From: Rhodococcoides trifolii
GTDB lineage: Bacteria > Actinomycetota > Actinomycetes > Mycobacteriales > Mycobacteriaceae
Assembly: GCF_014635345.1 (NCBI RefSeq)
Contig: NZ_BMCU01000006.1
Coordinates: forward strand, 186,001-250,000
Direction: 5' to 3'
Length of the DNA: 64,000 bases
This document shows positions 1 to 64,000 of the stretch, in pieces. The position numbers were made by a program, and so were the translations under genes. The notes under the pieces are model-generated. The model was not told the origin of the DNA and searched no databases. It saw only the letters and a program-made list of their open reading frames with translations. The number at the start of each line of letters is the position of its first letter. The stretch's first letter is position 1.

Positions 1-843
1 GACGGCATCGAGAATCCGTATCCTGACCATCCGGCTTTCAGTCCGTCGGGCTTGATCCAGGACGGGCGAACCAACGGGGTCGCGATGACGACGCAGGACT
101 TGCAGGACACCAAGAACGCATACGTGGACAGTGCCCTCGTGGCACAGAGCCTCGGCGCGCACGGAATCGAATTGCATTGCGCGCACGGCTACCTTTTGGA
201 TCTGTTCTTGTGGCACGAGACCAATGTTCGTACAGACGAATACGGTGGTGGGACCCTCGCCGAGCGAGCGGCGTACCCGGCGGAGATCATCGAGGCGATT
301 CGCGCGGCGACCGGCCCGGATTTCATCATCTCCGTCCGATTCTCGCAGTGGAAGGAGGTGGACTACGGTGCTCGAATTGCGCAGACCCCGGACGATCTCG
401 GCCCGTTCCTGGAGCGGATGGAAGGCGCCGGAGCGAACGTCTTTCACGTATCGGCGCGACGCTTCGAAGCACCAGGGTGGCCCGACTTGGACCAGCGGAG
501 GAGTGTGGCGGCGTGGGCCAAGAGCATGACCGACCTGCCGGTTATCACCATCGGCAGCGTGGGGCTCTCGACCGACTTGGCAAGCGATGTCTTCGACAAC
601 AAGGATCCACTTCTTCAGGTCGAGGAAGATATCTTGCGAGTGCGGGCCGGCCTCGACGCGGGGGACTTCGACATGATCGGCGTCGGTCGCGCGCAAATCT
701 CGAACCCGGACTTCGTCGATCGGGTACGCCGAGGTGACTTCGGTGGAATGCGCGACTTTCGGAAGTACCGTGACCTTGCCGAGGCGTACGAAAGCTACTC
801 ACACGAGGGGCAACTAGTCGATCAATCGCGAAAAATCGACTAG
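1..843 (+). CDS. Old Yellow Enzyme family NADH:flavin oxidoreductase, 5' end outside window
   Basis: The frame is open from the first base to the TAG at 841-843, so this is the C-terminal ~280 residues of a larger protein. It carries the OYE signature: a substrate-binding H-x-x-H in a stretch reading ELHCAHGYLLDLFL, followed by N-V-R-T-D-E-Y-G-G, and a late FMN-phosphate region with GVGRAQISNPD. The family uses FMN to reduce activated C=C bonds (2,4-dienoyl-CoA, enones). It is followed by regulator genes, so it is probably the last gene of a rightward operon that begins upstream. The first H of the usual HGAHGY motif is kept but the next residue is Cys rather than Gly. The substrate is not predictable. 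Confidence 0.85.
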   Translation, partial: DGIENPYPDHPAFSPSGLIQDGRTNGVAMTTQDLQDTKNAYVDSALVAQSLGAHGIELHCAHGYLLDLFLWHETNVRTDEYGGGTLAERAAYPAEIIEAIRAATGPDFIISVRFSQWKEVDYGARIAQTPDDLGPFLERMEGAGANVFHVSARRFEAPGWPDLDQRRSVAAWAKSMTDLPVITIGSVGLSTDLASDVFDNKDPLLQVEEDILRVRAGLDAGDFDMIGVGRAQISNPDFVDRVRRGDFGGMRDFRKYRDLAEAYESYSHEGQLVDQSRKID

Positions 844-850
844 ACCGTCG

Positions 851-867
851 GTCCCTGGCGCCGGGAA
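851..867. promoter_or_regulatory. GTCCC-N7-GGGAA imperfect palindrome
   Basis: This matches the two better palindromes at 3716 and 3776 (GTCCC-N7-GGGAC) at 9 of 10 defined bases. It lies just after the OYE stop and ahead of the HxlR-type regulator. It could be an outlying copy of the same operator or a chance match. Confidence 0.25.
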
Positions 868-1023
868 CTGCACGAGTTGAACGGAAACTGGTCACGACGG
901 CGCTGCCGCCGAGATAGCGTGCCCCGCGAGTGCTGTTCGTGGAACAGGAATCGATTGAGGGAAGTGGGTTGCTTCGTGGAGGCTGAGGGCGCTTCCGACA
1001 GTACGTCTGCAGTGAATCTCATC

Positions 1024-1479
1024 ATGGACGACATCACCCATATTCTTCGCGGAGTCGACTCTGCGGGGGACTCGGACGAGTTGTTCAGACACTTGGCCTC
1101 TCTGTTGACCGAGTTCGACCGGGACCGTTCCGCCCCAGTAGTCGGGGTGGTCGGACACGTTGGAAACTATTGGCGCAATTGGGTTCTCGTCATCTCTCGT
1201 GCCGGCCCGCTGCGTCCGTCCGCAATGCGGCGTCTGCTCGACACGCTGGATCCCACGCACCCGGTGTCACAGAAGATGCTGACCCACAACCTGCGCTTGC
1301 TCGAACGCGACGGCATGCTCACGCGTACCGTCGTCGCTGACGTTCGTAGGCACGTCGAATACGCTCTGACACCGTTGGGTCGAGAACTCTCCGACCTGAT
1401 CATGGCGCTCGTCGACTGGGGTTTCCGCCATTCGGACGACATCAGGCGGGCTCGTCAAGCCTTCGATGTTCACTACTGA
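1024..1479 (+). CDS. HxlR-family winged-helix transcriptional regulator
   Basis: The product has 151 residues from the ATG at 1024. The frame stays open further upstream with GTG options, but this start gives the usual family length. The C-terminal ~100 residues fit HxlR: a W-x-x-x-V-I-S-R-A-G-P-L-R helix, the recognition stretch ending VSQKMLTHNLRLLERDGML, then the wing with RRHVEYALTPLGREL and a Trp-Gly close to the end. Such proteins bind as dimers and often respond to aldehydes, quinones or phenolics. The N-terminal ~45 residues are an extension without a recognised domain. It is followed in the same direction by an IclR-type regulator. Its targets are unknown; the adjacent OYE gene is the natural guess. 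Confidence 0.75.
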   Translation: MDDITHILRGVDSAGDSDELFRHLASLLTEFDRDRSAPVVGVVGHVGNYWRNWVLVISRAGPLRPSAMRRLLDTLDPTHPVSQKMLTHNLRLLERDGMLTRTVVADVRRHVEYALTPLGRELSDLIMALVDWGFRHSDDIRRARQAFDVHY

Positions 1480-1625
1480 TGTGGACCTCGACGTCGGTCG
1501 CCAATCAGTGTCCGTTCGGATGCGCACCGACCTCGCTTACCATTCTGTCGGGTCGCCCATATCCAACGGCAACGATGTCAGTCGAGCATCATCGGGTCCG
1601 TCCACCGCAGAGGAGTGGTTAGTCG

Positions 1626-2357
1626 ATGGCCGACATCGGTCGCACCACCTTGATTCTCGATGCGATTGCCGAGAGTCGCGGTTCGTTGTCTCTCAGCGAG
1701 CTTGCGGCTCGTACCGGGCTGCCGAGATCGACGGTCCATCGCATCGCTCAATCGCTCGAACGCGAGCTGTTCTTGGTCAGAGTTCCGCAACGGCACGGGT
1801 ACGCGCTGGGTCCGGGCCTGCTGAAGTTCGGAATGAACGCGCACCTGAGGTTGTTGTCCAGCAATCGAACTCAGCTAGCGCAGCTGGCCCGCACGATGAA
1901 CGAGAATGTCGAACTCGCCGTCTTCAGCGGACGTGAGGTGGTCGTGGTGGATCAACTTGCGTCGCCGGAGCGTTTGCGAGGCGTATCCAAGGTAGGCAAG
2001 AGCTTCTCTCTGCACGCGAGTTGCATCGGCATGGCACTGTTGGCGCATCTTCCCGATCGACAGGTTCTCGGCCTCGTCCAGCAGCCTCTGCGGCGTTTCA
2101 CCGAGAACACCGTGTGTGACACGACCACTCTGCTGGAACGGCTCGATCGAATCAGGCACTCTCACATCGCCGTGGACAACCAAGAGCACGATCTCGGAAT
2201 CAGCGCCATGGCAACAGGTTTCGTCGGTCCGACCGGGGCGCTGCAAGCCGTCAGTATCGTGATGCCTACCGCCCGTTTCGCGGACAAGCGGTCTGCGGCA
2301 CTCGAGGAGTTGCAGGTGATCAATCCTGCCGTCGACCGGTCGTCAGTCTCGTTCTAA
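1626..2357 (+). CDS. IclR-family transcriptional regulator
   Basis: The protein has 243 residues. The N-terminal helix-turn-helix (about residues 5-55) contains SLSELAARTGLPRSTVHRIA, followed by the wing GYALGPGLLKFG. The rest is the GAF-like effector domain, including a VVVDQL strand and the helix LHASCIGMALLA. IclR regulators commonly control aromatic-acid catabolism and sense pathway acids. The gene converges with the AAHS transporter and overlaps its 3' end by 4 bases. The paired palindromes at 3716 and 3776, between the transporter and the FAD hydroxylase, are its most likely targets (inference). Confidence 0.85.
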   Translation: MADIGRTTLILDAIAESRGSLSLSELAARTGLPRSTVHRIAQSLERELFLVRVPQRHGYALGPGLLKFGMNAHLRLLSSNRTQLAQLARTMNENVELAVFSGREVVVVDQLASPERLRGVSKVGKSFSLHASCIGMALLAHLPDRQVLGLVQQPLRRFTENTVCDTTTLLERLDRIRHSHIAVDNQEHDLGISAMATGFVGPTGALQAVSIVMPTARFADKRSAALEELQVINPAVDRSSVSF

Positions 2358-3643
2358 GGAGTTGCCGACACGCTGCGGTCGTCGGTCTGGGCGTCGTACG
2401 CATCGTCACCGCGCCGTCGGGCGGAGCGATCCGTCAGATACAGGCCGGCGACGGCGAGAAGGCAGAACAATGCGGCGGCGCCGAAGACCGAGAACATTCC
2501 GTGCGCTCCGCCCACCGCGATGGCACTTCCGCCGAGTACGGGTCCGAGAAATGCACCGACAAACGACGTGCTGTTCGACCATCCGAGGGCCGTGGCACGT
2601 ACCGGAAGCGGGAAATGGTCGGCGGTGGTCGTGTGCACCAAGTTCATGGTGGAATGTCCGCCGATTCCCATCATCGCCACACACACGACGGTGGTACCGA
2701 CACTCAGCGGAAGCGCGAGCATGCCGAGCAGACCGAGAAGTGTGCAGGACGCGGTGGCGACCGACACCAGGGCCGAGCCTCGCTTGTCGGCCAGCCATGC
2801 GGTGAGGAACGAGCCGAGGACTGCTGCGCCGGTGAGGGTGAAGGCGAAGAGCAGTGCGGCGCGAAGCGAGTAACCGAGGTCGAGCATGCCTCGAGTCAGC
2901 CATACGTTGAGGCCCTGCCACGCAACCATGTTCATGATTGCGCAAGCTGCGATGACGATCGTGGCCACAAGACCTCGCCCGACGAACAACATCCGCAATT
3001 TCTGCTTCGTCGACCACAGCCGGCCCGCGATCTCCTGCGGGGTGTCGGACGAGATCGTTATCGACGCCACGGCGACCATGATGGCGAGAGCGGCCCCTGC
3101 TCCGACGAAGAACATCGGGCGCCAACCGAACGCAGGGAGGATCGGAATGGCAAGGAGTGCCGCGACGACGCCGCCGAGCGGAATGCCGGCCATGGTGATG
3201 GTGACGACCAATGAGGCACGCCGAGATGTGGAACTGTTCCGAGCGGCCGTCATGGCCGTAGTGAGCGCCCCACCCACTCCGAATCCCGTGACGAATCGCG
3301 CGATAGCCAGTATGGACGCACTCGGCGCGCAGCCCGTCAGTGCCGCTCCGAGCGCGAACACGGCAATTGCAGCCAGCAGCACGCGTTTTCGGCCGATTCG
3401 GTCCGCGCACCATGGAGCGATCACCGATCCTGATATCGCGCCGATATAGACGAGGCCGCCGACGAGTCCAGCCTGTTCGTCCGTCAAACCGAGAGTCTTG
3501 TCGTCGAGCAAGAGCGGGACGACCGAACCGTAGACGATGAGATTGAAGCCCTCGATGACGGTGACGAACATGCACAAGACGATGACTGCGGGGTTCGATC
3601 GAGTTTCTGTATCGATTTTTGGGCGGGGCGTCGTCTGGTTCAT
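2354..3643 (-). CDS. MFS transporter, aromatic acid:H+ symporter (AAHS) type
   Basis: The protein has 429 residues with about 12 hydrophobic segments. The start is the ATG at 3643, preceded by GGAG at 7-8 bases; an upstream ATG at 3796 would add a polar 51-residue tail running across the regulatory region. The loop 2-3 motif WCADRIGRKRVLLAA and a late TAWLADKRGS match the MFS and AAHS signatures, and the first membrane segment has EGFNLIVYG in place of the usual DGFD. AAHS proteins import benzoate-type acids by proton symport. It is divergent from the FAD hydroxylase at 3835, so it probably imports the substrate of that operon. Confidence 0.85.
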   Translation of the reverse strand: MNQTTPRPKIDTETRSNPAVIVLCMFVTVIEGFNLIVYGSVVPLLLDDKTLGLTDEQAGLVGGLVYIGAISGSVIAPWCADRIGRKRVLLAAIAVFALGAALTGCAPSASILAIARFVTGFGVGGALTTAMTAARNSSTSRRASLVVTITMAGIPLGGVVAALLAIPILPAFGWRPMFFVGAGAALAIMVAVASITISSDTPQEIAGRLWSTKQKLRMLFVGRGLVATIVIAACAIMNMVAWQGLNVWLTRGMLDLGYSLRAALLFAFTLTGAAVLGSFLTAWLADKRGSALVSVATASCTLLGLLGMLALPLSVGTTVVCVAMMGIGGHSTMNLVHTTTADHFPLPVRATALGWSNSTSFVGAFLGPVLGGSAIAVGGAHGMFSVFGAAALFCLLAVAGLYLTDRSARRRGDDAYDAQTDDRSVSATP

Positions 3644-3715
3644 CGCAATCTCCAAATGTTCGGTGTAGGCGTTCTCGGAATCATGGGTCTCGTTCGAGCG
3701 TCGGGTAAGACACTC

Positions 3716-3732
3716 GTCCCGAAAAACGGGAC
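3716..3732. promoter_or_regulatory. Perfect palindromic operator, copy 1
   Basis: GTCCCGAAAAACGGGAC is a perfect inverted repeat with 6-base arms and a 5-base A spacer. It sits in the divergent region between the AAHS transporter (start 3643) and the FAD hydroxylase (start 3835). A near-identical copy lies exactly 60 bases to the right. The likely binder is the adjacent IclR-type regulator (inference). Confidence 0.7.
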
Positions 3733-3775
3733 ACCGAATGTGGCGCTCACCACTATGGCGATCCGGCGGTTTGGT

Positions 3776-3792
3776 GTCCCGAAAACTGGGAC
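3776..3792. promoter_or_regulatory. Palindromic operator, copy 2
   Basis: GTCCCGAAAACTGGGAC shares the GTCCCGAAAA left half and GGGAC right half with the copy at 3716. It ends 42 bases before the hydroxylase start, where it could control that promoter, while copy 1 could control the divergent transporter. Confidence 0.7.
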
Positions 3793-3834
3793 GCATGGCG
3801 TGACTGGGGTGCGGACGACCGGCAGTCTCCAGGC

Positions 3835-5424
3835 ATGGACACTCGCGAATCGATCTCGAACCGCATCACCGCGGACGTTCTTGTGGTCGGGTTCGGTCCG
3901 GTAGGGAAGCTGCTCTCGATTCTGCTGGGCCGTAAGGGCCACACGGTCGTGGTCGTCGACAAGAACGAAGCTGCTTATCCTCTGCCGCGTGCAGTGACTC
4001 ATTGCTCGGACTTCGCTCGCATCTTGCAGTCGATCGGGCTGTCGCCGGACACGATTCCCGAGATCACCGTTCCGTACGACGACATGTACTCCTGGCGTAA
4101 CGGTGACGGCGATACCCTGGTCGAGGTCGACTGGAGCGGCACCGGTGAATCTGGTTGGTACAACACCTATTTCTTTCACCAGCCCGCCCTCGAAGATGCT
4201 CTCGACTCGATCGTCGCGTCCCTCGACACCGTGCAGGTGATGCGCGGATGGGAAGCGGTGTCGTCGACGCAGACGCGCAGGGACGTCACTGTGGGTCTCG
4301 AGTCGTCGAGCGGCCCGGGCGAGGTGACAGTGATAGCCGACTGGGTCGTCGGCGCCGATGGAGCCAACAGTACGATCCGCTCGCTGACCGGAATCGAGTG
4401 GCACGACGACGGGTACTTCTTCGATTGGTTGGTCGTCGACGTCGTACTGCACGAGAACATGCACTTCCCGCACATTGCGTCTCAGAATTGCGACGTGCGC
4501 CGACCGTCAACCATGGTCCCGGGCGGTCCCGGTCGCAGACGCTGGGAGTTCATGCGCCTGCCGACTGAGACCAAGGACGAGCTCAACGCTACGGACAAAG
4601 CGTGGGAATTGCTCCAGCCCTACGGAATCAGCAAGGAGAACGCCGACCTGGAGCGACACTCGGTGTACACGTTCCAATCGAGTTGGGCGCAGGAGTGGCG
4701 CCGAGGCCGCGTGTTCCTTGCCGGCGACGCAGCACATCTGATGCCGCCCTTCGCCGGGCAGGGCCTGGGTGCGGGTGTCCGCGACGCCATGAATCTGTCG
4801 TGGAAGCTCGACGCGGTCCTGCGCGGCGTCACGGACGATCGCCTACTCGACACCTACGGCACCGAACGCCTGCATCATGCAGTCGCTTTCGTGAAGTTCT
4901 CCACCTCGCTGGGTGAAGTCATCTGCATCACCGACCACGACGAGGCCGCGCGGCGGGACAGACGAATGATCGACGAGTGGAAGGAGGGTAAGGCACCGCC
5001 GACTCCTCCTCGTCCAGGGCTGGGAAAGGGTGTTCACACCGGCGAGGCCGGCGGCTCGTTGTCTCGTCAGGGGAACGTGAGGGTCGGCGGGAAAGTGGCG
5101 AGGTTCGACGATGCATTCGGAGGGGCGGGGGCCGTGATCACCCGCTCGCCGTCGGCATTTCAAAGCATCGACGCGGGCGTTCGAGCAGCGCTGGACGATC
5201 TCGGGATCCGCATGGTTGATCTGTCGTCGACGGACGAGCGTGCCCACGCGGCCGAGGATGTCGACGGTACGTACGGCCGCTGGTTCGACGAGCTCGGTGT
5301 CGACACCGTTCTCGTCCGCCCCGATTTTCACCTGTACGGCGCGAGTTCCGGGCACGACACCGCCGATCTGATCGAGGGATTCCTGATTCGAGTGCGCTGT
5401 CACGGATCGGCGCTCACGTCGTGA
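3835..5424 (+). CDS. FAD-dependent aromatic hydroxylase (MhpA/PheA class A type)
   Basis: The protein has 529 residues. The Rossmann fingerprint VVGFGPVG is at residues 17-24, the D-G motif VVGADGANS at about 175, and the second FAD motif GDAAHLMPPFAGQG from residue 297. The length fits the group with a C-terminal thioredoxin-like domain, as in 3-(3-hydroxyphenyl)propionate hydroxylase. Such enzymes ortho-hydroxylate phenolic acids with NAD(P)H and O2 to give catechols or hydroquinones. It heads a rightward operon with a cupin, a FAH-fold hydrolase and a DUF3500 protein and is divergent from an aromatic acid importer. The exact substrate is unknown. Confidence 0.85.
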   Translation: MDTRESISNRITADVLVVGFGPVGKLLSILLGRKGHTVVVVDKNEAAYPLPRAVTHCSDFARILQSIGLSPDTIPEITVPYDDMYSWRNGDGDTLVEVDWSGTGESGWYNTYFFHQPALEDALDSIVASLDTVQVMRGWEAVSSTQTRRDVTVGLESSSGPGEVTVIADWVVGADGANSTIRSLTGIEWHDDGYFFDWLVVDVVLHENMHFPHIASQNCDVRRPSTMVPGGPGRRRWEFMRLPTETKDELNATDKAWELLQPYGISKENADLERHSVYTFQSSWAQEWRRGRVFLAGDAAHLMPPFAGQGLGAGVRDAMNLSWKLDAVLRGVTDDRLLDTYGTERLHHAVAFVKFSTSLGEVICITDHDEAARRDRRMIDEWKEGKAPPTPPRPGLGKGVHTGEAGGSLSRQGNVRVGGKVARFDDAFGGAGAVITRSPSAFQSIDAGVRAALDDLGIRMVDLSSTDERAHAAEDVDGTYGRWFDELGVDTVLVRPDFHLYGASSGHDTADLIEGFLIRVRCHGSALTS

Positions 5425-5464
5425 TCATGCGTCGCGCAGCCATCGCGGGACGAGAGGACACGTC

Positions 5465-5821
5465 ATGCACCTGACCCGCTTCGAAGATGCGGTGCCCTAC
5501 GCCCCTCCAGGTCATCACGGTGTCACCGCCGTCCGGTTGCAAGGGTTGGACGCCGGCGGCCCGGACGGGTGCGTCGTGTCCATCTCGACATATGCACCCG
5601 ATTCGTTCGTCGACCTGCTGCCGACCGCGTTCGAGACGATCTACGTCGTACTGGACGGTGAATTGGTGATCTACGCGCACGGGAAAGTTGCCACGCTACG
5701 ACGGGACGATTCGGTCCATCTCGACCGTGGCGAGGTCCGGTCCATACGGAACGTACAGAGCAGCAGTGCGACGTTGCTGGTCGTACTGCTCAGCGCTAAG
5801 CCCGCCGGAGGCGTGAATTGA
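5465..5821 (+). CDS. Small single-domain cupin protein
   Basis: This 118-residue protein folds as one cupin barrel: ETIYVVLDGELVIYA and HLDRGEVRSIRNVQSSSATLLVVL correspond to the two cupin motifs. The usual metal-binding His residues of motif 1 are mostly absent (T-I-Y in place of H-x-H), so metal binding is doubtful. It lies 40 bases after the FAD hydroxylase and 46 bases before the FAH-fold hydrolase, which puts it in the same operon. It could be an isomerase, decarboxylase-like or ligand-binding protein of the pathway; no specific function is assigned. Confidence 0.7.
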   Translation: MHLTRFEDAVPYAPPGHHGVTAVRLQGLDAGGPDGCVVSISTYAPDSFVDLLPTAFETIYVVLDGELVIYAHGKVATLRRDDSVHLDRGEVRSIRNVQSSSATLLVVLLSAKPAGGVN

Positions 5822-5867
5822 TTGCTGTGACAAACGGAACGGTCTACACGGAAGCGGAGCAAGCGTC

Positions 5868-6719
5868 ATGAAACTAGTGGGCTTTACAGTGCCGGGGGAG
5901 AACGCCGTCCTCGTCGGCCGACTCGACGGCGACCACATTGCGCCCATCACGGACGTCAAGGCGTTCTGGGACGACCCGCTTCCGTGGGTGGCGAACGCTC
6001 GCAACGAGACCGATAGCCGTCGACACGTCGGCACGGTGGAACTGGTTCCCCCCGTCCCTGAATCGGCCCGTGTCATCTGCATCGGTTTGAACTACCGCGC
6101 CCATGCCGCCGAGGGGTCGTTCACGGTGCCGGACTACCCCACGCTGTTCGGGCGGTGGACCTCGTCACTTACCGCCGGTGGACAGTCCGCTCCGGTGCCT
6201 GCAGGTGAAGCCGGTCTGGATTGGGAAGGTGAGGTGGCCGCGTATGTCGGTGCTTCGTTGTGCGATGTCGATGCCGACACCGCTCGTGAGGCGGTGCTGG
6301 GGTACTCCACGTTCAACGATCTGACTGCGCGCAAAGCTCAGAAGCTCACCGCGCAGTGGACTTTGGGGAAGAACGGCGACCGCAGCGGACCGATGGGCCC
6401 ACTGGTCACGTCGGACGAAGTCGGCGATCTTCGCGACGGACTCAGGGTGCTCACGCGGGTGAACGGCACGGTCGTGCAGGACGGCAACACGCGGGACCAC
6501 ATCTTCGAATTGGGTGAGGTACTGGCCTTGATCAGCCGCACCTTCACCCTCAATCCCGGGGACGTGATCGCGACGGGCACACCCGAGGGCGTCGGTTACG
6601 TCAGAAACCCGCCGTGGCTGCTGAACGCAGGTGACGTGGTCGAGGTCGAGGTCGATCGCCTGGGAACACTCGTGACTCCCATCGTCGACTCGTCGGGACG
6701 ATCGACGCCGTCCGCATGA
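5868..6719 (+). CDS. Fumarylacetoacetate hydrolase (FAH) family protein
   Basis: The protein has 283 residues. The conserved FAH core starts with ICIGLNYRAHA near residue 68; the acidic metal ligands lie in LDWEGEVAAYVG, then STFNDLTARKAQ and the late ATGTPEGVGY. The family cleaves C-C bonds of acylpyruvates or oxaloacetate, or hydrates or decarboxylates 2-oxo acids after ring cleavage. It comes third in the operon after the hydroxylase and cupin, so it likely processes the ring-fission product. It is one of five FAH-fold genes in the window and the most HpaG/acylpyruvase-like of them. Confidence 0.85.
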   Translation: MKLVGFTVPGENAVLVGRLDGDHIAPITDVKAFWDDPLPWVANARNETDSRRHVGTVELVPPVPESARVICIGLNYRAHAAEGSFTVPDYPTLFGRWTSSLTAGGQSAPVPAGEAGLDWEGEVAAYVGASLCDVDADTAREAVLGYSTFNDLTARKAQKLTAQWTLGKNGDRSGPMGPLVTSDEVGDLRDGLRVLTRVNGTVVQDGNTRDHIFELGEVLALISRTFTLNPGDVIATGTPEGVGYVRNPPWLLNAGDVVEVEVDRLGTLVTPIVDSSGRSTPSA

Positions 6720-6796
6720 TCGGCTCCCGGGATGCGCGGACGAAACTCTCCGATTCTGTCGGACTCGGTGAACACAAGATCGAAGGGACAAATGCA

Positions 6797-7912
6797 GTGG
6801 CCGACATGTACGAAGCGACGGAGACGGCAACCAAGCTGTTGGTGACCGCTATGGGATTGATCGATACATTCGACTCTCAGCAGCGGTCTCTAGCCGTCAT
6901 CGACGCCTTCGACGACCCACGACGACTCGATTGGGACATCATTCCGAGACCCGACCGTACCGGCCTTTCGATGCACCACCTCGATCGGCACCAGAAGGTC
7001 TTGATGTGGGATCTGATCAGACTGGCAGTTCCGTTGCGCACCTTCACCAAGGTTCTGGCAATCCCGCAAATGGAGCACGTCCTTCGGGACTACGAATACG
7101 GGTTCCTCGGTCCGGCATTGGCTTCCTGGCGTAGTTCGGAATCGTATTTTCTGACCTTTTTCGGTCGCCCGGGTTTCGAGGACACGTGGACGCTCCGGTT
7201 CCTCGGGCACCACGTGTGCGTGAACCTCACGATTATCGACCAGCGGTGGATCTCTGCCACGCCTGTGGCGCTCGGGCAACAACCGACCGAGTACGACGGT
7301 GTCCTCAAACCGCTTTTCGAGGACGAAGAGACGGCCTTCGAGCTGTTGGCCTCGATGAGCGCAGACCAACTCGAATCAGCCGTGGTCCATGATGTGGCAC
7401 CCGCGGACTTCGTGACTCGTCAGGTGCCGCGGATCGGTGCCCGTGAGATCCCTGATCACTACGACCTCGGAATGCCTGATTACGTCATCACCGATTCCGA
7501 CCGGCACGCACTCGAATTCGTCCGCGACCGACCCTCGGGCATCTCCGGTGGCGCACTCGACGACGGTCAGCAGCACTTGTTGTGGAAGATCGTCGACTGC
7601 TATCTGGAGCGGCTTCCTGCCGAAGCCGGTGAGCGGCACCGCGCTGCACTGCGCGCGTCCGGTATCGACTCTCTGTATTTCATGTGGGCGGGCGCCCGAA
7701 AGCGGGGCGCTCCGCACTACTTTCGCGTCCACACCCCTCTTCACCTCATCGAGGCGGTGAACTCGGTCGGGCAAGGGAATCACCTTCACACGGTTCTCCG
7801 AGATTTCGACAACGACTTCGGTCGACGGACAATCGCGGAGGTAGCGGGTAAAGACGGACGATGGGGGAGAGGGCATTTGAGCTCGAGATATACCTCCAGC
7901 GACGAGCTGTAG
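6797..7912 (+). CDS. DUF3500 family protein
   Basis: The recognisable part is a long soluble protein of about 371 residues ending at 7912. I chose the GTG at 6797 because GAAGGGA lies 8 bases ahead; an ATG at 6716 overlapping the upstream stop (ATGA) would add 27 residues. The C-terminal signature HYFRVHTPLHLIEAVNS followed by GNHLHTVLRDFDNDFG is typical of DUF3500, whose members are often secreted or catabolic but uncharacterised; no signal peptide is seen here. The conserved His and Asp residues suggest a metal or hydrolytic site (inference). It ends the operon of hydroxylase, cupin and FAH-fold hydrolase and converges on the MFS gene. Confidence 0.7.
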   Translation: MADMYEATETATKLLVTAMGLIDTFDSQQRSLAVIDAFDDPRRLDWDIIPRPDRTGLSMHHLDRHQKVLMWDLIRLAVPLRTFTKVLAIPQMEHVLRDYEYGFLGPALASWRSSESYFLTFFGRPGFEDTWTLRFLGHHVCVNLTIIDQRWISATPVALGQQPTEYDGVLKPLFEDEETAFELLASMSADQLESAVVHDVAPADFVTRQVPRIGAREIPDHYDLGMPDYVITDSDRHALEFVRDRPSGISGGALDDGQQHLLWKIVDCYLERLPAEAGERHRAALRASGIDSLYFMWAGARKRGAPHYFRVHTPLHLIEAVNSVGQGNHLHTVLRDFDNDFGRRTIAEVAGKDGRWGRGHLSSRYTSSDEL

Positions 7913-7942
7913 CTGTTCGGCCTCGGCGACGCCGTTCGTGAA

Positions 7943-9310
7943 TCAGTGCTCGAAGACGGCCAGATCCCGGTCTTTCGTCTCTCTCGACGCAAGGATGAAT
8001 ACCGCGCTCAGTGCGCAAAGGGCGAACATGAACGCAGCTACCAGTCCAGTGCCGCCGCCACCTGCGGCTTGCAGCGAAACCAGGATGACGGGTGTAAAGC
8101 CGGCGCCGAGCAGCGTCGCGGCTTGGTACCCGAGAGATGCTCCGGTGTAACGCGCTGCGGTGCCGAACTGTTCGGCAATGTAAGCAGCCATCGGGCCGAA
8201 GGTTGCCGACTGGCATATCGAGAATCCGAGTACGAAGGCCAGAGTCACCAGAGCAGCATTTCCCGACGAGAGCATGGACAAGATCGGCAACAGCAGTACT
8301 GCGAACCCGACGAGTCCGCTCAGCATGACTGGACGACGGCCCACTCGGTCGGACAGTCTGGCGAAGCCGAGGAGGGCGAAAATTGCGAAGAACTGGCAGA
8401 TGGCGAAGCCGAGAAGAACATCCGATCTCGCAACTCCTGCCGCGGCTGCGTGCCCGATTCCGAAAGTCGTGAACATGATCTGAATCGCTACCCCCGCAGT
8501 ACATCCACCGGCTACCAGTATCAGACTTCTGGGGCGCTTCAGGACACTGAACAGTGGTGGGGCGTGGGATGAAGTGTCCGCGTCGAGAGCTTCTTGGAAC
8601 ACCGGGCTCTCCGATACTCGTCTTCGCACGAAGAGTCCAAGCCCGACGATTACAGCAGACAGTAGGAAAGGTATGCGCCACCCCCACGAGAGGAAATCGT
8701 CTTCCGGCAGCAGTGCGACGAGCGCGAGGGCAATGGTGCCCAGCAGCGACCCCGTCGGTGCGCCGGCATTGGTGAACGCCGCAGCGAAACCTCTGTCGCG
8801 TCCGCCGACATGTTCGAGTGACATCAGAGTCGCCCCGCCCCACTCTCCACCGATAGCGACTCCTTGGCATACACGCAGTAGCACCAACATGACGGCACCC
8901 CACGAGCCAATGGCCGAGGCCGGGGGCACGAGTCCGATGAGAAACGACGCGCCGCCCATCACCGTCATGGTGATGAGAAGCATCGACTTACGGCCGTACC
9001 GATCGCCGAAGTGGCCGAACAGGATTCCGCCGAGCGGACGTGCGAGGTACCCGGCCGCGAACGTGCCCATCGATGCGATGGTGCCGGCCACGGGGGACAG
9101 GTCGGAGAAGAACACCGGCGCGAAGACAATAGCCGCGGCGGTCGCGTACAGCAGAAAGTCGTAGTACTCGACCGTGCTTCCGAGATAGCTCGACAGCACG
9201 ACACGTCTGATTTCGCGTCGTCTGGAGTTGTTCGGCGGGCGCACGGACGCCGCGGTGTCCGTGCCGACGGTCTGCGGACGAAGCGGGGTCGGTTCCACAG
9301 GTGTGGTCAT
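7943..9310 (-). CDS. MFS transporter, metabolite:H+ symporter (MHS/ShiA-like)
   Basis: The protein has 455 residues and 12 predicted membrane segments. N-terminal features are typical of the MHS subfamily: SSYLGSTVEYYDFLLYATAAA in helix 1, LARPLGGILFGHFGDRYGRK in the helix 2-3 loop, and a RVCQGVAIGGEWGGA motif. Family members import dicarboxylates, shikimate, aromatic acids or betaines. It lies downstream of the NmrA-like gene on the same strand (93-base gap), so the two may be cotranscribed. The substrate is not predictable. Confidence 0.85.
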   Translation of the reverse strand: MTTPVEPTPLRPQTVGTDTAASVRPPNNSRRREIRRVVLSSYLGSTVEYYDFLLYATAAAIVFAPVFFSDLSPVAGTIASMGTFAAGYLARPLGGILFGHFGDRYGRKSMLLITMTVMGGASFLIGLVPPASAIGSWGAVMLVLLRVCQGVAIGGEWGGATLMSLEHVGGRDRGFAAAFTNAGAPTGSLLGTIALALVALLPEDDFLSWGWRIPFLLSAVIVGLGLFVRRRVSESPVFQEALDADTSSHAPPLFSVLKRPRSLILVAGGCTAGVAIQIMFTTFGIGHAAAAGVARSDVLLGFAICQFFAIFALLGFARLSDRVGRRPVMLSGLVGFAVLLLPILSMLSSGNAALVTLAFVLGFSICQSATFGPMAAYIAEQFGTAARYTGASLGYQAATLLGAGFTPVILVSLQAAGGGGTGLVAAFMFALCALSAVFILASRETKDRDLAVFEH

Positions 9311-9362
9311 GATCGTTCGGTGGTCCTTGTTCGGGTGTGTCGAGTTGGTATCCGCCGGGGGC

Positions 9363-9383
9363 GGCCGCGGACTATCTGCGGCC
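9363..9383 (-). terminator. Weak GC-rich hairpin between NmrA-like and MFS genes
   Basis: GGCCGC and GCGGCC form perfect 6-base arms around a 9-base loop, with partly matching G and C tracts outside. No U tract follows. It may attenuate transcription between the reductase and the transporter. Confidence 0.25.
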
Positions 9384-9403
9384 CCTCCCGCCGGAGGATC
9401 GGC

Positions 9404-10345
9404 TTACGCCACGGTGGCGTCGATCATGTCGTAGCGGACCTCGCGGACTCGCTCCATGACGGCGGCGAGGGGTTCCGGAGCCTGTCCGGTGATCTGCTCC
9501 ACGTGCCGGGTCTGCAACGCCTGAAATCCCTGCGCCAGACCGACTTCGGCGGAGACGAGCTCGTCGCTGGCCCACAGGTGACCGTCGGGGCTGGGGGGCA
9601 TGGTCGGGTCGTACGTGCGCGGAATACCGACTGCATCGAAGAATGCGAGGCGTTCTTCTTCCGAGACGGGCTTGTACTCGACGGGGGAGGAGTGCACGTG
9701 CGTGGCGATAGCGGCGATCTGGTGGAAGTCGAGCAGCTCCGGGCCGGTGATCTCGTAGATGCGGCCGGCGTGCGCGCTCGGGTCTTTGAGGCACTCGGCC
9801 GCGCATCGTGCGACGTCTTCTTTCGCGACTGGAGCGAAAAAGCCGTCTCCGGTCGCTTGCGAGATGACGCCCGACGGTACGGCGGGCGCGACCAAGATGT
9901 TGCTGACGATCTCGGCGTACAGGTGGTTGCGCAGGAAGGTGTACGCGATTCCGGAGTCGCGCAGGTCGGCTTCGGTCTGAAGGTGATCGCGCGCGGAGAG
10001 CGCGGGATTGCCGGGCTGAACGCCGCCGACGGAGGTGTACACGATGTGGCCGACGTCGGCGTGCTGCGCAGCAGCGATGGCCGCGCGATGTTCGGAGACA
10101 CGTCGACCGAGGTTGAGTCCACTGATGAGGAACAGGATGTCGCCGCCCGCGTATGCATCGCTCACGGCTTCGGGGTACTGGTAGTCGCTGTACCTGATCT
10201 GCACTGTGTCCGAAGCCATGTCGGCGAGCTTGTCCGGAGTGCGGGTGGTCAGGATCAGCTCTTGGTCGGGGTTGGCGGCGAGAAGCAGTCCTGTGACTCT
10301 ACGACCGAGGTCGCCTGATGCTCCGCTGATGATGATTCGACTCAT
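9404..10345 (-). CDS. NmrA-like NAD(P)-binding protein (atypical SDR), copy 1
   Basis: The protein has 313 residues. The start at 10345 is supported by AAGGAG 6 bases upstream. The N-terminal GASGDLGRRV is the nucleotide-binding glycine motif (G-x-x-G-x-x-G); VYTSVGG and a late TGPELLDF match the NmrA/QorB-like atypical SDR group, which lacks the classical Y-x-x-x-K. Members are quinone reductases, isoflavone-type reductases or redox sensors. A clear paralogue is encoded at 37749-38684 beside the O-demethylase; both end in nearly the same stretch, VEQITGQAP. A role in reducing quinones or a pathway intermediate is inferred only. Confidence 0.8.
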   Translation of the reverse strand: MSRIIISGASGDLGRRVTGLLLAANPDQELILTTRTPDKLADMASDTVQIRYSDYQYPEAVSDAYAGGDILFLISGLNLGRRVSEHRAAIAAAQHADVGHIVYTSVGGVQPGNPALSARDHLQTEADLRDSGIAYTFLRNHLYAEIVSNILVAPAVPSGVISQATGDGFFAPVAKEDVARCAAECLKDPSAHAGRIYEITGPELLDFHQIAAIATHVHSSPVEYKPVSEEERLAFFDAVGIPRTYDPTMPPSPDGHLWASDELVSAEVGLAQGFQALQTRHVEQITGQAPEPLAAVMERVREVRYDMIDATVA

Positions 10346-10499
10346 GCGTACTCCTTGTGGTGGCGGCCGACTGTGGCGTACCGCGTGCGCGTCCACTGTT
10401 TGTGACGTGGGCTACATACGACCACCGACTTCGCGCGAGGTCCACAGCCAAGATCGTGAGGCACGTCATACGCATTGAGCATTAGTGCAGTTGGACGGC

Positions 10500-11018
10500 T
10501 CAGTCCGCCTTGTCGGTGAGCTCGCCGTCAGGGCCGACCGCGGACGCGAGTGTGGTTGCTATCGACCGCAATTGGGTGACCTCGGTGCGGGTGAGCCGGT
10601 CGAACACCAATTCGCGGACACGTCCCACGTGGCCGGGGGCGGTGTCGAGAACCTTCTGCCACCCTCGATCCGTCAGGGTAGCCAGAGTGGTGCGACCGTC
10701 CTCTGGATCCGGTCGGCGTTCCACCCACCCTCGATCGGACAGTCGGTCGACAACCTTCGACAGGCGAGAGAGTGTGCTGTTTGCGATTCGTGCCAGTTCG
10801 CGCAGACGCATCGTCCGGTCGGTCGCCGTCGACAGGCTCGACAGCACGCCGTACTCGACGTGCGTGATTCCGGCGTCCTGTCGAAGCTGCGCGTCGAGAG
10901 CTCCGGGCAGCCACATGATCACCGACATCAGTGGCATCCATGCGGCCGCCTCGTTGTCGTCGAGCCAGCGAGTTCCGTCCTCGGTCACCCGATAAGCATA
11001 GCGAGATTCACTTGACAC
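10500..11018 (-). CDS. MarR-family transcriptional regulator
   Basis: The protein has 172 residues from a GTG at 11018; the next in-frame ATG would cut into helix 1. The core is typical MarR: the helix with THVEYGVLSSLS, recognition helix NSTLSRLSKVVDRLSDRG, and the wing with RRPDPEDGRTTLATLTDRG. It is divergent from the F420-reductase-like gene. Two 16-bp repeats (11010-11025 and 11044-11059) lie between or over the two start regions, the first covering its own start codon, which suggests autorepression as well as control of the divergent operon. Confidence 0.85.
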   Translation of the reverse strand: MSSESRYAYRVTEDGTRWLDDNEAAAWMPLMSVIMWLPGALDAQLRQDAGITHVEYGVLSSLSTATDRTMRLRELARIANSTLSRLSKVVDRLSDRGWVERRPDPEDGRTTLATLTDRGWQKVLDTAPGHVGRVRELVFDRLTRTEVTQLRSIATTLASAVGPDGELTDKAD

Positions 11019-11025
11019 GGAAAGT
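11010..11025. promoter_or_regulatory. MarR operator-like repeat 1
   Basis: ACTTGACACGGAAAGT is an imperfect palindrome (ACTT...AAGT ends) overlapping the GTG start of the MarR gene. It differs from the second repeat at only two positions, so the pair is probably one operator family. Confidence 0.55.
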
Positions 11026-11043
11026 TTTCAGGTCCATGCTTTT

Positions 11044-11059
11044 ACTTGCCAGGGAAAGT
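11044..11059. promoter_or_regulatory. MarR operator-like repeat 2
   Basis: ACTTGCCAGGGAAAGT starts 34 bases after repeat 1 and 48 bases before the divergent gene at 11092. It matches repeat 1 at 14 of 16 positions in the same orientation. Confidence 0.55.
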
Positions 11060-11091
11060 AAATTGGCCCACTCGATCAGAAGGACACGAAC

Positions 11092-11664
11092 ATGACTACT
11101 GCAACAATTTTCGGCAAGGGCAACATGGGCTCGGCCATCGCGGCGATCTTCACCGCCGGCGGCGTCGACGTCCAGCAGATCGATTCCGGGTCCGGAAACA
11201 CCGCGGTCGAGGGCGACATCGTCGTACTCGCGGTTCCCTACTCTGCATTCGGCGATATCGTCGCAGCCCACGGTGCGAAGTTCGCGGGCAAGATCGTGGT
11301 CGACATCAGCAATCCGATCGACTTCCAGACCTTCCGCCTAGCGGTCCCGGCCGACGGTTCCGCTGCCGGCCAGCTCGCAGAGCAGCTTCCCGACGCGTCG
11401 GTGCTCAAGGCTTTCAACACCACATTCGCGGCGACTCTCGCCAGCGGAACCGTCGGTGCGAACCCCACGACCGTGCTTGTAGCGGGCGACGATGAGGATG
11501 CCAAAGCGGTTCTTCTGCAGGCTGTGACAGATGGCGGCCTGCAGGGGATCGACGCCGGGGCGCTGTCTGCTGCACGTGAGCTCGAGGCCATCGGGTACCT
11601 ACAGCTCCAGCTCGCCATCGGTGAGAAGGTTGCCTTCACGGGCGGCTTCTCGGTCACGAAGTGA
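11092..11664 (+). CDS. NADPH-dependent F420 reductase-like / NADP-binding oxidoreductase
   Basis: The protein has 190 residues. The N-terminal TIFGKGNMGSAIAAIF is the G-x-G-x-x-G-x-A-type dinucleotide site of the ProC/F420-reductase superfamily; DIVVLAVPYSAF, DISNPID and LKAFNTTFA are hallmarks of the NpdG-like group. True NpdG moves hydride between NADPH and F420; short actinobacterial relatives may bind other substrates. The gene is divergent from the MarR regulator and its stop overlaps the GTG of the dioxygenase gene, so the two are translationally coupled. Confidence 0.75.
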   Translation: MTTATIFGKGNMGSAIAAIFTAGGVDVQQIDSGSGNTAVEGDIVVLAVPYSAFGDIVAAHGAKFAGKIVVDISNPIDFQTFRLAVPADGSAAGQLAEQLPDASVLKAFNTTFAATLASGTVGANPTTVLVAGDDEDAKAVLLQAVTDGGLQGIDAGALSAARELEAIGYLQLQLAIGEKVAFTGGFSVTK

Positions 11665-12524
11665 CTCGGGAGATGAGTTCGAGTTCCCCGGCTGGGGCCT
11701 ATGACGACTTACTGGCCCGCGTCCTTCCCGACACCCAGTTGCGGCCGCAGTGGACCCCCGCCGACGGGCGGATGCCCGCGTTGTTCGTCAGTCACGGCGC
11801 TCCGCCCACCCTCGACGACCCACAGTGGCTCGACGACCTTTATCGATGGGGTCGTTCGCTACCGACGCCGAGGGCCATCGTGATCGTGTCCGCGCACTGG
11901 GAGAATGCGCCCGCTGCAGTGTCGGGCAGTGAAGCAGGAACTCCGCTGCTGTACGACTTCGGCGGTTTCCACCCGCGGTACTACACCCTGAAGTACGACA
12001 CCCCGGATGCGACCGATCTCGCTCGTCGACTGACGAGCCTGCTCGGAGACACCGGCGGCGTTCACCGCTTCGCCGACCGCGGACTCGATCACGGAGCATT
12101 CATCCCGCTGATGGCGATGTACCCGGCCGCCGACGTTCCGGTCGTTCAGCTGTCGATGCCGAGCCTGACTCCGGACGCCCTTCTGCGACTCGGAGCCCGG
12201 CTGCGACCGCTGCGCGACGAAGGGATCCTGGTGATCGGATCCGGATTCATGACGCACAGTTTCGCGGTCATGCGGCAACCGGAACTCGTCGCGCACGCGC
12301 AGGCGTTCGACGAGTGGGTTGCGGACGCCGTCGCTCGCGGTGATGTCGACTCTCTGCTCGACTTCCGCCGTAAGGCGCCGGGAGTTCGGGTTGCGCATCC
12401 CACGTCCGACCACTTCGTGCCGCTCCTTCTGGCCATCGGCGCTGCCGACGATCCGCGGTCGGCCAGGACGGTAATCGACCGGTTCGTGTTCGGAAATTCG
12501 ACCCGGTCGTTGCAGCTGACGTGA
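11661..12524 (+). CDS. DODA-type class III extradiol ring-cleavage dioxygenase (LigB fold)
   Basis: The protein has 287 residues from a GTG that overlaps the upstream stop (GTGA). The LigB-superfamily metal site is visible in order: FVSHGAPPT, VSAHWENAP, GLDHGAFIPL and, near the end, HPTSDHFVPLL. This is the YgiD/4,5-DOPA-extradiol-dioxygenase branch, which uses a divalent metal held by His residues to open catecholic rings; some members have other or unknown roles. It precedes a two-component flavin monooxygenase, so hydroxylation followed by extradiol cleavage is a plausible pair. The substrate is unknown. Confidence 0.8.
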   Translation: MTREMSSSSPAGAYDDLLARVLPDTQLRPQWTPADGRMPALFVSHGAPPTLDDPQWLDDLYRWGRSLPTPRAIVIVSAHWENAPAAVSGSEAGTPLLYDFGGFHPRYYTLKYDTPDATDLARRLTSLLGDTGGVHRFADRGLDHGAFIPLMAMYPAADVPVVQLSMPSLTPDALLRLGARLRPLRDEGILVIGSGFMTHSFAVMRQPELVAHAQAFDEWVADAVARGDVDSLLDFRRKAPGVRVAHPTSDHFVPLLLAIGAADDPRSARTVIDRFVFGNSTRSLQLT

Positions 12525-12624
12525 TCCACCAGCGTCGATGTGTTCGGCGTATGGACCGAGTGAATTTCGTGTGCTTGCGGGCTCGCCCGCCACGTCACAT
12601 TCTTGAGAGGCCAGACGTGATCGG

Positions 12625-12637
12625 GGTCACTGACCCT
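12625..12637. promoter_or_regulatory. GGGTCA-C-TGACCC palindrome upstream of flavin monooxygenase
   Basis: A perfect 6-base inverted repeat around one base lies 38 bases before the ATG at 12676, in a promoter-proximal position. No matching copy was noticed elsewhere. It is a candidate operator; the binding factor is unknown. Confidence 0.4.
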
Positions 12638-12675
12638 CCGGGATCCGTCCTTTCGTAGAAGAGAGAGTTACGACC

Positions 12676-13875
12676 ATGACACAGCTCGCCACTCCCGAAC
12701 TGTCCGATCTCGACACCATCGAGGTCTCCGACGCGGACTTGATCGCACGCGCAACAGCGCTGATCCCGCTCATTCGCGAGCACGCGGCCGAGGCGACGAA
12801 GAACCGCAAGGTCTCTCCCGAGGTCATCGACGCCATCGCCGGAGCAGGGTTGTTCCACGTGATGGTGCCCAAGCGCCTCGGCGGCCAGGGCGCGAACTTC
12901 AAGACCGCATGCGACGTGGTTGCGGAGATCGCTCGCGGCGACGGGTCCACGGGGTGGGTCACTGCGCTGACCGCGATCGCAACTGCATACGCGAGCACGT
13001 TCACCGAGCAGACCCAGCAGGACATCTTCGGTCCGAACCCCGGCGCACGAATCTGCGGCATCTTCTCCCCGGGTGACAAGAGCGAGAAGGTCGAGGGCGG
13101 GTACCTCGTGAGCGGCAAATGGCCGTACGCCTCCGGCTCGTTCGCCGCTCAGTGGGCCAGCATCACCATCACTCTGGAGGGTGGCGTCCCCGGTATGGCG
13201 CTCATTCCCGCCGAGGCTTTCACCATCGAGCCGACCTGGTACGTCGCCGGAATGCAGGGAACGGGCAGCGACACCATCGTGGTCAAGGATCACTTCCTTC
13301 CGGACTATCGGGTTCAGGCCGTCCCGGACATGTTCGCGTCGAAGTTCCGCTCCCCGTTCACCGAGGACATCATCGCGTCCATGCCGTTCAACGCGGTTGC
13401 AGCCGGCATCCTGGTTGCTCCGCAGATCGGCTTGGGTCGTCACGCACTCGAACTGACCCGCGAGAAGCTCCCCAAGAAGCCGGTCGCGTACACCGCATAC
13501 GCCCAGGCCAAGGATTCGCCGACCCATCAGCTGAACGTCGCTCGCGCGGCCACCAAGCTCCATCTTGCCGAGCTCCTGATCGACTCGATCGCCTCCGAGA
13601 TCGACGGTGCTGCCGAGAGGAAGACGCTGCCCAACCCCGAGGTGCTGGCGCGTATCCGGAACGACACGGGCGTCGTCGCCGAGTTGATCAACGAGGAAAT
13701 CGATTACCTGTTGACGGCCAACGGCGCCGGCTCCTTCGCCGATGTCAACGTTCTCGGCCGCATCTGGCGCGACAGCGAGACCGCAGCCCGCCACGCGCTC
13801 GTCACCCCGGAGATCGGGCGCGAGGCATACGGCCGACAGCTGCTCGGAAACTACGACCCGACAATCGGTTTGTGA
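12676..13875 (+). CDS. Acyl-CoA-dehydrogenase-fold flavin monooxygenase, oxygenase component (HsaA/HpaB-C2 type)
   Basis: The protein has 399 residues with the ACAD fold of group D flavin monooxygenases: the N-terminal helix with ATKNRKVSPEVIDAIAGAGLF, GDGSTGWVTAL, a SGKWPYASGS stretch and a C-terminal helical domain ending REAYGRQLLG. The acyl-CoA-dehydrogenase catalytic Glu is not apparent, as expected for monooxygenases. These enzymes ortho-hydroxylate phenols with reduced flavin from a partner; the partner is encoded next, one base downstream. HsaA acts on a steroid ring-A phenol, but the context here (DODA, P450, PrpD) points to another phenolic substrate. Confidence 0.85.
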   Translation: MTQLATPELSDLDTIEVSDADLIARATALIPLIREHAAEATKNRKVSPEVIDAIAGAGLFHVMVPKRLGGQGANFKTACDVVAEIARGDGSTGWVTALTAIATAYASTFTEQTQQDIFGPNPGARICGIFSPGDKSEKVEGGYLVSGKWPYASGSFAAQWASITITLEGGVPGMALIPAEAFTIEPTWYVAGMQGTGSDTIVVKDHFLPDYRVQAVPDMFASKFRSPFTEDIIASMPFNAVAAGILVAPQIGLGRHALELTREKLPKKPVAYTAYAQAKDSPTHQLNVARAATKLHLAELLIDSIASEIDGAAERKTLPNPEVLARIRNDTGVVAELINEEIDYLLTANGAGSFADVNVLGRIWRDSETAARHALVTPEIGREAYGRQLLGNYDPTIGL

Positions 13876-13876
13876 G

Positions 13877-14401
13877 ATGACCGTGATCGACGAAACCCCA
13901 CTGGTTCTCGGTCCTGAGGACTACCGCAAGGTCATGGGCCATATCCCGACATCGGTGTCGATCATCACGGCGACCACCGAGGCGGGACCAGCCGGAATGA
14001 CGGTGGGCACCTTCACGTCGGTGTCCCTCGAGCCGCGACTGGTGGCGTTCTACGTCGATCTCGGGTCCACGACGTGGCCGGTGATCGCAGAGGCCGATTA
14101 CTTCGGCATCAACGTCCTCGGGTCGCAGTCCCGCGAAATGTGCCGGGCCTTCTCGCGACGAGGTCAGGACCGCTTCGCCGGCGTTGCGTGGGAGCCCTCC
14201 CATCGGGGGGTCCCCATGCTCGACGGCGCGACCGTCACCGTGGAGTGTGCGCCGTACCGAGTCGACCGAATCGGCGACCACCTTCACGTCGTCGGAGAGG
14301 TGCTGGATCTCGTCAAGCGAGACGCAGAGGAACCGCTGATCTTCTTGCGCGGCGGATTCGTCGACCTTCCGTCCATTCCCCCCATGATGGTGAACGAGTG
14401 A
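13877..14401 (+). CDS. Flavin reductase component (HsaB-like, FMN-binding split barrel)
   Basis: The protein has 174 residues from the ATG at 13877, one base past the oxygenase stop. It has the flavin-reductase split-barrel pattern: TSVSIITATTEAGPAGMTVGTFTSVSLEPRLVAFYV, then FGINVLGSQSREMCRAFS and, late, FLRGGFVDL. It should supply reduced FMN or FAD from NADH to the oxygenase encoded just upstream. A longer frame upstream overlaps the oxygenase and is not needed. The next gene starts on a GTG overlapping its stop. Confidence 0.85.
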   Translation: MTVIDETPLVLGPEDYRKVMGHIPTSVSIITATTEAGPAGMTVGTFTSVSLEPRLVAFYVDLGSTTWPVIAEADYFGINVLGSQSREMCRAFSRRGQDRFAGVAWEPSHRGVPMLDGATVTVECAPYRVDRIGDHLHVVGEVLDLVKRDAEEPLIFLRGGFVDLPSIPPMMVNE

Positions 14402-14682
14402 TCGCCGAACACGTCGATCTGACGCTTCGCCCGGGAGCCGGCGACGAGCTGGCAGAGGCGTTCACGGAGATTCGCGACCTTCTCCTGTCGGCCCAGGGGT
14501 GTTTGGACGCCAGTCTGTCGCGGAGCGTCGACCACGACGACACGTATCTACTGCGTGCGGTGTGGGATCGCCTCGAAGATCACACGGACGTCTTCGCGAC
14601 GTCCGATGCGGGTGCTCGCGTTCGCGAGCTGATTCAGCCCCTGTGTGCGGATGTGCCCAGGGTCGTTCACTACGAAGTCTGA
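14398..14682 (+). CDS. Antibiotic biosynthesis monooxygenase (ABM)-domain small protein
   Basis: The 94-residue product starts at a GTG overlapping the flavin reductase stop (GTGA), implying translational coupling. It shows the ABM ferredoxin-like pattern: an N-terminal strand HVDLTLRPG, helix ELAEAFTEIRDLLLSAQGC, then SRSVDHDDTYLLRAVWDRLEDHTDVF. ABM proteins are often cofactor-free quinol monooxygenases or small accessory dimers. Here it may oxidise or protect the quinol made by the two-component enzyme (inference). Confidence 0.65.
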   Translation: MIAEHVDLTLRPGAGDELAEAFTEIRDLLLSAQGCLDASLSRSVDHDDTYLLRAVWDRLEDHTDVFATSDAGARVRELIQPLCADVPRVVHYEV

Positions 14683-14701
14683 TTACCGGCACGATCGAAT
14701 C

Positions 14702-14742
14702 TGGCGCCCTTCTCATATTCAAAAGATATGGGAAGGGCGCCA
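14702..14742 (+). terminator. Long stem-loop after ABM gene
   Basis: Arms of 17 bases (14702-14718 and 14726-14742, TGGCGCCCTTC... with its complement) pair with one non-Watson-Crick position around the loop TCAAAAG. A short A/T-rich tail follows but no run of T. It sits 20 bases after the ABM stop and probably ends the 12.7-14.7 kb operon, though it could also be an operator for the ferredoxin-P450 operon. Confidence 0.6.
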
Positions 14743-14753
14743 AATTCATATTT

Positions 14754-14768
14754 GTCAGATGCCCTGAC
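14754..14768. promoter_or_regulatory. GTCAG-N5-CTGAC palindrome
   Basis: A perfect 5-base inverted repeat lies 86 bases before the ferredoxin start. A second, imperfect palindrome around TTGTACGACA follows at about 14782-14795. Together they mark a likely promoter/operator region for the P450 operon. Confidence 0.35.
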
Positions 14769-14853
14769 GGGGTCGAGACTGTGTTGTACGACATAGTGAT
14801 CCCGCTCTCTCGTGGATCACTCGACAACCGACCAAGCGAAGAGGACCACTGAA

Positions 14854-15045
14854 ATGATCGAAGTGAAAGTAGATTTCGCGCGGTGTGACGCGAACGGCAC
14901 CTGCGCCGCCCTCATGCCCGACGTCTTCCAGATCGCCGCCAACGGACTGCTCGAGCAGCTGGCGGAGACCGTTCCCGACGACCGGGATCAAGACCTCGAC
15001 GAGGTCATCCTCTGCTGCCCGATGGGGGCGATCTCGCGCGCATGA
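14854..15045 (+). CDS. Small ferredoxin ([3Fe-4S]/[4Fe-4S] type) partner of P450
   Basis: The protein has 63 residues from the ATG at 14854, with a GAGGA ribosome site about 9 bases upstream. The cysteine pattern is C10-x5-C16 and a late CCPMGAI, together with APD-like LMPDVFQI, which matches the single-cluster ferredoxins that serve actinobacterial P450s. Its stop overlaps the P450 start by 4 bases (ATGA). The reductase for it is probably the FAD protein at 18432. Confidence 0.85.
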   Translation: MIEVKVDFARCDANGTCAALMPDVFQIAANGLLEQLAETVPDDRDQDLDEVILCCPMGAISRA

Positions 15046-16232
15046 GCACTCTTCACGCCTTCGACCCCTTCGCTCCTGATTCCCTGGCCCACGTCGGCGG
15101 CGCTGCCGACGGTGCCGCCCTCGTCCAGGGCGACTACGGCTACGCGGTCCTCGACTTCGAGCTCGCGACCGCAGTGCTTCGCGACACGCGGTTCATCAAC
15201 GCAGCGCTGACCTTGATGGAACAATTCGGTATCACGGACGGACCCGTCCACGACTTCCGTGCCAAGAGCGTGATCATGGCCGAAGGTTCGCAGCACATGC
15301 GGCTGCGAACCCCGCTCGCGCGCTTCATGGGCCCGTCCACCGTCGAGGATATTCGGACGGTTCTTCGCGAGATCATCGCCGACATCGACCCCGCCGACGG
15401 AACCCGCGGCCCGCTCGACTTTCACGCAGCGGTCGATCAGAAGATTCCGGCGCGTGTGTACTGCTATCTGGCCGGCGCACCCGCCGAGGACGCGCCGCGC
15501 GTGGCCAGCCTGTCGGCGCGCACTCTCGCGTTGCTGCAGCGTGATCCGAGCCTGAAGGACTCGATCCTCGAGGCCTACGACGAGTTGTTCGCCTACCTCG
15601 GGGAACTCATCGCAAGCAAGCGCTCCGCGGGCCTCGGCGACGACATGCTGTCGTTCCTCATCCGCCAGGAAGACGCCGGGAAACTGACGTCGGAGGAACT
15701 CCTCAGTGAGGCGACGGCCATGCTCGAGGCGAGTTCGGTCAATACCGCCCATCAGACCGGGCTGGTCGTGTGGACCTTGCTCCGCGACCGCGCAGCCTGG
15801 TCGAGGTTGATCGAGGATCAGTCGCTGATCCCGGCGGCCGTCGTCGAAGCGTGCAGGCTCTACCCGCGGCCCGGCATCGTCAGCAAGATCGCCTCCGTGG
15901 ACATCGAACTCGCCGGGACCACGATTCCTGCGGGCTCGGATGTGCACGTCGCCGTCTGGTCGGCGAACCGGGACCCCAAGCGGTTCGACGATCCGAGCAC
16001 CTTCGACCTGGATCGAGAGGCGAGCCAGCCACTCACCTTCAGCACCGGACTGCATGGTTGCCTCGGACAGAGCCTCGCGAAGGTCGAGATGGAGGAAGTC
16101 GTTCGATACCTCATCGAGAATCATCCGAATGCCGTGGTCGTGGACGAGGGAACCGAAATCGGTCACGGCGGCGGCAGATGGTTGGTCGGTTCCCTCGCTG
16201 TCGATCTCGATCCCGCACCGAGTTCGTCATGA
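15042..16232 (+). CDS. Cytochrome P450 (class I)
   Basis: The protein has 396 residues. The heme-ligand loop FSTGLHGCLGQSLA is near residue 340 and the K-helix E-x-x-R appears as EACR. The I-helix reads AMLEASSVNTAHQ: the usual acid-alcohol pair (D/E-T) is replaced, with Asn at the Thr position. It is sandwiched between its ferredoxin and a MmgE/PrpD protein with overlapping stops and starts, so the P450 reaction belongs to the same pathway as the CoA-ester genes. The substrate is unknown; hydroxylation or O-dealkylation of a small aromatic or terpenoid acid is plausible. Confidence 0.85.
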   Translation: MSTLHAFDPFAPDSLAHVGGAADGAALVQGDYGYAVLDFELATAVLRDTRFINAALTLMEQFGITDGPVHDFRAKSVIMAEGSQHMRLRTPLARFMGPSTVEDIRTVLREIIADIDPADGTRGPLDFHAAVDQKIPARVYCYLAGAPAEDAPRVASLSARTLALLQRDPSLKDSILEAYDELFAYLGELIASKRSAGLGDDMLSFLIRQEDAGKLTSEELLSEATAMLEASSVNTAHQTGLVVWTLLRDRAAWSRLIEDQSLIPAAVVEACRLYPRPGIVSKIASVDIELAGTTIPAGSDVHVAVWSANRDPKRFDDPSTFDLDREASQPLTFSTGLHGCLGQSLAKVEMEEVVRYLIENHPNAVVVDEGTEIGHGGGRWLVGSLAVDLDPAPSSS

Positions 16233-17620
16233 GCGGCGATTCTCGTTCCGTCACCGAACATCTCGCGGCACACTGGGCGCAGACGACATACGACGATCTG
16301 CCTGACGACGTCATAGCAGGCATCAAGGATCACATCCTCGATACGCTGGCAATCGCTCTCGTCGGTAGCGGTACACCCGAGGTTCGCGGGGTCGTCGACG
16401 CACTGTCGGCATTCTCGGCCACCGATTCGGGATCGACCGTGTGGGGAACCGGGCTTCGACTCACGCCGGCGCAGGCGGCGCTCGTCAACGGAACATCGGC
16501 GCACGCACGAGATTTCGACGACGGGGGCGGTGCGGGCCATGCCGGTTCGACGGTTCTTCCCGCTGCCTTCGCGATCGCGGAGGTTGCCGGCAGTACCGGC
16601 CGAGATCTGATCACTGCCACGGTGGCTGGGTACGACATCGGATACCGGGCACTGGGGGCGCTCGGCGGTTTCGCCGTACACACCGACCGCGGGTGGCATT
16701 CGACCGGCACGATGGGCTCGCTGGCTGCCGCGGCGGCGGCGGCCAAGTGCCTGGGTGCCGACGCGGACACCTACGCGAACGCGCTCGGTATTGCGGGTTC
16801 CTTCACCGGGGGAGTGTGGGCCTTCATCGACGACGGTGCGATGACGAAGCGTCTGCATCCCGGTAAGGCCGGCGAAACCGGTGTAGACGCAGCGATACTC
16901 GCGTCCGGTGGAATCACCGGGCCGCACCGGATCTTCGAGGCTCAGTGGGGTGGGTTGTACTCGCTGTACGCCGGCGGTGAGGGACACACCGACCGAGCGT
17001 TGGCCGCGCTCGGGACCGACTTCAACGTCGCGTCGTCCTACATCAAGCCCTATGCGTGCTGTAGGGGGTGCCATTCGGCCGTCGACGTGGTCAGAGAACT
17101 CGTCACGACCCGCTCGCTCATCCCCGAAGATGTCACCTCGGTTGTCATCACCGCGGGCACGACCGCGGTGAACATGCTGTCGGTCTTCCCGATCGACACT
17201 GTCTTCGATGCACAGTTCAGCCTTCCTTACGCGGTGTCCCTGGCGCTGTGCGGAAGTCCGCTGGGGCTTGCAGATTACGACCCGCCACGGCTGAACGACC
17301 CGCAGATCGCATCCACGTTCGACAAAATTTCAATGGTCGTCGACGACTCGATCGAGATCGAGGACGGCCCCCGACTGGAGCTGACTCTGGCGGACGGTGA
17401 GGTGCTGGTCATCGAGTCCGGCAACCCGACCTTCGCACTCGGCTCGGCCAAGAATCCGATGAGCCACGCCGACGTCGTCGCCAAAGCGCGACTGCTGCTC
17501 GAGCCCCTCGGTGGCGACATCGCCGACCGCTTGGTCGATGCGGTGGAAACGCTCGACTCGGCTCCCGACCTGTCCGTCATCTTGTCCGTCCTGGCCGCCG
17601 AAAGGGTGCCCGCATCATGA
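16229..17620 (+). CDS. MmgE/PrpD family protein
   Basis: The protein has 463 residues from an ATG overlapping the P450 stop. Family marks are an N-terminal DHILDTLAIALVGS helix, ALVNGTSAHARDFDD with its conserved H and D, GWHSTGTMGSLAAAAAAAK, MTKRLHPGKAGETG and YACCRGCHSAVD. Known members are 2-methylcitrate dehydratase and cis-aconitate decarboxylase (makes itaconate). The link to a hydratase, CoA-transferase and CitE-type lyase nearby suggests dehydration or decarboxylation of a branched tricarboxylate or dicarboxylate (inference). Confidence 0.85.
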   Translation: MSGDSRSVTEHLAAHWAQTTYDDLPDDVIAGIKDHILDTLAIALVGSGTPEVRGVVDALSAFSATDSGSTVWGTGLRLTPAQAALVNGTSAHARDFDDGGGAGHAGSTVLPAAFAIAEVAGSTGRDLITATVAGYDIGYRALGALGGFAVHTDRGWHSTGTMGSLAAAAAAAKCLGADADTYANALGIAGSFTGGVWAFIDDGAMTKRLHPGKAGETGVDAAILASGGITGPHRIFEAQWGGLYSLYAGGEGHTDRALAALGTDFNVASSYIKPYACCRGCHSAVDVVRELVTTRSLIPEDVTSVVITAGTTAVNMLSVFPIDTVFDAQFSLPYAVSLALCGSPLGLADYDPPRLNDPQIASTFDKISMVVDDSIEIEDGPRLELTLADGEVLVIESGNPTFALGSAKNPMSHADVVAKARLLLEPLGGDIADRLVDAVETLDSAPDLSVILSVLAAERVPAS

Positions 17621-18435
17621 CTTCACCCGACTTCGACACACGAACCGAAGTGATTTCGGCCGAGCCGATCGAATCGATGGCCGCATTGCTGGACATCGAC
17701 GTTCCCCACGCCCTCGGTGACGTGGTGCCGCCCATCTGGCATTGGTTGCACCTTCTTCCGCGAGACAAGCAAAGTGATCTCGGCGAGGACGGACATCCCG
17801 TCATCGGCATTCCGGCGCCTCCCGAGGGTGGGCGACGGCGCATGTTCGCCGGTGGACGCGTCACCACATTCGGGAGCCTGCGCATCGGTGAGCCCGCAAC
17901 CAAGGTGACGTCGATCGCCAAGTCCGTCGACAAGACCGGCCGAACCGGGGCTCTCACCTTCACGACGGTCCTGCAGGAGATCACCCAGGGCGGTGAACTC
18001 GTCATTCGCGAGGAACAGGACATCGTGTACCGCGCCGGTGGGTCCGCGCCTCTACCGACTCCGGCTCCGTCGCCCGATCCGGTCACCGGACCGACGTTGT
18101 CGCTCCAGGTCGACGAAAAACTCTTGTTCCGGTTCTCCGCCTTGACCTACAACGCGCATCGCATCCACTACGACCTGGATTGGTGCCGCAAGGAGGGATA
18201 CGACGGATTGGTCATCCACGGTCCGCTGCTCGCATTCATGATGGCCGATCACATGCGTCGACGCGGGCTTTCATTGCACGGCAGGACATTCGGCTATCGC
18301 TTGGTCTCACCGATGACGCAGCCGCAGACGTTCACCGTGGTTCCCGGACCGGACGGATTGGACAAGGGCGCAGCCGCCCGCAGTGCGGCCGGCGTCGTCT
18401 GCGCCACGAGCACTGTGACGGAGGAGGGGCGATGA
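17617..18435 (+). CDS. HTD2/MaoC-type hydratase (itaconyl-/mesaconyl-/3-methylfumaryl-CoA hydratase-like)
   Basis: The protein has 272 residues and a 4-base overlap with the PrpD-like gene. It has a double hotdog layout: the N-terminal half contains PIWHWLHLLP and MFAGGRV, and the C-terminal half contains the hydratase motif RFSALTYNAHRIHYDLDWCRKEGYDGLVIHGPL (33 residues; key N, H, D and H). This is the FAS1-like family of itaconyl-CoA hydratase and 3-methylfumaryl-CoA hydratase. With the CoA-transferase (21960) and lyase (23117) it would complete an itaconate- or mesaconate-type route to acetyl-CoA and pyruvate. Confidence 0.8.
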   Translation: MTSPDFDTRTEVISAEPIESMAALLDIDVPHALGDVVPPIWHWLHLLPRDKQSDLGEDGHPVIGIPAPPEGGRRRMFAGGRVTTFGSLRIGEPATKVTSIAKSVDKTGRTGALTFTTVLQEITQGGELVIREEQDIVYRAGGSAPLPTPAPSPDPVTGPTLSLQVDEKLLFRFSALTYNAHRIHYDLDWCRKEGYDGLVIHGPLLAFMMADHMRRRGLSLHGRTFGYRLVSPMTQPQTFTVVPGPDGLDKGAAARSAAGVVCATSTVTEEGR

Positions 18436-19655
18436 AGACGGACGTTCTGGTGGTCGGCGGTTCGGTCGCGGCGATTCGAGCAGCGGAGACGATCGCACGC
18501 CACGCACCGGACCTGGGCGTCATCATCGTCAGCGACGAGGAGCACCCGCCCTACGAGCGCCCCCCGCTGTCGAAGGTCGGGCTGACCGATGACCTCGACC
18601 TCGCCGCGCTGACCTATCCGTCGGTCGCGGATCTGCAGTCCAAGGGCGTGCGTTTCGTGTTGGCCACGCGTGCAACGTATCTCGACGTGGCGGCTCGCAG
18701 AGTGGACACGCTCGACGCCTCCGGCGCGACGGGGAGCATCGAGTACGGCGCTGTCATCGTCACCACAGGATGCGAGCCGATCGTGCCGCCGCTGTTCCGC
18801 GACCTTCCAGACGTTTACTCGCTTCGGCACTTCCAGGATGCGACAGCGCTTCGATCCGCGGTCTCCGATCGGTCCCGGTCGGTCGCGGTGATCGGTGCCG
18901 GATTCATCGGCGGCGAGTTCGCGGCAACATTGGCCAAGGACGGGCGCGACGTCACCATCGTCGATCTCGCCGAGAAGCCTCTGGGCCGGTTCGGCGACCG
19001 TGTGGCCGCGGATTACGCTGCGCTGCATCGTGACTCGGGTGTCGCTTTGAAGCTCGGTGACGGCGTGGTCGGGTTGGCGGACACCCCGGACGGACGGGTG
19101 CTTCAACTCGCGAGTGGTGCGACGGTCCCGGCGGACGTCGTTCTGCTGGGTATCGGTGTTCGACCGTCCACCGACTGGCTTGCGTCGTCGGGCCTCACCC
19201 TGAACAACGGGGTGGAGTGCGACGAGCACCTGCGAGCAGCGGACCGTGTGTACGCCGCGGGGGACGTCGTGCGCTGGCCAAATCCTCGCTTCGACAGTGT
19301 CATGCGCATCGAGCACTGGACCAATGCGGCCGAGCAGGGTCGCGTTGCCGGCATGAACGCAGCGAACGTATTGACCGGCGCCGATCCGGTGGTCTGTTCC
19401 ACCGTTCCTTATTTCTGGTCCGACCAGCACGGCAAGCGAATTCAGTTCTCGGGCTTCATTACCGGGGCCGAGGAGATCGTGGAGAGCCAGGGGCCGGACG
19501 GATCGCTGTTCGTGTACAGGTCGGGTGACGCCGTGACCGGCGTGCTGGCCTTCGAACGGCGAGCGGAGTTCGTGAAACTCCGTGCGATGCTGCGCCGCGA
19601 GACCTCTTGGGAGAGTGTCGAACCCATGCTCACCCTCGTGTCGTCTGCTCCGTGA
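18432..19655 (+). CDS. FAD-dependent NAD(P)H:ferredoxin reductase
   Basis: The protein has 407 residues; its ATG overlaps the hydratase stop. The FAD site is VVGGSVAAIRAAE, the second conserved element is YERPPLSK, the NAD site is VIGAGFIGGEFA near residue 155, and YAAGDVVRW binds the FAD ribityl group. This is the putidaredoxin-reductase/rubredoxin-reductase fold that feeds electrons to P450 ferredoxins. It ends the ferredoxin-P450-PrpD-hydratase-reductase operon, so it most likely serves the P450 at 15042. It converges on the LysR gene with a 1-base gap. Confidence 0.85.
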   Translation: MKTDVLVVGGSVAAIRAAETIARHAPDLGVIIVSDEEHPPYERPPLSKVGLTDDLDLAALTYPSVADLQSKGVRFVLATRATYLDVAARRVDTLDASGATGSIEYGAVIVTTGCEPIVPPLFRDLPDVYSLRHFQDATALRSAVSDRSRSVAVIGAGFIGGEFAATLAKDGRDVTIVDLAEKPLGRFGDRVAADYAALHRDSGVALKLGDGVVGLADTPDGRVLQLASGATVPADVVLLGIGVRPSTDWLASSGLTLNNGVECDEHLRAADRVYAAGDVVRWPNPRFDSVMRIEHWTNAAEQGRVAGMNAANVLTGADPVVCSTVPYFWSDQHGKRIQFSGFITGAEEIVESQGPDGSLFVYRSGDAVTGVLAFERRAEFVKLRAMLRRETSWESVEPMLTLVSSAP

Positions 19656-19656
19656 G

Positions 19657-20577
19657 CTACGTGGGCGGGCCGGCTGCACCATGGGAGACCAGGGTGTCGA
19701 AGAATCGGTCGGCCACCGGTGTCACGACACCGCCGCGTCGGCGCACCACTCCCAGTGGCAGGTCCGGCCAGCCGTTCTCCACGGTCACCGACCGCACGCC
19801 GGGATGGCGATCGGCCATCTCGGTGCTCAACACGGACACTCCCACGCCTGCTGCGACCAAGGTGGCCGCGGTCTCGACGGTCGGAACCGACACGATCGAG
19901 GTCGGACTTCCGCCTGCGGAGGCGAAGCGGTCATCGAGCAATCGCGAGAGACTGCGGGCGCCCGGTACACGAGAGGGCAGAATCCACCGTTCGTTGCGGA
20001 GCTCCGAGAGTGGAATGTCGGTGCGGTCGGCCATCCACGAGGTGGGGGAGACAACCAGAATCAGCTGCGCGTGGGTGATGATAGTCGTAGACAAGGCCAC
20101 ATCGTTGACGGTCGGCAGCGGTTCCTGGGGCAGCACCGGCAGCACCGCGAGGTCGAGATAGCCGTCGGCGAGCTTCTCCAGCAAGGTCTGCGGATTGGCG
20201 TCGGTCAATTCCAGTGTGATGCGCGGGTGTTCGGCGAGGAATTCGGCAACGGCGGAGCTCACCACGCGCCAGAGGCCGATCGGTTCGGCTCCGATGCGCA
20301 GTTCGCCGTCGAGCCCCAGGCCCATCGAGCGGAGCGCGGAGGTGATGCGCTGCTCTTCGGCGATCAATCGACGACCCGCGCTCTGAAGGTATCTGCCGGC
20401 ATCGGTGAGGGTGATGCCGCGCGCGTGCCGCTCGAACAACGCCACATCGAGTTCGGATTCGAGTTTGGTCATCGCGCTGCTGAGCGGCGGTTGCGACAGA
20501 TGCAGTGCCCGCGCTGCTTCGGTAATGGATCCGGCGTCGGCAACCGCGAGAAAATACTTGACACTCCGGATGTCCAT
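19657..20577 (-). CDS. LysR-family transcriptional regulator
   Basis: The protein has 306 residues from the ATG at 20577. The N-terminal helix-turn-helix is typical: VKYFLAVADAGSITEAARALHLSQPPLSSAMTKLE, then LFERHARGITLTDAG. The C-terminal effector domain starts at about residue 90. It is divergent from the FAD monooxygenase-CoA transferase-lyase operon at 20711 and convergent with the P450 operon, so it may control the former directly. Catabolic LysR proteins are usually activated by a pathway intermediate. Confidence 0.85.
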   Translation of the reverse strand: MDIRSVKYFLAVADAGSITEAARALHLSQPPLSSAMTKLESELDVALFERHARGITLTDAGRYLQSAGRRLIAEEQRITSALRSMGLGLDGELRIGAEPIGLWRVVSSAVAEFLAEHPRITLELTDANPQTLLEKLADGYLDLAVLPVLPQEPLPTVNDVALSTTIITHAQLILVVSPTSWMADRTDIPLSELRNERWILPSRVPGARSLSRLLDDRFASAGGSPTSIVSVPTVETAATLVAAGVGVSVLSTEMADRHPGVRSVTVENGWPDLPLGVVRRRGGVVTPVADRFFDTLVSHGAAGPPT

Positions 20578-20710
20578 GCGCCGAGTGTATGGCAACCCCG
20601 AGGCAATGGCATTGGCCTTATCGGGCCGAGTACAGGATCGTAAACAACGGAGCGGCAACGACATTTCGCAGTCTCAACGCGGTCGAGTCGCCTGGAATGA
20701 CGGAGGAATC

Positions 20711-21916
20711 GTGCAATACGAACAGCAGGTAATCGTCGCCGGAGCCGGCCCGACCGGATTGCTGACTGCATTGGGCCTTGCCCAACAGGGAATCAGCGTG
20801 TCCGTCGTCGAACGCGCGCCCGCTCTCCAGGACACGCCCCGAGCGATCGTCTACCACTGGTCGACACTGGACGGGTTGGCCCGGCTCGGACTTCTCGAAC
20901 AAGCAACAGCCGCAGGCTTCTTGAAGCAGGACTACGCCTACCGCGTGCGAGACACCGGCGAAATAATCTCGTACGGTCTGGCGGCGCTGAACGGCAAGGT
21001 CGAGCGACCCTACAATCTGCACCTCGGGCAGGGCGCTCTCGCCGCTGTCGTTCTGCGGGAACTCGAGAAGTTCGACAACGCCCGCGTGCTGTGGAGTCAC
21101 GAGATCGCCGGGATCGAGCAGGACGAGCGCGGCGTGCGGGTCTCGTTTGCCGGCGAGAACGCCGGCAAGGTTCTGGCGTCGGAGTGGCTCGTCGGTGCCG
21201 ACGGCGCGGGTTCGACCGTCCGCCGTGTACTCGACCTCGGATTCGACGGGATGACCTGGCCGGAGCGTTTCGTTGCCACGAACGTCCGCTTTCCTGACAC
21301 ACGCGAAGGGTGGGCGCAATCGACGTTCTACGTCGACGATGTCTACGGGGCCATCATCGCCAAGATCGATGAAGCCGGTGAATTCGGCACGTGGCGCTAC
21401 ACCTACATGGAGGACGCGGAGCTCCCGGCCGACACCGTCCCCGACAGGATGCCGAGGTTTCTCTCCGCGGTCTTCGGTCCCGAGGTCGCGGCAGCCACCG
21501 AGGTGGTCGCGGCATCGCCGTACCGAATGCACCAGCGCGCGGCATCGTCCTTCCGCGCGGGCCGCGTTCTGCTCGCCGGAGACGCGGCCCACGCCACCAA
21601 CCCGACCGGCGGCCTCGGGCTGACGATGGGTCTGTTCGATTCATTCGCGCTCATCGAGAGCCTCGGCGCGGTCGCGACGGGGCGCGCCGACGACGCCGTT
21701 CTGACGGCATATGCGGATCTGCGCCGGTCGGCCTTCGTGGACAAGGCGAGCCCGCGTGCGTCGTCGAACAAGAAACTGCTGTTCCACTCGTCCGATCCGG
21801 TCAAGCGCGACCAGGACCTGGAGATGTTCCGCCGGATGTCGCACGATCACGAATTCGCGGCCGAAGTTCTGTATTTCACCAAAACGCTCGAAAGCCCTTC
21901 TTTGCTGTCTGTCTAG
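20711..21916 (+). CDS. FAD-dependent aromatic monooxygenase (PobA/MhpA fold, short form)
   Basis: The protein has 401 residues from a GTG at 20711 with GGAGG four bases ahead; no ATG in frame is better placed. Motifs: VAGAGPTGLLTALGLA at the N terminus, LVGADGAGSTVR near residue 162, and GDAAHATNPTGGLG from residue 290. It lacks the C-terminal thioredoxin-like extension of the 529-residue hydroxylase at 3835. It begins an operon with a class III CoA-transferase and a CitE-like lyase. The substrate is probably a phenolic or hydroxy-quinone acid; not determinable further. Confidence 0.85.
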   Translation: MQYEQQVIVAGAGPTGLLTALGLAQQGISVSVVERAPALQDTPRAIVYHWSTLDGLARLGLLEQATAAGFLKQDYAYRVRDTGEIISYGLAALNGKVERPYNLHLGQGALAAVVLRELEKFDNARVLWSHEIAGIEQDERGVRVSFAGENAGKVLASEWLVGADGAGSTVRRVLDLGFDGMTWPERFVATNVRFPDTREGWAQSTFYVDDVYGAIIAKIDEAGEFGTWRYTYMEDAELPADTVPDRMPRFLSAVFGPEVAAATEVVAASPYRMHQRAASSFRAGRVLLAGDAAHATNPTGGLGLTMGLFDSFALIESLGAVATGRADDAVLTAYADLRRSAFVDKASPRASSNKKLLFHSSDPVKRDQDLEMFRRMSHDHEFAAEVLYFTKTLESPSLLSV

Positions 21917-21959
21917 GCCGTCACAGGTCAGTCGGTCACCCGAACGAAAGAATCCTCGT

Positions 21960-23120
21960 ATGAATCCCCTCGACGGACTCACGATCGTGTCGTTGGAACA
22001 AGCCGTTGCGGCTCCATTCGCAACCAGGCAGCTCGCCGATCTCGGCGCGCGCGTCATCAAAATCGAACGCCCCGGTGTGGGTGATTTCGCGCGAGGTTAC
22101 GACGAAACGGTGAACGGACTGGCAAGTCATTTCGTGTGGCTCAACCGCTCGAAGGAGTCCGTGGCATTGGATCTGAAGACGGATGCGGGGCGAGATGCAG
22201 TGCAGGCGTTGGTGGCTCAGGCTGACGTCTTCGTTCAGAACCTTGCTCCGGGAGCGGCGGAACGGCTCGGTCTCGGGGCCGAGCAACTACGGGAACACAA
22301 TCCGCGGCTGATCCACGTCTCGATATCCGGGTACGGGACGGGCGGACCATATTCGTCCAAGAAGGCGTACGACCTCCTCGTTCAGTGCGAAGCCGGTTTG
22401 GTGTCCATCACGGGAACCGAGGACGAACCGTCCAAGGTCGGTATCTCGATCGCGGACATCGCGTCGGGCATGTATGCATACTCGGGCGTTCTGACAGCCG
22501 TCATTCGACGCGAACGCACGGGCGAGGGCGCGACCATCGAGGTCTCGATGCTCGAGGCGTTGTCCGAGTGGATGGGATTTCCGCTCAATTACGCGATGTA
22601 CGGCGGAACCGCGCCCGGCCGAACCGGAGCCCGGCACGCTGCGATCGCACCGTACGGACCGTTCACGTGCGGTGACGGCAACGAAGTATTCCTGGGCATC
22701 CAGAACGAGCGGGAATGGGCCATCTTCTGCGATCGAATTCTGGGCTCACCCGAGCTCGCGTCCGATCCGCGGTTCGTGCGCAATTCTCTGAGAGTCGAGC
22801 ACAACGCGGAACTGCGCGCCGAGATCGAGCGTGTTTTCCAGCCGTGGGCCGCAGAGAAGGTTGCCGCCCTGCTGGAGGAGGCCGGGATCGCGAACGCCCT
22901 ACTGCGCTCGATGGACGGATTGGCCGCCCATCCGCAACTCGAGGCGCGCAACAGGTGGCGCTCGTACCAATCGCCGGTCGGTGAATTGCGCGCGTTGATT
23001 CCGCCGGTGACGATGTCGAACTCGGCCGCGGTCATGGGCCCGATACCCGAGGTCGGCCAGCACACCGAGGCTGTCCTGGCCGAATTCGGGATTGCCCCCG
23101 AGGTCGCTGCGGGAGTGTGA
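21960..23120 (+). CDS. CaiB/BaiF class III CoA-transferase
   Basis: The protein has 386 residues from an ATG at 21960. It has the family's order of motifs: LDGLTIVSLEQAVAAPFATRQLADLGARVIKIERPGVGDFAR-type opening, NRSKESVALDLKT, DVFVQNLAPGAAERLGLG, and the catalytic Asp segment SIADIASGMYA near residue 170. It transfers CoA between carboxylates, as in the itaconate and mesaconate CoA-transferases. Its stop overlaps the start of the CitE-type lyase, which fits activation of a C5 diacid followed by hydration (17617) and cleavage (23117). Confidence 0.88.
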   Translation: MNPLDGLTIVSLEQAVAAPFATRQLADLGARVIKIERPGVGDFARGYDETVNGLASHFVWLNRSKESVALDLKTDAGRDAVQALVAQADVFVQNLAPGAAERLGLGAEQLREHNPRLIHVSISGYGTGGPYSSKKAYDLLVQCEAGLVSITGTEDEPSKVGISIADIASGMYAYSGVLTAVIRRERTGEGATIEVSMLEALSEWMGFPLNYAMYGGTAPGRTGARHAAIAPYGPFTCGDGNEVFLGIQNEREWAIFCDRILGSPELASDPRFVRNSLRVEHNAELRAEIERVFQPWAAEKVAALLEEAGIANALLRSMDGLAAHPQLEARNRWRSYQSPVGELRALIPPVTMSNSAAVMGPIPEVGQHTEAVLAEFGIAPEVAAGV

Positions 23121-23965
23121 CGGTGACGACGAAAGTTGCTGTGCCAGAGTCCGCTTCGCTGGTGGCGAATGCGACCACCTTTCTGTTCGTTCCCGGTGAC
23201 CGTCACGATCGTTTCGACAAGGCCGCGAGGGCCGGCGCCGATGTCGTCGTTCTCGACCTCGAGGACGCCGTGGCTCGTGAGGACAAGCCGGCCGCGCGGG
23301 CCGAGGTGGTGCGGTGGCTCGCCGCCGGCGGCCGCGGCTGCGTCCGGATCAATGCGAGCGACGACGACGATCACGTGGACGATCTGGAAGCTCTCGCGGA
23401 CCTGGAGGGGCTGACGGCCGTCATGGTCCCGAAGGCGGACCTCTCGGTCGACTATTGGGACATCGGCCGCAGGTTGAAGTGTCCCGTCGTTGCGCTCGTC
23501 GAGTCCGCGGTGGGTCTGGACAGCGTGCGTGCCGTCGCCGCCGACCCCAACGTCTCACGTATTGCGTTCGGGCATTTGGACTATGCGCTCGATCTGGGAT
23601 GCGAACCTGCTCGCACGGCAATGCTGCATGCTCGGTCGGAGCTGGTGCTCGCATCGCGATTGGCCGGTAAGCCTGGCCCGGTGGACGGTGTGACAGCGGC
23701 GTTGGACGACAGTGTGGCGTTGGCGGAGGACCTGCGCCACGCGATCGAAGTGGGAATGCGCGGCAAGCTGCTGATCCACCCGTCGCAGATCGCGGCCTGC
23801 CGGGCGGCGTTTCTGCCCACCGAGATCGAGATCGACCGCTCCAGGGCGATCGTGCGCGCCGCCGAAACCGGCGCCGCCGTTCGGGTCGACGGTTTCATGG
23901 TGGACGCTCCCGTGATCGCCCGTGCGCGTGCGGTCCTGCGGGCCGCCGGCCTTTCCGGCAACTGA
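23117..23965 (+). CDS. CitE-like HpcH/HpaI-fold CoA ester lyase (citramalyl-/malyl-CoA lyase-like)
   Basis: The protein has 282 residues from a GTG overlapping the transferase stop (a second GTG is at 23123). CitE-type motifs: FVPGDRHDRFDKAARAGADVVVLDLEDAV, where the E and D bind Mg, then VRIN, VPKAD, ALVESAVGL, FGHLDYALDLG, and KLLIHPSQIAACRAAF late. The family cleaves citramalyl-CoA, malyl-CoA or related beta-hydroxyacyl-CoA esters to acetyl-CoA or propionyl-CoA plus a 2-oxo acid. It ends the operon; 178 non-coding bases follow, holding the promoter of the next operon. Confidence 0.85.
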   Translation: MTVTTKVAVPESASLVANATTFLFVPGDRHDRFDKAARAGADVVVLDLEDAVAREDKPAARAEVVRWLAAGGRGCVRINASDDDDHVDDLEALADLEGLTAVMVPKADLSVDYWDIGRRLKCPVVALVESAVGLDSVRAVAADPNVSRIAFGHLDYALDLGCEPARTAMLHARSELVLASRLAGKPGPVDGVTAALDDSVALAEDLRHAIEVGMRGKLLIHPSQIAACRAAFLPTEIEIDRSRAIVRAAETGAAVRVDGFMVDAPVIARARAVLRAAGLSGN

Positions 23966-24143
23966 CGGTCGACAGCCCAGGATCCGCTGAACGAATAGCC
24001 TCACCTGCAGTAATACGCCCGGAGTATGACGGCAGGGAAGATCCTGGCATTGCACGCAGGGTGGAGTCGGCCCAAGATCGACAGTGATCGGGGTCTCACC
24101 GAAATCCGGTACATCGCCCCGTCCTCGTACAAGGAGAAGCCAC

Positions 24144-25619
24144 ATGTCTGTCACCGTCGACCGGACGATTGATCTCGACCGCAAGCAATTCTTCATCGAC
24201 GGGGCGTGGGTCGACCCAGTGCGCGTCGAGTTGCGCGATCAGATCGAGGCCGCCACGGGCGAGCGCATCGGCGTCGCGGCCATCGGCGGAGAAGCCGACA
24301 TCGACGCCGCCGTGCGGGCAGCTCGCCGCGCGCTCGACGACGGCCCGTGGGGCCGCACGACGGCAGCCGAACGTGCAACGCTGATGCGCGCCTTCGCCGA
24401 CGCACTCGATTCCCGCGCCGGGGACACCGCGACTCTCGTCAGCCGCGAGAACGGCATGATCTTCGGACTCTCCCAGGCGCTGAACGGCGGGGCCCCCGGT
24501 GCTCTCCTGCGGATGTACGCCGACATCGTCGAGAACCTTCCCCTCGAGGAGGTCCGCCCCAGCCAGGCGGGTTCGAGCATCGTCCGCCGAGTCCCGGTCG
24601 GAGTGGTCGGGGCCATCGCCCCGTGGAACTTCCCGCAGGCGCTGGCGATGTTCAAGATCGCTCCTGCGCTGGCGGCGGGCTGCACCGTCGTGCTCAAGCC
24701 GTCTCCCGAAACTGCACTCGACTCATACGTTTTCGCCGATGCGGCCGTCGAGGCCGGCCTGCCGGCAGGTGTGCTGAACATCGTCCTCGGCGACCGTGAC
24801 GCGGGCGCGTCGCTGGTGTCGCACCCATTGGTCGACAAGATCGCGTTCACCGGATCCACCGAGGCGGGACGCATCATCGGCGCCGAGTGCGGGCGTCTGC
24901 TGCGCCGTTCGACCCTCGAACTCGGCGGCAAGTCCGCTGCCATCGTCCTCGACGACGCGAACATCGACACATTGGTTGCCGGTCTGGACAACGCATCGTT
25001 CCTCAACAACAGCCAGACCTGCACGACGCAGTCGCGGATCCTCATCGCACGCTCGCGTTACGAGGAAGTTGTCGAGGCCATCGGAAACTTCGCCGACCAG
25101 TTCGTTGTCGGTGACCCCCTCGATCCGGCGGTCACCATGGGTCCGATGGCAACCAGTACGCACCGAGACAAGGTTCTGAGTTACATCGACATCGGAAAGA
25201 ATTCGAACGCACGCCTGGTGACCGGCGGCGGTCGGGTCGACGGTCTCGATCGTGGATGGTTCGTCCAGCCAACGGTTTTCGCCGACGTCGACAACTCCGA
25301 TCGCTTGGCACGCGAGGAGGTATTCGGCCCGGTGATGGCCCTGATGCCGTTCGACGACGACGACGACGCGGTGCGGATCGCCAACGACAGCAACTACGGC
25401 CTCGGCGGTTCCGTCTGGAGTGCCGACGAGGACCGTGCGCTCGGTGTGGCCCGGCGCGTCCGCACGGGAACGATCGGACTCAACTACTACACCCTCGATC
25501 TCGGTGCGCCGTTCGGCGGCTTCAAGGACTCCGGGCTGGGACGCGAACTCGGTCCCGAAGGCATCAACGCCTATCTCGAGTACCAGTCCGTGTACGCCTC
25601 GACCAAGTACCTCCCGTGA
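24144..25619 (+). CDS. NAD(P)-dependent aldehyde dehydrogenase
   Basis: The protein has 491 residues from the ATG at 24144, with AAGGAG 7 bases upstream. It has the complete ALDH machinery: AIAPWNFPQ oxyanion Asn, KPSPETAL, FTGSTEAGR, catalytic Glu259 in LELGGKS, nucleophile Cys293 in NNSQTCTTQSR, and EEVFGPV. It heads a seven- to eight-gene rightward operon ending in hydroxyquinol dioxygenase. It probably oxidises an aldehyde released by side-chain or ring cleavage; the aldehyde is not identifiable. Confidence 0.9.
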   Translation: MSVTVDRTIDLDRKQFFIDGAWVDPVRVELRDQIEAATGERIGVAAIGGEADIDAAVRAARRALDDGPWGRTTAAERATLMRAFADALDSRAGDTATLVSRENGMIFGLSQALNGGAPGALLRMYADIVENLPLEEVRPSQAGSSIVRRVPVGVVGAIAPWNFPQALAMFKIAPALAAGCTVVLKPSPETALDSYVFADAAVEAGLPAGVLNIVLGDRDAGASLVSHPLVDKIAFTGSTEAGRIIGAECGRLLRRSTLELGGKSAAIVLDDANIDTLVAGLDNASFLNNSQTCTTQSRILIARSRYEEVVEAIGNFADQFVVGDPLDPAVTMGPMATSTHRDKVLSYIDIGKNSNARLVTGGGRVDGLDRGWFVQPTVFADVDNSDRLAREEVFGPVMALMPFDDDDDAVRIANDSNYGLGGSVWSADEDRALGVARRVRTGTIGLNYYTLDLGAPFGGFKDSGLGRELGPEGINAYLEYQSVYASTKYLP

Positions 25620-26038
25620 GCGGGGTCGCGTCGACTCCGGCGGAGGTCGCGTCGGCGTACTTCGCCGGTGTCACCGCCGGTGATGCGGGTGCAGTGAAGG
25701 CGCTGTTCGCCGCTGATGCGTTGCTGCAGAACGCATCCGGAACGTTGGTGGGCGCCGAGGCGATCGGCCGAATGTACGAAGGTGGTTTCGCGGCAGCCAC
25801 AATGGCGCCGGCGCCGCGCACGTACGTCGTCGACGGGGACCGCGTGGCGGTCGAGATCGACCTCGACGTGAACGGCCGCACCGTTGTGCTCGGAGACTTC
25901 TTCACCGTCCGCGAGGGCAAGATCACGCGGTTGGCGATCTATAGCTTGAACCCGGACGGCGGCCGTCTCCTGAACGACGTGGGCGTCGATCCTGCCAAAC
26001 AGAACTCAACTCAACTTTCAGCAGAGGGAGCGTCATGA
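25616..26038 (+). CDS. SnoaL/NTF2-like small protein
   Basis: The product has 140 residues from a GTG overlapping the ALDH stop. It shows the cone-shaped NTF2-like pattern: PAEVASAYFAGVTAGDAGAVKALFAADALLQNASGTLVG-type opening helix and turn, then VDGDRVAVEIDLDVNGRTVVLGDFFTVREGKITRLAIYS. Such proteins are isomerases, hydratases or ligand binders. It sits between ALDH and a FAH-fold protein, both overlapping it by 4 bases, so it is a coupled pathway gene. It could act on a cyclic or enol intermediate (inference). Confidence 0.75.
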   Translation: MSGVASTPAEVASAYFAGVTAGDAGAVKALFAADALLQNASGTLVGAEAIGRMYEGGFAAATMAPAPRTYVVDGDRVAVEIDLDVNGRTVVLGDFFTVREGKITRLAIYSLNPDGGRLLNDVGVDPAKQNSTQLSAEGAS

Positions 26039-27054
26039 AGATCGCGATTTTCGGTCCGAGCAGGCGAGTGGGCGTGGTGGTCGACAATGACGTCGTCGAC
26101 ATCAACGGTGCGTACGCGAAGTACGTGGCCGATACCACGGATACCGCTCGCTCTACCGCGGCGGCAGCACTAGAGGTGCCGGCCGACCTCAACTCTTTCA
26201 TCGAGCAGGGTGCCGGCGCGTTGGCCGGCGCGAAGGCTGCACTCGCTCACCTGTCGGCAAACTCCATCACGACCGGCCTCGACGGCGAGCGGCTCGTGTT
26301 CGCCCTCGATTCTGTGCGACTTCACGCGCCGATCGACGGGAAGTCGCGCGTCTTCGCCGCGCTGGCGAACTTCGCCGACCACATGCAAGCTGCTGCGGAC
26401 AACACGGCCAGTGGCAGCGACAAAGCCACCCTCAGTCGTCTGGTGAGCGGCGGACCCAAGTACTTCATCAAGGATCCGCGCGTCGTGTCCGCAGACGGCG
26501 ACGATCTGCAGTTCCCCCGTCGAACCGATCTGCTCGACTACGAAGCCGAGGTCGCGGTGGTGCTGGGCAAGCGTGGCAAGGATATTGCCGCCGACGACTT
26601 CGGCTCGTACATCTACGGATACACCCTCGTCAACGACTGGTCGATTCGCGACAATGTCTCCTTCGGACCGGACTTCCAGTACTCGAAGAACTTCGACGGC
26701 TCGGCCACCGTCGGTCCGTGGATAGTCGTGGACGAGGGCCTCGATCCTCAGGACATCGACGTGGAGGCTCGCGTCAACGGCGAGGTCCGCCAGAGTGGCA
26801 ATACCAAGTCGATGATTCACAGCTTCGCCGCTCTCGGGGAATACCTCTCCCGCGACTCGACGCTGTTTCCCGGCGATCTCATCAGTGGCGGTACACCCAA
26901 GGGAACCGCGGTCGATTCGAGCATTCGAGATTCCGAGGGTGGTTTCGAGGACGACTCTGCTTTCCTGAACCCGGGTGATGTCGTCGAAATCTCCTCTCGC
27001 GCAATCGGGTCCGTCACCAACACGGTCACGGGTACTCGGACAGGGAAGAAGTAG
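26035..27054 (+). CDS. Fumarylacetoacetate hydrolase (FAH) family protein
   Basis: The protein has 339 residues. The catalytic C-terminal domain has FAALANFADH (the FAH entry motif), the metal ligands in LLDYEAEVAVVLGKRG, TLVNDWSIRDN, and SGGTPKGTAVDSS. An N-terminal ~100-residue cap precedes it, as in 2,4-diketo-3-deoxy-sugar-acid hydrolases and other longer FAH proteins. It overlaps the SnoaL-like gene by 4 bases and is 3 bases from the VOC gene. It likely hydrolyses a ring-fission or diketo acid product. Confidence 0.85.
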   Translation: MKIAIFGPSRRVGVVVDNDVVDINGAYAKYVADTTDTARSTAAAALEVPADLNSFIEQGAGALAGAKAALAHLSANSITTGLDGERLVFALDSVRLHAPIDGKSRVFAALANFADHMQAAADNTASGSDKATLSRLVSGGPKYFIKDPRVVSADGDDLQFPRRTDLLDYEAEVAVVLGKRGKDIAADDFGSYIYGYTLVNDWSIRDNVSFGPDFQYSKNFDGSATVGPWIVVDEGLDPQDIDVEARVNGEVRQSGNTKSMIHSFAALGEYLSRDSTLFPGDLISGGTPKGTAVDSSIRDSEGGFEDDSAFLNPGDVVEISSRAIGSVTNTVTGTRTGKK

Positions 27055-27057
27055 GGC

Positions 27058-28263
27058 ATGGCCACGAAGAAGTATTCCGTCGGCGGGATCGATTACGACC
27101 GGCCGTTCAAGATTCGTCGGCTCAATCACTTCGGAATCAGCGTCGCCGACACCGGTGAGGCAGTGTCGTTCTACCGCGACATTCTCGGATTCGCGGTGGC
27201 GGACATGTTGGACCTGAACAAGTACGATCCGGGTCCCTGGCTGGACGGACTGGCCGACACCAAGATCTACTTCCTTCGCCACAACGCCGACCACCACACC
27301 CTCGTACTGATGCCGCGCCCGTGGGTGGACAAGAACGAGCGTCCCGACCGCGCCGACATCACCGTCAACCAGATCACCTGGCAGGTCGGGTCGTTGCGTG
27401 AAGTTGTTCAGGCTCGCCTGTGGCTCGAAGAGCAGGGCTCGAAGATCGATCGGTACGGCCGTGACCCGGGTTCGAACTGGCACACGTACTTTCCCGATCC
27501 GACCGGTCATACCAACGAGCTCGAGTACGGTATCGAACAGGTCGGCTGGGACGGGGTCAGCAAGCCGGAAGTCATGTGGCCCTGGGCGAACGAGCACCCC
27601 GAGCTGCCGACGAGGTCCGAGGGGACCGAACTCGCGGATGCCGAGGCCGAAGGAATCGACCTCACGACCGGGCACCGATGGGTCGATACGCTTCCCAAGA
27701 CGTTCGACGTCGGGGGTGTTCTCCTGTCCCGGCCCTTCAAGCCCGTCCGTATCGGACCGGTGAGCATTTTCGTTGCCGATCTCGATGCGGCCGAACGTTT
27801 CTACACCGAGACACTCGGGTTGGTGAAGTCGGAGGAGACTCTCGTGGAGGGTCACCGGGCCGTGTTCCTGCGTGCCAACACCGAGCACCACAGCATCGGA
27901 CTCTTCCCGGTCGAGGCACGAAGCGCTCTGGGGCTCAGCGACAGCACGACCCTGCTCTCCTTCGGTGTCCAGGTCGGCTCCTACGAGCAGCTTCGCGAAG
28001 CCGCGACATTCCTCGAGGCCAAGGGGGTCAAACTGATCGACCTTCCGCAGCAGGTGCATCCGGGCATCGACTACGTGATCCACGCCGTCGCGCCCGACGG
28101 CCATGTCATGGCGCTGTACTACTACATGGAGCAGGTCGGTTGGGACGGCGCCGTGCGGGCGCCGGAAACCCGTCGGGTGGTCGAACCCGGGGTGTGGCCG
28201 CAGACACTGGAGCCGATGTCCGACACCTATGGCGGCGAAACGTTCTGGGGACCGCTCGGGTGA
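27058..28263 (+). CDS. Two-module VOC-superfamily protein (extradiol dioxygenase/glyoxalase fold)
   Basis: The protein has 401 residues with two VOC modules: residues ~20-160 (LNHFGISVADTGEAVSFYRDILGF ... PTGHTNELEYGIEQVGWDG) and ~225-365 (GPVSIFVADLDAAERFYTETLGL ... PDGHVMALYYYMEQVGWDG). Both end in the same EQVGWDG tail. Module 1 keeps a His at 24 and a Glu in ELEYG, but the second His of the H-H-E extradiol triad looks replaced by Gln (VNQITWQV); module 2 lacks both the first His and the Glu. So it may not be an extradiol dioxygenase and could be an isomerase or lyase. It is coupled to the SDR gene by a GTGA overlap. Confidence 0.75.
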   Translation: MATKKYSVGGIDYDRPFKIRRLNHFGISVADTGEAVSFYRDILGFAVADMLDLNKYDPGPWLDGLADTKIYFLRHNADHHTLVLMPRPWVDKNERPDRADITVNQITWQVGSLREVVQARLWLEEQGSKIDRYGRDPGSNWHTYFPDPTGHTNELEYGIEQVGWDGVSKPEVMWPWANEHPELPTRSEGTELADAEAEGIDLTTGHRWVDTLPKTFDVGGVLLSRPFKPVRIGPVSIFVADLDAAERFYTETLGLVKSEETLVEGHRAVFLRANTEHHSIGLFPVEARSALGLSDSTTLLSFGVQVGSYEQLREAATFLEAKGVKLIDLPQQVHPGIDYVIHAVAPDGHVMALYYYMEQVGWDGAVRAPETRRVVEPGVWPQTLEPMSDTYGGETFWGPLG

Positions 28264-29066
28264 GCGGCGCACACGACGGCACGACCGACAAGCGCGTTGC
28301 GGCGGTCACCGGCGCGGCGCAGGGGCTCGGGGCGGAAATCGCCGAAAGGCTTGCTCTCGACGGCTTCTCGCTGGTACTCCTCGACCTTCAAGAGGCGGGC
28401 CTCGAGCGAACCAAGAAGCACATCGAGTCGGTCGTTCCCGGAATCGACATCCTCACCGCGGCAGTCGACCTCTCCGAGGAAAGCGCGGTGTCCGCCTCGT
28501 TCGCGACCATCGACACCCACTTCGGGCGGCTGGACGCGTTGGTCAACACCGCCGGCGGAAGCGGCACGGCGCAGGTCCGTAGTCTCGACGACGTCACCGC
28601 GGACGTGTGGCGGAAGGTGCTGGACAACAATCTCACCAGTGCCTTCCTCTGTAGCCGAGAAGCGGTGCCGCTCATGCTTCGACACTCCTACGGTCGAATC
28701 GTCATGTTCTCGTCCGCCGTCGCGAACGGGCTGTCCGGACCCTCGGGCACGGTCGGTGCCCGGCTGCCGTACGCAGCGTCGAAGGCCGCGGTCAACGGTT
28801 TGACGAAGCAACTTGCCAAGGATCTCGGAACCACCGGTATCACCGTGAACTCGGTGTCGCCTGGCCTGGTTCTGCCCGACGAAGGAAGGGTACGAGCGTC
28901 GTTCGAGGCGCTGTCCAACGAGGCCCAGGCTGCGACCAGAGCAGCAATTCCGTTAGGGCGCACCGGAACCGGAACCGAAATTGCAGCGGCGGTAGCGTAT
29001 CTCGTGTCCGAGCCCGCCGGTTTCACATCGGGCTGCATCCTCGCAGTCGACGGGGCCGCGACGTGA
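28260..29066 (+). CDS. Short-chain dehydrogenase/reductase
   Basis: The protein has 268 residues from a GTG overlapping the VOC stop. It has the classical SDR layout: TGAAQGLGAEIAERL cofactor motif, NTAGG, catalytic Ser in VMFSSAVANG, Y-x-x-x-K in YAASKAAVNGLTKQLAKDLG, SPGLV, and C-terminal GCILAVDGAAT. It oxidises a secondary alcohol or reduces a ketone in the pathway. The stop overlaps the next gene by 4 bases. Confidence 0.88.
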   Translation: MSGAHDGTTDKRVAAVTGAAQGLGAEIAERLALDGFSLVLLDLQEAGLERTKKHIESVVPGIDILTAAVDLSEESAVSASFATIDTHFGRLDALVNTAGGSGTAQVRSLDDVTADVWRKVLDNNLTSAFLCSREAVPLMLRHSYGRIVMFSSAVANGLSGPSGTVGARLPYAASKAAVNGLTKQLAKDLGTTGITVNSVSPGLVLPDEGRVRASFEALSNEAQAATRAAIPLGRTGTGTEIAAAVAYLVSEPAGFTSGCILAVDGAAT

Positions 29067-29791
29067 CTGCCGCGGCGCCACTCGTCTTCGTCCCTGCGCT
29101 GGGCTCCGACGACCGGTTGTGGCGGCCCGTCGCCGACCGCTTGTCGGCGACACAGGAGACGATCGTCGTTCGGGGCGAGGGCAATTCGATGGAGGCCATG
29201 GCCGACAGCGTGCTCGCGCAAGCCCCGGATCGGTTCTACCTCGCCGGCAATTCGATGGGAGGGTATGTCTCGTTGGAGATCGCTCTCCGCCTATCGCCGC
29301 GGGTACTCGGTCTCGCACTCCTCAATTCGTCCGCCGTCGCGGCCGATGCTGGGCGCCGCGAGAACTCGTTGCGACTGATCGAAATGGTCACCCACGGTGC
29401 GTTCGACGAGGCGGTTACGTTGATCTCGACTGCTGTCGGGCGCGGTTTACCAGGCGTGGCAGAACTCGCCGCCAGCATGGCGCGCGATCTCGGGCCGGAG
29501 GTCTTCGTGGCCCAGCAGATCGCAGTGATGACCCGGCGCGATCGGCGCGAAGAACTGTCGTTGCTGACCCTTCCGACCCTCGTGATAGCGGGAACCGAGG
29601 ACGCAATCACGCCGGAAATGCTGGGTGAAGAGATCGCCGACGCCGTGCAGGGGGCGGAATTGACAGTGCTCGACGGCGTGGGTCACCTCTCGACCGTGGA
29701 AGCACCCGACGCCGTCGCGGAGCGACTCGGTCGGTGGCTCGACCATGCACGAGCAATCTCGGACACGACTACGGCGGACTCGCGTTCATGA
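29063..29791 (+). CDS. Alpha/beta-hydrolase
   Basis: The protein has 242 residues. The nucleophile elbow is GNSMGG (Ser about residue 70), followed by an Asp in VIAGTEDAITP and the His in GVGHLSTVEAPD. The layout is like 3-oxoadipate enol-lactonase (PcaD) and meta-cleavage product hydrolases, but the short cap region and sequence do not settle which. It lies directly before maleylacetate reductase and hydroxyquinol dioxygenase. It could hydrolyse an ester or C-C bond to free the phenolic substrate. Confidence 0.82.
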   Translation: MTAAAPLVFVPALGSDDRLWRPVADRLSATQETIVVRGEGNSMEAMADSVLAQAPDRFYLAGNSMGGYVSLEIALRLSPRVLGLALLNSSAVAADAGRRENSLRLIEMVTHGAFDEAVTLISTAVGRGLPGVAELAASMARDLGPEVFVAQQIAVMTRRDRREELSLLTLPTLVIAGTEDAITPEMLGEEIADAVQGAELTVLDGVGHLSTVEAPDAVAERLGRWLDHARAISDTTTADSRS

Positions 29792-30870
29792 AATCGTTCG
29801 ATCACACCACGCTCGGACAACGTGTCATGTTCGGACGCGGCGGTGCCGTGAAGAACGTCGTCGCCGCGCTGGATTCTCTGTCCGCGTCTCGGGTGCTGGT
29901 CATCGCGGACGCGTTTGTCGCCGAACTCGCCGACACGATTGCGACCCGGGTGCCGGTCATGGCCCGTATCGACGAAATCGTGCAACACGTGCCGGTGGCC
30001 AACGGGAACGCGGCCGTCGCGCTGGCCCGCGCCGAGACGGTCGACGCGATCGTCAGCATCGGCGGAGGATCCGCAACCGGACTCGCCAAAGTCGTTGCGC
30101 GCGAGACCTCGATCCCGATCGTCGCCGTGCCGACCACCTTCGCCGGCTCCGAGGCAACCGACGTCTGGGGCCACACCGAGGGCGACCGCAAGACGACGGG
30201 AACGGACCCACGGGTGCTTCCTGCCACGGTCGTCTACGACGCAACACTGTTCGCGTCACTGCCGGGTCCACTGACGCTCGCGTCCGGACTCAATGCACTC
30301 GCCCACGCCGTGGACGGCTTCTGGGCGCCACGTGCCGACCCGATCAACACCGCTCTGGGGACGGAGGGCATTCGAGCCCTCGTTCCCGGACTGCGCGGTA
30401 TTGCGCACAACGCAACAGATCTCGACGCGCGCGAGTCGACAATGTACGGTGCGTATCTCGCGGCAGTGGCGTTCGCATCGGCCGGCAGCGGGCTGCATCA
30501 CAAGATCTGTCACGTGCTCGGGGGCGCATTCTCGCTGTCGCACGCCGATACCCACGCCGTGGTGCTGCCGTACGTGACGCAGTTCAATGGTGGGTCGGCG
30601 CCCGAGGCGGCACGTCGAGTGTCCGACGCGCTGGGCGGTGCGCCGGCTGCACAGGGCCTGTATGAGCTTCGGCGCGAGCTGGTGACCGTCGATTCGCTGC
30701 GCGCACTGGGTATGCCGGAGAGCGGTATCGATCATGCCGTCGACCGGGTGCTTCCCCTTGTGCCGCCGTCGAATCCGCGTCAGGCGACGCGGGAGAACCT
30801 GCGTGAGTTGATCGTCGCGGCCTGGGCCGGTGATCCGGTGAAGCACCACGATTCCGAGGAGCAGAGATGA
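29788..30870 (+). CDS. Maleylacetate reductase (iron-containing alcohol dehydrogenase family)
   Basis: The protein has 360 residues from an ATG overlapping the hydrolase stop. NAD-binding [12 protein letters not shown] and [12 protein letters not shown] are followed by the metal/active-site His residues in [16 protein letters not shown] and [28 protein letters not shown] (28 residues), characteristic of maleylacetate reductases. It reduces maleylacetate to 3-oxoadipate with NAD(P)H, the step after intradiol cleavage of hydroxyquinol. It overlaps the hydroxyquinol dioxygenase gene by 4 bases, which confirms the pair. Confidence 0.92.
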
Positions 30871-31769
30871 CCGAGGTTCTGAACGACGCACACAGCGCAA
30901 CGGTCGTGCAGACAGCGCGTGAGCAGGCTTTGGTCGAGACGGTGGTGGCATCGTTCGACGGTGCCACCGACGACCGTCTGCGAACCATCTTGCAAACCGT
31001 GGCGCGGCACGTTCACGCTGCGGCGCGCGAGCTGCAACTGACGGAAATCGAGTGGGAGTCGATGATTACGTTCCTCACCGAGACCGGGCAGACGTGCACG
31101 GACACGCGGCAGGAGTTCATCCTGCTGTCCGACGTGCTCGGGTTGTCCATGCAGGTGATCGGAATGAACAACCCGCCTGTGGCGGACGCGACCGAGGCCA
31201 CGGTGTTCGGCCCGTTCTTCGTCGAGGGCGCTCCGCACATCGAGCTCGGCGGCGACATGGCCTTGGGCGCGCCCGGAGAACCGTGCTGGGTCACCGGGAG
31301 CGTCTCCGGGACCGACGGTGCCCCGATTGTCGGCGCTCGTATCGAGGTGTGGGAAGCGGACGAGGCCGGGCAGTACGACGTGCAGTACGGCGACGACCGA
31401 CAGGCTGCGCGGGCACATCTGTTCTCGGACAACGACGGTGGGTTCCGCTTCTGGGGTCTGACTCCGACTCCGTATCCGATACCACACGACGGTCCCGTCG
31501 GGAGGATGCTCGAGGCCGCCGGTCGTTCACCGATGCGTGCGAGCCATCTGCACTTCATGGTGACCGCACCGGGTTACCGCCGCCTGGTCACTCACATCTT
31601 CGTCGAGGGCGACGAGATCGGTTGGAAAGACGCGGTCTTCGGCGTGAAGGAGTCGTTGATCAAGTCCTTTGCTCGTCACGCCTCCGGTCCCACACCCGAC
31701 GGCCGATACGTCACGTCGTGGAGCGAGGTCACCTTCGATATCGTCCTCGCGGCGGCCGACCGGAACTAG
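30867..31769 (+). CDS. Hydroxyquinol 1,2-dioxygenase (intradiol)
   Basis: The protein has 300 residues. The N-terminal helical dimer domain has [33 protein letters not shown], typical of hydroxyquinol and catechol dioxygenases. The Fe(III) ligands are visible as Tyr in AGQYDVQY, Tyr in PTPYPIP, and two His in RASHLHFMV. It opens 1,2,4-trihydroxybenzene to maleylacetate, which the preceding gene product reduces. It is the last gene of the operon and overlaps a convergent LysR gene by 4 bases. Confidence 0.9.
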
Positions 31770-32668
31770 ACGGCGTCCGCCTCGACCTCCGTGGTCGCGA
31801 AGTGACCGGTGACGTAGTCCAGAAACGCCCTCGCCGCGCTCCCGGTCGGCCCGTAGTTTCGTGTGATCGCACCGTAGAAGCGGAAGGCATTCGCGTCGGA
31901 GATCGGAATCGTCACGGTCGGAGTCTGTTGATCCACAGGAGGAACCGGCACGATTGCGATTCCGCTGCCGTGACGCACGAGAGCGCGCAGGGTCGACAGT
32001 TCGGTCGCTTCGATGCTGATGCGGGGGGTCAATCCCGCGTCGTCGAACAGCCGGTCGACCACGTGTCGTAAGCCGTAGCTGGGGCCGAGCGCGATCATGG
32101 GCCGAGTTGCGATCTCGGCAATGGAGATCGACTGTCGGCCGGCGAACTCGTCGTTCGGTGGAACCTCGAGGCACAACAGTTCTCGGCCCAGGGGTACCCA
32201 GGCGAGGTCCTCGGCATTGGGGCGGGGTGCGACGAACCCGACGTCTACCCGCCCGCTCCGTACCGCTTCCACAATCGCGTCGGCGGCCCCACCCTCCAAC
32301 TCGAAGCTGGTCAGCGGTGCTGCAACATGATATTTGTCCAGCAGTGACGGTATGAGCCACGATCCGAACGAGTGCAGGAAACCGAGCGACACCACACCGC
32401 GTTCGGGATCGACGAGAGTTCTTATTCGCTCTTCGCCCTGCGTCAACTCCTTCATTGCGCGTACAGCGTGGGCCCGATAAATTTCGCCGTATTTGTTCAG
32501 GCGCAAGCGGTTCTGGTTTCGATCGAACAGTTTGACACCGAGCTGCCGTTCGATTCTGGCCAATGCTCGAGACAGGGTCGGCTGGCTCACGTGCAGTTGG
32601 GTCGCTGCGTTGGTGACGTTCTCGGTCCGCGCCAGGACCACGAACCACTCGAGCTCACGAACCTCCAT
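31766..32668 (-). CDS. LysR-family transcriptional regulator
   Basis: The protein has 300 residues starting at the ATG at 32668 (AAAGG about 10 bases upstream; the TTG at 32677 has no spacing for that site). [42 protein letters not shown], then [15 protein letters not shown]. The C-terminal domain matches the GltC/CynR-like effector domain ([15 protein letters not shown]). It converges with the hydroxyquinol operon. It could act on that operon or on the truncated upstream neighbourhood. Confidence 0.85.
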
Positions 32669-32686
32669 GTTCGACAAACCTTTCCG

Positions 32687-33120
32687 TCAGTGCTGTCGAC
32701 GGGCGGGAGTCAGTTCGTCCGTAAGGGACTCTGCAGTGCGTCCGTCTATGGTGTCGGCTCGAACCAGGTGCGGAATCGCGGCGGAGACCAGCAGCTTGAC
32801 CGTTGCCGGGTCGTCGAGCGGAATCAGGGTAACCCCATCGGCCACTCGCGCAGCCCCGATATCGGAAACGAGACCGGCCAGTCCGGAAGGCGTTCCCACA
32901 TAAAGGAAATTGGACCGTGCATCGCGTGGCGCGAGAGCAAGGTCCCGGTACGCAATTCGCGCGTCGCGTGCGGTCGGCGCGAGCAGTATCTCGACGTCGA
33001 GCAGGACCGATCCACTGTCGCCGTTGCACCGGACTTCGTTGTAGGCAGCAGTGGCCATCTGCAGATCGACGGCGCGAATGCGGCGGACCGAGGAATTGTC
33101 CGTCGCGCCGTTCACGGTGA
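32687..33120 (-). pseudogene. C-terminal remnant of LLM-class (luciferase-like) flavin oxidoreductase
   Basis: About 140 residues resemble only the last third of bacterial luciferase-like monooxygenases: a strand SVLLDVEILLAPTARDARIAYRDL, then YVGTPSGLAGLVSDIGAARVADGVTLIPL and the closing VKLLVSAAIPHLVRADT. The N-terminal two thirds, including the flavin site, are missing upstream, where the frame reads into sequence without similarity. The frame stays open to an ATG at 33190, so it may be called a small hypothetical gene. It is best read as a truncated gene beside the LysR regulator (inference from family length ~350). Confidence 0.5.
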
Positions 33121-33396
33121 CGACGACTCTGCGATTGCTGCCGGAAACGCAATGATGGTCGAGGGATCCCTGGTTTCGTGTTATCGACATGCTCTCAGTG
33201 TTGCAGCGATCACAGCATCTGATTCGGTCGACAATGCGGCAGCAGTCATGCTCTGGGTGAATGGTTCGAGGCGCAGACAGCTGGGTCGACGAGATTGCAA
33301 CGGTTCGCCTTCGGGCCCATCGAACTGCGGACGACGACAGGGGCCGATCGAGTACATTTCAAGCGGCGTCGGGGGCTGGTCACGAGGGCGGTCTGG

Positions 33397-34503
33397 ATGG
33401 CAAGCAACACCGGTATCCGGTCGTGGTCCGAGCGTGCGCGGAACGCTCGGGTGTCATGGCGGTCCACGGCCCGTGACGGTGATCCTGTCCGCTCGGACCT
33501 CGTCATCGTCGAAGGTCTCGCCACGATCGCCGCACTGTGCACGGTGCTGTTCGGCGCGGTGGTGATCTGGATGGCGACCGATGAGGACTACACGTTCGCG
33601 TGGTGGTCGAAGACGTACACGTTCGGGGTCGCCGCTCTCTCCGCCTACGTCCTGTACTCATTGCACACTGCGCGTGCCAGTCTCTTCTACCGGCACACGG
33701 ACATCGTCACGCTGGTGTCCGCGATCCTGATCGTCGGCAGTCCGGTTATCGGTTACGCCAGCGCCGGGTCCGCGTACCCTGCCTTCGGACTGGTGTTGGC
33801 CATCGTGGCCTTCGCCGGAATACTGGAACGGCGCACGCATATCGTCGCGTTCACTGCTGCGGCGGTGTCGGCGTGGATCGCGCTGGCCGTTGCACACGGA
33901 ACCGAGGTCAGCGTGGAGACGTTTGCGGTATCGGTGCTCCGGACGGTTCTCGTCGTCGCGGTGATTCATTTCTTCCGTGTGAAGACCATCGACCTGCTGT
34001 GGGAGAAGTACCGGTACGTCGAACAGGCGCGAGCCGTGGCGGAATCGCTGTCGCACGCCGACGATTTGACCGGCCTGGCGAACCGTCGCGGTCTGCAGCG
34101 CCGCGCTACGCCCGAACTGGAGCGATGCCATCGGGCCTCGTCGCCCCTGGGTGTTCTGTACCTCGATGTCGACGGGCTGAAAGACGTCAACGACCACCTC
34201 GGGCACGACGCGGGAGATGCAGCGTTGGTACGTCTGGCCGACACGCTGACCACCGCCTTCCGTGGCCAGGACATCATTGCCCGCGTCGGCGGTGACGAAT
34301 TCGTTGTCGTTCTCCCCGATACGGACGAAGCGGAGGCGCTCGATCTCGGTGTGTCAGCCAGGGAGATGTTGTCGACCGCCGAGGTGTCCGTCAGTGTCGG
34401 ACTCGCGGTGTGGACCCCGGGACCGATTGTCCCGGATCTGGACGACTTGGTCAGCCGGGCAGACAACGCGATGTATCGCGAAAAGTCCCGACGCAGAGAC
34501 TGA
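33397..34503 (+). CDS. Membrane-anchored diguanylate cyclase (GGDEF)
   Basis: The protein has 368 residues from an ATG at 33397 with GAGGG 8 bases ahead; an ATG at 33295 would add 34 polar residues. About six hydrophobic segments span residues ~35-200 (for example LATIAALCTVLFGAVVIWMA). The GGDEF domain follows: DDLTGLANRRGL, LYLDVDGLKDVNDHLGHDAGD, and the active site RVGGDEFVVVLPD; A-DNAMYREKSRRRD closes it. It makes cyclic di-GMP from GTP at the inner membrane. It is the only signalling gene in the island and is not obviously linked to catabolism. Confidence 0.88.
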   Translation: MASNTGIRSWSERARNARVSWRSTARDGDPVRSDLVIVEGLATIAALCTVLFGAVVIWMATDEDYTFAWWSKTYTFGVAALSAYVLYSLHTARASLFYRHTDIVTLVSAILIVGSPVIGYASAGSAYPAFGLVLAIVAFAGILERRTHIVAFTAAAVSAWIALAVAHGTEVSVETFAVSVLRTVLVVAVIHFFRVKTIDLLWEKYRYVEQARAVAESLSHADDLTGLANRRGLQRRATPELERCHRASSPLGVLYLDVDGLKDVNDHLGHDAGDAALVRLADTLTTAFRGQDIIARVGGDEFVVVLPDTDEAEALDLGVSAREMLSTAEVSVSVGLAVWTPGPIVPDLDDLVSRADNAMYREKSRRRD

Positions 34504-34570
34504 TTCCGCTTGGTTTCACACCGGTAGAACGTGGCACCGAGTTCTGTGGAGTGACCTGGTCGAGACCGAA

Positions 34571-35416
34571 TCATTTCACGATAGTGCGCTTCTCCGCCGC
34601 TGCGAGGGTCTGAGCGAGCAGAGTCGCGATGGTCATCGGTCCTACGCCCCCCGGTACGGGTGTGATCCATGCGGATCGTGCTGCGGCTGACTCGAATTCG
34701 ACGTCTCCGCGATTGTCTACATAGCCGGCGTCGACTACCACGGCGCCGAGTTTGATCCAGTCACCTTTGATCAAGTCGGGCACCCCGGCCGCAGCCACGA
34801 CGATGTCGGCTTCGCGAATGTGGTTCTCGAGATCGCCAGTTTTCGAGTGACAGAACGTCACGGTCGCATCGCGTTCGAGCAGCAGCATTCCAACGGGTTT
34901 CCCCAGAATGGCACTGCGACCCACTACCACTGCCCGAGAGCCAGCGAGTGGTATTTCGTAGGCATCGAGCAGCGCGATGATGCCTCCCGGAGTGGCGGAT
35001 GAAAAACCGTCGGCCGAGAATGCCATCGCTGCGAACGACGCTCTGGTGACTCCATCGACGTCCTTCGCAGGGTTGATTGCCTCGAAGGCGGCCCGTTCGT
35101 CCACTCCGGGTGGAACGGGGTGCTGGAGGAGGATTCCATCCACATCGGGGTCCGAAGACAGCTCAGTAATTACACGAACCAGGTCTCCGGTGCTCGTCGA
35201 TTCCGTCAGATCGATTCGTCTGGAGGTGATCCCGACCTGTTTACACCTGTTGACCTTCATTCGCACATAGGTGTGCGATGCCGGATCATCTCCGACCAGA
35301 ATCGTGGCCAGAACAGGCGCACGCCCGCGCGTCCGAAGGAACTCGGCAGCACCGACCGCGACGCTGTCCAGCATGGTCTTGGACGTGGTCCTACCGTCCA
35401 ACAACTGGGCTCGCAT
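34571..35416 (-). CDS. folD: FolD: methylene-THF dehydrogenase / methenyl-THF cyclohydrolase
   Basis: The protein has 281 residues from the ATG at 35416 (GAGGAG upstream). Diagnostic motifs: Y-V-R-M-K with the catalytic Lys in SHTYVRMKVNRCKQVGI, VDGILLQHPVPPGVDE, the NADP loop VVVGRSAILGKPVGMLLL, and PVPGGVGPMTIATLL. It converts 5,10-methylene-THF to 10-formyl-THF via methenyl-THF. It lies 30 bases after purU and in the operon of the THF-dependent O-demethylase, so it is a dedicated one-carbon recycling copy; a housekeeping folD is expected elsewhere. Confidence 0.93.
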   Translation of the reverse strand: MRAQLLDGRTTSKTMLDSVAVGAAEFLRTRGRAPVLATILVGDDPASHTYVRMKVNRCKQVGITSRRIDLTESTSTGDLVRVITELSSDPDVDGILLQHPVPPGVDERAAFEAINPAKDVDGVTRASFAAMAFSADGFSSATPGGIIALLDAYEIPLAGSRAVVVGRSAILGKPVGMLLLERDATVTFCHSKTGDLENHIREADIVVAAAGVPDLIKGDWIKLGAVVVDAGYVDNRGDVEFESAAARSAWITPVPGGVGPMTIATLLAQTLAAAEKRTIVK

Positions 35417-35446
35417 GAAACTCCTCGTCTGCGATCTCGGCAAAAA

Positions 35447-36319
35447 TCAGAAAACTACGGTTTGATTTCCGTCTCGGATCACACGATCATCACAGTGCCA
35501 CGCCACTGCACGGGAGAGCACCTGGCGTTCGACATCGGCTCCCTTGCGTTGGAGTTCTGCCGCTGATTGCGCGTGGGACACACGAACCACGTCCTGCTCG
35601 ATGATGGGCCCTTCGTCCAGATCCTCAGTGACGTAGTGAGCGGTGGCTCCGACCAACTTGACACCGCGGTCCTTGGCCTTTTGATAGGGACCGGAGCCGA
35701 TGAAGGCAGGCAGGAAAGAGTGATGGATGTTGATCACCGGAGCCCCTAAGCGTTGCAAGAACTCACCCGAGAGGATTTGCATGTAACGCGCAAGGACAAC
35801 GAGATCTACGTTGTCGGTAAGCAATTCGAGGTGGCGTTGCTCCGCGATCGAACGTGCATCGCGATCGACCGGTACGTGAAAGAACGGAATACCGAAGCCC
35901 CGGACGTCGTCGCCGAGGTCCGGATGGTTCGAGATGACCATTGCGACCTTCATGTGGATGTCGCCCCGACGCTGTCTCCACAGCAAGTCCAGGAGGCAAT
36001 GATCAGTCTTCGACGCCATTATTGCTACTCGTTTGGGTGTGCCGGCGCGAGTCAGCTGAAACGTCTGTCCCAGATCGTGCAGGACGTTCTCGAGCTCGTC
36101 GGACAGCGAGGACATCTGCGACGCGAGGTCGTCGAGGTGAAATGTGGTGCGTTGAAAAAAACGTCCACCAGCAGGATCGGACGAATATTGATCCAGCGAC
36201 ACGATGTTCGCGCCGTACTTGGCCAGGAGGGCCGATACTGCGGCAACGATTCCCTCACGATCGTCACCCTTGACAATCAGTACGCCGAGATCCGATGCGC
36301 CTGTGATCAGCGAAGACAT
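35447..36319 (-). CDS. purU: PurU: formyltetrahydrofolate deformylase
   Basis: The protein has 290 residues. An N-terminal ACT domain (residues ~10-90, VKGDDREGIVAAVSALLAKYGANIVSLDQYS) precedes the formyl-transferase domain with MKVAMVISNHPDLG, FFHVPVD, ARYMQILSGEFL and the catalytic INIHHSFLPAF (N, H) plus TEDLDEGPIIEQD (D). It hydrolyses 10-formyl-THF to formate and THF. The gene sits 20 bases after the O-demethylase and 30 before folD, giving an exit for methyl groups taken from methoxy-aromatics. Confidence 0.93.
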   Translation of the reverse strand: MSSLITGASDLGVLIVKGDDREGIVAAVSALLAKYGANIVSLDQYSSDPAGGRFFQRTTFHLDDLASQMSSLSDELENVLHDLGQTFQLTRAGTPKRVAIMASKTDHCLLDLLWRQRRGDIHMKVAMVISNHPDLGDDVRGFGIPFFHVPVDRDARSIAEQRHLELLTDNVDLVVLARYMQILSGEFLQRLGAPVINIHHSFLPAFIGSGPYQKAKDRGVKLVGATAHYVTEDLDEGPIIEQDVVRVSHAQSAAELQRKGADVERQVLSRAVAWHCDDRVIRDGNQTVVF

Positions 36320-36339
36320 GGGTAGTGTGGCCTCTTCTG

Positions 36340-37695
36340 CTAAGCGGGTGTCGACGTCAGGTCGATGTCTTTGTTCGCGGGCAGGTCCAGATAGGGATAG
36401 CGCTCCACGGTCGCACGAATGTGCTTGATCCGCCCGTCGGCGTAACCCCAGTGCAACACTACCTGAGTACCGATATCGGCTAAATCTACATCAATCGTCG
36501 AGTGGGACAACATCTCTCGATAATAGTAGGAGTACACCGCCAGTGACGAAACGCCGACCTGCCTGCCGTCGACAGTCACTTTGTCTGCGTGGTCTCCTGC
36601 CGGTGATTGCGGCGTGGTCGGAAATTCGAAGTTTCGATATTCCGCGCCCTGTTCGAACTGTGAGGAGAACACATCGAGTACGTCCTCCTTGTTCCACCGC
36701 AGGACAACGGTCTTGCGTCGCGGGGACGCCGCTTCGGCTTCGAGTGCCTCGCGTCCGATGAAATCGTGGTCGAACTTCGCCATCCAACCCCAGTTGACCT
36801 CGAACGGAGTGCGTAGGCGAGCCCTGATGTCGTACCGATCGGTGCTACCGCTGAACGGACCGCTGGTCTGGTGCGGTGGGAGCGCTGCGCCGAACAACGG
36901 ATGAGACACGAAGCCTGGGTCGGCGAACGCCGCCGGAAGGAACGTACATCCCTGTTGAGGAAACCCGCCCTCGGTGTGGTTGACAACGTAGGTACGCCAG
37001 CCCAACCGTTGAATACCGAAGCTCTCACCTGCGCGATAGACCGCATCGAACACGGCGGGACCATGCTCGAGGTCGCCACGAACCTCGTAGGCGAGTGTGC
37101 CCGACATGCCAATTCTGGACAGTTCGATGGTGGCCGCCGGGTCGATACCGGGGATCCGAATGTTTCGAATTTCGAGAAAGGCCAAGGATCTCAGGGGCTC
37201 ACCGGTGAGCTCTTCCAGAATCTCGAGCGAGGATGGACCAGCAACCTGAAAGATGAATATCTCGCGCATCCCGATCTCTACGTCGATCCCGAGGTCGGGC
37301 GCTTTGTACAGTGCCCACGGCATTGCGGCGAAGTGTCGGTAGGACTCTTCGCCGTCGCGGACCGTGAGACCATGATTGGCGATATAGCCGTTCTCGTCGA
37401 GCATGACGAGGTGTTTCGATTTACCGATCGGCCACTTCTCGACGTTGTTGATGCTCAACCTCGACAAGAATGCGCGCGCATTGGGTCCGCTGAAGGTGAA
37501 TTCCGGCATTCCGGAAAGATTGGACGCGATGTACGCGCTGGTTTTCCAGGCCATGGATTCCTTTTTCCAGCCGTCCCCTTCCCAGATGTGGAGGTTACCG
37601 AGGATGTTGAGGTAGGTCGGCACATCCGGGTACGACGGTACGTCGCTGAGCGTCGCCGCTCCTCGGGTTTGCTGCACTGCGTTGTCGACGCTCAT
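36340..37695 (-). CDS. THF-dependent aryl-methyl-ether O-demethylase (LigM/DesA, GcvT-like), copy 1
   Basis: The protein has 451 residues from the ATG at 37695. It belongs to the aminomethyltransferase (GcvT) fold branch that contains vanillate (LigM) and syringate (DesA) O-demethylases: FTFSGPNARAFLSRLSINNV, GKSKHLVMLDENGYIANHGLTVRD, TYVVNHTEGGFPQQGCTF, and a C-terminal barrel with YSYYYREMLSHSTIDV. These transfer a methoxy methyl to THF, giving methyl-THF. Directly downstream are purU and folD, as expected for C1 recycling; metF is not in the window. Whether the substrate is vanillate, syringate or another methoxyphenol is not decided by sequence. A paralogue of the same length is at 60319. 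Confidence 0.85.
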   Translation of the reverse strand: MSVDNAVQQTRGAATLSDVPSYPDVPTYLNILGNLHIWEGDGWKKESMAWKTSAYIASNLSGMPEFTFSGPNARAFLSRLSINNVEKWPIGKSKHLVMLDENGYIANHGLTVRDGEESYRHFAAMPWALYKAPDLGIDVEIGMREIFIFQVAGPSSLEILEELTGEPLRSLAFLEIRNIRIPGIDPAATIELSRIGMSGTLAYEVRGDLEHGPAVFDAVYRAGESFGIQRLGWRTYVVNHTEGGFPQQGCTFLPAAFADPGFVSHPLFGAALPPHQTSGPFSGSTDRYDIRARLRTPFEVNWGWMAKFDHDFIGREALEAEAASPRRKTVVLRWNKEDVLDVFSSQFEQGAEYRNFEFPTTPQSPAGDHADKVTVDGRQVGVSSLAVYSYYYREMLSHSTIDVDLADIGTQVVLHWGYADGRIKHIRATVERYPYLDLPANKDIDLTSTPA

Positions 37696-37748
37696 GGGCG
37701 CTGCTCTCTTTTCCTGCTGGGGGAGTACATGATGGAAAACGTGAAAGA

Positions 37749-38684
37749 TCAGGATGCGGAACCGATTCGGTCGTATCGGAGGCCCTTGACACTTTCGAGA
37801 ACCGATCGGAGGGAAGCAGGCGCTTGTCCTGTGATTTGTTCGACGTGCCCGGACAGCAGCGCCTGATACCCGCGAGCGACCGCCAGGTCTGCCGACACCA
37901 GTTCGTCGCTGGCCCACATGTGCCCCTCGGGGTTCGGGGGCATGTCCGGGTCGTACGTCCTCGGCATTCCGACGGAATCGAAGAACGCGAGCCGCTCCCG
38001 CTCGGACACGGGTCGGTAGGAGATGGGAGTCTCGAACACCTCTGATCCGAGGCGGACAATCTCGGTCATCGACAACAGTTCTGGCCCGGTGATCTCGTAC
38101 ACGGTGTCGACGTGCCGATCAGGGGAGGTGAGTATCGAGGTGGCTGCTCGCGCCACATCGACTTTGGAGACGGGCGCCAAGGACCCGTATCCCGTGGCCA
38201 TCTCGAGTACGCCTTCGCGCGCCGCTGGCGCCAACCAGATGGCACTCACGATCTCCGCGTACAGGGCGTTGCGCAGGATCGAATAAGCCAGGCCGCTGGT
38301 CCGCAGGTCCCGCTCGGTTTCCAGGTGATCGATGGCAGAGAGTGCTGGATTGCCCGGCTGCACTCCACCTACCGAGGTGTAGACAACATGACGGATACCG
38401 GCCCGTTTCGCAGCATCGATGGCGCTGCGATGTTCGGTGGTGCGGCGGCCGAGATTGAGCCCGCTGACGAGCAGGAGGATGTCCCCGCCCCGATACGCTT
38501 CGTCGAAGAGTTCAGGCCTCTCGAAATTGCCCCGCCGAACACTGACGTTCGGTCCTTCGACTTCGATCTTGGCAGGGGTCCGGGTGACGAGCGTCAGCTC
38601 GCGACGCGGGTCCTCCGCTAGAAGCTGCTGCGTGACACGGCCGGCCAAGTCGCCCGAGGCTCCACTGATGACAATCCGGGTCAT
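37749..38684 (-). CDS. NmrA-like NAD(P)-binding protein (atypical SDR), copy 2
   Basis: The protein has 311 residues from the ATG at 38684 with GGAGG about 8 bases upstream. GASGDLAGRVTQQLL is the nucleotide motif; VYTSVGGVQPGNPALSAIDHLETERDL, YEITGPELLSMTEI and FFDSVGMPRTYDPDMPPNPEGHMWASDELVSADLAVARGYQALL-type regions match the copy at 9404 almost word for word, so they are recent or strongly conserved paralogues. It lies 53 bases upstream of the O-demethylase on the same strand and likely leads that operon. An imperfect palindrome (38712-38728, ACTGGT...ACCAAGT) sits just before it. Confidence 0.8.
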   Translation of the reverse strand: MTRIVISGASGDLAGRVTQQLLAEDPRRELTLVTRTPAKIEVEGPNVSVRRGNFERPELFDEAYRGGDILLLVSGLNLGRRTTEHRSAIDAAKRAGIRHVVYTSVGGVQPGNPALSAIDHLETERDLRTSGLAYSILRNALYAEIVSAIWLAPAAREGVLEMATGYGSLAPVSKVDVARAATSILTSPDRHVDTVYEITGPELLSMTEIVRLGSEVFETPISYRPVSERERLAFFDSVGMPRTYDPDMPPNPEGHMWASDELVSADLAVARGYQALLSGHVEQITGQAPASLRSVLESVKGLRYDRIGSAS

Positions 38685-39181
38685 GGGTAATCCTCCGTCG
38701 CGCCGTAAATTACTGGTAGGTACCAAGTTTCAACCCTGATCGTGACGAAGGCAACACCGCGAAGTTCGGCCCGACTATGCCTTGAACGAATAGTTCCGAT
38801 GTGTTGGTTCAGATCAGGCGAGGTGCCCCGACCACAGCCACTGAGCACCGTCGCGACAACGCAATTGCAGGTGTCTCAATGTAGGGAACAGGTCGCGAGA
38901 ACCCCGTGGTCGCCACGTGCAAGCAGAGGAGCGGAGTAGGGAAGACCACGACGAGGAGCCCGATACTCACCAGGACCCGTTCGACGCCTGCCTCGTGGGA
39001 CGCGCCGTCGGAAACGCTCCTCTGGACACCGACCGACGTTGTGAGGGAATCGATCTAACCATCGGTGCACCTGCCTCGAACGGCGGACTCGGAGTCCGGC
39101 GAGACGGTGGACCGGAGCACTCGTGGTCGGATGCGCGCCCGACCGGAACTCTGCGGTGCCCAATTGTCCGCGTCTGTTCCA
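38685..39181. other. Non-coding stretch, no gene recognised
   Basis: About 500 bases between the start of the NmrA-like gene and the 3' end of the FAD monooxygenase. The left end probably carries the promoter of the NmrA-demethylase operon, with a palindrome at 38712-38728. The remaining open frames have no similarity I recognise, no ribosome sites and an arginine-rich composition typical of random GC-rich DNA. It could hide a decayed gene. Confidence 0.5.
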
Positions 39182-40390
39182 CTACGACCGCACGGCCCCC
39201 GGCTCTGGGTCCTCGATCATGTCTAGCTGAGCACGAACGTGCTTCGGCCAACTGTCACCTTGGATCTTCTGCGCCAGAGGAGTGTGATCGAAGAGCCAAT
39301 CCCTTACTGGCCTAAGCAGTTTCGGGACGTGGTGGAACATCTTGCCCGCGATGTACGCCTCCTGCGTCACCTTCGAGGTGTGAGGCTTCCTCCCGTCCTC
39401 GAACATCTGCAAGGCGCTCGAGACGGCTCGTGTATCGGACAAGTCCGTGGCCGCCAGAGCGCGCCCGAGGAAATATCCGTCTTCGATGGACATTCCGGCG
39501 CCGTAGGCCGCGTACGGACTCGTGGGATGTGCTGCGTCGCCCACCAGTGTGACTCTGCCCTTGGACCACTGCTTGCGCGGCGGCCGATCACGGATCTCCC
39601 AGCGGTGCGTGTGTCGGCGTTCTGTTCGGGCGATGAACGACGGGAGCGGGTCGGCGAAGTGGCCCACCTTCTCCGCAGCATAATCTTTCACATCTGCGTC
39701 GAACTTCTGCGAGGGATCCCAGGCTTCGAGAACCCACCACTCGTAACCGTTCTTGCCCTCGTGGCGGATCGGAGTCCAACTACCTTGAGTGGTGCGGTCG
39801 TGGGAGAAGACACCCCGTGTGCCGATGGGGTCGTCGGTGAAGAAGAACCCACCCAACAGGTGTAGACGATGGTGCCGGATGGGCTCGACACCCCACAGGC
39901 CCGCACGTACCTTCGATTCGATTCCATCGGATCCGATCAACAGGTCGGCCGCGTATTCGGAACCGTCGTCGAAGTGCACTGTCACCCCGTCGCCGTGATC
40001 GACGAAACTGGACATCTTCTTGTCTAGGTGCAGAACTCCGGCTGGTAGCGCATCGATCATGCGCTTGTAGAGACCCCATCGCAGCAGCCCGATGAAGCCG
40101 CCTTGGTATTGCTCCACGATGTCCGCCGGGATGATGAAGTCGGCACGTTTGTGCCCGTCGTACCGTTGCAACTGGGTCAGCGACGCCGCCCCCAGGTCGG
40201 TGGTGTCCACGCCGAGCACTTGCAGAACTTTCTGCGGTGCCGGCCACAGGTTGAGGATGTTTCCCGCGGCCTTTATCTCCGGATGTCTCTCGAACAGGGC
40301 GACGTCGAACCCCTGTCTGGTCAGTGCCAGAGCCGAGGCCAGTCCGGCCGGCCCGGCTCCTATGATCGCCACGCGGCCTGCGCTGCTCAT
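39182..40390 (-). CDS. FAD-dependent monooxygenase, salicylate hydroxylase-like (possibly decarboxylating)
   Basis: The protein has 402 residues from the ATG at 40390 (AAAGGAA 6 bases upstream); the ATG at 40414 has no such site. FAD motifs: AIIGAGPAGLASALALTRQG, LLIGSDGIESKVR and GDAAHPTSPYAAYGAGMSIEDGYFLGRAL. The last stretch (P-x-x-A-x-G-x-x-x-x-I-E-D) is typical of salicylate-1-hydroxylase and related enzymes that hydroxylate ipso to a carboxyl with CO2 loss. Such an enzyme could turn a 4-hydroxybenzoate or vanillate-type acid into a hydroquinone. It stands alone between two non-coding stretches. Confidence 0.85.
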   Translation of the reverse strand: MSSAGRVAIIGAGPAGLASALALTRQGFDVALFERHPEIKAAGNILNLWPAPQKVLQVLGVDTTDLGAASLTQLQRYDGHKRADFIIPADIVEQYQGGFIGLLRWGLYKRMIDALPAGVLHLDKKMSSFVDHGDGVTVHFDDGSEYAADLLIGSDGIESKVRAGLWGVEPIRHHRLHLLGGFFFTDDPIGTRGVFSHDRTTQGSWTPIRHEGKNGYEWWVLEAWDPSQKFDADVKDYAAEKVGHFADPLPSFIARTERRHTHRWEIRDRPPRKQWSKGRVTLVGDAAHPTSPYAAYGAGMSIEDGYFLGRALAATDLSDTRAVSSALQMFEDGRKPHTSKVTQEAYIAGKMFHHVPKLLRPVRDWLFDHTPLAQKIQGDSWPKHVRAQLDMIEDPEPGAVRS

Positions 40391-40808
40391 CGTGTTCCTT
40401 TCGAGTGTGGACATGGTGGAAATTTGAGGGTCGGCGATGACGCGACGAGCCGCCTCGATAGAACTGGTATTCGACGTGCGCGGCGAGGGGCCATCAGCTC
40501 CACACGAAAAATTCTGGGTAACAAGTCGTTTCGCTCATCACTGCACAGACGCCGCGAAACGTTCGAACCGTGTCACTCATCGCGTACCCGGTTCCTGGTG
40601 GTGGACGCGCGGATCTTGCGGCGGCGACTGGTGTGGGCGCACACCGTGGCGACCGCAATGGAACAGCGCACCGATCGAGACGTGGAAGTGCGATTCCGGA
40701 ATTTGGCCGTCCGACACCCCGTCGGCTGTCCGTCACATGCGCCGAGGTCCGGTGCCGACATGAGGTGGACAAGACGACGTCGCGGGTGACGTGTCGTGAA
40801 CTGCTGGA
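40391..40808. other. Non-coding stretch with one inverted repeat
   Basis: About 420 bases upstream of the salicylate-hydroxylase-like gene and downstream of the extradiol dioxygenase gene. An 8-base inverted repeat, CGTTTCGC at 40527-40534 and GCGAAACG at 40554-40561 with a 19-base spacer, lies near 40.54 kb and could be an operator for the leftward gene. No protein similarity is seen in any frame. Confidence 0.45.
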
Positions 40809-41747
40809 TCAGACGGGTGGCGCGGTGTACAGACCCTTGTCGGCGTCGTTGAACATCTGGCTGCTCACCCATTCGTCCATCGGGTTCGAGGTACCCCATT
40901 GATCGGAGGTCTCGGGGTCGGCAGTGTCGTAGATGCTGGGATGCCAGGTGTCCTCGTCGAGCTGAAGCAGCTCGGTCGTGTACTCCATGATGTTGCCGTT
41001 CGGATCCCGGAAGTAGGAAAAAGTGTTGTCTCCGGCCGCGTGCCGGCCGGGTCCCCAGATCTTCGGGATCTCTGCGCGCATCAATCGTCCAGTGGCGAAC
41101 ATGTATTCGTCGAGGCCCCTCATCTCGAATGAGATGTGGTTCAGCGAAGTGTGCGGGCACCGCGATACGGCCATGCTGTGGTGCTGGGGCCCGCACCGCA
41201 GGAAGTACATGAGCCCTCCCAGGTGCGGGTGGTCGAGCGTGTCCGACAGGCGGAACCCGAGATGCTTCTCGTACCATGCCACCGTCTTCTCGGGTTGCGG
41301 TGAGTTGAGTACGACGTGGGACAGGCGCACGGGGATCGACTCTCTGACCTCGATCTTGCGGTGCTTGCGCACGGCGACGTCCGCGGACGCCTCGACGACT
41401 CGGCCGTCGCCGTCGAAGAAACGGAAGCCGTAGCCGCCGCCCGGGGTGTTCAATGCTCCGGGCTCGGAGATCAAGGTGACGCCGCCGGCGATGAGGGACG
41501 AGGCGAGTGCATCGACTGCCTTCGCGTCGGTGACGCCGAAGGCAATCAGGTCCAGTCGCTTGTCGACGTCGTCGCGGACGCGAACGATGTACTGTTCTGG
41601 CGATCCTTCGGCGGCGAAGTAGGTCAGACCGGACTCGGTCTCGGTAGCGGTCAGACCCCATCTCCCGCCGTAGAAGTCGACCTGCTTGGCGAAATCCGGA
41701 ACGGCGATGTCGACGTGGCGAAGATGGGTGATCGGACTGAAGGTCAT
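40809..41747 (-). CDS. Extradiol (catechol 2,3-dioxygenase-type) VOC dioxygenase
   Basis: The protein has 312 residues with two VOC modules. The catalytic C-terminal module keeps a full H-H-E triad: His in RLSHVVLNSPQPEKTVAWYEKHLGF, His in LNHISFEM, and Glu in GNIMEYTTEL. This fits a type I extradiol dioxygenase that cleaves a substituted catechol beside the hydroxyl pair using Fe(II). It lies 23 bases after a FAD hydroxylase on the same strand, giving a hydroxylation-then-meta-cleavage pair. Confidence 0.85.
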   Translation of the reverse strand: MTFSPITHLRHVDIAVPDFAKQVDFYGGRWGLTATETESGLTYFAAEGSPEQYIVRVRDDVDKRLDLIAFGVTDAKAVDALASSLIAGGVTLISEPGALNTPGGGYGFRFFDGDGRVVEASADVAVRKHRKIEVRESIPVRLSHVVLNSPQPEKTVAWYEKHLGFRLSDTLDHPHLGGLMYFLRCGPQHHSMAVSRCPHTSLNHISFEMRGLDEYMFATGRLMRAEIPKIWGPGRHAAGDNTFSYFRDPNGNIMEYTTELLQLDEDTWHPSIYDTADPETSDQWGTSNPMDEWVSSQMFNDADKGLYTAPPV

Positions 41748-41770
41748 GATTCTCCTGAGGGGGTGGGAGT

Positions 41771-43303
41771 CTACGACTGCGGCGCGGGCGTGGGCGTGGG
41801 AAGGGTGGAGCCGTCGATGGTGAGTCGGACGGACGGGATCATGGTCACCAGGTCGGCGAGATCGCCTGTGGTGTCGGCGATCCCGAGGACGTAACGGTCT
41901 GGTCGCAGCACTGCAGCCCCACCCCCGGTTCCCGCGAGTGCGGTAACGGCCATCGGGTCGGTGACCACAGCGGTGTGGGCGTCCTCGGACAACGCGCGCC
42001 GGATCGTCGACGGCAGCGCCTCGAGCATGGTGGTAGGCGCAGCGACAAGGAACCGTGGACCGACCTCATCGTCCAGGCGCCGATCGTCGGCGAGCCACGG
42101 CTGGGATGCCAGAACTCCGGCCCGTGGATCTCGGTCGCCGATGTGCAGGCCGGGGCCCAGCGGGGACGGGGGCGGTGGCGCAGACGCCAGGGGGTTCTCG
42201 CGGATATGGGCATCGCGATGCGCGGCGACGTTCGGGTCGGTCGTCTGCAGAATCTCGGCCATCGTCGCAGCCTGCGCGACCCAGTAGTGGGCGTGGGGCT
42301 TGCGTTCGCTCTCGTAGGTGTCGAGCAGATCCGGTGAGGCGGTTCCGGCGGCGACCAGTCCGATCTTCCACGAGAGATTGGCGATGTCGCGCATGCCGGC
42401 ACAGAGCCCCTGCCCGAAGAGAGGGGGCGCCTGGTGGGCTGCGTCGCCCGCGAGAAACACGTTGCCCACTCGCCACCGAGTCGCGACACGTGCCCGGAAC
42501 GTGTAAATGGCGATGCGGTCAGGCGTGAATCGGGATACGGGGAGTGCGCCGCAGCTGATCCGCTCCAGTGCTCGGGGGGTGATGATCTCGGTCGGGTCGT
42601 CGTCGGGCATGACCTTGAACTCCATACGAACACGGTTGCCGGGCAGTCGAACCCAGAGGGCTGGACGAGAATGGTGACCGAGGAAGACCATGTCGCCGTC
42701 GATGGGGTACGCGTCGCCGTCACGCTCCAGGAGACCGTCCACGACGAGCCACGGGTCGTCGTTGCCGAGTTTCTCGGTCTCGATTCCTGCGAGTCGTCGT
42801 ACCGTGGACGTCGCACCGTCTGCTGCGATGAGCCACCGTGAGGTGAGGACGTACGTATGTCCGTCTGCGTCGCAGACCGTGCTGTGCACGACGCCGTCTG
42901 CTTGCTCGAAGCTCGTCAGAGTGGTGCCCGGGCGCAGTTCGGTGCCGGGGTACGACATCGCCTTGTCGCGAATCAGGTGTTCCATGTCGGGCTGATGGAA
43001 CATCACGTCCTCGTGCCACCCCTGCGGTCCGAGAAAGCCTGTGGGATAGGAGAACAGCGTCTCGCGGTCCTCGTTCTCCATGCGCAGGGACTCCATCGGC
43101 TTGCAGACCGACATTGCCTCGTCCGCGACCCCCAGCGTCTGCAGGCTGCGCATGGTCTCGCCGTCGAAGTGCACGGCGCGAGCCTGCGTCCACACCGACG
43201 GTTCGCGGTCGACACAGATGGCGGAGACACCCGCCTGGCCGAGTCTGGCGAGCGCGCTCACCCCCACGGGGCCACCGCCAATGATCACTACATCGCAGTC
43301 CAC
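41771..43303 (-). CDS. FAD-dependent aromatic hydroxylase (PheA/TfdB/MhpA type)
   Basis: The protein has 510 residues from the GTG at 43303, which has AAGGAG 6-7 bases upstream; the frame continues 45 codons further without support. Motifs: VVIIGGGPVGVSALARLGQAG, LIAADGATSTVR, and GDAAHQAPPLFGQGLCAGMRD. The ~120-residue C-terminal region fits the thioredoxin-like domain of phenol-type hydroxylases. It precedes the extradiol dioxygenase. Its promoter region contains a copy (43325-43339) of the TetR-type operator motif. Confidence 0.87.
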   Translation of the reverse strand: MDCDVVIIGGGPVGVSALARLGQAGVSAICVDREPSVWTQARAVHFDGETMRSLQTLGVADEAMSVCKPMESLRMENEDRETLFSYPTGFLGPQGWHEDVMFHQPDMEHLIRDKAMSYPGTELRPGTTLTSFEQADGVVHSTVCDADGHTYVLTSRWLIAADGATSTVRRLAGIETEKLGNDDPWLVVDGLLERDGDAYPIDGDMVFLGHHSRPALWVRLPGNRVRMEFKVMPDDDPTEIITPRALERISCGALPVSRFTPDRIAIYTFRARVATRWRVGNVFLAGDAAHQAPPLFGQGLCAGMRDIANLSWKIGLVAAGTASPDLLDTYESERKPHAHYWVAQAATMAEILQTTDPNVAAHRDAHIRENPLASAPPPPSPLGPGLHIGDRDPRAGVLASQPWLADDRRLDDEVGPRFLVAAPTTMLEALPSTIRRALSEDAHTAVVTDPMAVTALAGTGGGAAVLRPDRYVLGIADTTGDLADLVTMIPSVRLTIDGSTLPTPTPAPQS

Positions 43304-43324
43304 GATCACTCCTTGCTGTACTAG

Positions 43325-43339
43325 ACGTCTCGTATCGCT
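43325..43339. promoter_or_regulatory. TetR-type operator copy (site E)
   Basis: Read on the minus strand, the left part AGCGATACGAG-N-CGT matches the operator in front of the tetR gene (57539-57553); the right arm is degenerate. It lies 22 bases upstream of the FAD hydroxylase start and 88 bases before the divergent substrate-binding-like gene. Confidence 0.5.
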
Positions 43340-43427
43340 GAAGCTAGCATAGGGCGATGCGACGCACATCACAATCACCCAACGAAATTTCTTTCGATCA
43401 CCACTACCCCGAAGAGGTGTGGGTCCT

Positions 43428-44285
43428 GTGACCATCACCCAGTCGGTGTTCGTGGTTCCGGCGCTGCTCGCTGTCGCGCACCGTCAGGGCTACTTCGACA
43501 GCCACGGAGTCGACGTCGCGACGGTGCACACACCCTCGTCGATCTCGCAGCGCACGGACCTCGACGACGGCGTGGTCGAGGTGGCCGTGACGGCGACCGA
43601 CAACCTTCTCGCCTGGAATGCGACCGGTTCCGACGTGGTGTTGATCGGGCAGATCGAGACCACGACCGATCTTGCGCTGACGTGCCGTGCCGGACTGGGG
43701 TCGCCGAAAGACGCGGGCAGAATCCGTCTCGCTGTCGACGCCCCCACCAACGGGTTCGCCATCGTGGCCTACGCGATGCTCGCCGATCCGGCACTGGCGG
43801 CCGGCTACGACGTGGTCGAGATCGGTGGGGTACGTGAGCGTCTGGCTGCGCTCGGAGACGGGTCGGCCGACGTGACTCTGCTGGCACCACCCCTGGATCA
43901 GGCCGCGATGGAGCAAGGGATGTCCGTCGTGCGACGGCTCTCGGACTGGCTGCCGTCGTACCCGGGTCTCGGCCTGGTCACCACACGCCGGTCGTTGAAC
44001 CACTCCCGCGACAAACTGCAGCGATACGTGTCTGCCCTCGTCGAGGCCAACGATTGGATGCGAACCGCGACTGCCACCGACCTCACAGCGGCACTCGCAG
44101 AGTCCGGAATCGGCGGGGCTGCAGCAGAGTCCGTGGCGGCACGAATCCCGTCATCGTTGGCGCCCACCGTCGACGCCTTCCATGTACTCGAGACACTGCG
44201 TCGCGGTACCGGCGCGGTGATCGACGGTGTCCCGTCCGCGGAATCGATGGTGGAGACCGGGTTGGTCGACGACGCTCACCGATAG
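43428..44285 (+). CDS. NMT1/THI5-like substrate-binding-fold protein without signal peptide
   Basis: The protein has 285 residues from a GTG at 43428 (GAAGAGG 10 bases upstream; the GTG at 43419 is too close). It has the periplasmic-binding-protein pattern of SsuA/NMT1: an opening LLAVAHRQGYFDSHGVDVATVHTP, VEVAVTATDNLLAW, then DVVLIGQIETTTDLALTC and a second lobe. The N terminus shows no signal or lipoprotein sequence, and no ABC permease or ATPase is nearby. It may be a cytoplasmic binding or enzyme relative (THI5-like) or lost its leader. It converges on a cupin gene with a terminator hairpin between. Confidence 0.7.
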   Translation: MTITQSVFVVPALLAVAHRQGYFDSHGVDVATVHTPSSISQRTDLDDGVVEVAVTATDNLLAWNATGSDVVLIGQIETTTDLALTCRAGLGSPKDAGRIRLAVDAPTNGFAIVAYAMLADPALAAGYDVVEIGGVRERLAALGDGSADVTLLAPPLDQAAMEQGMSVVRRLSDWLPSYPGLGLVTTRRSLNHSRDKLQRYVSALVEANDWMRTATATDLTAALAESGIGGAAAESVAARIPSSLAPTVDAFHVLETLRRGTGAVIDGVPSAESMVETGLVDDAHR

Positions 44286-44295
44286 GGAACCGCGA

Positions 44296-44331
44296 GCGGG
44301 TGGCAACAGCGTGCGGACTGTCGCCACCCGC
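44296..44331. terminator. Bidirectional terminator hairpin
   Basis: GCGGGTGGC and GCCACCCGC form a perfect 9-base stem, extended by ACAG/CTGT after one mismatch, around an 8-base loop. It lies between the convergent substrate-binding-like and cupin genes. Confidence 0.7.
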
Positions 44332-44337
44332 GTCTCG

Positions 44338-44958
44338 TCATGCGATAGACGAGGCGACCGCGTCAGCGGCAAGCGCAGTCCGCGTGCGAGCGATCTCTTC
44401 CGCTGATTGTGGCTCGGTTCCGATGAGTACGAACAACATTCGAGCAGTGGTCTCGGTGCGATTGGACCAGGCGTGCGAGGTGGCGCGCTGGACGACGACG
44501 TCACCCGCTCGCAACGTCGACTCGTCGCCGTCGAGAATGAGGGTCACTTCTCCGCTCAGCACCACCGCGTAGTCGATCGAGTCGGTGCGGTGGAACCAGA
44601 AGTGCTTACTCTGTGCTCGTTCCTGTCCCGCATCCTTCTCGGCGTGGCCGTCGAGTTCGTCGAAGATGGCATTCTCTGCTTCGGCGGGGTAGACCGCGTC
44701 GGGTGGGAAGTCGACTATGCGCATGATGGTCTCGCCGGTCGCCGGAAACGAGGGAATGGTCGTCTCGGCCGAGGCGGCATCGACGTCCGAGGAGTGGTCG
44801 ACGGGACCGGCAGTCGTCATCCAGGGCACAGTGGCACCGAACCCCGGGATGGTCTCCGATGTCCAGTGGTGCGGGGCATTCGCGTCGGAGAGGACGATCG
44901 AGCGCCCATCGTCGTCGTGTCCGGTCACCACACGACGCACAGGTGGCCGGGCGTTCAC
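44338..44958 (-). CDS. Cupin-domain protein
   Basis: The protein has 206 residues from a GTG at 44958 with GAGGAG 8 bases upstream, overlapping the end of the FAH-fold gene. The cupin barrel is in the C-terminal half: HFWFHRTDSIDYAVVLSGEVTLILDGDESTLRAGDVVVQRATSHAWSNRTETTARMLFVLIG-type sequence, containing D-Y-x-x-V-x-x-G-E and Q-x-x-x-x-H-x-W motifs. The N-terminal half (VVTGHDDDGRSIVLSD...) is a common extension in aromatic-pathway cupins. Metal ligands are partly kept. It may act on the product of the FAH-fold enzyme. Confidence 0.75.
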   Translation of the reverse strand: MNARPPVRRVVTGHDDDGRSIVLSDANAPHHWTSETIPGFGATVPWMTTAGPVDHSSDVDAASAETTIPSFPATGETIMRIVDFPPDAVYPAEAENAIFDELDGHAEKDAGQERAQSKHFWFHRTDSIDYAVVLSGEVTLILDGDESTLRAGDVVVQRATSHAWSNRTETTARMLFVLIGTEPQSAEEIARTRTALAADAVASSIA

Positions 44959-45971
44959 AACGACCACTCCTCGTGGGGGTAGGGGCGAGGGGTGGGCCAC
45001 CACGGCGCTTTCTCGCGCTCGGTCGACACCGGCGTGCGCAGCGTTCCCACGCCTTCGAGTTCGAGTTCGAGGACGTCGCCCGGTTGGAGGAAGCGACCGA
45101 TCTCGACTCCGGCGCCGAATCCCATCGTCCCGGACCCGATGATGTCCCCGGGCTGAAGGCGGTCCGCGATGGACACGTAGGCCAGCAACTCGGCCGGTGT
45201 GTAGACGAAGTTCTCGACCTTGGTGTCCGACACCACGTCTCCGTTGACGCGGACCTGGCCGACGAGGCCCTCGATCGACGCGATCTCGTCCATCGTGGTG
45301 ATCCACGGTCCGATGACGTAACCGAAGTCCTTGCACTTCTGAGGACCCATGCCGATGGCCATCTCGGCGCCTTGGACGTCACGCGCGCTCAGGTCGTTGA
45401 ATATCGTGATCCCGAACAGGTGGTCCAACGAGTTGTCCGGTGTGAGGTCACTGCCGGATCTGCCTACGACATAACCGATTTCGAGTTCCCAGTCCAGCGC
45501 ATCCGTGTAATCCGGGTACGGCAGGACCTGATCGTGGCCGTACGACTTCGCTGTCGTCCCTTTGAAGTACCCGGGGCGCTCGTACAGCGAACGTGCGGGC
45601 TGGGTTTTGGCGACGACGCGATGGAAATTCTGGATGTGGGTTTCGAACGTCAAGCCGTCGCGGATGACGGGCGAGTCGACGGCGGCGCGCCACGACACCT
45701 CGTCGATGGACTGCGACGCATCGTCTCCGGCCTCGAGTGCCTGATGAGCTGCGTCCAGGAAGAGGTCGCCACTGCCGATCGCGGCAGACATGCTCGAGGG
45801 AAAGACGGTGCGCGAGATCGCAGTCGCACGATCCGGCTCTGCTCCTCGGCGGGCGAGTGTCAGTGCGTAGGCGCGGGCGAGGTCGACGACGCGACCAGCC
45901 GCAGTGTCGACAGAAACGAGTCTGAGTTGTTCGCCGTCGGGCGTGGGAACCGCTGTACGTCCCAGTTTCAC
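44955..45971 (-). CDS. Fumarylacetoacetate hydrolase (FAH) family protein
   Basis: The protein has 338 residues from a GTG at 45971 (CAGGAG 5 bases upstream). The FAH core has FHRVVAKTQPARSLYERPGYFKG, metal ligands in DWELEIGYVVGRSG, TIFNDLSARDVQ and GSGTMGFGAGVEIGRFLQPGD. The GSGTMGFG motif differs from the TGTP and TGSPPGNG forms of the other FAH proteins here, which argues for a different substrate. It is divergent from the ornithine cyclodeaminase-like gene, with two operator-like palindromes between. Confidence 0.85.
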   Translation of the reverse strand: MKLGRTAVPTPDGEQLRLVSVDTAAGRVVDLARAYALTLARRGAEPDRATAISRTVFPSSMSAAIGSGDLFLDAAHQALEAGDDASQSIDEVSWRAAVDSPVIRDGLTFETHIQNFHRVVAKTQPARSLYERPGYFKGTTAKSYGHDQVLPYPDYTDALDWELEIGYVVGRSGSDLTPDNSLDHLFGITIFNDLSARDVQGAEMAIGMGPQKCKDFGYVIGPWITTMDEIASIEGLVGQVRVNGDVVSDTKVENFVYTPAELLAYVSIADRLQPGDIIGSGTMGFGAGVEIGRFLQPGDVLELELEGVGTLRTPVSTEREKAPWWPTPRPYPHEEWSL

Positions 45972-46041
45972 GTGATCTCCTGATATCGGGGTGCGGTGGC
46001 CTCGTGCCCGTCCGGCGCGTGGTGCGCCGGAGGCAAGCGAC

Positions 46042-46063
46042 CTATACGAGTCGTATCGTATAG
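46042..46063. promoter_or_regulatory. TetR-type operator copy (site A)
   Basis: CTATACGA-N6-TCGTATAG is a perfect 8-base inverted repeat. Inside it TATACGAGTCGTATC matches the consensus GATACGAGNCGTATC at 13 of 14 defined bases. It lies 71 bases upstream of the leftward FAH-fold gene. Confidence 0.65.
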
Positions 46064-46141
46064 CTTTTGCGCGTGTCGTCGACCGTTTTTCGACAGCCGG
46101 AACAAGATTTGCGAAAACGGCCCGATCGTCGTCTGGAATAG

Positions 46142-46159
46142 ATACGATACGGATCGTAT
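46142..46159. promoter_or_regulatory. TetR-type operator copy (site B)
   Basis: ATACGAT-N4-ATCGTAT is an inverted repeat related to site A and to the palindrome ahead of the tetR gene. It ends 43 bases before the GTG of the ornithine cyclodeaminase-like gene, so A and B could serve the two divergent promoters separately. Confidence 0.6.
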
Positions 46160-46202
46160 TGAACGGCGGACTTCGCCGGCTCCCCGAAAGGATCCGCATC
46201 CA

Positions 46203-47213
46203 GTGAGTTCAAACAGTCGGCAACCGAGCCGGATGCCCCTCTTCCTCACCGACGACGACGTCGATGCGATGTCGGATTGGGACGAGGCCATCTCCGCGAT
46301 CAGGTCGGCGTACTCGACGAGCGGAGACGACCGGCGCACTCCCGGACGGATCTTCGCGCAGACCGAGCGGGAGTGGATGCGTATCATGCCGTCGGTTCCG
46401 GCCGGTGGGCGCCTGTTCGGCGCGAAGTCGATGGTCGGGTCGTTCGCAGACGGCCTCCACGTCGGTTACCTGATCACGCTGTTCGACAAGGACACAGCCG
46501 AGCTCGCGGCGCTCGTCGACGGCAACCGTGTCACCGGGCTGCGCACGGCAGCGACGACGGCCGTCGGAGCGGCGGCCCTCACTCCCTCCCGTGCGGTGAC
46601 GCTGGGAGTGGTCGGATCGGGCTTCGAGGCGCGCTCGCACGTGGCCGCGTTGTCACACGTGCTCGACATCGCCGAAGTTCTGGTCTACAGCCCGACCACC
46701 GCAAATCGAGAGCGCTTCGCTGCGGACGTGACAACTCTGGTGGGCGTGCCGGCACGGGCGGTCGACACGGCGAGGGACGCCGCCGGGTGCGACGTCGTGC
46801 TGTGCGCCGCGCGGTCGCGGGACGAGACGCCCACCGTGCTGGCGGACTGGGTCGGACCCGACTCCACGGTCCTCTCGATCGGATCCACGACACCGGCCCA
46901 GCGAGAGCTCGACACCGAACTGATCCGACGAGCCTCGATCGTGGTGGTGGACACCGTGGAAGAGGTGGTGCACGGCAGCGGCGACATGCTGCACGCGCGC
47001 GCCGACGGCGTCGACGTCGACAGTCTCGTCGTCCCACTGTCCGACGTGCTGTGCACACAGGTCGAGCCGGACCTGCACCGAGGAATTCGCATCTACAAGT
47101 CGACGGGCTCCGGCCTCCAGGACGTCGTGGTCGCGGAGATGCTCGTCGACCGCGCACGCGCAGAAGGCCGAGGCACCGTCCTGCCTGTCGGCATCGTCAC
47201 GAGTCGAAAGTGA
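46203..47213 (+). CDS. Ornithine cyclodeaminase / mu-crystallin family protein
   Basis: The protein has 336 residues from the GTG at 46203 (AAAGGA about 10 bases upstream). Family marks: LFLTDDDVDAMSDWDEAISAIRSAY, GAKSMV, AALVDGNRVTGLRTAATTAVGAAAL, the NAD motif LGVVGSGFEARSHVAAL and DVVLCAARSRDETPTV. Members are ornithine cyclodeaminase, alanine dehydrogenase and ketimine or imine reductases. It leads a rightward operon with a DapA-like lyase and an ALDH. It may reduce an imine or act on an amino or keto acid (inference). Confidence 0.8.
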   Translation: MSSNSRQPSRMPLFLTDDDVDAMSDWDEAISAIRSAYSTSGDDRRTPGRIFAQTEREWMRIMPSVPAGGRLFGAKSMVGSFADGLHVGYLITLFDKDTAELAALVDGNRVTGLRTAATTAVGAAALTPSRAVTLGVVGSGFEARSHVAALSHVLDIAEVLVYSPTTANRERFAADVTTLVGVPARAVDTARDAAGCDVVLCAARSRDETPTVLADWVGPDSTVLSIGSTTPAQRELDTELIRRASIVVVDTVEEVVHGSGDMLHARADGVDVDSLVVPLSDVLCTQVEPDLHRGIRIYKSTGSGLQDVVVAEMLVDRARAEGRGTVLPVGIVTSRK

Positions 47214-47229
47214 ACTGAGGAGCCACCAC

Positions 47230-48258
47230 ATGCTCGACTACACACCCACCGACGCCCGTTCATGGGCGCGCGGAACCTTCCAAGGAACGATCGCAGTGAC
47301 CCAGCCGTCGTTCTCGGCCGACTTCACGCGCATCGACGAGGCGGCGATCGCCCACGACGTCCTGAAGCTGAAAGACCTCGGCTTCTCCGGCACACTGCTG
47401 GTCGCCGAAGTGAACATCACCCCCGAAGAGAACGCACGCGTCACCGCAGTCGCCCGGGAAGCGGGCGGCCCCGACTTCGCCCTGTTCTTCCATGCCATGT
47501 TCCCCACCCTCGAGCAGAATGTTCACGCGGCCAGACTGGCGGAGGCAGCAGGGGTCGATCGCGCACTCCTTGCGTACCCGTCCTCGTTCTGGCCGACGTC
47601 GTACGACGAGGTCTTCGACTACACGAAGGCCTTCTGCGACCAGACCGGCCTCGCCACCATGCTCTTTCCCTTGCCAGCGTGGGGATTCGAACGAATTCAT
47701 CCCGCCGGGATGAGCGTCGATTTCGTCCGACGAGTGCTCGACGGTGTGCCCAACATCGTGGCCATCAAGTCCGAGCAGGGTTATCCGGGAATTCCCGGCG
47801 TCATGGAGATGTACCACCACTTCCGCGAGGAAGTCGTCATCTCGTGCCCGATCGAAGCCGAGACGATCCCGCTGATGTCCGCGCTGGACTTCCAGTTCTC
47901 CGGCACAAGCAACACCCATTGGATGAGCGACTACTACCCGCGGGCATTCGACCTCGCACGCACGGGCCGATGGGAAGAAGCCATGGAGCTCTACTGGCAG
48001 GTGCACCCGGCGCGGCTGGCGAACAGTGCGGTCTCGGCGACCTCGACACCCGGGACCAGCACCATCAATCGCACGCAATGGAAGTACCAGGAGTGGCTCG
48101 CCGGCTTCCACGGCGGGGCCCTCCGGCCTCCCGCCCAACGGCTGCCCGACCGGTACATGAAGCAGTTGCGTGCTGCTCTCGTGGCGTCCGGGCTTCCCGT
48201 GACCGATTCCCCCGACGAGGACTTTGTGCACGGGCGCGGCGCCGGCGGACACCACTGA
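47230..48258 (+). CDS. Dihydrodipicolinate synthase (DapA/NAL) family aldolase
   Basis: The protein has 342 residues. TIM-barrel Schiff-base aldolase marks: DVLKLKDLGFSGTLLVAEVN, LEQNVHAARLAEAAGVDRALLAYP, and the catalytic Lys in NIVAIKSEQGYPG near residue 180. The usual GTTGE is replaced by VAEVNIT, so it is not DapA itself. Relatives are 2-oxo-acid aldolases, dehydratases and hydratase-aldolases of aromatic pathways. It sits between the ornithine cyclodeaminase-like gene and ALDH; hydratase-aldolase cleavage to an aldehyde for the ALDH is plausible. Confidence 0.8.
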   Translation: MLDYTPTDARSWARGTFQGTIAVTQPSFSADFTRIDEAAIAHDVLKLKDLGFSGTLLVAEVNITPEENARVTAVAREAGGPDFALFFHAMFPTLEQNVHAARLAEAAGVDRALLAYPSSFWPTSYDEVFDYTKAFCDQTGLATMLFPLPAWGFERIHPAGMSVDFVRRVLDGVPNIVAIKSEQGYPGIPGVMEMYHHFREEVVISCPIEAETIPLMSALDFQFSGTSNTHWMSDYYPRAFDLARTGRWEEAMELYWQVHPARLANSAVSATSTPGTSTINRTQWKYQEWLAGFHGGALRPPAQRLPDRYMKQLRAALVASGLPVTDSPDEDFVHGRGAGGHH

Positions 48259-48284
48259 GACACGACGAGTACGGAGAAGACGAT

Positions 48285-49730
48285 ATGACGACGACTACGA
48301 CCATGCGGCGCACCGACCTGTTCATCGGCGGCGAGTGGATCGACACCGCCGACGCCCGGATCGAGGTGATCGATCCTTCCGACGGAACAGTTCTCGACAC
48401 AGTCGCCGACGGCGGCATCGAGGACGCAATCCACGCCGTCGACGCCGCTGCCGACGCGCTGCACTCCTGGTCCGCGACGCCGCCTCGCGACCGTGCCGAG
48501 ATTCTTCGACGCGCGTACGAAGTGATGGCAGAACGCACCGACGCGTTGGCTGAATTGATTTCCTCCGAGAACGGCAAGGCGCTGGCGGACGCCCGTGCGG
48601 AAGTGTCCTATGCAGCCGAGTTCTTCCGGTGGTACTCGGAGGAGGCGGTGCGGAACATCGGTTCGATCTCACTGGCTCCGTCGGGCCGCAACAGGATCAT
48701 GGTCGAACACCGTCCCATCGGGGTCTGTGTCCTGATCACTCCGTGGAACTTCCCCGCGGCCATGGCAACGCGGAAGATCGCTCCCGCCCTCGCGGCAGGA
48801 TGCTCGGTGGTGCTCAAGCCCGCCACCCTGACTCCTCTCACCGCCTACGCCATCGCCGACATCCTGTCCGAAGCCGGTGTTCCCGCCGGTGTGATCAATG
48901 TGATCACCACCAGGAACACCGGCCCAGTGGTCTCGGCGATGCTGGAGGATCCGCGCGTCCGTCTGCTGTCCTTCACCGGCTCCACCGAGGTGGGGCGAAT
49001 CCTCCTCCAGCAGGCGTCCGGGCAGGTGCTCAAGTGCGCCATGGAACTCGGTGGCAACGCGCCGCTGATCGTGCTCGAGGACGCCGACCTCGAGGTCGCG
49101 CTGGACGGAGCCATGCTGGCGAAGATGCGCAACGGCGGGCAGGCGTGCACTGCGGCCAATCGGATTCTCGTTCATCGCTCCCGTCACGACGACTTCGTGG
49201 CGGGACTGGCGTCGCGAATGAGCGCACTCACCGTGGGTTCCGGCGTCGATTTAGCGACCGAGTGCGGGCCCCTCGTCGACGCGAAGAGTGTCGACAAGGT
49301 GCACGCACTCGTCCGGGACGCGATCGGCCGCGGAGCCACCTTGGTCACGGGGGGCGAACTACCCGGCGGTCCAGGGTTCTTCTACCCGCCCACCGTCCTG
49401 ACGAACGTCGACCCCGAGTCGGACATCGTCGCGACGGAGATCTTCGGACCGGTCGCTGCCATCACCACGTTCGACGACGACGACGAGGCGGTCCGCGCCG
49501 CCAACTCGTCCGAATACGGCCTCAGCGCTTACGTGTTCGGCCGAGACCTCTCCCGCGCGCTCGCCGTCGCGGGACGACTGGAAACCGGCATGGTCGCTGT
49601 CAACCGAGGGCTGGTGTCCGACCCGGCCGCCCCGTTCGGCGGAGTGAAACAGAGCGGTCTCGGGCGAGAAGGAGCACACGAGGGGATGTTGGAATACACC
49701 GAGACCCAGTACACCGCGGTGGACTGGTGA
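48285..49730 (+). CDS. Aldehyde dehydrogenase (succinate-semialdehyde dehydrogenase-like)
   Basis: The protein has 481 residues from the ATG at 48285. ALDH features: LITPWNFPAAMATRKIAPALAAGCSVVLKPA, LSFTGSTEVGR, catalytic Glu in AMELGGNAP, catalytic Cys288 in NGGQACTAANR, and EIFGPVA. The GQACTAANR and MELGGNAP forms are typical of succinate-semialdehyde and glutarate-semialdehyde dehydrogenases. It follows the DapA-like lyase, which could supply its aldehyde. Confidence 0.9.
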   Translation: MTTTTTMRRTDLFIGGEWIDTADARIEVIDPSDGTVLDTVADGGIEDAIHAVDAAADALHSWSATPPRDRAEILRRAYEVMAERTDALAELISSENGKALADARAEVSYAAEFFRWYSEEAVRNIGSISLAPSGRNRIMVEHRPIGVCVLITPWNFPAAMATRKIAPALAAGCSVVLKPATLTPLTAYAIADILSEAGVPAGVINVITTRNTGPVVSAMLEDPRVRLLSFTGSTEVGRILLQQASGQVLKCAMELGGNAPLIVLEDADLEVALDGAMLAKMRNGGQACTAANRILVHRSRHDDFVAGLASRMSALTVGSGVDLATECGPLVDAKSVDKVHALVRDAIGRGATLVTGGELPGGPGFFYPPTVLTNVDPESDIVATEIFGPVAAITTFDDDDEAVRAANSSEYGLSAYVFGRDLSRALAVAGRLETGMVAVNRGLVSDPAAPFGGVKQSGLGREGAHEGMLEYTETQYTAVDW

Positions 49731-51715
49731 CCGACATGAACGCACCGGCAGAGACCCTGTCCGAGAGTGGTTCCTGGACACCCCCATCGTCCGGCGCCCG
49801 CCACCTCGCGGCATTCACCGACCACCTTCTGCGATCCGGCTCGGTGGATCGTGAGGTGACTGCCGACTACTCGTCACTCTGGCGGTGGTCGATCGCCCAA
49901 CCTGACGCGTTCTGGCGAGCGTTCGCGTCGTTCTCGGGAGTCGATGTAGAGACTCCACCCGACGTGGCCGTGGTCCCGCACGCGATGTCCGGTGCCGACT
50001 GGTTCCCCGGCACCACCGTCAACTACACCGAGCAGGTCTTCCGCGGCCCGCCGCGCCCGGGAAACGCCGTGCTCTCTGTCGATGAGGACGGAACCACCGT
50101 CGGGACGTCCTGGCAGGAATTGAGGCGACAGGTCTCGTCGGTCGCCGAATTCCTCCGTCGGTCCGGAGTCGGTCACGGCGACCGGGTGGCCGCTGTGCTT
50201 CCCAACCGCCTCGAGGCAGTCGTGGGGCTGCTCGCCGCAGCGTCCGTCGGCGCGGTCTGGTCGGTCGTCGCGCCCGAGTTCGGTTCCGAGGCCATCGTGT
50301 CGAGGCTGCGACAGCTCGATCCCGTGGTTCTTCTCGTGACCACCGGATACGACTACGGGGGGGTGCGACGGGATCGGGAGAGTGTCGTCCTCGAGGTGGT
50401 CGGGGCGATTCCGAGTCTGCGCGAGATCGTGTGGGTGGGTCCGATGCCGTCGGCGGACGACGCGAGGGGCCGAGAGTGGGACGAGATCGTCTCCGAGGAC
50501 CCTCCGTGGCATACCGAAAGTGTTCCGTTCGATCATCCTCTCTGGGTCCTGTTCTCCTCGGGCACGACGGGAGTTCCCAAGGGCATCGTGCACGGACACG
50601 GGGGTGTTCTGCTCGAACACCTCAAGACCTGGACTCTGCACGCGGACCTCGACCCGGGGGACCGGTTGTTCGTCGTGGGATCGACGAGTTGGGTCGTGTG
50701 GAACACACTGGTGTCCGGGTTGCTGCGCGGCGCGACGATCGTTCTCCTGGACGGTAATCCGGCGTATCCGACGCTCGATCGCGTGTGGCAGGTGGCTGCC
50801 GAGCACCGTGTCTCCGTGCTCGGTCTCGGTGCCGGCTACGTCCACGCGAGCATGCATGCCGGCCTACCCATCGCGGACACGAACGATCTCACCGCGCTAC
50901 GGATGGTGCAGGTCACGGGTTCGCCGTTGTCGACCGACGCCTACACCTGGCTCAGGCGTGAGCTCGGCGACTTGTGGCTGGCCTCGGTCAGCGGGGGAAC
51001 GGACGTGGCCGGCATCTTCCTCGGCGGCGCGCCCACCGAGCCCGTCCGCCCGGGACGACTGCAACCTCCCGCGCTCGGTGTGGCCGCGGCGGGATGGGAT
51101 GCCGACGGCAGAGCAGTCGTCGACGAACCTGCCGAGTTGGTCATCACCGTGCCCATGCCCTCCATGCCGCTACGCTTCTGGAACGACGAGGACGGTTCGC
51201 GCTTTCACGAGTCGTATTTCGCCACGTATCCGGGTGTCTGGAGGCACGGCGACCTCGTCGAGTTCGCCGCCGACGGTTCGTCCGTCATCGTCGGGCGTTC
51301 GGATTCCACGCTGAATCGCAACGGAATCCGGTTGGGCCCCGCCGACCTCTACCGCGTGGTCGAGGCGCTGCCGGAGGTGCGTGAGGCGCTCGTGGTCGGT
51401 ATCGAGGACGCCGGTGACTACTACATGCCGATGTTCATCGACGTTGCCGACGGTGTGGACGACGGCGCAGCGGTCGATGCCGTTCGTGCTGCGATACGCG
51501 CGTCGTTGTCGCCGCGGTACGTACCCGACGACATCGTTCCGGTACGCACCATCCCACACACGCGGACCGGCAAGAAGCTCGAGGTACCGGTCAAACGAGT
51601 ACTACAGGGCGTGCCCGTCGACGAGGTCGTCGACTCCGGGTCCGTCGACGACGCCGCAGTACTCGGCGAGATTCGCAGCGAGATTTCCCGCCGTCGTCCC
51701 GGTTGGTTGTCATGA
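49727..51715 (+). CDS. Acetoacetyl-CoA synthetase-like acyl-CoA ligase
   Basis: The protein has 662 residues from a GTG overlapping the ALDH stop (an ATG at 49736 is also possible). ANL adenylation motifs: VLFSSGTTGVPKGIVHGHGG, GGTDVAGIF, WRHGDLVEF, RNGIRLGPADLYRV and the C-terminal Lys loop TRTGKKLEVPVKRVLQG, which is diagnostic of acetoacetate-CoA ligase. The N-terminal WRWSIAQPDAFWRAFASFSGV and WFPGTTVNYTEQVF also fit. It activates a keto or branched short-chain acid with ATP and CoA, probably a cleavage product of the pathway. Confidence 0.88.
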   Translation: MTDMNAPAETLSESGSWTPPSSGARHLAAFTDHLLRSGSVDREVTADYSSLWRWSIAQPDAFWRAFASFSGVDVETPPDVAVVPHAMSGADWFPGTTVNYTEQVFRGPPRPGNAVLSVDEDGTTVGTSWQELRRQVSSVAEFLRRSGVGHGDRVAAVLPNRLEAVVGLLAAASVGAVWSVVAPEFGSEAIVSRLRQLDPVVLLVTTGYDYGGVRRDRESVVLEVVGAIPSLREIVWVGPMPSADDARGREWDEIVSEDPPWHTESVPFDHPLWVLFSSGTTGVPKGIVHGHGGVLLEHLKTWTLHADLDPGDRLFVVGSTSWVVWNTLVSGLLRGATIVLLDGNPAYPTLDRVWQVAAEHRVSVLGLGAGYVHASMHAGLPIADTNDLTALRMVQVTGSPLSTDAYTWLRRELGDLWLASVSGGTDVAGIFLGGAPTEPVRPGRLQPPALGVAAAGWDADGRAVVDEPAELVITVPMPSMPLRFWNDEDGSRFHESYFATYPGVWRHGDLVEFAADGSSVIVGRSDSTLNRNGIRLGPADLYRVVEALPEVREALVVGIEDAGDYYMPMFIDVADGVDDGAAVDAVRAAIRASLSPRYVPDDIVPVRTIPHTRTGKKLEVPVKRVLQGVPVDEVVDSGSVDDAAVLGEIRSEISRRRPGWLS

Positions 51716-52155
51716 GTGTCTGTGCGGCGGTGCGAGACATGCTGGCTCGCGATCACAGCGCCACCGGCAACGGGATGACGGTCCTGTCGGCGGAGAACGG
51801 CAGTGCATCGGTGTCGGTGGTGGTGGACCGCTCGTGGGTCAACGGGCACGGACTCGCGCACGGCGGCCTCGTGTTCAGCCTGGCCGACACAGCCTTCGCC
51901 TGTGCCGCGAACAGCCGGTCGCCGGGCACTGTGACCGCCGGCGCGGAGATCGTCTACTACTCGCCGTCTCGCGAGGGTGACACCCTGGTGGCCGACGCCA
52001 CGGTGCGCCACCTGGCCGGCCGACACAGCCTCGTCGACGTCACCGTACGGCGAGACTCGGTGGTCGTGGCCGAATACCGCGGGCGAGGCGCCGTCGCGCG
52101 CCAGCCAGCACAACAGACCGAGCTCGGCGCAGCCGCCGACGACGAGAGAAAGTGA
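51712..52155 (+). CDS. PaaI-type hotdog thioesterase
   Basis: The protein has 147 residues from an ATG overlapping the synthetase stop. The PaaI signature NGHGLAHGGLVFSLADTAFACAANS gives the catalytic Asp and the HGG turn. PaaI thioesterases release CoA from blocked phenylacetyl-CoA pathway intermediates. Behind an acyl-CoA ligase it probably acts as a CoA-recycling safety valve. Confidence 0.85.
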   Translation: MSVCAAVRDMLARDHSATGNGMTVLSAENGSASVSVVVDRSWVNGHGLAHGGLVFSLADTAFACAANSRSPGTVTAGAEIVYYSPSREGDTLVADATVRHLAGRHSLVDVTVRRDSVVVAEYRGRGAVARQPAQQTELGAAADDERK

Positions 52156-52159
52156 CGCC

Positions 52160-53110
52160 ATGACCCGATTCGCTCTGGGGACGTTCGATGCAGGGGACGG
52201 CCCGTTTCCCGGCATCGTGATCGACGAGAACATTCACGACATCACCGCGTTCACCGACTATGCATCGACCGACGAGGTGTTGCAGGACTGGCCGAGGGCG
52301 TTCGATCGTCTCGCCGCCGAGGCCGACGCTCCGTCGACCCCGCCGACAGCTGCGTCCGCTGTGCGGACGTTGCCGCCGGTGGCACGAGCCGGCCAGATAT
52401 ACGGGGCCGGCGCCAACTATCGCGAGCATGTCATCCAGATGTCCGTCGCGCACAAACTCGGAACCGAAGGACTCTCCGAGGCTGCCCTCGCCGAGGAGGC
52501 CGCTCGCGACATCGACGAGAGAAAGGCGAACGGGGAGCCGTACGTGTGGACGGGCGTGCCGTCCGCGATCAGTGGCGCCTACGACGACGTCGTCCTGCCC
52601 GCCGCCTGGGACGACCACGACTGGGAGCTGGAACTGGGTGTTGTCATCGGGACACGCGCACACCACGTCTCGGTGGACGACGCCCTGGACCACGTCGCCG
52701 GCTACACCATCTGTAACGACCTGACCACGCGCAGCCTGGTGCCGCGCAAGGACATCGCCATGATGGGTACGGACTGGATGCGCGCCAAGAACTTCCCGAC
52801 GTTCTACCCGACGGGCCCGTGGCTGGTTCCGGCACAGTTCGTCGACAACCCGCTCGATCTCGGGATTCGTCTGTCGCTCAACGGAAAGCTGATGCAGGAC
52901 AGCAACACCGGCGACATGGTGTTCGGACCGGCCGAACTGATCTCCTACATCTCGAGGTTCGTCGCGCTCGAACCGGGTGACATGGTCATCACGGGATCGC
53001 CGCCGGGAAACGGATCCCACTGGGGTCGGTTCCTGCGTCCGGGCGATGTCATGGAATGCGAGATCGACGGCTTGGGAACGCAACGAACGGAATGCGTACG
53101 GGGAGACTGA
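52160..53110 (+). CDS. Fumarylacetoacetate hydrolase (FAH) family protein
   Basis: The protein has 316 residues from the ATG at 52160, 5 bases after the thioesterase. Core: QIYGAGANYREHV, metal ligands in HDWELELGVVIGTRA, TICNDLTTRSLVPRKD, and TGSPPGNGSHWGRFL. The TGSPPGNG form and an inserted segment after NYREH are shared with the FAH-fold protein at 58250, so the two form a subgroup. It ends the operon and is followed by a large terminator. Confidence 0.85.
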   Translation: MTRFALGTFDAGDGPFPGIVIDENIHDITAFTDYASTDEVLQDWPRAFDRLAAEADAPSTPPTAASAVRTLPPVARAGQIYGAGANYREHVIQMSVAHKLGTEGLSEAALAEEAARDIDERKANGEPYVWTGVPSAISGAYDDVVLPAAWDDHDWELELGVVIGTRAHHVSVDDALDHVAGYTICNDLTTRSLVPRKDIAMMGTDWMRAKNFPTFYPTGPWLVPAQFVDNPLDLGIRLSLNGKLMQDSNTGDMVFGPAELISYISRFVALEPGDMVITGSPPGNGSHWGRFLRPGDVMECEIDGLGTQRTECVRGD

Positions 53111-53114
53111 TTGG

Positions 53115-53169
53115 CTGAGCGACGGTGGCCCTCCTCCGCAAATGTTGGCGGAGGGCCACCGTCGCTCAG
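53115..53169. terminator. Large bidirectional terminator hairpin
   Basis: Arms of 22 paired bases (CTGAGCGACGGTGGCCCTCC... and its complement) with a 3-base slip near the apex and an AAATGTTG loop lie between convergent operons. The right arm covers the stop codon of the leftward reductase gene. Confidence 0.85.
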
Positions 53170-54404
53170 TGGTGTCGGAGAATCGACGCGGCGCGCTTGA
53201 GGTCGAAATCGACGGACGCGAGGGTGGTCCTGTCGATGGCGCCCGGGACGGCGAGAAGAGCGCGTGCGGAGCTGTGTGCTGCGGGGTGATTGATCGACTC
53301 GACGCAGACGAGTGTGTCCTGCTGGAAGCGAAGTATCGAGAATTTGCCTCTGCCGATGTCGCCGATCACAGTCACAGGACCCTCGGTGCGAGCGATGCCC
53401 GCGATCTGAATCTTCGTGGCGCCCTGGTGGCTCCAGAACCACGGCACGCGGTCGTACTCGGTGGGATGTCCAGTCAGGGTCTTGGCCAAGGTCCGTGCGT
53501 GGTCGACTGCGTTCTGGACCGACTCGAGTCGCGTGAGAAGTCCCGTGTGACGAGACGGGAATCGTGCGCAGTCACCGATCGCCCAGACGTGTGGGTCGGT
53601 GGTGCGGAAATACCCGTCCACGACGACGCCATCGTCTGTGCCCAGACCGCACTGCGCGGCAAGGACATCGTCGGGCAGCACCCCGACTCCCACGATCACC
53701 AGATCTGCCGGGTGTCGGGTTCCGTCGTCGGTGACCACGGTGTGCACCCTGCCGTCGGCGCCGAGAATTTCGGTGACGACGCGACCGAACTCGAATCGGA
53801 CGCCGCGAGCCTCGTGCGCACCACGGACGTGTGCCGAGATCTGCGGGCACACTGCTCGCCCCATGGCGCGGGACCCGAGTTCGACGACAGTGACGTCGAG
53901 ACCGCGATCGAGCGCTGCAGCGGCGAGCTCGAGTCCGATGAATCCGGCCCCGATGACGACGACCCGCCTTGCGTGCTCCAGTTCTGCCCGTACGGTCGCA
54001 GCGTCGCCCGCATCTCGGAGCCGACACACACCGGCGAGATCGACTCCGGGGATGTCGAGTCGGCGTGGCCGGGCGCCGGTCGCGAGCACCAGCGCCGAAT
54101 AGTGCACAACCTGGCCACCGAACAGGGTGACCGTCCGTGCGGGGCGATCGATCGAGACCACCGGGTCACCTTCGACCAGTTCGACATCTCGGTCGGCGTA
54201 GAAGCTGCGTGCGCGCAGCGGTAGGTACTCCGGATCTGCGGTCTTCCCGAGGTAGTCCTTGGACAGCGGTGGACGTTGGTACGGCAGTCCGACCGCGGTG
54301 TCGACGAGGGTGATCCGACCCGAGAATCCCTCGGCGCGAAGTGAATCCGCCAGTTGGACGCCGGCGTGACCGGCTCCGGTGACGATCACGTGGTTCGTCG
54401 TCAT
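53166..54404 (-). CDS. FAD-dependent ferredoxin reductase (P450 electron transfer)
   Basis: The protein has 412 residues from the ATG at 54404. Motifs: VIVTGAGHAGVQLADSLRAEGFSG, YQRPPLSKDYL, ATGARPRRLDIPGV, VVVIGAGFIGLELAAAALDRG, and VWAIGDCARFP. The C-terminal domain ends like putidaredoxin reductase. It overlaps the [2Fe-2S] ferredoxin gene by 4 bases, and that is 10 bases from the P450 gene, so the three encode a complete class I P450 system. Gene order is P450, ferredoxin, reductase. Confidence 0.9.
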   Translation of the reverse strand: MTTNHVIVTGAGHAGVQLADSLRAEGFSGRITLVDTAVGLPYQRPPLSKDYLGKTADPEYLPLRARSFYADRDVELVEGDPVVSIDRPARTVTLFGGQVVHYSALVLATGARPRRLDIPGVDLAGVCRLRDAGDAATVRAELEHARRVVVIGAGFIGLELAAAALDRGLDVTVVELGSRAMGRAVCPQISAHVRGAHEARGVRFEFGRVVTEILGADGRVHTVVTDDGTRHPADLVIVGVGVLPDDVLAAQCGLGTDDGVVVDGYFRTTDPHVWAIGDCARFPSRHTGLLTRLESVQNAVDHARTLAKTLTGHPTEYDRVPWFWSHQGATKIQIAGIARTEGPVTVIGDIGRGKFSILRFQQDTLVCVESINHPAAHSSARALLAVPGAIDRTTLASVDFDLKRAASILRHH

Positions 54405-54727
54405 ACCTGAGTGTCCGGCAGGTCGACGACGATCTCTTCGAGGCGTCCTCCGACCACGATCTGGCATCCCAGGCGCGATCGTGCCGGATCGCGTTCGGTG
54501 GCGGTGCAGTCGAGCATCTCGTCCTCGTCCTCGCCGACCGGGGGCAGATGCTCGAGGTAGTCGTCGTGTACGAGAACGTGGCAGGTCGCGCACATCGCCT
54601 GACCGCCGCACTCGCCGACGATGCCGTCGACTCCGCCCGACACCGCGGCTCTCATGATCGACGTGCCATCCGCGACGTCGAGGGTGTCGGTACGGCCGTC
54701 GGCATGATCGAATCGAATAGTTGCCAT
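54401..54727 (-). CDS. [2Fe-2S] adrenodoxin/putidaredoxin-type ferredoxin
   Basis: The protein has 108 residues. The four cluster cysteines are in GECGGQAMCATCHV (C-x5-C-x2-C) and LGCQIV, with HDDYLEHLPPVGEDEDEMLD between, as in putidaredoxin. It carries electrons from the FAD reductase to the adjacent P450. It differs in type from the single-cluster bacterial ferredoxin beside the other P450 at 15042. Confidence 0.92.
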   Translation of the reverse strand: MATIRFDHADGRTDTLDVADGTSIMRAAVSGGVDGIVGECGGQAMCATCHVLVHDDYLEHLPPVGEDEDEMLDCTATERDPARSRLGCQIVVGGRLEEIVVDLPDTQV

Positions 54728-54737
54728 GATGTCGCTC

Positions 54738-55934
54738 TCAGTCGTCCCAGGTGATGGGCAGGGTGGTCAGTCCCCGGAAGACCCAGCCGTTCCACTGTGT
54801 CTCCCGGCTGTGATCCACTCGGAGGGTGGGGAATGCGTCGAACAGTTTCGGAACGGCGATCTGTCCGATCGACGATTTTGCGGCCCAGTGACCCGCGCAG
54901 AGGTGAACGCCGCTACCGAACGCGAGATGTGGCAGTTTCGGGCGGTGGATGTCGAAGAGTTCGGGGTGGTCCGCCACATGGCGAGGATCTCGGTTGGCAG
55001 CGGCCACCACCACCCCCAGAGGTGCGCCTGCGGGCAGCGCGATGCCGCCGAGAACGGTCTCGCACGTGGTCTCACGCGGGTACATGCCGATCGGAGACAG
55101 CCATCGCGCGGTCTCGTCGAACACAGCGGTCCACGACGACGGGTCGGTCTGGACGTGGCGGCGCTGATCGGGATGGTTGTCGAGCGCCCACACCATGTTC
55201 GTGACCATGTGTTGTGGCTCGTTCATCCCGCCCGCGATGGTCAGTTTGACGTTCGCGGCCGCGGTGCGGTGGGGGAGGCCGCTCGCTACCAGCGCCGAGG
55301 TGATCGAGTGATCCGGGTGCTGCGCGTAGTGCGGAATCAGGTCGGCGAGAAGTTCGTCGATCTCGGTTCGGGCCGTGTCGGCGGCGTCCCAGATCCGTGC
55401 GTCGTCGAGGAGATTTCCGGTGCCGGCGATCAGCGCGTGCGACCACCGACTCATGGTGGTGGTGTCGACTCCGGGTAGACCGAGCATGTCGATCAGATTC
55501 TGTGATGCCAAGGGGGCGGCGAAGTCTCGGTTCAGATCTGCCTTGTCCGGGCCGGCGTCCGAGAGCGCGGCCAGGAAGCGGTCGGCGTTGCGATCGAAGA
55601 TCGGGGCCCATACCTGCGTGACGGATCTGGGCCGTAGTGTCGGGTTGATGGCCTGACGTTCGACAGCGTGTTCGGGGTCGTCCTTGCGCAGCATCGGATT
55701 CTCTCCGAGTGCCCGGATCATCGTTGCTCCACTGCCGCTGACGCGCGCGGAGAAGACGGTTTGGTCGAGCTCGACGGAGTGACACTCCGGATACCCGGTG
55801 ATCAGATACTTGTTCACCGCGGGAACCCACGTAACGGGCGACTCGGCGCGCAGTTTCTCGTACGTGTCGTAGGGATCCATCATCATGACGTGTGGATCGA
55901 CCCAGTTCGCCGTGGGCGCGGTCAAGTCCGCCAT
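54738..55934 (-). CDS. Cytochrome P450 (class I)
   Basis: The protein has 398 residues from the ATG at 55934 with AGGAGG 5-6 bases upstream. The heme loop is FGSGVHLCAGHWAA near residue 345, and the K-helix has ETAR. The I-helix reads TIAGGMNEPQHM: the conserved acid-Thr pair is replaced by Met-Asn, followed by Glu-Pro. Bacterial P450s with this atypical pattern include O-demethylating and terpene-oxidising enzymes, so aryl ether demethylation is possible in this methoxy-aromatic setting (inference). It is divergent from a LysR gene. Confidence 0.88.
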   Translation of the reverse strand: MADLTAPTANWVDPHVMMMDPYDTYEKLRAESPVTWVPAVNKYLITGYPECHSVELDQTVFSARVSGSGATMIRALGENPMLRKDDPEHAVERQAINPTLRPRSVTQVWAPIFDRNADRFLAALSDAGPDKADLNRDFAAPLASQNLIDMLGLPGVDTTTMSRWSHALIAGTGNLLDDARIWDAADTARTEIDELLADLIPHYAQHPDHSITSALVASGLPHRTAAANVKLTIAGGMNEPQHMVTNMVWALDNHPDQRRHVQTDPSSWTAVFDETARWLSPIGMYPRETTCETVLGGIALPAGAPLGVVVAAANRDPRHVADHPELFDIHRPKLPHLAFGSGVHLCAGHWAAKSSIGQIAVPKLFDAFPTLRVDHSRETQWNGWVFRGLTTLPITWDD

Positions 55935-56050
55935 GACGGCCTCCTGGTAGTTGTGTGGATCACATTGTGCTGTTAGTCGATTCCACATCACATGTTAATT
56001 CACGTAAAGTGCGCATTAGCGTGCTCAATCCTCTATCGAATCGAAGAAGC

Positions 56051-56986
56051 ATGGCCTCGTTCACACTGCGGCAGCTCGAGCTGTTCTGCGCGATCCCCGA
56101 TCATCCGACTCTGGGCGCTGCCGCGGCGGCGCTCCACATGTCCGAATCCGGCTTGTCGCATGCGATCACGGAACTGGAAAGAGTTGTGGGGGAGCAACTC
56201 TGCGTGCGTCGCAAAGCCCGAGGGGTGCAACTCACGCCCGCTGGGCAGTTCTTCGCAGTCCACGCACGGGCTCTGCTCGCGGATGCAGACGAGCTAGTGA
56301 GCCGTCTGGCCGCCGAACGTGGAGAGCTCGTGGGGCCGTTGTCGGTCGGGTGTTACGACGGCATCTCGACCACCATTCTGCCGGCCGTGCTCGACGGGTT
56401 CGCCTCGGCGCATCCTCGTGTCGACGTCCGCGTGCACACAGGACACGACGACGAGCTTCTGCCCATGCTGAATGCCGGTCGACTCGATGTGGCGATCACG
56501 TACGACATGTCGTTGACGGAGGAGTTCCGCAGCAGACCGATATACGACACCGAGGTGTTGGTCGTTCTGTCGGAACGACATCCGTTGGCCGACGCGGAGG
56601 CAGTGGACCTGTCGGAGTTGGCAGCGGATCCCTTCGTCCTGCTGGACACGACGCCCAGCGCAGCCAACACGAGACGCGTCTTCGAGGAGAGTGGGATCGT
56701 CCCGCGCACGGTGCTCGCGGTGCCCAATCTGGAACTCGTGCGGGTACTGGTCGCACGAGGTCTCGGCTACAGCCTGTTGATGTGGCGGCCCAACTACTCG
56801 ATGACGACCCTCGAGGGTGGCTCCGTGGTGATGCTCCCGCTGGCTCCGCGTACCGGATTGTCGTCCGTCGTCGGAGTGTGGCCGAAGCATTCCACCCTCA
56901 GTCGGCGGGCAGACGCGCTTCTCACTCGTCTGCGGTGCGACCTGGGCTCAGTGCGGAGCGAATCCCGTCAGCACGGCGTCGAGTAG
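56051..56986 (+). CDS. LysR-family transcriptional regulator
   Basis: The protein has 311 residues from the ATG at 56051 (GAAGAAG upstream). HTH: LRQLELFCAIPDHPTLGAAAAALHMSESGLSHAITELERVVGEQL, then RKARGVQLTPAG. The effector domain follows from about residue 90. It is divergent from the P450-ferredoxin-reductase operon with a 116-base gap rich in dyads (ATCACAT, ACATCACATGT), so it probably activates that operon. The 3' end overlaps the convergent tetR gene by 39 bases. Confidence 0.87.
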   Translation: MASFTLRQLELFCAIPDHPTLGAAAAALHMSESGLSHAITELERVVGEQLCVRRKARGVQLTPAGQFFAVHARALLADADELVSRLAAERGELVGPLSVGCYDGISTTILPAVLDGFASAHPRVDVRVHTGHDDELLPMLNAGRLDVAITYDMSLTEEFRSRPIYDTEVLVVLSERHPLADAEAVDLSELAADPFVLLDTTPSAANTRRVFEESGIVPRTVLAVPNLELVRVLVARGLGYSLLMWRPNYSMTTLEGGSVVMLPLAPRTGLSSVVGVWPKHSTLSRRADALLTRLRCDLGSVRSESRQHGVE

Positions 56987-57538
56987 CGCCTCGGTCGAAG
57001 CGCGGTCGAGTTCGCCGGTCTGGAAGAGCAGCCGGAAGTAGATCGGTGCATACAGGGTCTCGGCGATGAGGTCGGGGTCCAACCCGGGGGTGAGATCTCC
57101 TTCCAACACGGCCCGTTCGATCAAGGACTGTGCCGCGGCGACCCGCCCCTTCCAGAACCGTTCCTTGAATTCTGCGAGAGTCGCAGCGTCGTACTGGCAT
57201 TCGGCGATCAGCTGAGCGATGAGGCGGCCCTCGGGGCCGCTGTACACACGGGCCAGCGAGGCGAGGTGCTCGCGCAACGCGGCCAGGGCAGGACCGTCCT
57301 GTCTCACCGGGGTCTGCACGACGTGGTTGTCGATGAAGGAGTCGATCACGATTGCGGCCTTGTTCGGCCACCAGCGATAGATCGTCATTTTGCTGACGCC
57401 GGCCTGACGGGCGATGCTCTCGATGGACAACTTCTGCAGAGTTACTGCAGGGGTGCCTCCCCGGCCGTCGAGCAGTTCCATCGTGGCCTGTAGAACTGCC
57501 TTTCGGCTCGCTTCACTTCGTACCGCCATGCCGGACAT
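56948..57538 (-). CDS. TetR-family transcriptional regulator
   Basis: The protein has 196 residues from the ATG at 57538 (a second ATG is at 57529; neither has a clear ribosome site, so a leaderless transcript is possible). N-terminal HTH: SRKAVLQATMELLDGRGG... then LSIESIARQAGVSKMTIYRWWPNKAAIVIDSF. The C-terminal ligand domain is ~140 residues and unspecific. A perfect palindrome GATACG-GCT-CGTATC abuts the start codon, pointing to autorepression, and related sites occur in front of four other transcription units nearby. It is the best candidate for control of the 40-58 kb catabolic genes. Confidence 0.87.
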   Translation of the reverse strand: MSGMAVRSEASRKAVLQATMELLDGRGGTPAVTLQKLSIESIARQAGVSKMTIYRWWPNKAAIVIDSFIDNHVVQTPVRQDGPALAALREHLASLARVYSGPEGRLIAQLIAECQYDAATLAEFKERFWKGRVAAAQSLIERAVLEGDLTPGLDPDLIAETLYAPIYFRLLFQTGELDRASTEALLDAVLTGFAPH

Positions 57539-57553
57539 GATACGGCTCGTATC
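57539..57553. promoter_or_regulatory. TetR operator (site C), autoregulatory
   Basis: GATACGGCTCGTATC is a perfect 6-base inverted repeat around 3 bases, directly upstream of the tetR start codon. It defines the consensus GATACGAGNCGTATC (minus strand) used to recognise sites A, B, D and E. Confidence 0.75.
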
Positions 57554-57601
57554 GCTCCGCTCGGTGCACGCTGGCGACATGTCGGGCTGCCGTCGAGCAT
57601 G

Positions 57602-57955
57602 TCACGGACGCGTGTCGTCAGCTTCCCGCAGCGTCGACGTCGGAACGGCGTTCGCAATCGGACGGTTCTGCTTTGTCGTCGGGTCTACGACTCCAGCAGG
57701 GACGTACGGAGCGGGCAGAGTCAAGAAGGCCACAGCGCATCCGGCGGTGAGCGCTGCGCAGACCAGCAGGGTCGCGGTGTATCCCCCGGTCGCGTCGTAG
57801 GAAGCGCCGATCGCGAGGGGCGCGATACCCGCAGCCACCACGAAACCCGCGTACATCCAAGAACAAGCGCGGGCGTATCCGCCCAGTGCGAAGGCCCGGT
57901 TCGCGGACCAATCGTCACCTTGGCACTGGGCGGACTGACCGGCAAATAGGTCGGC
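57602..57955 (-). pseudogene. C-terminal remnant of an MFS transporter
   Basis: About 117 codons are open but lack a plausible full-length start; a stop lies just upstream of 57955. The conceptual protein matches only the last two membrane helices of an MFS protein: RAFALGGYARACSWMYAGFV, VAAGIAPLAIGASYDATGGY, and LLVCAALTAGCAVAFLTLPAPY, followed by a polar tail. The first ten helices are absent. An internal ATG at 57856 could express an 84-residue peptide, but a functional carrier is impossible. Confidence 0.65.
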
Positions 57956-58058
57956 TCCACCTCAGCGCGGCTTGGCCAGACCGTGGCGTATTTCGACCTA
58001 AACGCCTGTGACGGTGCCGATTCCATCACCAGGCCGTCTCGGAATTGGACGCCCCAAT

Positions 58059-58073
58059 GCGATACGAGCCGTC
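58059..58073. promoter_or_regulatory. TetR-type operator copy (site D)
   Basis: GCGATACGAGCCGT is identical over 14 bases to the minus strand of the tetR operator (57539 region); the outer right arm (ATC) is lost. It lies about 180 bases upstream of the FAH-fold gene at 58250 and may control the 58-61.7 kb operon. Confidence 0.5.
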
Positions 58074-58249
58074 CAGTACCGTGTTACCCTCGTCACGGTG
58101 GTGATGCGAAGGTCTGTCACGGACGGCTCGAATGACACCACCTACACAGCATCCAGTGGTACTTGCGCCGGTCATCGACTCCGGCCGTAGGTGCAGCACC
58201 GCAGCAATTTCGGGGCGGCGCCTCGGCAACGACAGGAAGAGGACTCGAC

Positions 58250-59299
58250 ATGAGTGAATCCGATTCGCCAACAGGCTTGAGTGAGGGGACCTTCGGGCTC
58301 GCGAGACTATCGTGTTTCGGCGAGTCGGCGTTCAATGCCCTCGTACGTCCCGGCGGCGAGGTCGTCGACATTTCCTCGCGCTACTCCTCCTCGACCGCTC
58401 TGTATGCGAAATGGGACGCCACGTTCGACGAGTTGGATTCGGTGAGCAGGCAAGCACGGTCCACCGGTGTCGATTTCGCAGATTACGACGTTCTACCGCC
58501 CGTAGAACGCCCTCAAATATTCTGTGCGGGGTCGAATTACCGGCAGCATGCAGCCGAGATGTACACCTTCAACGCGGGTGCTTACCAGGAAGAACGGTTG
58601 CCGGGTGAAAAAGACGAAGCTTTCTTCGCGCGAAATTCGCAGTTCGTCACCGAAAAGCGGGCGAAGGGGATGCCGTTCATCTGGCTGGCGACTTTCGGAT
58701 CGATGGTGGGACCGCACGACGACATTGCGCTCCCTCCGGTAGGGACCGCGCACGACTGGGAGGCCGAGCTGACAGTAGTCGTCGCCGGCGGATCCCCTCG
58801 AATGATGAACCCCGACGAAGCAGGTCTTTACATCGCGGGTTACACCATCGGCAACGACATGCACACCGGAGATCTGTACAGCCGCACGGACATCAAGTGG
58901 AATGCCGACTGGATCGCGAAACAGCAACCTACCTTCAAACAGGTCGGCCCCATGGTCGTGCCGAAACAATTCTTCCCTGTTCTCGGCTCCATGCAGATCG
59001 AGCTCGATCTGAACGGCGATCGAATGCAGGACTGGCCGGCGGACGACATGATCTTCTCCCCGGAGGAATACCTTGCCTACGCCTCCGAACGGGTGGCGCT
59101 GCTCGGTGGAGACCTGCTGATGATGGGTTCACCGCCTGGAAACGGGGGTGTACATGGGGGGCGCTGGCTGACCCCCGGCGACGTCGTCGACATCCGTATC
59201 GACGGTCTCGGATCGCAGCGACACAACGTGGTTGCCGAAGACACGGACGGACGTACGCCGTTCTTCGGGATGCCACCTTACGACGTATGTTCACGATAG
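58250..59299 (+). CDS. Fumarylacetoacetate hydrolase (FAH) family protein
   Basis: The protein has 349 residues from the ATG at 58250 with GAGGA 8 bases upstream. Core: QIFCAGSNYRQHAAEMYTFN, metal ligands in HDWEAELTVVVAGG, YTIGNDMHTGDLYSR, and MGSPPGNGGVHGGRWLTPGD. It resembles the FAH protein at 52160 (same SPPGNG motif and inserted segment). It leads an operon with an extradiol-type VOC enzyme and an O-demethylase. It likely hydrolyses the ring-fission product made by the next enzyme. Confidence 0.85.
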   Translation: MSESDSPTGLSEGTFGLARLSCFGESAFNALVRPGGEVVDISSRYSSSTALYAKWDATFDELDSVSRQARSTGVDFADYDVLPPVERPQIFCAGSNYRQHAAEMYTFNAGAYQEERLPGEKDEAFFARNSQFVTEKRAKGMPFIWLATFGSMVGPHDDIALPPVGTAHDWEAELTVVVAGGSPRMMNPDEAGLYIAGYTIGNDMHTGDLYSRTDIKWNADWIAKQQPTFKQVGPMVVPKQFFPVLGSMQIELDLNGDRMQDWPADDMIFSPEEYLAYASERVALLGGDLLMMGSPPGNGGVHGGRWLTPGDVVDIRIDGLGSQRHNVVAEDTDGRTPFFGMPPYDVCSR

Positions 59300-59309
59300 G
59301 GGAGTTAAC

Positions 59310-60239
59310 ATGCTCAGGATCGAACACCCCGTTGTCGATGACGACGACACGATCAGCTGGAAGGGTCTGCTGCAGAACACGGACCACACTGTCATTCGTG
59401 TTCCGGACCTGGAAACCGCCATACGGTGGTACGAACAAGTCCTCGGTCTCGCAGTGGTCGAGGCGTCACACGGTCACGCTTACCTGGCGAGTCCGGTTAC
59501 GGGCACAATCATTCTGGGGCTTCGGGAGGACGGAACCGGTCTCGCTTCGGTCAACTTCCGTGCCCGTACCTCGACAGCTTTCGATCTTCTCGGGTCGAAA
59601 TTGGACAATGCGGGTATCGCAACCACAGTGGAATCAGAACGTCAGAGGCCAGGCGTACTGGAGACTTTGAGTTTGACCATTCCAACGGGGCACACCTTCG
59701 AAATCGTTCGCGCCGAAACGGACCCGCCCGCTGCACCTGTGTCAGGTGAGTATCGACCGGGAGCCATCGATGTTCGCACCAGTCACCTTCAGCTTCGAAC
59801 GACCGACGTCAAGCACATGACTGAATTCCTCTCCGTCATGGGCTTTCGAAGCAGCACCTTCGTGAGTCTCCCCGGTAGCGACGGGTTCTTCATACAGTTT
59901 CTTCGAATCAACGAGTTTCACCACCAGATCGCCATTTTGACCGGGCAGAACGGCGTTCACCACGTCGCTCTCGAACTTGACGAGGCCGACTTCTGGCGCT
60001 TCCTCGACAACTTGCAGATGCTGAAGAACGCTGCCGAGTACGGGCCTGTCCGTCATCACGAGGGAAACATGCTCTCGATCTACGTCCGCGACCCGTTCGG
60101 CAATCGGATCGAGATCACCAGCACGATGGAAACTGTCGGGTTCGACTATGCCCCAACGGCGGCCGGTCACGAACCCTGGTATCACATGAACATGTGGGGG
60201 CCCCAACCACCGGAGAGCTGGGAAACCGAATGGATGTGA
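59310..60239 (+). CDS. Extradiol-type VOC dioxygenase
   Basis: The protein has 309 residues from the ATG at 59310 with GGGGAG 6 bases upstream. Two VOC modules: HTVIRVPDLETAIRWYEQVLGL and, C-terminal, SHLQLRTTDVKHMTEFLSVMGF. The second keeps the H-H-E triad: His in TSHLQLR, His in GVHHVALELDE and Glu in GNRIEITSTM. It is placed between a FAH-fold hydrolase and an O-demethylase, so a methoxy- or demethylated catechol/gallate-type substrate is plausible (inference). Confidence 0.82.
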   Translation: MLRIEHPVVDDDDTISWKGLLQNTDHTVIRVPDLETAIRWYEQVLGLAVVEASHGHAYLASPVTGTIILGLREDGTGLASVNFRARTSTAFDLLGSKLDNAGIATTVESERQRPGVLETLSLTIPTGHTFEIVRAETDPPAAPVSGEYRPGAIDVRTSHLQLRTTDVKHMTEFLSVMGFRSSTFVSLPGSDGFFIQFLRINEFHHQIAILTGQNGVHHVALELDEADFWRFLDNLQMLKNAAEYGPVRHHEGNMLSIYVRDPFGNRIEITSTMETVGFDYAPTAAGHEPWYHMNMWGPQPPESWETEWM

Positions 60240-60318
60240 CTGGCCGAGACGCGTCGGCCTCCACAACGGTCCCTGCAGGTGGTGTGGGGATGTCTCAGTT
60301 ACCACGAAAGGGCAGGAC

Positions 60319-61674
60319 ATGACCGGAACCGAGAACGCTCCACTCACGTTGCAAGACGTACCTCGATATTTTGGGTCGACTTATGTGGATTTCGGAACGG
60401 GCCTTCACCTATGGGAAAGCGACGGGTGGAAGAACGAGTCGATGTCTTGGAAAACCGGAACATACATCGCTTCCAACCTCAGTGGAATTCCCGAGCTCAC
60501 ATTCAGCGGCCCTCACGCGCAAGACTATCTATCCAAAATCAGTATCAACAATGTCTACAACTGGCAGATCGGCAAGTCCAAACACCTGGTGATGCCAGAC
60601 GAGAACGGCTTGATCGCACTGCATGCACTGACTGTTCGAGACAGCGAAGAATCCTTCCGGATGTTCGGGGCCGGAGTGCCATGGCCGGTCTACAAAGCTG
60701 CGACTCTTGGCGCGGGTGTCGACCTTACTGCGCGCGACATATTCATCTTCCAGATTGCTGGTCCGACGTCACTGCAAGTGCTCGAAAGACTGCTCGGCGA
60801 ATCACTCCGGACCGTTGGTTTCCTCGAAATCAAGAAAATTCGCTTGCCGGGTCTGGACGCTGACATAGAAATCGAAATTTCCCGGATCGGAATGGTCGGG
60901 ACCCTGGCGTATGAACTACGTGGCCCGCTCGATGCTGGGCCCACCGTGTTCGACGCAGTCCACAAAGCTGGGTCGGAATTCGGAATCAAACGTCTCGGAT
61001 GGAGGACTTATGTCGTCAACCATACCGAAGGTGGATACCCGCAGCAGGCCTGCACGTTTACGTCGTCAGCATACGTGGACAGTGGATTCGTCTCAAATCC
61101 CATGTTCGGACCCACAGTTCTCGGCGCTGTCATGACCGGAAGTATCGATCCAGCAGATGTGCGATCACGATTGCGAACACCGCAGGAAGTGAACTGGGCA
61201 TGGATGACGAAATTCGACCACGATTTCGCCGGACGCAGCGCGATCGAGGCGGAAGCGGCCGCTCCCCGCCGTAAAACAGTAACCCTTCGTTGGAACAAGG
61301 ACGACGTCGTCGATGTCTTCGCTTCGCAATTCGATCCGGGCGAGGAGTACAAGAATTTCGAATTCCCTACTACTCCGCAGTCACCGGCCGGCGGTCACGC
61401 GGACCTTGTCACCCTCGACGGGAACCCGGTCGGGGTCTCATCGGTCGCGGTCTACTCGTATTACTACCGCCACATGATTTCACACTGCACAATCGACCTG
61501 GAGCACGCCGACGTCGGCCAAGAAGTCATGATTCACTGGGGCGATTACGGTCAGCGCATCAAGCTCATTCGCGCAACAGTAGAGCGCTTTCCGTATCTCG
61601 ACCTGCCGTCGAACAAGTCGTACGACCTGTCCACTATCCCGTCGGGGGCGACGTCTCCAGCCACGCTGACATAG
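60319..61674 (+). CDS. THF-dependent aryl-methyl-ether O-demethylase (LigM/DesA, GcvT-like), copy 2
   Basis: The protein has 451 residues, the same length as the copy at 36340, and is plainly similar throughout (LHLWESDGWKNESMSWKTGTYIASNLSGIPELTFSGP-type opening, GKSKHLVMPDENGLIALHALTVRD, TYVVNHTEGGYPQQACTF, YSYYYRHMISHCTIDL). It should move a methyl from an aryl methoxy group to THF. Unlike copy 1 it has no purU/folD beside it and instead follows an extradiol-type dioxygenase. Different substrate preference, as between vanillate and syringate demethylases, is likely. Confidence 0.85.
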   Translation: MTGTENAPLTLQDVPRYFGSTYVDFGTGLHLWESDGWKNESMSWKTGTYIASNLSGIPELTFSGPHAQDYLSKISINNVYNWQIGKSKHLVMPDENGLIALHALTVRDSEESFRMFGAGVPWPVYKAATLGAGVDLTARDIFIFQIAGPTSLQVLERLLGESLRTVGFLEIKKIRLPGLDADIEIEISRIGMVGTLAYELRGPLDAGPTVFDAVHKAGSEFGIKRLGWRTYVVNHTEGGYPQQACTFTSSAYVDSGFVSNPMFGPTVLGAVMTGSIDPADVRSRLRTPQEVNWAWMTKFDHDFAGRSAIEAEAAAPRRKTVTLRWNKDDVVDVFASQFDPGEEYKNFEFPTTPQSPAGGHADLVTLDGNPVGVSSVAVYSYYYRHMISHCTIDLEHADVGQEVMIHWGDYGQRIKLIRATVERFPYLDLPSNKSYDLSTIPSGATSPATLT

Positions 61675-61693
61675 CTGGACGCAGAAGCTCGTT

Positions 61694-61726
61694 CCGATGC
61701 GGTGGTCTGCGGGTCCATCGCATCGG
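61694..61726. terminator. Terminator hairpin between convergent operons
   Basis: CCGATGCG and CGCATCGG form a perfect 8-base stem, extended by TGG/CCA after one mismatch, around a 9-base loop. It lies between the O-demethylase and the leftward aldolase gene. Confidence 0.7.
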
Positions 61727-61826
61727 GAGGGTGACGTCCGAATGCGATCAGCTGCACGAGGTAGCTCGGAGCCGATCGACAATGAACTGCGATAGCCGAG
61801 ATAGCAAGTAGAACAACAGGATTCGT

Positions 61827-62630
61827 TCAGTAGCTGGCGGATGTGCCGTCCGTCGCGGAGTCGATGTATTGGTGGGCAAGTGCTTCGGAGCCGCGGGCCA
61901 GAATCGCGGCGTCGGCTCCGACCAGTACGAACGTCGCACCCGCGCGAACGTACGATGTGGCTTGTTCGGCGACGAAGGCGTTGACCCCGTGGGGCTTTCC
62001 TGTTGACGCGATGGCCCCGAACGCTTCCTTCACCGCGGCCACGACGTCGGGATGATTCTGCTGGCCGAGTAGCCCCATCGAGGCAGACAGATCACTGGGT
62101 CCGAGAAAGACACCGTCGATCCCGGGCGTTTCCGCGATAGCTGCTGCGTTGGTTACCCCTTCGGCGGTCTCGATCTGGACGAACACCGAGACGTGGTCGG
62201 CTCCGTTCGTCAGGTATTCCTCGACTCGATTCCATCGCGCAGATCGAGCGAGCGCACTGCCGACACCGCGCCGTCCGACTGGTGGGTACTGGGCCGCGGC
62301 GGACACCTCGCGGGCCTGCTCGGCCGTCGAGATCATCGGCACCAGGATGTTCTGAGCACCCAGGTCCAAGACCTGCTTGATCACCACTTCATTGCCGACG
62401 GGTACACGGACGACCGGTGTCACGGGATAGGCGGACACTGCATAGAGCTGTGCAAGAACGGATTCCAGGCCGTTGGGTGCGTGCTCCATGTCGATGAGAA
62501 CCCAGTCCAGACCTGATCCGGCCATGATCTCGGCGGCCACCGGAGAACCGGTGGTGACCCAGCCGCCGTACAGCGGCCGGTCCGTCTCTGCCAGCGCGTC
62601 CCGGAACGTCGTGTTCAGTCGAAGCGGCAT
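61827..62630 (-). CDS. hpaI: HpcH/HpaI-type aldolase (4-hydroxy-2-oxoheptanedioate aldolase)
   Basis: The protein has 267 residues from the ATG at 62630. HpaI hallmarks: GSGLDWVLIDMEHAPNG (substrate and metal His/Glu region), NEVVIKQVLDLGAQNILVPMIST, FVQIETAEGV with the metal Glu, and GVFLGPSDLSASMG. It cleaves 4-hydroxy-2-oxo-heptane-1,7-dioate to pyruvate and succinic semialdehyde in the homoprotocatechuate pathway. The gene overlaps the hydratase gene by 16 bases, and the dioxygenase precedes both, which supports the hpa assignment. Confidence 0.82.
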   Translation of the reverse strand: MPLRLNTTFRDALAETDRPLYGGWVTTGSPVAAEIMAGSGLDWVLIDMEHAPNGLESVLAQLYAVSAYPVTPVVRVPVGNEVVIKQVLDLGAQNILVPMISTAEQAREVSAAAQYPPVGRRGVGSALARSARWNRVEEYLTNGADHVSVFVQIETAEGVTNAAAIAETPGIDGVFLGPSDLSASMGLLGQQNHPDVVAAVKEAFGAIASTGKPHGVNAFVAEQATSYVRAGATFVLVGADAAILARGSEALAHQYIDSATDGTSASY

Positions 62631-63400
62631 GAGATCGTCCCCATCGGTCCGTAGTCGGCGAGGACGCTGTCTCCTCGATGCACCCACATCGGGCGGGTGA
62701 AGGAGCCGGCCAAGACAATCTCGCCGGCTTCGAGCCGATCGCCGTGCTGGGCAAGCTTGTTGGCCAACCAGGCCACACCCGTCGCCGGGTGATTCAGTAC
62801 CGCGGCCGCGACCCCGGACTCCTCGATCGTCTCGTTTCGATACAGCAACGCCGAGATCCACCGCATGTCCACAGAAGCGGGATCGGTCGGGTTACCGCCG
62901 TAGACCATCGCTCCCAGCGCCGCGTTGTCGCTGATCGTGTCGACGATGGTGCGACCCTCCATTTCGATCCTCGAACTGAGAATCTCGAGTGCCGGAACAA
63001 CGTACTGCGTTGCCTTCAGAACATCGAAAATCGTCGCCGTCGGGCCCGCGAGCGGACTCCCGAGAACGAAGGCCAGTTCGACCTCGATCCGCACATTGGA
63101 GAAACGGCCGTGCTCGATCACCGAGCCGTTGTCGAAGACCTGATCGTCGAAAATCGCGCCGTAGTCAGGCTCGGTGATACCGGTCGCTAACTGCATCACC
63201 TTGCTCGTCAAACCAATCTTGCGGCCGACCAGGCGCCGACCGGATTCGACCTTGCGTCGTCGCCACTCGTTCTGCACCGCGTACGAATCCTCGAAGGTCA
63301 TGTCGGGATAGCGTGCCGTCAGTCGCGGAATCATCGTCCGCGTCCGTTCCGCTTCTTCGAGTTGGTCGGCGATGGCCGTGATGGTGTTCGGGGGGAGCAT
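62615..63400 (-). CDS. hpaH: 2-oxo-hept-4-ene-1,7-dioate hydratase (HpaH/MhpD family)
   Basis: The protein has 261 residues from the ATG at 63400 (AGGAGAATTC just upstream). Features of the FAH-fold hydratases: YAVQNEWRRRKVESGRRLVGRKIGLTSKVMQ, EPDYGAIFDDQVF, metal ligands in RIEVELAFVLGSPL, VVPALEILSSRI, NHPATGVAWLANKLAQHGD and AGSFTRPMWVHRGD. It hydrates the vinyl double bond to give the aldolase substrate. It lies between the dioxygenase and the aldolase, as in hpa clusters. Confidence 0.82.
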   Translation of the reverse strand: MLPPNTITAIADQLEEAERTRTMIPRLTARYPDMTFEDSYAVQNEWRRRKVESGRRLVGRKIGLTSKVMQLATGITEPDYGAIFDDQVFDNGSVIEHGRFSNVRIEVELAFVLGSPLAGPTATIFDVLKATQYVVPALEILSSRIEMEGRTIVDTISDNAALGAMVYGGNPTDPASVDMRWISALLYRNETIEESGVAAAVLNHPATGVAWLANKLAQHGDRLEAGEIVLAGSFTRPMWVHRGDSVLADYGPMGTISCRFD

Positions 63401-63434
63401 GAATTCTCCTGTGACGTGAAGGAACGAGTCGTTG

Positions 63435-64000
63435 CTACAGCTGTGCGCCGAGCTTGAACTCGCCCTTCTTCCAGTCCGGCATCTCGTCGGTGTCCTCTTT
63501 GCGGGTGTACGAGAAGCCGTCCGCACCAATCGTGACGGCCAGTTCGGAATCGTCCGTCCTCGCGACGACCGGCTTCGGGTTGCCGTCGAGGTCTAGGACG
63601 ATCGATGCGTCGGTGTACCAGCTGGGAACAACTGGGGTGCCCCACCAATCGCGCCGCTGATTGTCGTGGACGTCCCAGGTGACAACTGGATTGTCGGGAT
63701 CGCCGGTGTAGTAGTCCTGGGTGTAGATCTCGATGCGGTGCCCGTCGGGGTCACGTAGGTAGAGGTAAAAAGCGTTCGAGACGCCGTGGCGTCCGGGCCC
63801 ACGTTCGATGTGGTCGGACATCCGCAGTGATCCGAGTTTGTCGCAGATGGCGATGATGTTGTGCTTCTCATGGGTGGCGAACGCGACGTGGTGCATCCGG
63901 GGTCCGTCGCCTCCGGTCATCGCGGTGTCGTGGACGGTCGACTTGCGGCGCATCCACGCCGCGTAGGTGGTGCCGGCCTCGTCCTGGATGTCTTCGGTGA
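63435..64000 (-). CDS. hpaD: Homoprotocatechuate 2,3-dioxygenase, C-terminal part (gene runs off window)
   Basis: The frame is open from the stop at 63435 to the window end, so the N-terminal half is missing. The ~188 visible residues match actinobacterial homoprotocatechuate 2,3-dioxygenase (the Brevibacterium/Arthrobacter type): GPRMHHVAFATHEKHN holds a metal His, HRIEIYTQDYYTGDPDNP the metal Glu, and DNQRRDWWG and VPSWYTDASIVLDLDG follow. It opens 3,4-dihydroxyphenylacetate next to the hydroxyl pair. It lies directly ahead of the hydratase and aldolase genes, giving the lower 4-hydroxyphenylacetate pathway. Confidence 0.85.
   Translation of the reverse strand, partial: TEDIQDEAGTTYAAWMRRKSTVHDTAMTGGDGPRMHHVAFATHEKHNIIAICDKLGSLRMSDHIERGPGRHGVSNAFYLYLRDPDGHRIEIYTQDYYTGDPDNPVVTWDVHDNQRRDWWGTPVVPSWYTDASIVLDLDGNPKPVVARTDDSELAVTIGADGFSYTRKEDTDEMPDWKKGEFKLGAQL

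Follow-up and report, generated by a model that had tools for sequence, protein, structure and literature searches.

TetR-family proteins that bind DNA as a dimer of dimers are known, and they offer the closest described parallels to the operator examined here. According to its published description, DarR of Rhodococcus and Mycobacterium acts as a dimer of dimers on pseudo-palindromes that overlap, one half-site being weaker, contacts bases through Lys44 and Gly45, and has a site, TAGATACTCCGGAGTATCTA, with GATAC/GTATC arms (PMC10636190). The operator in our locus has the same arms, and a similar binding mode is proposed for it below, a likeness at the level of published operator and binding mode. 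DarR differs in sensing c-di-AMP and in its known operators, which lie at cspA, darR, and Ms5347. CprB and QacR also place two dimers on one operator, those of CprB on opposite sides of a 22-bp site (PMC4150764), although these proteins are gamma-butyrolactone-type and drug regulators. Among catabolic systems, the ifc (isoflavone, Variovorax) and fde (naringenin, Herbaspirillum) clusters are reported to unite a FAD hydroxylase, a VOC (glyoxalase-like) ring-cleavage enzyme, and a cupin in one induced cluster, with ifc homologs also in Bradyrhizobium (PMC11069340), and fde is under the activator FdeR (PMC10799723). The same enzyme families occur together here, the comparison with IfcA/FdeE, IfcB/FdeC, and IfcD being one of family names; a TetR-family protein, ornithine cyclodeaminase, dihydrodipicolinate, and fumarylacetoacetate did not turn up in a term search of the ifc paper (PMC11069340).

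The window (the whole stretch of 64,000 nucleotides analysed) contains a cluster whose genes point to the breakdown of aromatic compounds (Table 1). Because what appears to be the same switch lies at five promoters and beside related repressors in distant bacteria, its scattered genes are very probably co-controlled. In the reading we consider highly likely, a putative autoregulated TetR repressor (56948-57529) binds all five sites, A to E, and controls the units behind them. From the placement of the sites, we infer repression of tetR itself, of the MhpA-like hydroxylase/extradiol pair, of the FAH1-cupin and OCD-DapA-ALDH-AACS-FAH2 units, and of the FAH3-extradiol-O-demethylase operon; the NMT1-like gene divergent from the hydroxylase might be repressed as well. 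Repression would occur through covering of the promoters, and the repressor may be freed by a compound of the pathway, most probably a phenolic of plant type or its product, so that all units would be turned on together.

Table 1. Predicted genes of the cluster and candidate operator sites, in window coordinates
Feature	Position	Strand	Evidence and remarks
VOC-fold extradiol-type dioxygenase	40809..41747	-	Pfam Glyoxalase; PDB 3b59, E 3.5e-65
MhpA-like FAD aromatic hydroxylase	41771..43303	-	NCBIfam NF004829 above cut-off; Pfam FAD_binding_3
Site D	43317-43336		TGTACTAGACGTCTCGTATC; 13 bp before MhpA-like hydroxylase start, 91 bp before divergent NMT1-like gene
NMT1-like substrate-binding protein	43428..44285	+	Pfam NMT1; divergent from site D
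Cupin protein	44338..44958	-	Pfam Cupin_2; second in FAH1 unit; start by eye
FAH1, fumarylacetoacetate hydrolase fold	44955..45971	-	Pfam FAA_hydrolase
Site B	46043-46062		TATACGAGTCGTATCGTATA; predicted composite operator, 71 bp before FAH1 of FAH1-cupin unit
Site C	46141-46160		GATACGATACGGATCGTATT; predicted composite operator, 42 bp before OCD operon
Ornithine cyclodeaminase/mu-crystallin family (OCD)	46203..47213	+	Pfam, PDB relatives
Distant DHDPS-type aldolase (DapA-like)	47230..48258	+	Pfam DHDPS, 2.6e-6
Aldehyde dehydrogenase, SSADH-like	48285..49730	+	Pfam, NCBIfam; start by eye
Acetoacetate-CoA ligase-like	49736..51715	+	NCBIfam TIGR01217 above cut-off; start by eye
FAH2, fumarylacetoacetate hydrolase fold	51977..53110	+	Start provisional
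tetR	56948..57529	-	193 aa; start MAVRSE at 57529; recognition helix region GVSKMTIYRWWPNK
Site A	57539-57553		GATACGGCTCGTATC; lone perfect 15-bp unit, 0 mismatches to GATACGAGNCGTATC; 9 bp before tetR start
Site E	58061-58080		GATACGAGCCGTCCAGTACC; 169 bp before FAH3
FAH3, fumarylacetoacetate hydrolase fold	58250..59299	+	First gene of site E operon
Extradiol dioxygenase, HpaD/C23O-like	59310..60239	+	Below HpaD/C23O cut-offs
GcvT-fold O-demethylase-like, DesA/LigM-like	60319..61674	+	Below DesA/LigM cut-offs

An earlier note on this DNA had described five intact or near-intact copies of one palindrome, and a window scan with the 15-mer GATACGAGNCGTATC (at most 3 mismatches) located all five within 3 bases of the places it gave. 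Every site lies between genes, within the 8.2% of 40,809-61,674 that is intergenic by our gene list. The best 20-bp frame of site A is 57535-57554, 5 bp from the start codon, and an in-frame ATG at 57538 adjoins the site. The 15-mers of sites B (46043-46057), D (43322-43336), and E (58061-58075) have 1, 2, and 3 mismatches to GATACGAGNCGTATC, respectively, and site C holds two overlapping 15-mers (46141-46155 and 46146-46160; 2 mismatches each to GATACGAGNCGTATC), with 1 mismatch in each of its two 15-bp units. The extradiol-type dioxygenase gene follows closely behind that of the MhpA-like hydroxylase in the same direction.

Assignment of the regulator to the TetR/AcrR family is based on an N-terminal TetR-type helix-turn-helix and a size class of about 190-210 aa (helix alignment), on TetR relatives in the PDB including 2fq4 (E 6.1e-32), and on the palindrome at its own promoter (57539-57553), to which binding is predicted. 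Its match to the ScbR model, which stands for the ScbR/CprB autoregulator receptors, is weak and falls short of the cut-off (26.4 bits against 150). Relatives 33-73% identical occur in Actinomycetota and Pseudomonadota and provide largely independent support for a predicted shared operator. Orthologous TetRs (54-73%) are found on the R85 plasmid of Rhodococcus koreensis (L066), on pCOCCU of Corynebacterium occultum (L067), and in Micromonospora globispora (L039), three loci that share the motif and homologous catabolic genes with the window and differ from it in gene order and site number. A term search of the R85 genome paper met neither TetR nor fumarylacetoacetate (PMC10986565).

The earlier note had linked the palindrome to the local TetR, and other genera bore this out: the motif occurs there close to the gene of the TetR ortholog and also precedes several catabolic genes shared with the window. 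Seven relative regions and L084 have the motif together with this TetR, and it also stands closely ahead of four more distant TetRs (L040, L041, L037, and L063). With at most 3 mismatches, a site precedes FAH1 in six of the eight relative regions (L039, L066, L068, L069, L084, and G977), the mhpA homolog in three (L039, L066, and L067), and OCD in two (L039 and L066). FAH1 has no site directly ahead of it in G060 and L067, where it stands behind other same-direction genes; the same holds for OCD in L067 and L084, for the G977 mhpA homologs, and for one of the two L069 TetRs. Among 12 more distant TetRs, L031, L032, and L033 are without the motif and L034-L036 have weak variants only; the survey of TetR loci set aside L043 and L044, whose TetR matches are partial. 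Five loci with a homologous ring-cleavage enzyme and no such TetR nearby (drawn from 26 VOC records, R. koreensis and C. occultum not counted) have no promoter-placed copy. One of these, from Nonomuraea (L086), encodes a 34% identical TetR elsewhere in its record. Every one of the 10 plasmid records carrying a FAH1 homolog (E <=1e-60) also appears in the TetR matches listed (20 of 31). Collectively, these sequence comparisons indicate that the motif goes with the TetR, across phyla.

The single palindrome of the earlier note is present at all five sites, but it proved to be one unit of a composite: the full operator consists of two GATACG-N3-CGTATC palindromes of 15 bp each, shifted by 5 bp against each other. 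Close pairs of units with at most 2 mismatches were exactly 5 bp apart in 15 of 15 cases (13 loci). At up to 3 mismatches this spacing occurred in 29 of 35 pairs, against a mean of 0.75 over 20 block shuffles, and at up to 4 in 72 pairs, against 21.7 of 91.7 pairs in shuffles. These counts come from 13 of 23 TetR-bearing loci (22 kb of the window plus 12 more), selected as those with the motif already seen near the TetR, and the shuffles preserve composition per 200-base block; L063 yielded no unit at up to 3 mismatches. Overlapping palindromes at a fixed offset are the arrangement of QacR/CprB/DarR-like systems, and the 5-bp rule suggests a dimer of dimers of this kind. Since 5 bp is half a helix turn, two TetR dimers probably sit on opposite DNA faces of a full site, as has been described for QacR and CprB, and site A would be a one-dimer site.

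It is quite possible, if somewhat doubtful, that each site instead takes one dimer centred on an 18-20-bp frame, ATACGANNCGNNTCGTAT, with the second 15-bp frame a by-product of the repeat-like half-site. Site D is most symmetric in that frame (7 of 9 pairs versus 4 of 7 in the 15-bp frame), 4 of the 12 positions of a perfect 15-bp unit automatically back a 5-bp shift (hand calculation), and the shuffles at up to 4 mismatches themselves favour this spacing. Self-overlap, however, would give a partner with at most 2 mismatches to only about 0.4% of units (hand calculation, equal bases), against 15 cases in which both units reach that level, and binding as a dimer of dimers has precedent in the family.

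Whether the shared sequence might be a core promoter element or chance, and no operator, was judged from its specificity. In the window, GATACGAGNCGTATC at up to 3 mismatches gave 14 matches (palindromes counted on both strands) against a shuffle mean of 6.8, and 14 or more in 3 of 100 dinucleotide-preserving shuffles, a modest enrichment. The earlier statement that no copy lies inside genes holds at up to 2 mismatches, where the window has no 15-mer copy besides A-D; it fails at the level of site E (3 mismatches), with four copies inside open frames (1973, 39420, 41261, and 61085). Genome-wide, allowing up to 2 mismatches gave 41 matches, of which 34 (at 30 places) fall outside the cluster, compared with 3 for the reversed 15-mer as control; the 15-mer alone was therefore rejected as a specific signature. 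The symmetric form ATACGANNCGNNTCGTAT, by contrast, is specific, being exact only at B and C in 5,289,197 bases. At up to 2 mismatches it occurs at nine genome places, four being B, C, D, and A; of the others, one was taken as ribosomal RNA and four as coding DNA (by eye, 140 bases flank). In 36 same-genus genomes, 12 places in 8 genomes came within 1 mismatch of the 18-bp form, and only one was exact, against two exact copies within 118 bp here; such a TetR is absent from those genomes at E <=1e-20, except for a 35% identical one in G020.

A matrix built from 18 sites of seven relative regions, with the window sequence left out, placed exactly the five sites at the top of the 64 kb (C 30.1, B 28.4, D 26.8, E 20.2, and A 17.9; next 11.1). 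Of 300 dinucleotide shuffles, 17 had one or more sites scoring at least 17.8, one had two, and none had more, versus five here, and none reached 26.7, versus three sites here; taken singly, the score of site A was reached in 17 of the 300 shuffles and that of site E in 5. The pattern used to choose the training sites came from B and C, which makes the high ranks of these two partly circular; sites A, D, and E and a de novo count are freer of this. In that count of half-sites, covering 320 bp ahead of 10 TetR orthologs with the window excluded, GATACG-N3-CGTATC was joint top (8 of 10 regions; maximum of 5 in 15 shuffles preserving single-base composition). Profile R1, built from the matrix sites, gave seven matches at E <=10 when run on the 5.29-Mb genome, each of them falling on C, B, D, or E (150 of 1,569 candidates scored); site A, at 10.1 bits, was not among the matches listed. 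Chance or a core promoter element was rejected on the relatives-only matrix with its shuffles and on the profile run over the whole genome, and, with cross-phylum conservation accompanying the TetR, we consider it extremely improbable despite the weak 15-mer enrichment and its matches elsewhere. The matrix also revises two earlier expectations. The separate units do group as one regulon, except that the P450-ferredoxin-reductase unit and lysR, within the cluster span, have no site ahead in the matrix scan of the window; the regulon may handle one substrate family. Sites D and E had been suspected of being weak; D, third best in the matrix, is not weak by this measure, E is the least symmetric (5 of 9 pairs), and the lowest score fell to site A, the perfect 15-bp copy of that note.

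LysR-type binding sites usually have the form T-N11-A. This bears on a further reading, in which the sites belong to a different TetR-type protein or to the neighbouring LysR and tetR is one target among others: lysR (56051-56986) and the end of tetR overlap, and the presence of site A in the tetR promoter would also fit outside control. We regard it as very improbable, given the company that the motif keeps with this TetR in the relatives, the TetR-less enzyme loci without promoter-placed copies, and an own genome with no second TetR of this group at E <=1e-20. Somewhat less remote, though still improbable, is that the TetR acts partly as an activator (at E, or B) or raises expression from some promoters and lowers it from others. 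The distances of E (169 bp) and B (71 bp) to their start codons do not by themselves imply a core promoter, and a consensus scan of 43.2-46.3 kb with dinucleotide-preserving shuffles gave no sigma-70-like promoter; sites A and D, however, lie 5 and 13 bp from start codons in their 20-bp frames, so that a bound protein would block RNA polymerase, and catabolic TetR proteins are mostly repressors. Repression by the TetR at all five sites is the reading we retain.

Comparison of DapA, VOC, OCD, and FAH1 with the PDB returned generic relatives only, and NCBIfam gave no pathway name. Among the papers listed in literature searches for the gene combination, none was usable. One of five 10-11-letter strings of the operator occurred in 24 papers of the open-access literature searched, none of which deals with a TetR operator to judge by its title. 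More speculatively, the composite operator and a K-[MAT]-T-[IV]-Y-R recognition helix may mark a cross-phylum group of catabolic TetRs. Genes for FAH, cupin, OCD, DapA, and aldehyde dehydrogenase would have travelled with this group as a core between Actinomycetota and Pseudomonadota, soybean Bradyrhizobium plasmids among the carriers. Such a group might sense plant (iso)flavonoid-like phenolics, and new operons, for example the lower-GC FAH3-extradiol-O-demethylase operon, might join by bringing their own operator.

The predicted regulon is new, while the kind of gene control is well supported but ordinary and already known. Five scattered transcription units become one predicted regulon with a precise, testable operator. 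Operator and helix together form a sequence tag with which this control can be sought in further bacteria of soil and roots, where it could give a lead on the inducer and on a plant-phenolic biosensor.

The earlier note had placed the 15-bp palindrome GATACGAGNCGTATC before tetR as well as before four catabolic units, taking this as a sign of a single regulon. The palindrome was found at all five places, within 3 bases of the proposed positions. All five sites (A to E) are intergenic, and intergenic DNA makes up 8.2% of 40,809-61,674 by the gene list used here.

Predicted TetR operator sites and the genes that follow them (distances run from the 20-bp frame of each site to the start codon; starts of the cupin, FAH2, aldehyde dehydrogenase and acetoacetate-CoA ligase genes were set by eye or are unsettled; FAH, fumarylacetoacetate hydrolase fold; OCD, ornithine cyclodeaminase family; VOC, extradiol-type enzyme)
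Site	Position	Mismatches to 15-mer	Relatives' matrix score	Unit	Distance to start
A	57539-57553	0	17.9	tetR	5 bp
B	46043-46057	1	28.4	FAH1, cupin	71 bp (FAH1)
C	46141-46160	2 in each of two overlapping copies	30.1	OCD, distant DapA, SSADH-like aldehyde dehydrogenase, acetoacetate-CoA ligase, FAH2	42 bp (OCD)
D	43322-43336	2	26.8	MhpA-like FAD hydroxylase, VOC	13 bp (hydroxylase); 91 bp (divergent NMT1-like gene)
E	58061-58075	3	20.2	FAH3, HpaD/C23O-like enzyme, GcvT-fold O-demethylase-like protein	169 bp (FAH3)

The 15-mer alone is no strong statistic. With up to 3 mismatches it had 14 matches in the window versus 6.8 in shuffles, a count reached by 3 of 100 shuffles, and four of the 3-mismatch copies fall within open frames; with up to 2, the R. 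trifolii genome held 41 matches, 34 of them elsewhere, and the reversed pattern gave 3. Specificity is much higher for ATACGANNCGNNTCGTAT, a symmetric form of 18 bp: across the 5,289,197 bases of the genome it is exact only at B and C, occurs with up to 2 mismatches at nine places, four of which are B, C, D and A, and with up to 3 at 68 places, six of them in the window and five of those being A-E. Among 36 genomes of the same genus, this form was present with at most 1 mismatch in 8 (12 places, one copy exact).

A symmetric matrix was built from 18 sites in seven regions of relatives, leaving the window sequence out; the pattern that selected these training sites had come from B and C, which leaves the test only partly blind. 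The five sites took ranks 1-5 on the 64 kb and the sixth place scored 11.1, while the best score in 200 dinucleotide shuffles averaged 13.3 (maximum, 24.0). Among 300 further shuffles, a site of at least 17.8 appeared in 17, one with two and none with more (five observed in the window), a single site of at least 20.2 in 5 (four observed), and a site of at least 26.7 in none (three observed). By this matrix A is the weakest of the five; the earlier note's suggestion of weakness in D and E does not hold for D, which has the third best score and seven of nine pairs. An unguided count, which excluded the window and was given no pattern, covered every 6-base half-site with gaps of 0-10 across the 320 bp preceding each of 10 TetR orthologs; GATACG-N3-CGTATC shared the top rank, occurring in 8 of 10 regions (at most 5 in 15 shuffles). 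R1, a sequence profile of the 18 relatives' sites, gave seven matches in the whole genome at E up to 10, among 150 scored of 1,569 first-look candidates; all belonged to the cluster, with C, B and D each matched on both strands and E on a single strand, and A was absent from them. On the window alone, the ten best rows of R1 were the five sites on both strands; A scored 10.1 bits, and the best place beyond the five reached 6.8. In G060 and G977, two genomes with TetR orthologs that supplied some of the R1 training sites, ten of 13 matches fell within fetched TetR regions (4/4 and 6/9, respectively), one about 10 kb outside such a region and two on other contigs.

The architecture of the predicted operator was traced in 13 of 23 TetR loci, those with the motif near TetR. 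At up to 2 mismatches, GATACGNNNCGTATC had 54 copies there, and all 15 pairs no more than 40 bp apart were exactly 5 bp apart. This spacing held for 29 of 35 pairs at up to 3 mismatches, versus a mean of 0.75 in 20 block shuffles, and for 72 pairs at up to 4, versus 21.7, so that with loose settings some of the signal comes from self-overlap of the pattern. The exact 5-bp offset of close pairs suggests a full operator made of a pair of 15-bp palindromes, one shifted from the other by half a turn. Both units are good in site C; in B, D and E one is better than the other, and A consists of one perfect unit alone. CprB is reported to bind DNA as a pair of dimers on opposite sides, which its authors liken to QacR (PMC4150764), and DarR to place two dimers on overlapping pseudo-palindromes, one half-site being weak (PMC10636190); by analogy, a similar two-dimer mode is likely here.

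This TetR is rare. Matches at E up to 1e-20 were present in 9 of 61 genomes, strong only in R. trifolii itself and G060; counting R. trifolii each time, an order-wide draw gave 2 of 397 genomes at E up to 1e-40, and phylum and class draws 2 of 396 and 2 of 394 at E up to 1e-35. A scan of genome contigs (6 loci, one close) and a plasmid collection (31 records) supplied further relatives, including those of Micromonospora globispora (65%), a Rhodococcus koreensis R85 plasmid (73%), a Corynebacterium occultum plasmid (54%), Paraburkholderia hospita (46%) and Bradyrhizobium plasmids (42%). The regions retrieved carry the same motif and homologs of many cluster genes. Copies of the motif precede FAH1, OCD, the mhpA homolog and one unnamed frame in Micromonospora; R. 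koreensis has them before the same three named genes, plus a weaker one beside tetR, and in Bradyrhizobium the motif lies between FAH1 and tetR. Site D shares at least 25 identical bases with an R. koreensis site (CGATACGAGACGTCTAGTACAGCAA), the hydroxylases being just 64% identical, and 20 of 24 bases agree between E and the site at 14215 in Micromonospora. Agreement in placement is incomplete. At up to 3 mismatches, a site precedes FAH1 in 6 of 8 relative regions, but not in G060 or C. occultum, where FAH1 stands behind same-direction genes; one precedes the mhpA homolog in Micromonospora, R. koreensis and C. occultum, not directly in G977, and OCD in the first two, not in C. occultum or the Bradyrhizobium plasmid L084. 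A further locus, L069, has two TetRs, one of which lacks a site in front. G060 and G977 each have two TetR copies at a distance of 14-16 kb (identity to that of the window, 61-64% and 51-53%), each preceded by the motif and surrounded by catabolic genes.

The motif goes with TetR rather than with the enzymes. Five plasmid loci in which a VOC homolog (60-67% identity; 49-55% in one locus) comes without such a TetR in the stretch had top matrix scores of 16.7 (L081, within coding sequence), 13.6 (L083, between genes but upstream of neither), 8.9 (L085), 7.2 (L082) and 4.4 (L086). L084, with the same genes and a TetR at 44%, reached 29.4 ahead of FAH1. Among 12 loci with distant TetRs (about 30-42% identical), a strong site lay close ahead of the TetR gene in four (L040, 25.2; L041, 23.4; L037, 23.0; L063, 20.6) and far from it in two (L042, 23.4; L073, 27.6); three had weaker variants (L034, 12.9; L035, 14.9; L036, 11.3), and the matrix found no site in L031, L032 and L033. 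In an alignment of 24 sequences, the helix reads K-M/A/T-T-I/V-Y-R in TetRs with the motif, versus KQTIYR, KATIYK or ETSIYR in those without it or with variants. In L042, the gene at 11369-12547, which adjoins the distant TetR, is a 54% homolog of the window FAD gene at 39182-40414, which itself lacks an operator.

Neither the relatives' matrix nor R1 found a site at the P450-ferredoxin-reductase unit (53.2-55.9 kb) or lysR, and both are excluded from the proposed regulon. This unit and the LysR gene, together occupying 53166-56986, are divergent and lie inside the span; the unit is possibly under LysR control. Between tetR and site E, the minus strand at 57600-57900 holds what is left of the C-terminus of a membrane transporter that by eye resembles the MFS type. 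In C. occultum, tetR adjoins an MFS transporter gene (20990-22390) preceded by a motif copy (site 22449); arrival of the next operon may thus have cost the window its own transporter. In the site E operon (58250-61674), all three genes have 56-60% GC (GC3, 65-71%), versus 62-68% for other listed genes, suggesting a separate origin, although the operon has an operator. Elsewhere in the window, an ARAGORN tRNA-Ala (cgc) of 97 bases (24899-24995, minus strand) inside a long open frame (24084-25619) is probably a false call.

By gene content, the four catabolic units resemble a set for hydroxylating aromatic rings and opening them by meta-cleavage, with acetoacetate a likely product given the combination of FAH and acetoacetate-CoA ligase; for TetR, we infer both the inducer and the direction of control. 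All 10 plasmid records with FAH1 homologs also carry TetR; seven are from Bradyrhizobium, most with Glycine max as stated source. L084 and L068, both Bradyrhizobium plasmids, hold TetR, FAH, cupin, OCD, DapA and aldehyde dehydrogenase together with IS elements, and L084 also has a VOC and a Rieske protein, recalling FdeC/FdeD. Hydroxylase, VOC and cupin here recall the ifc cluster for isoflavone and the fde cluster for naringenin (PMC11069340); a flavonoid link of the cluster is a lead only.
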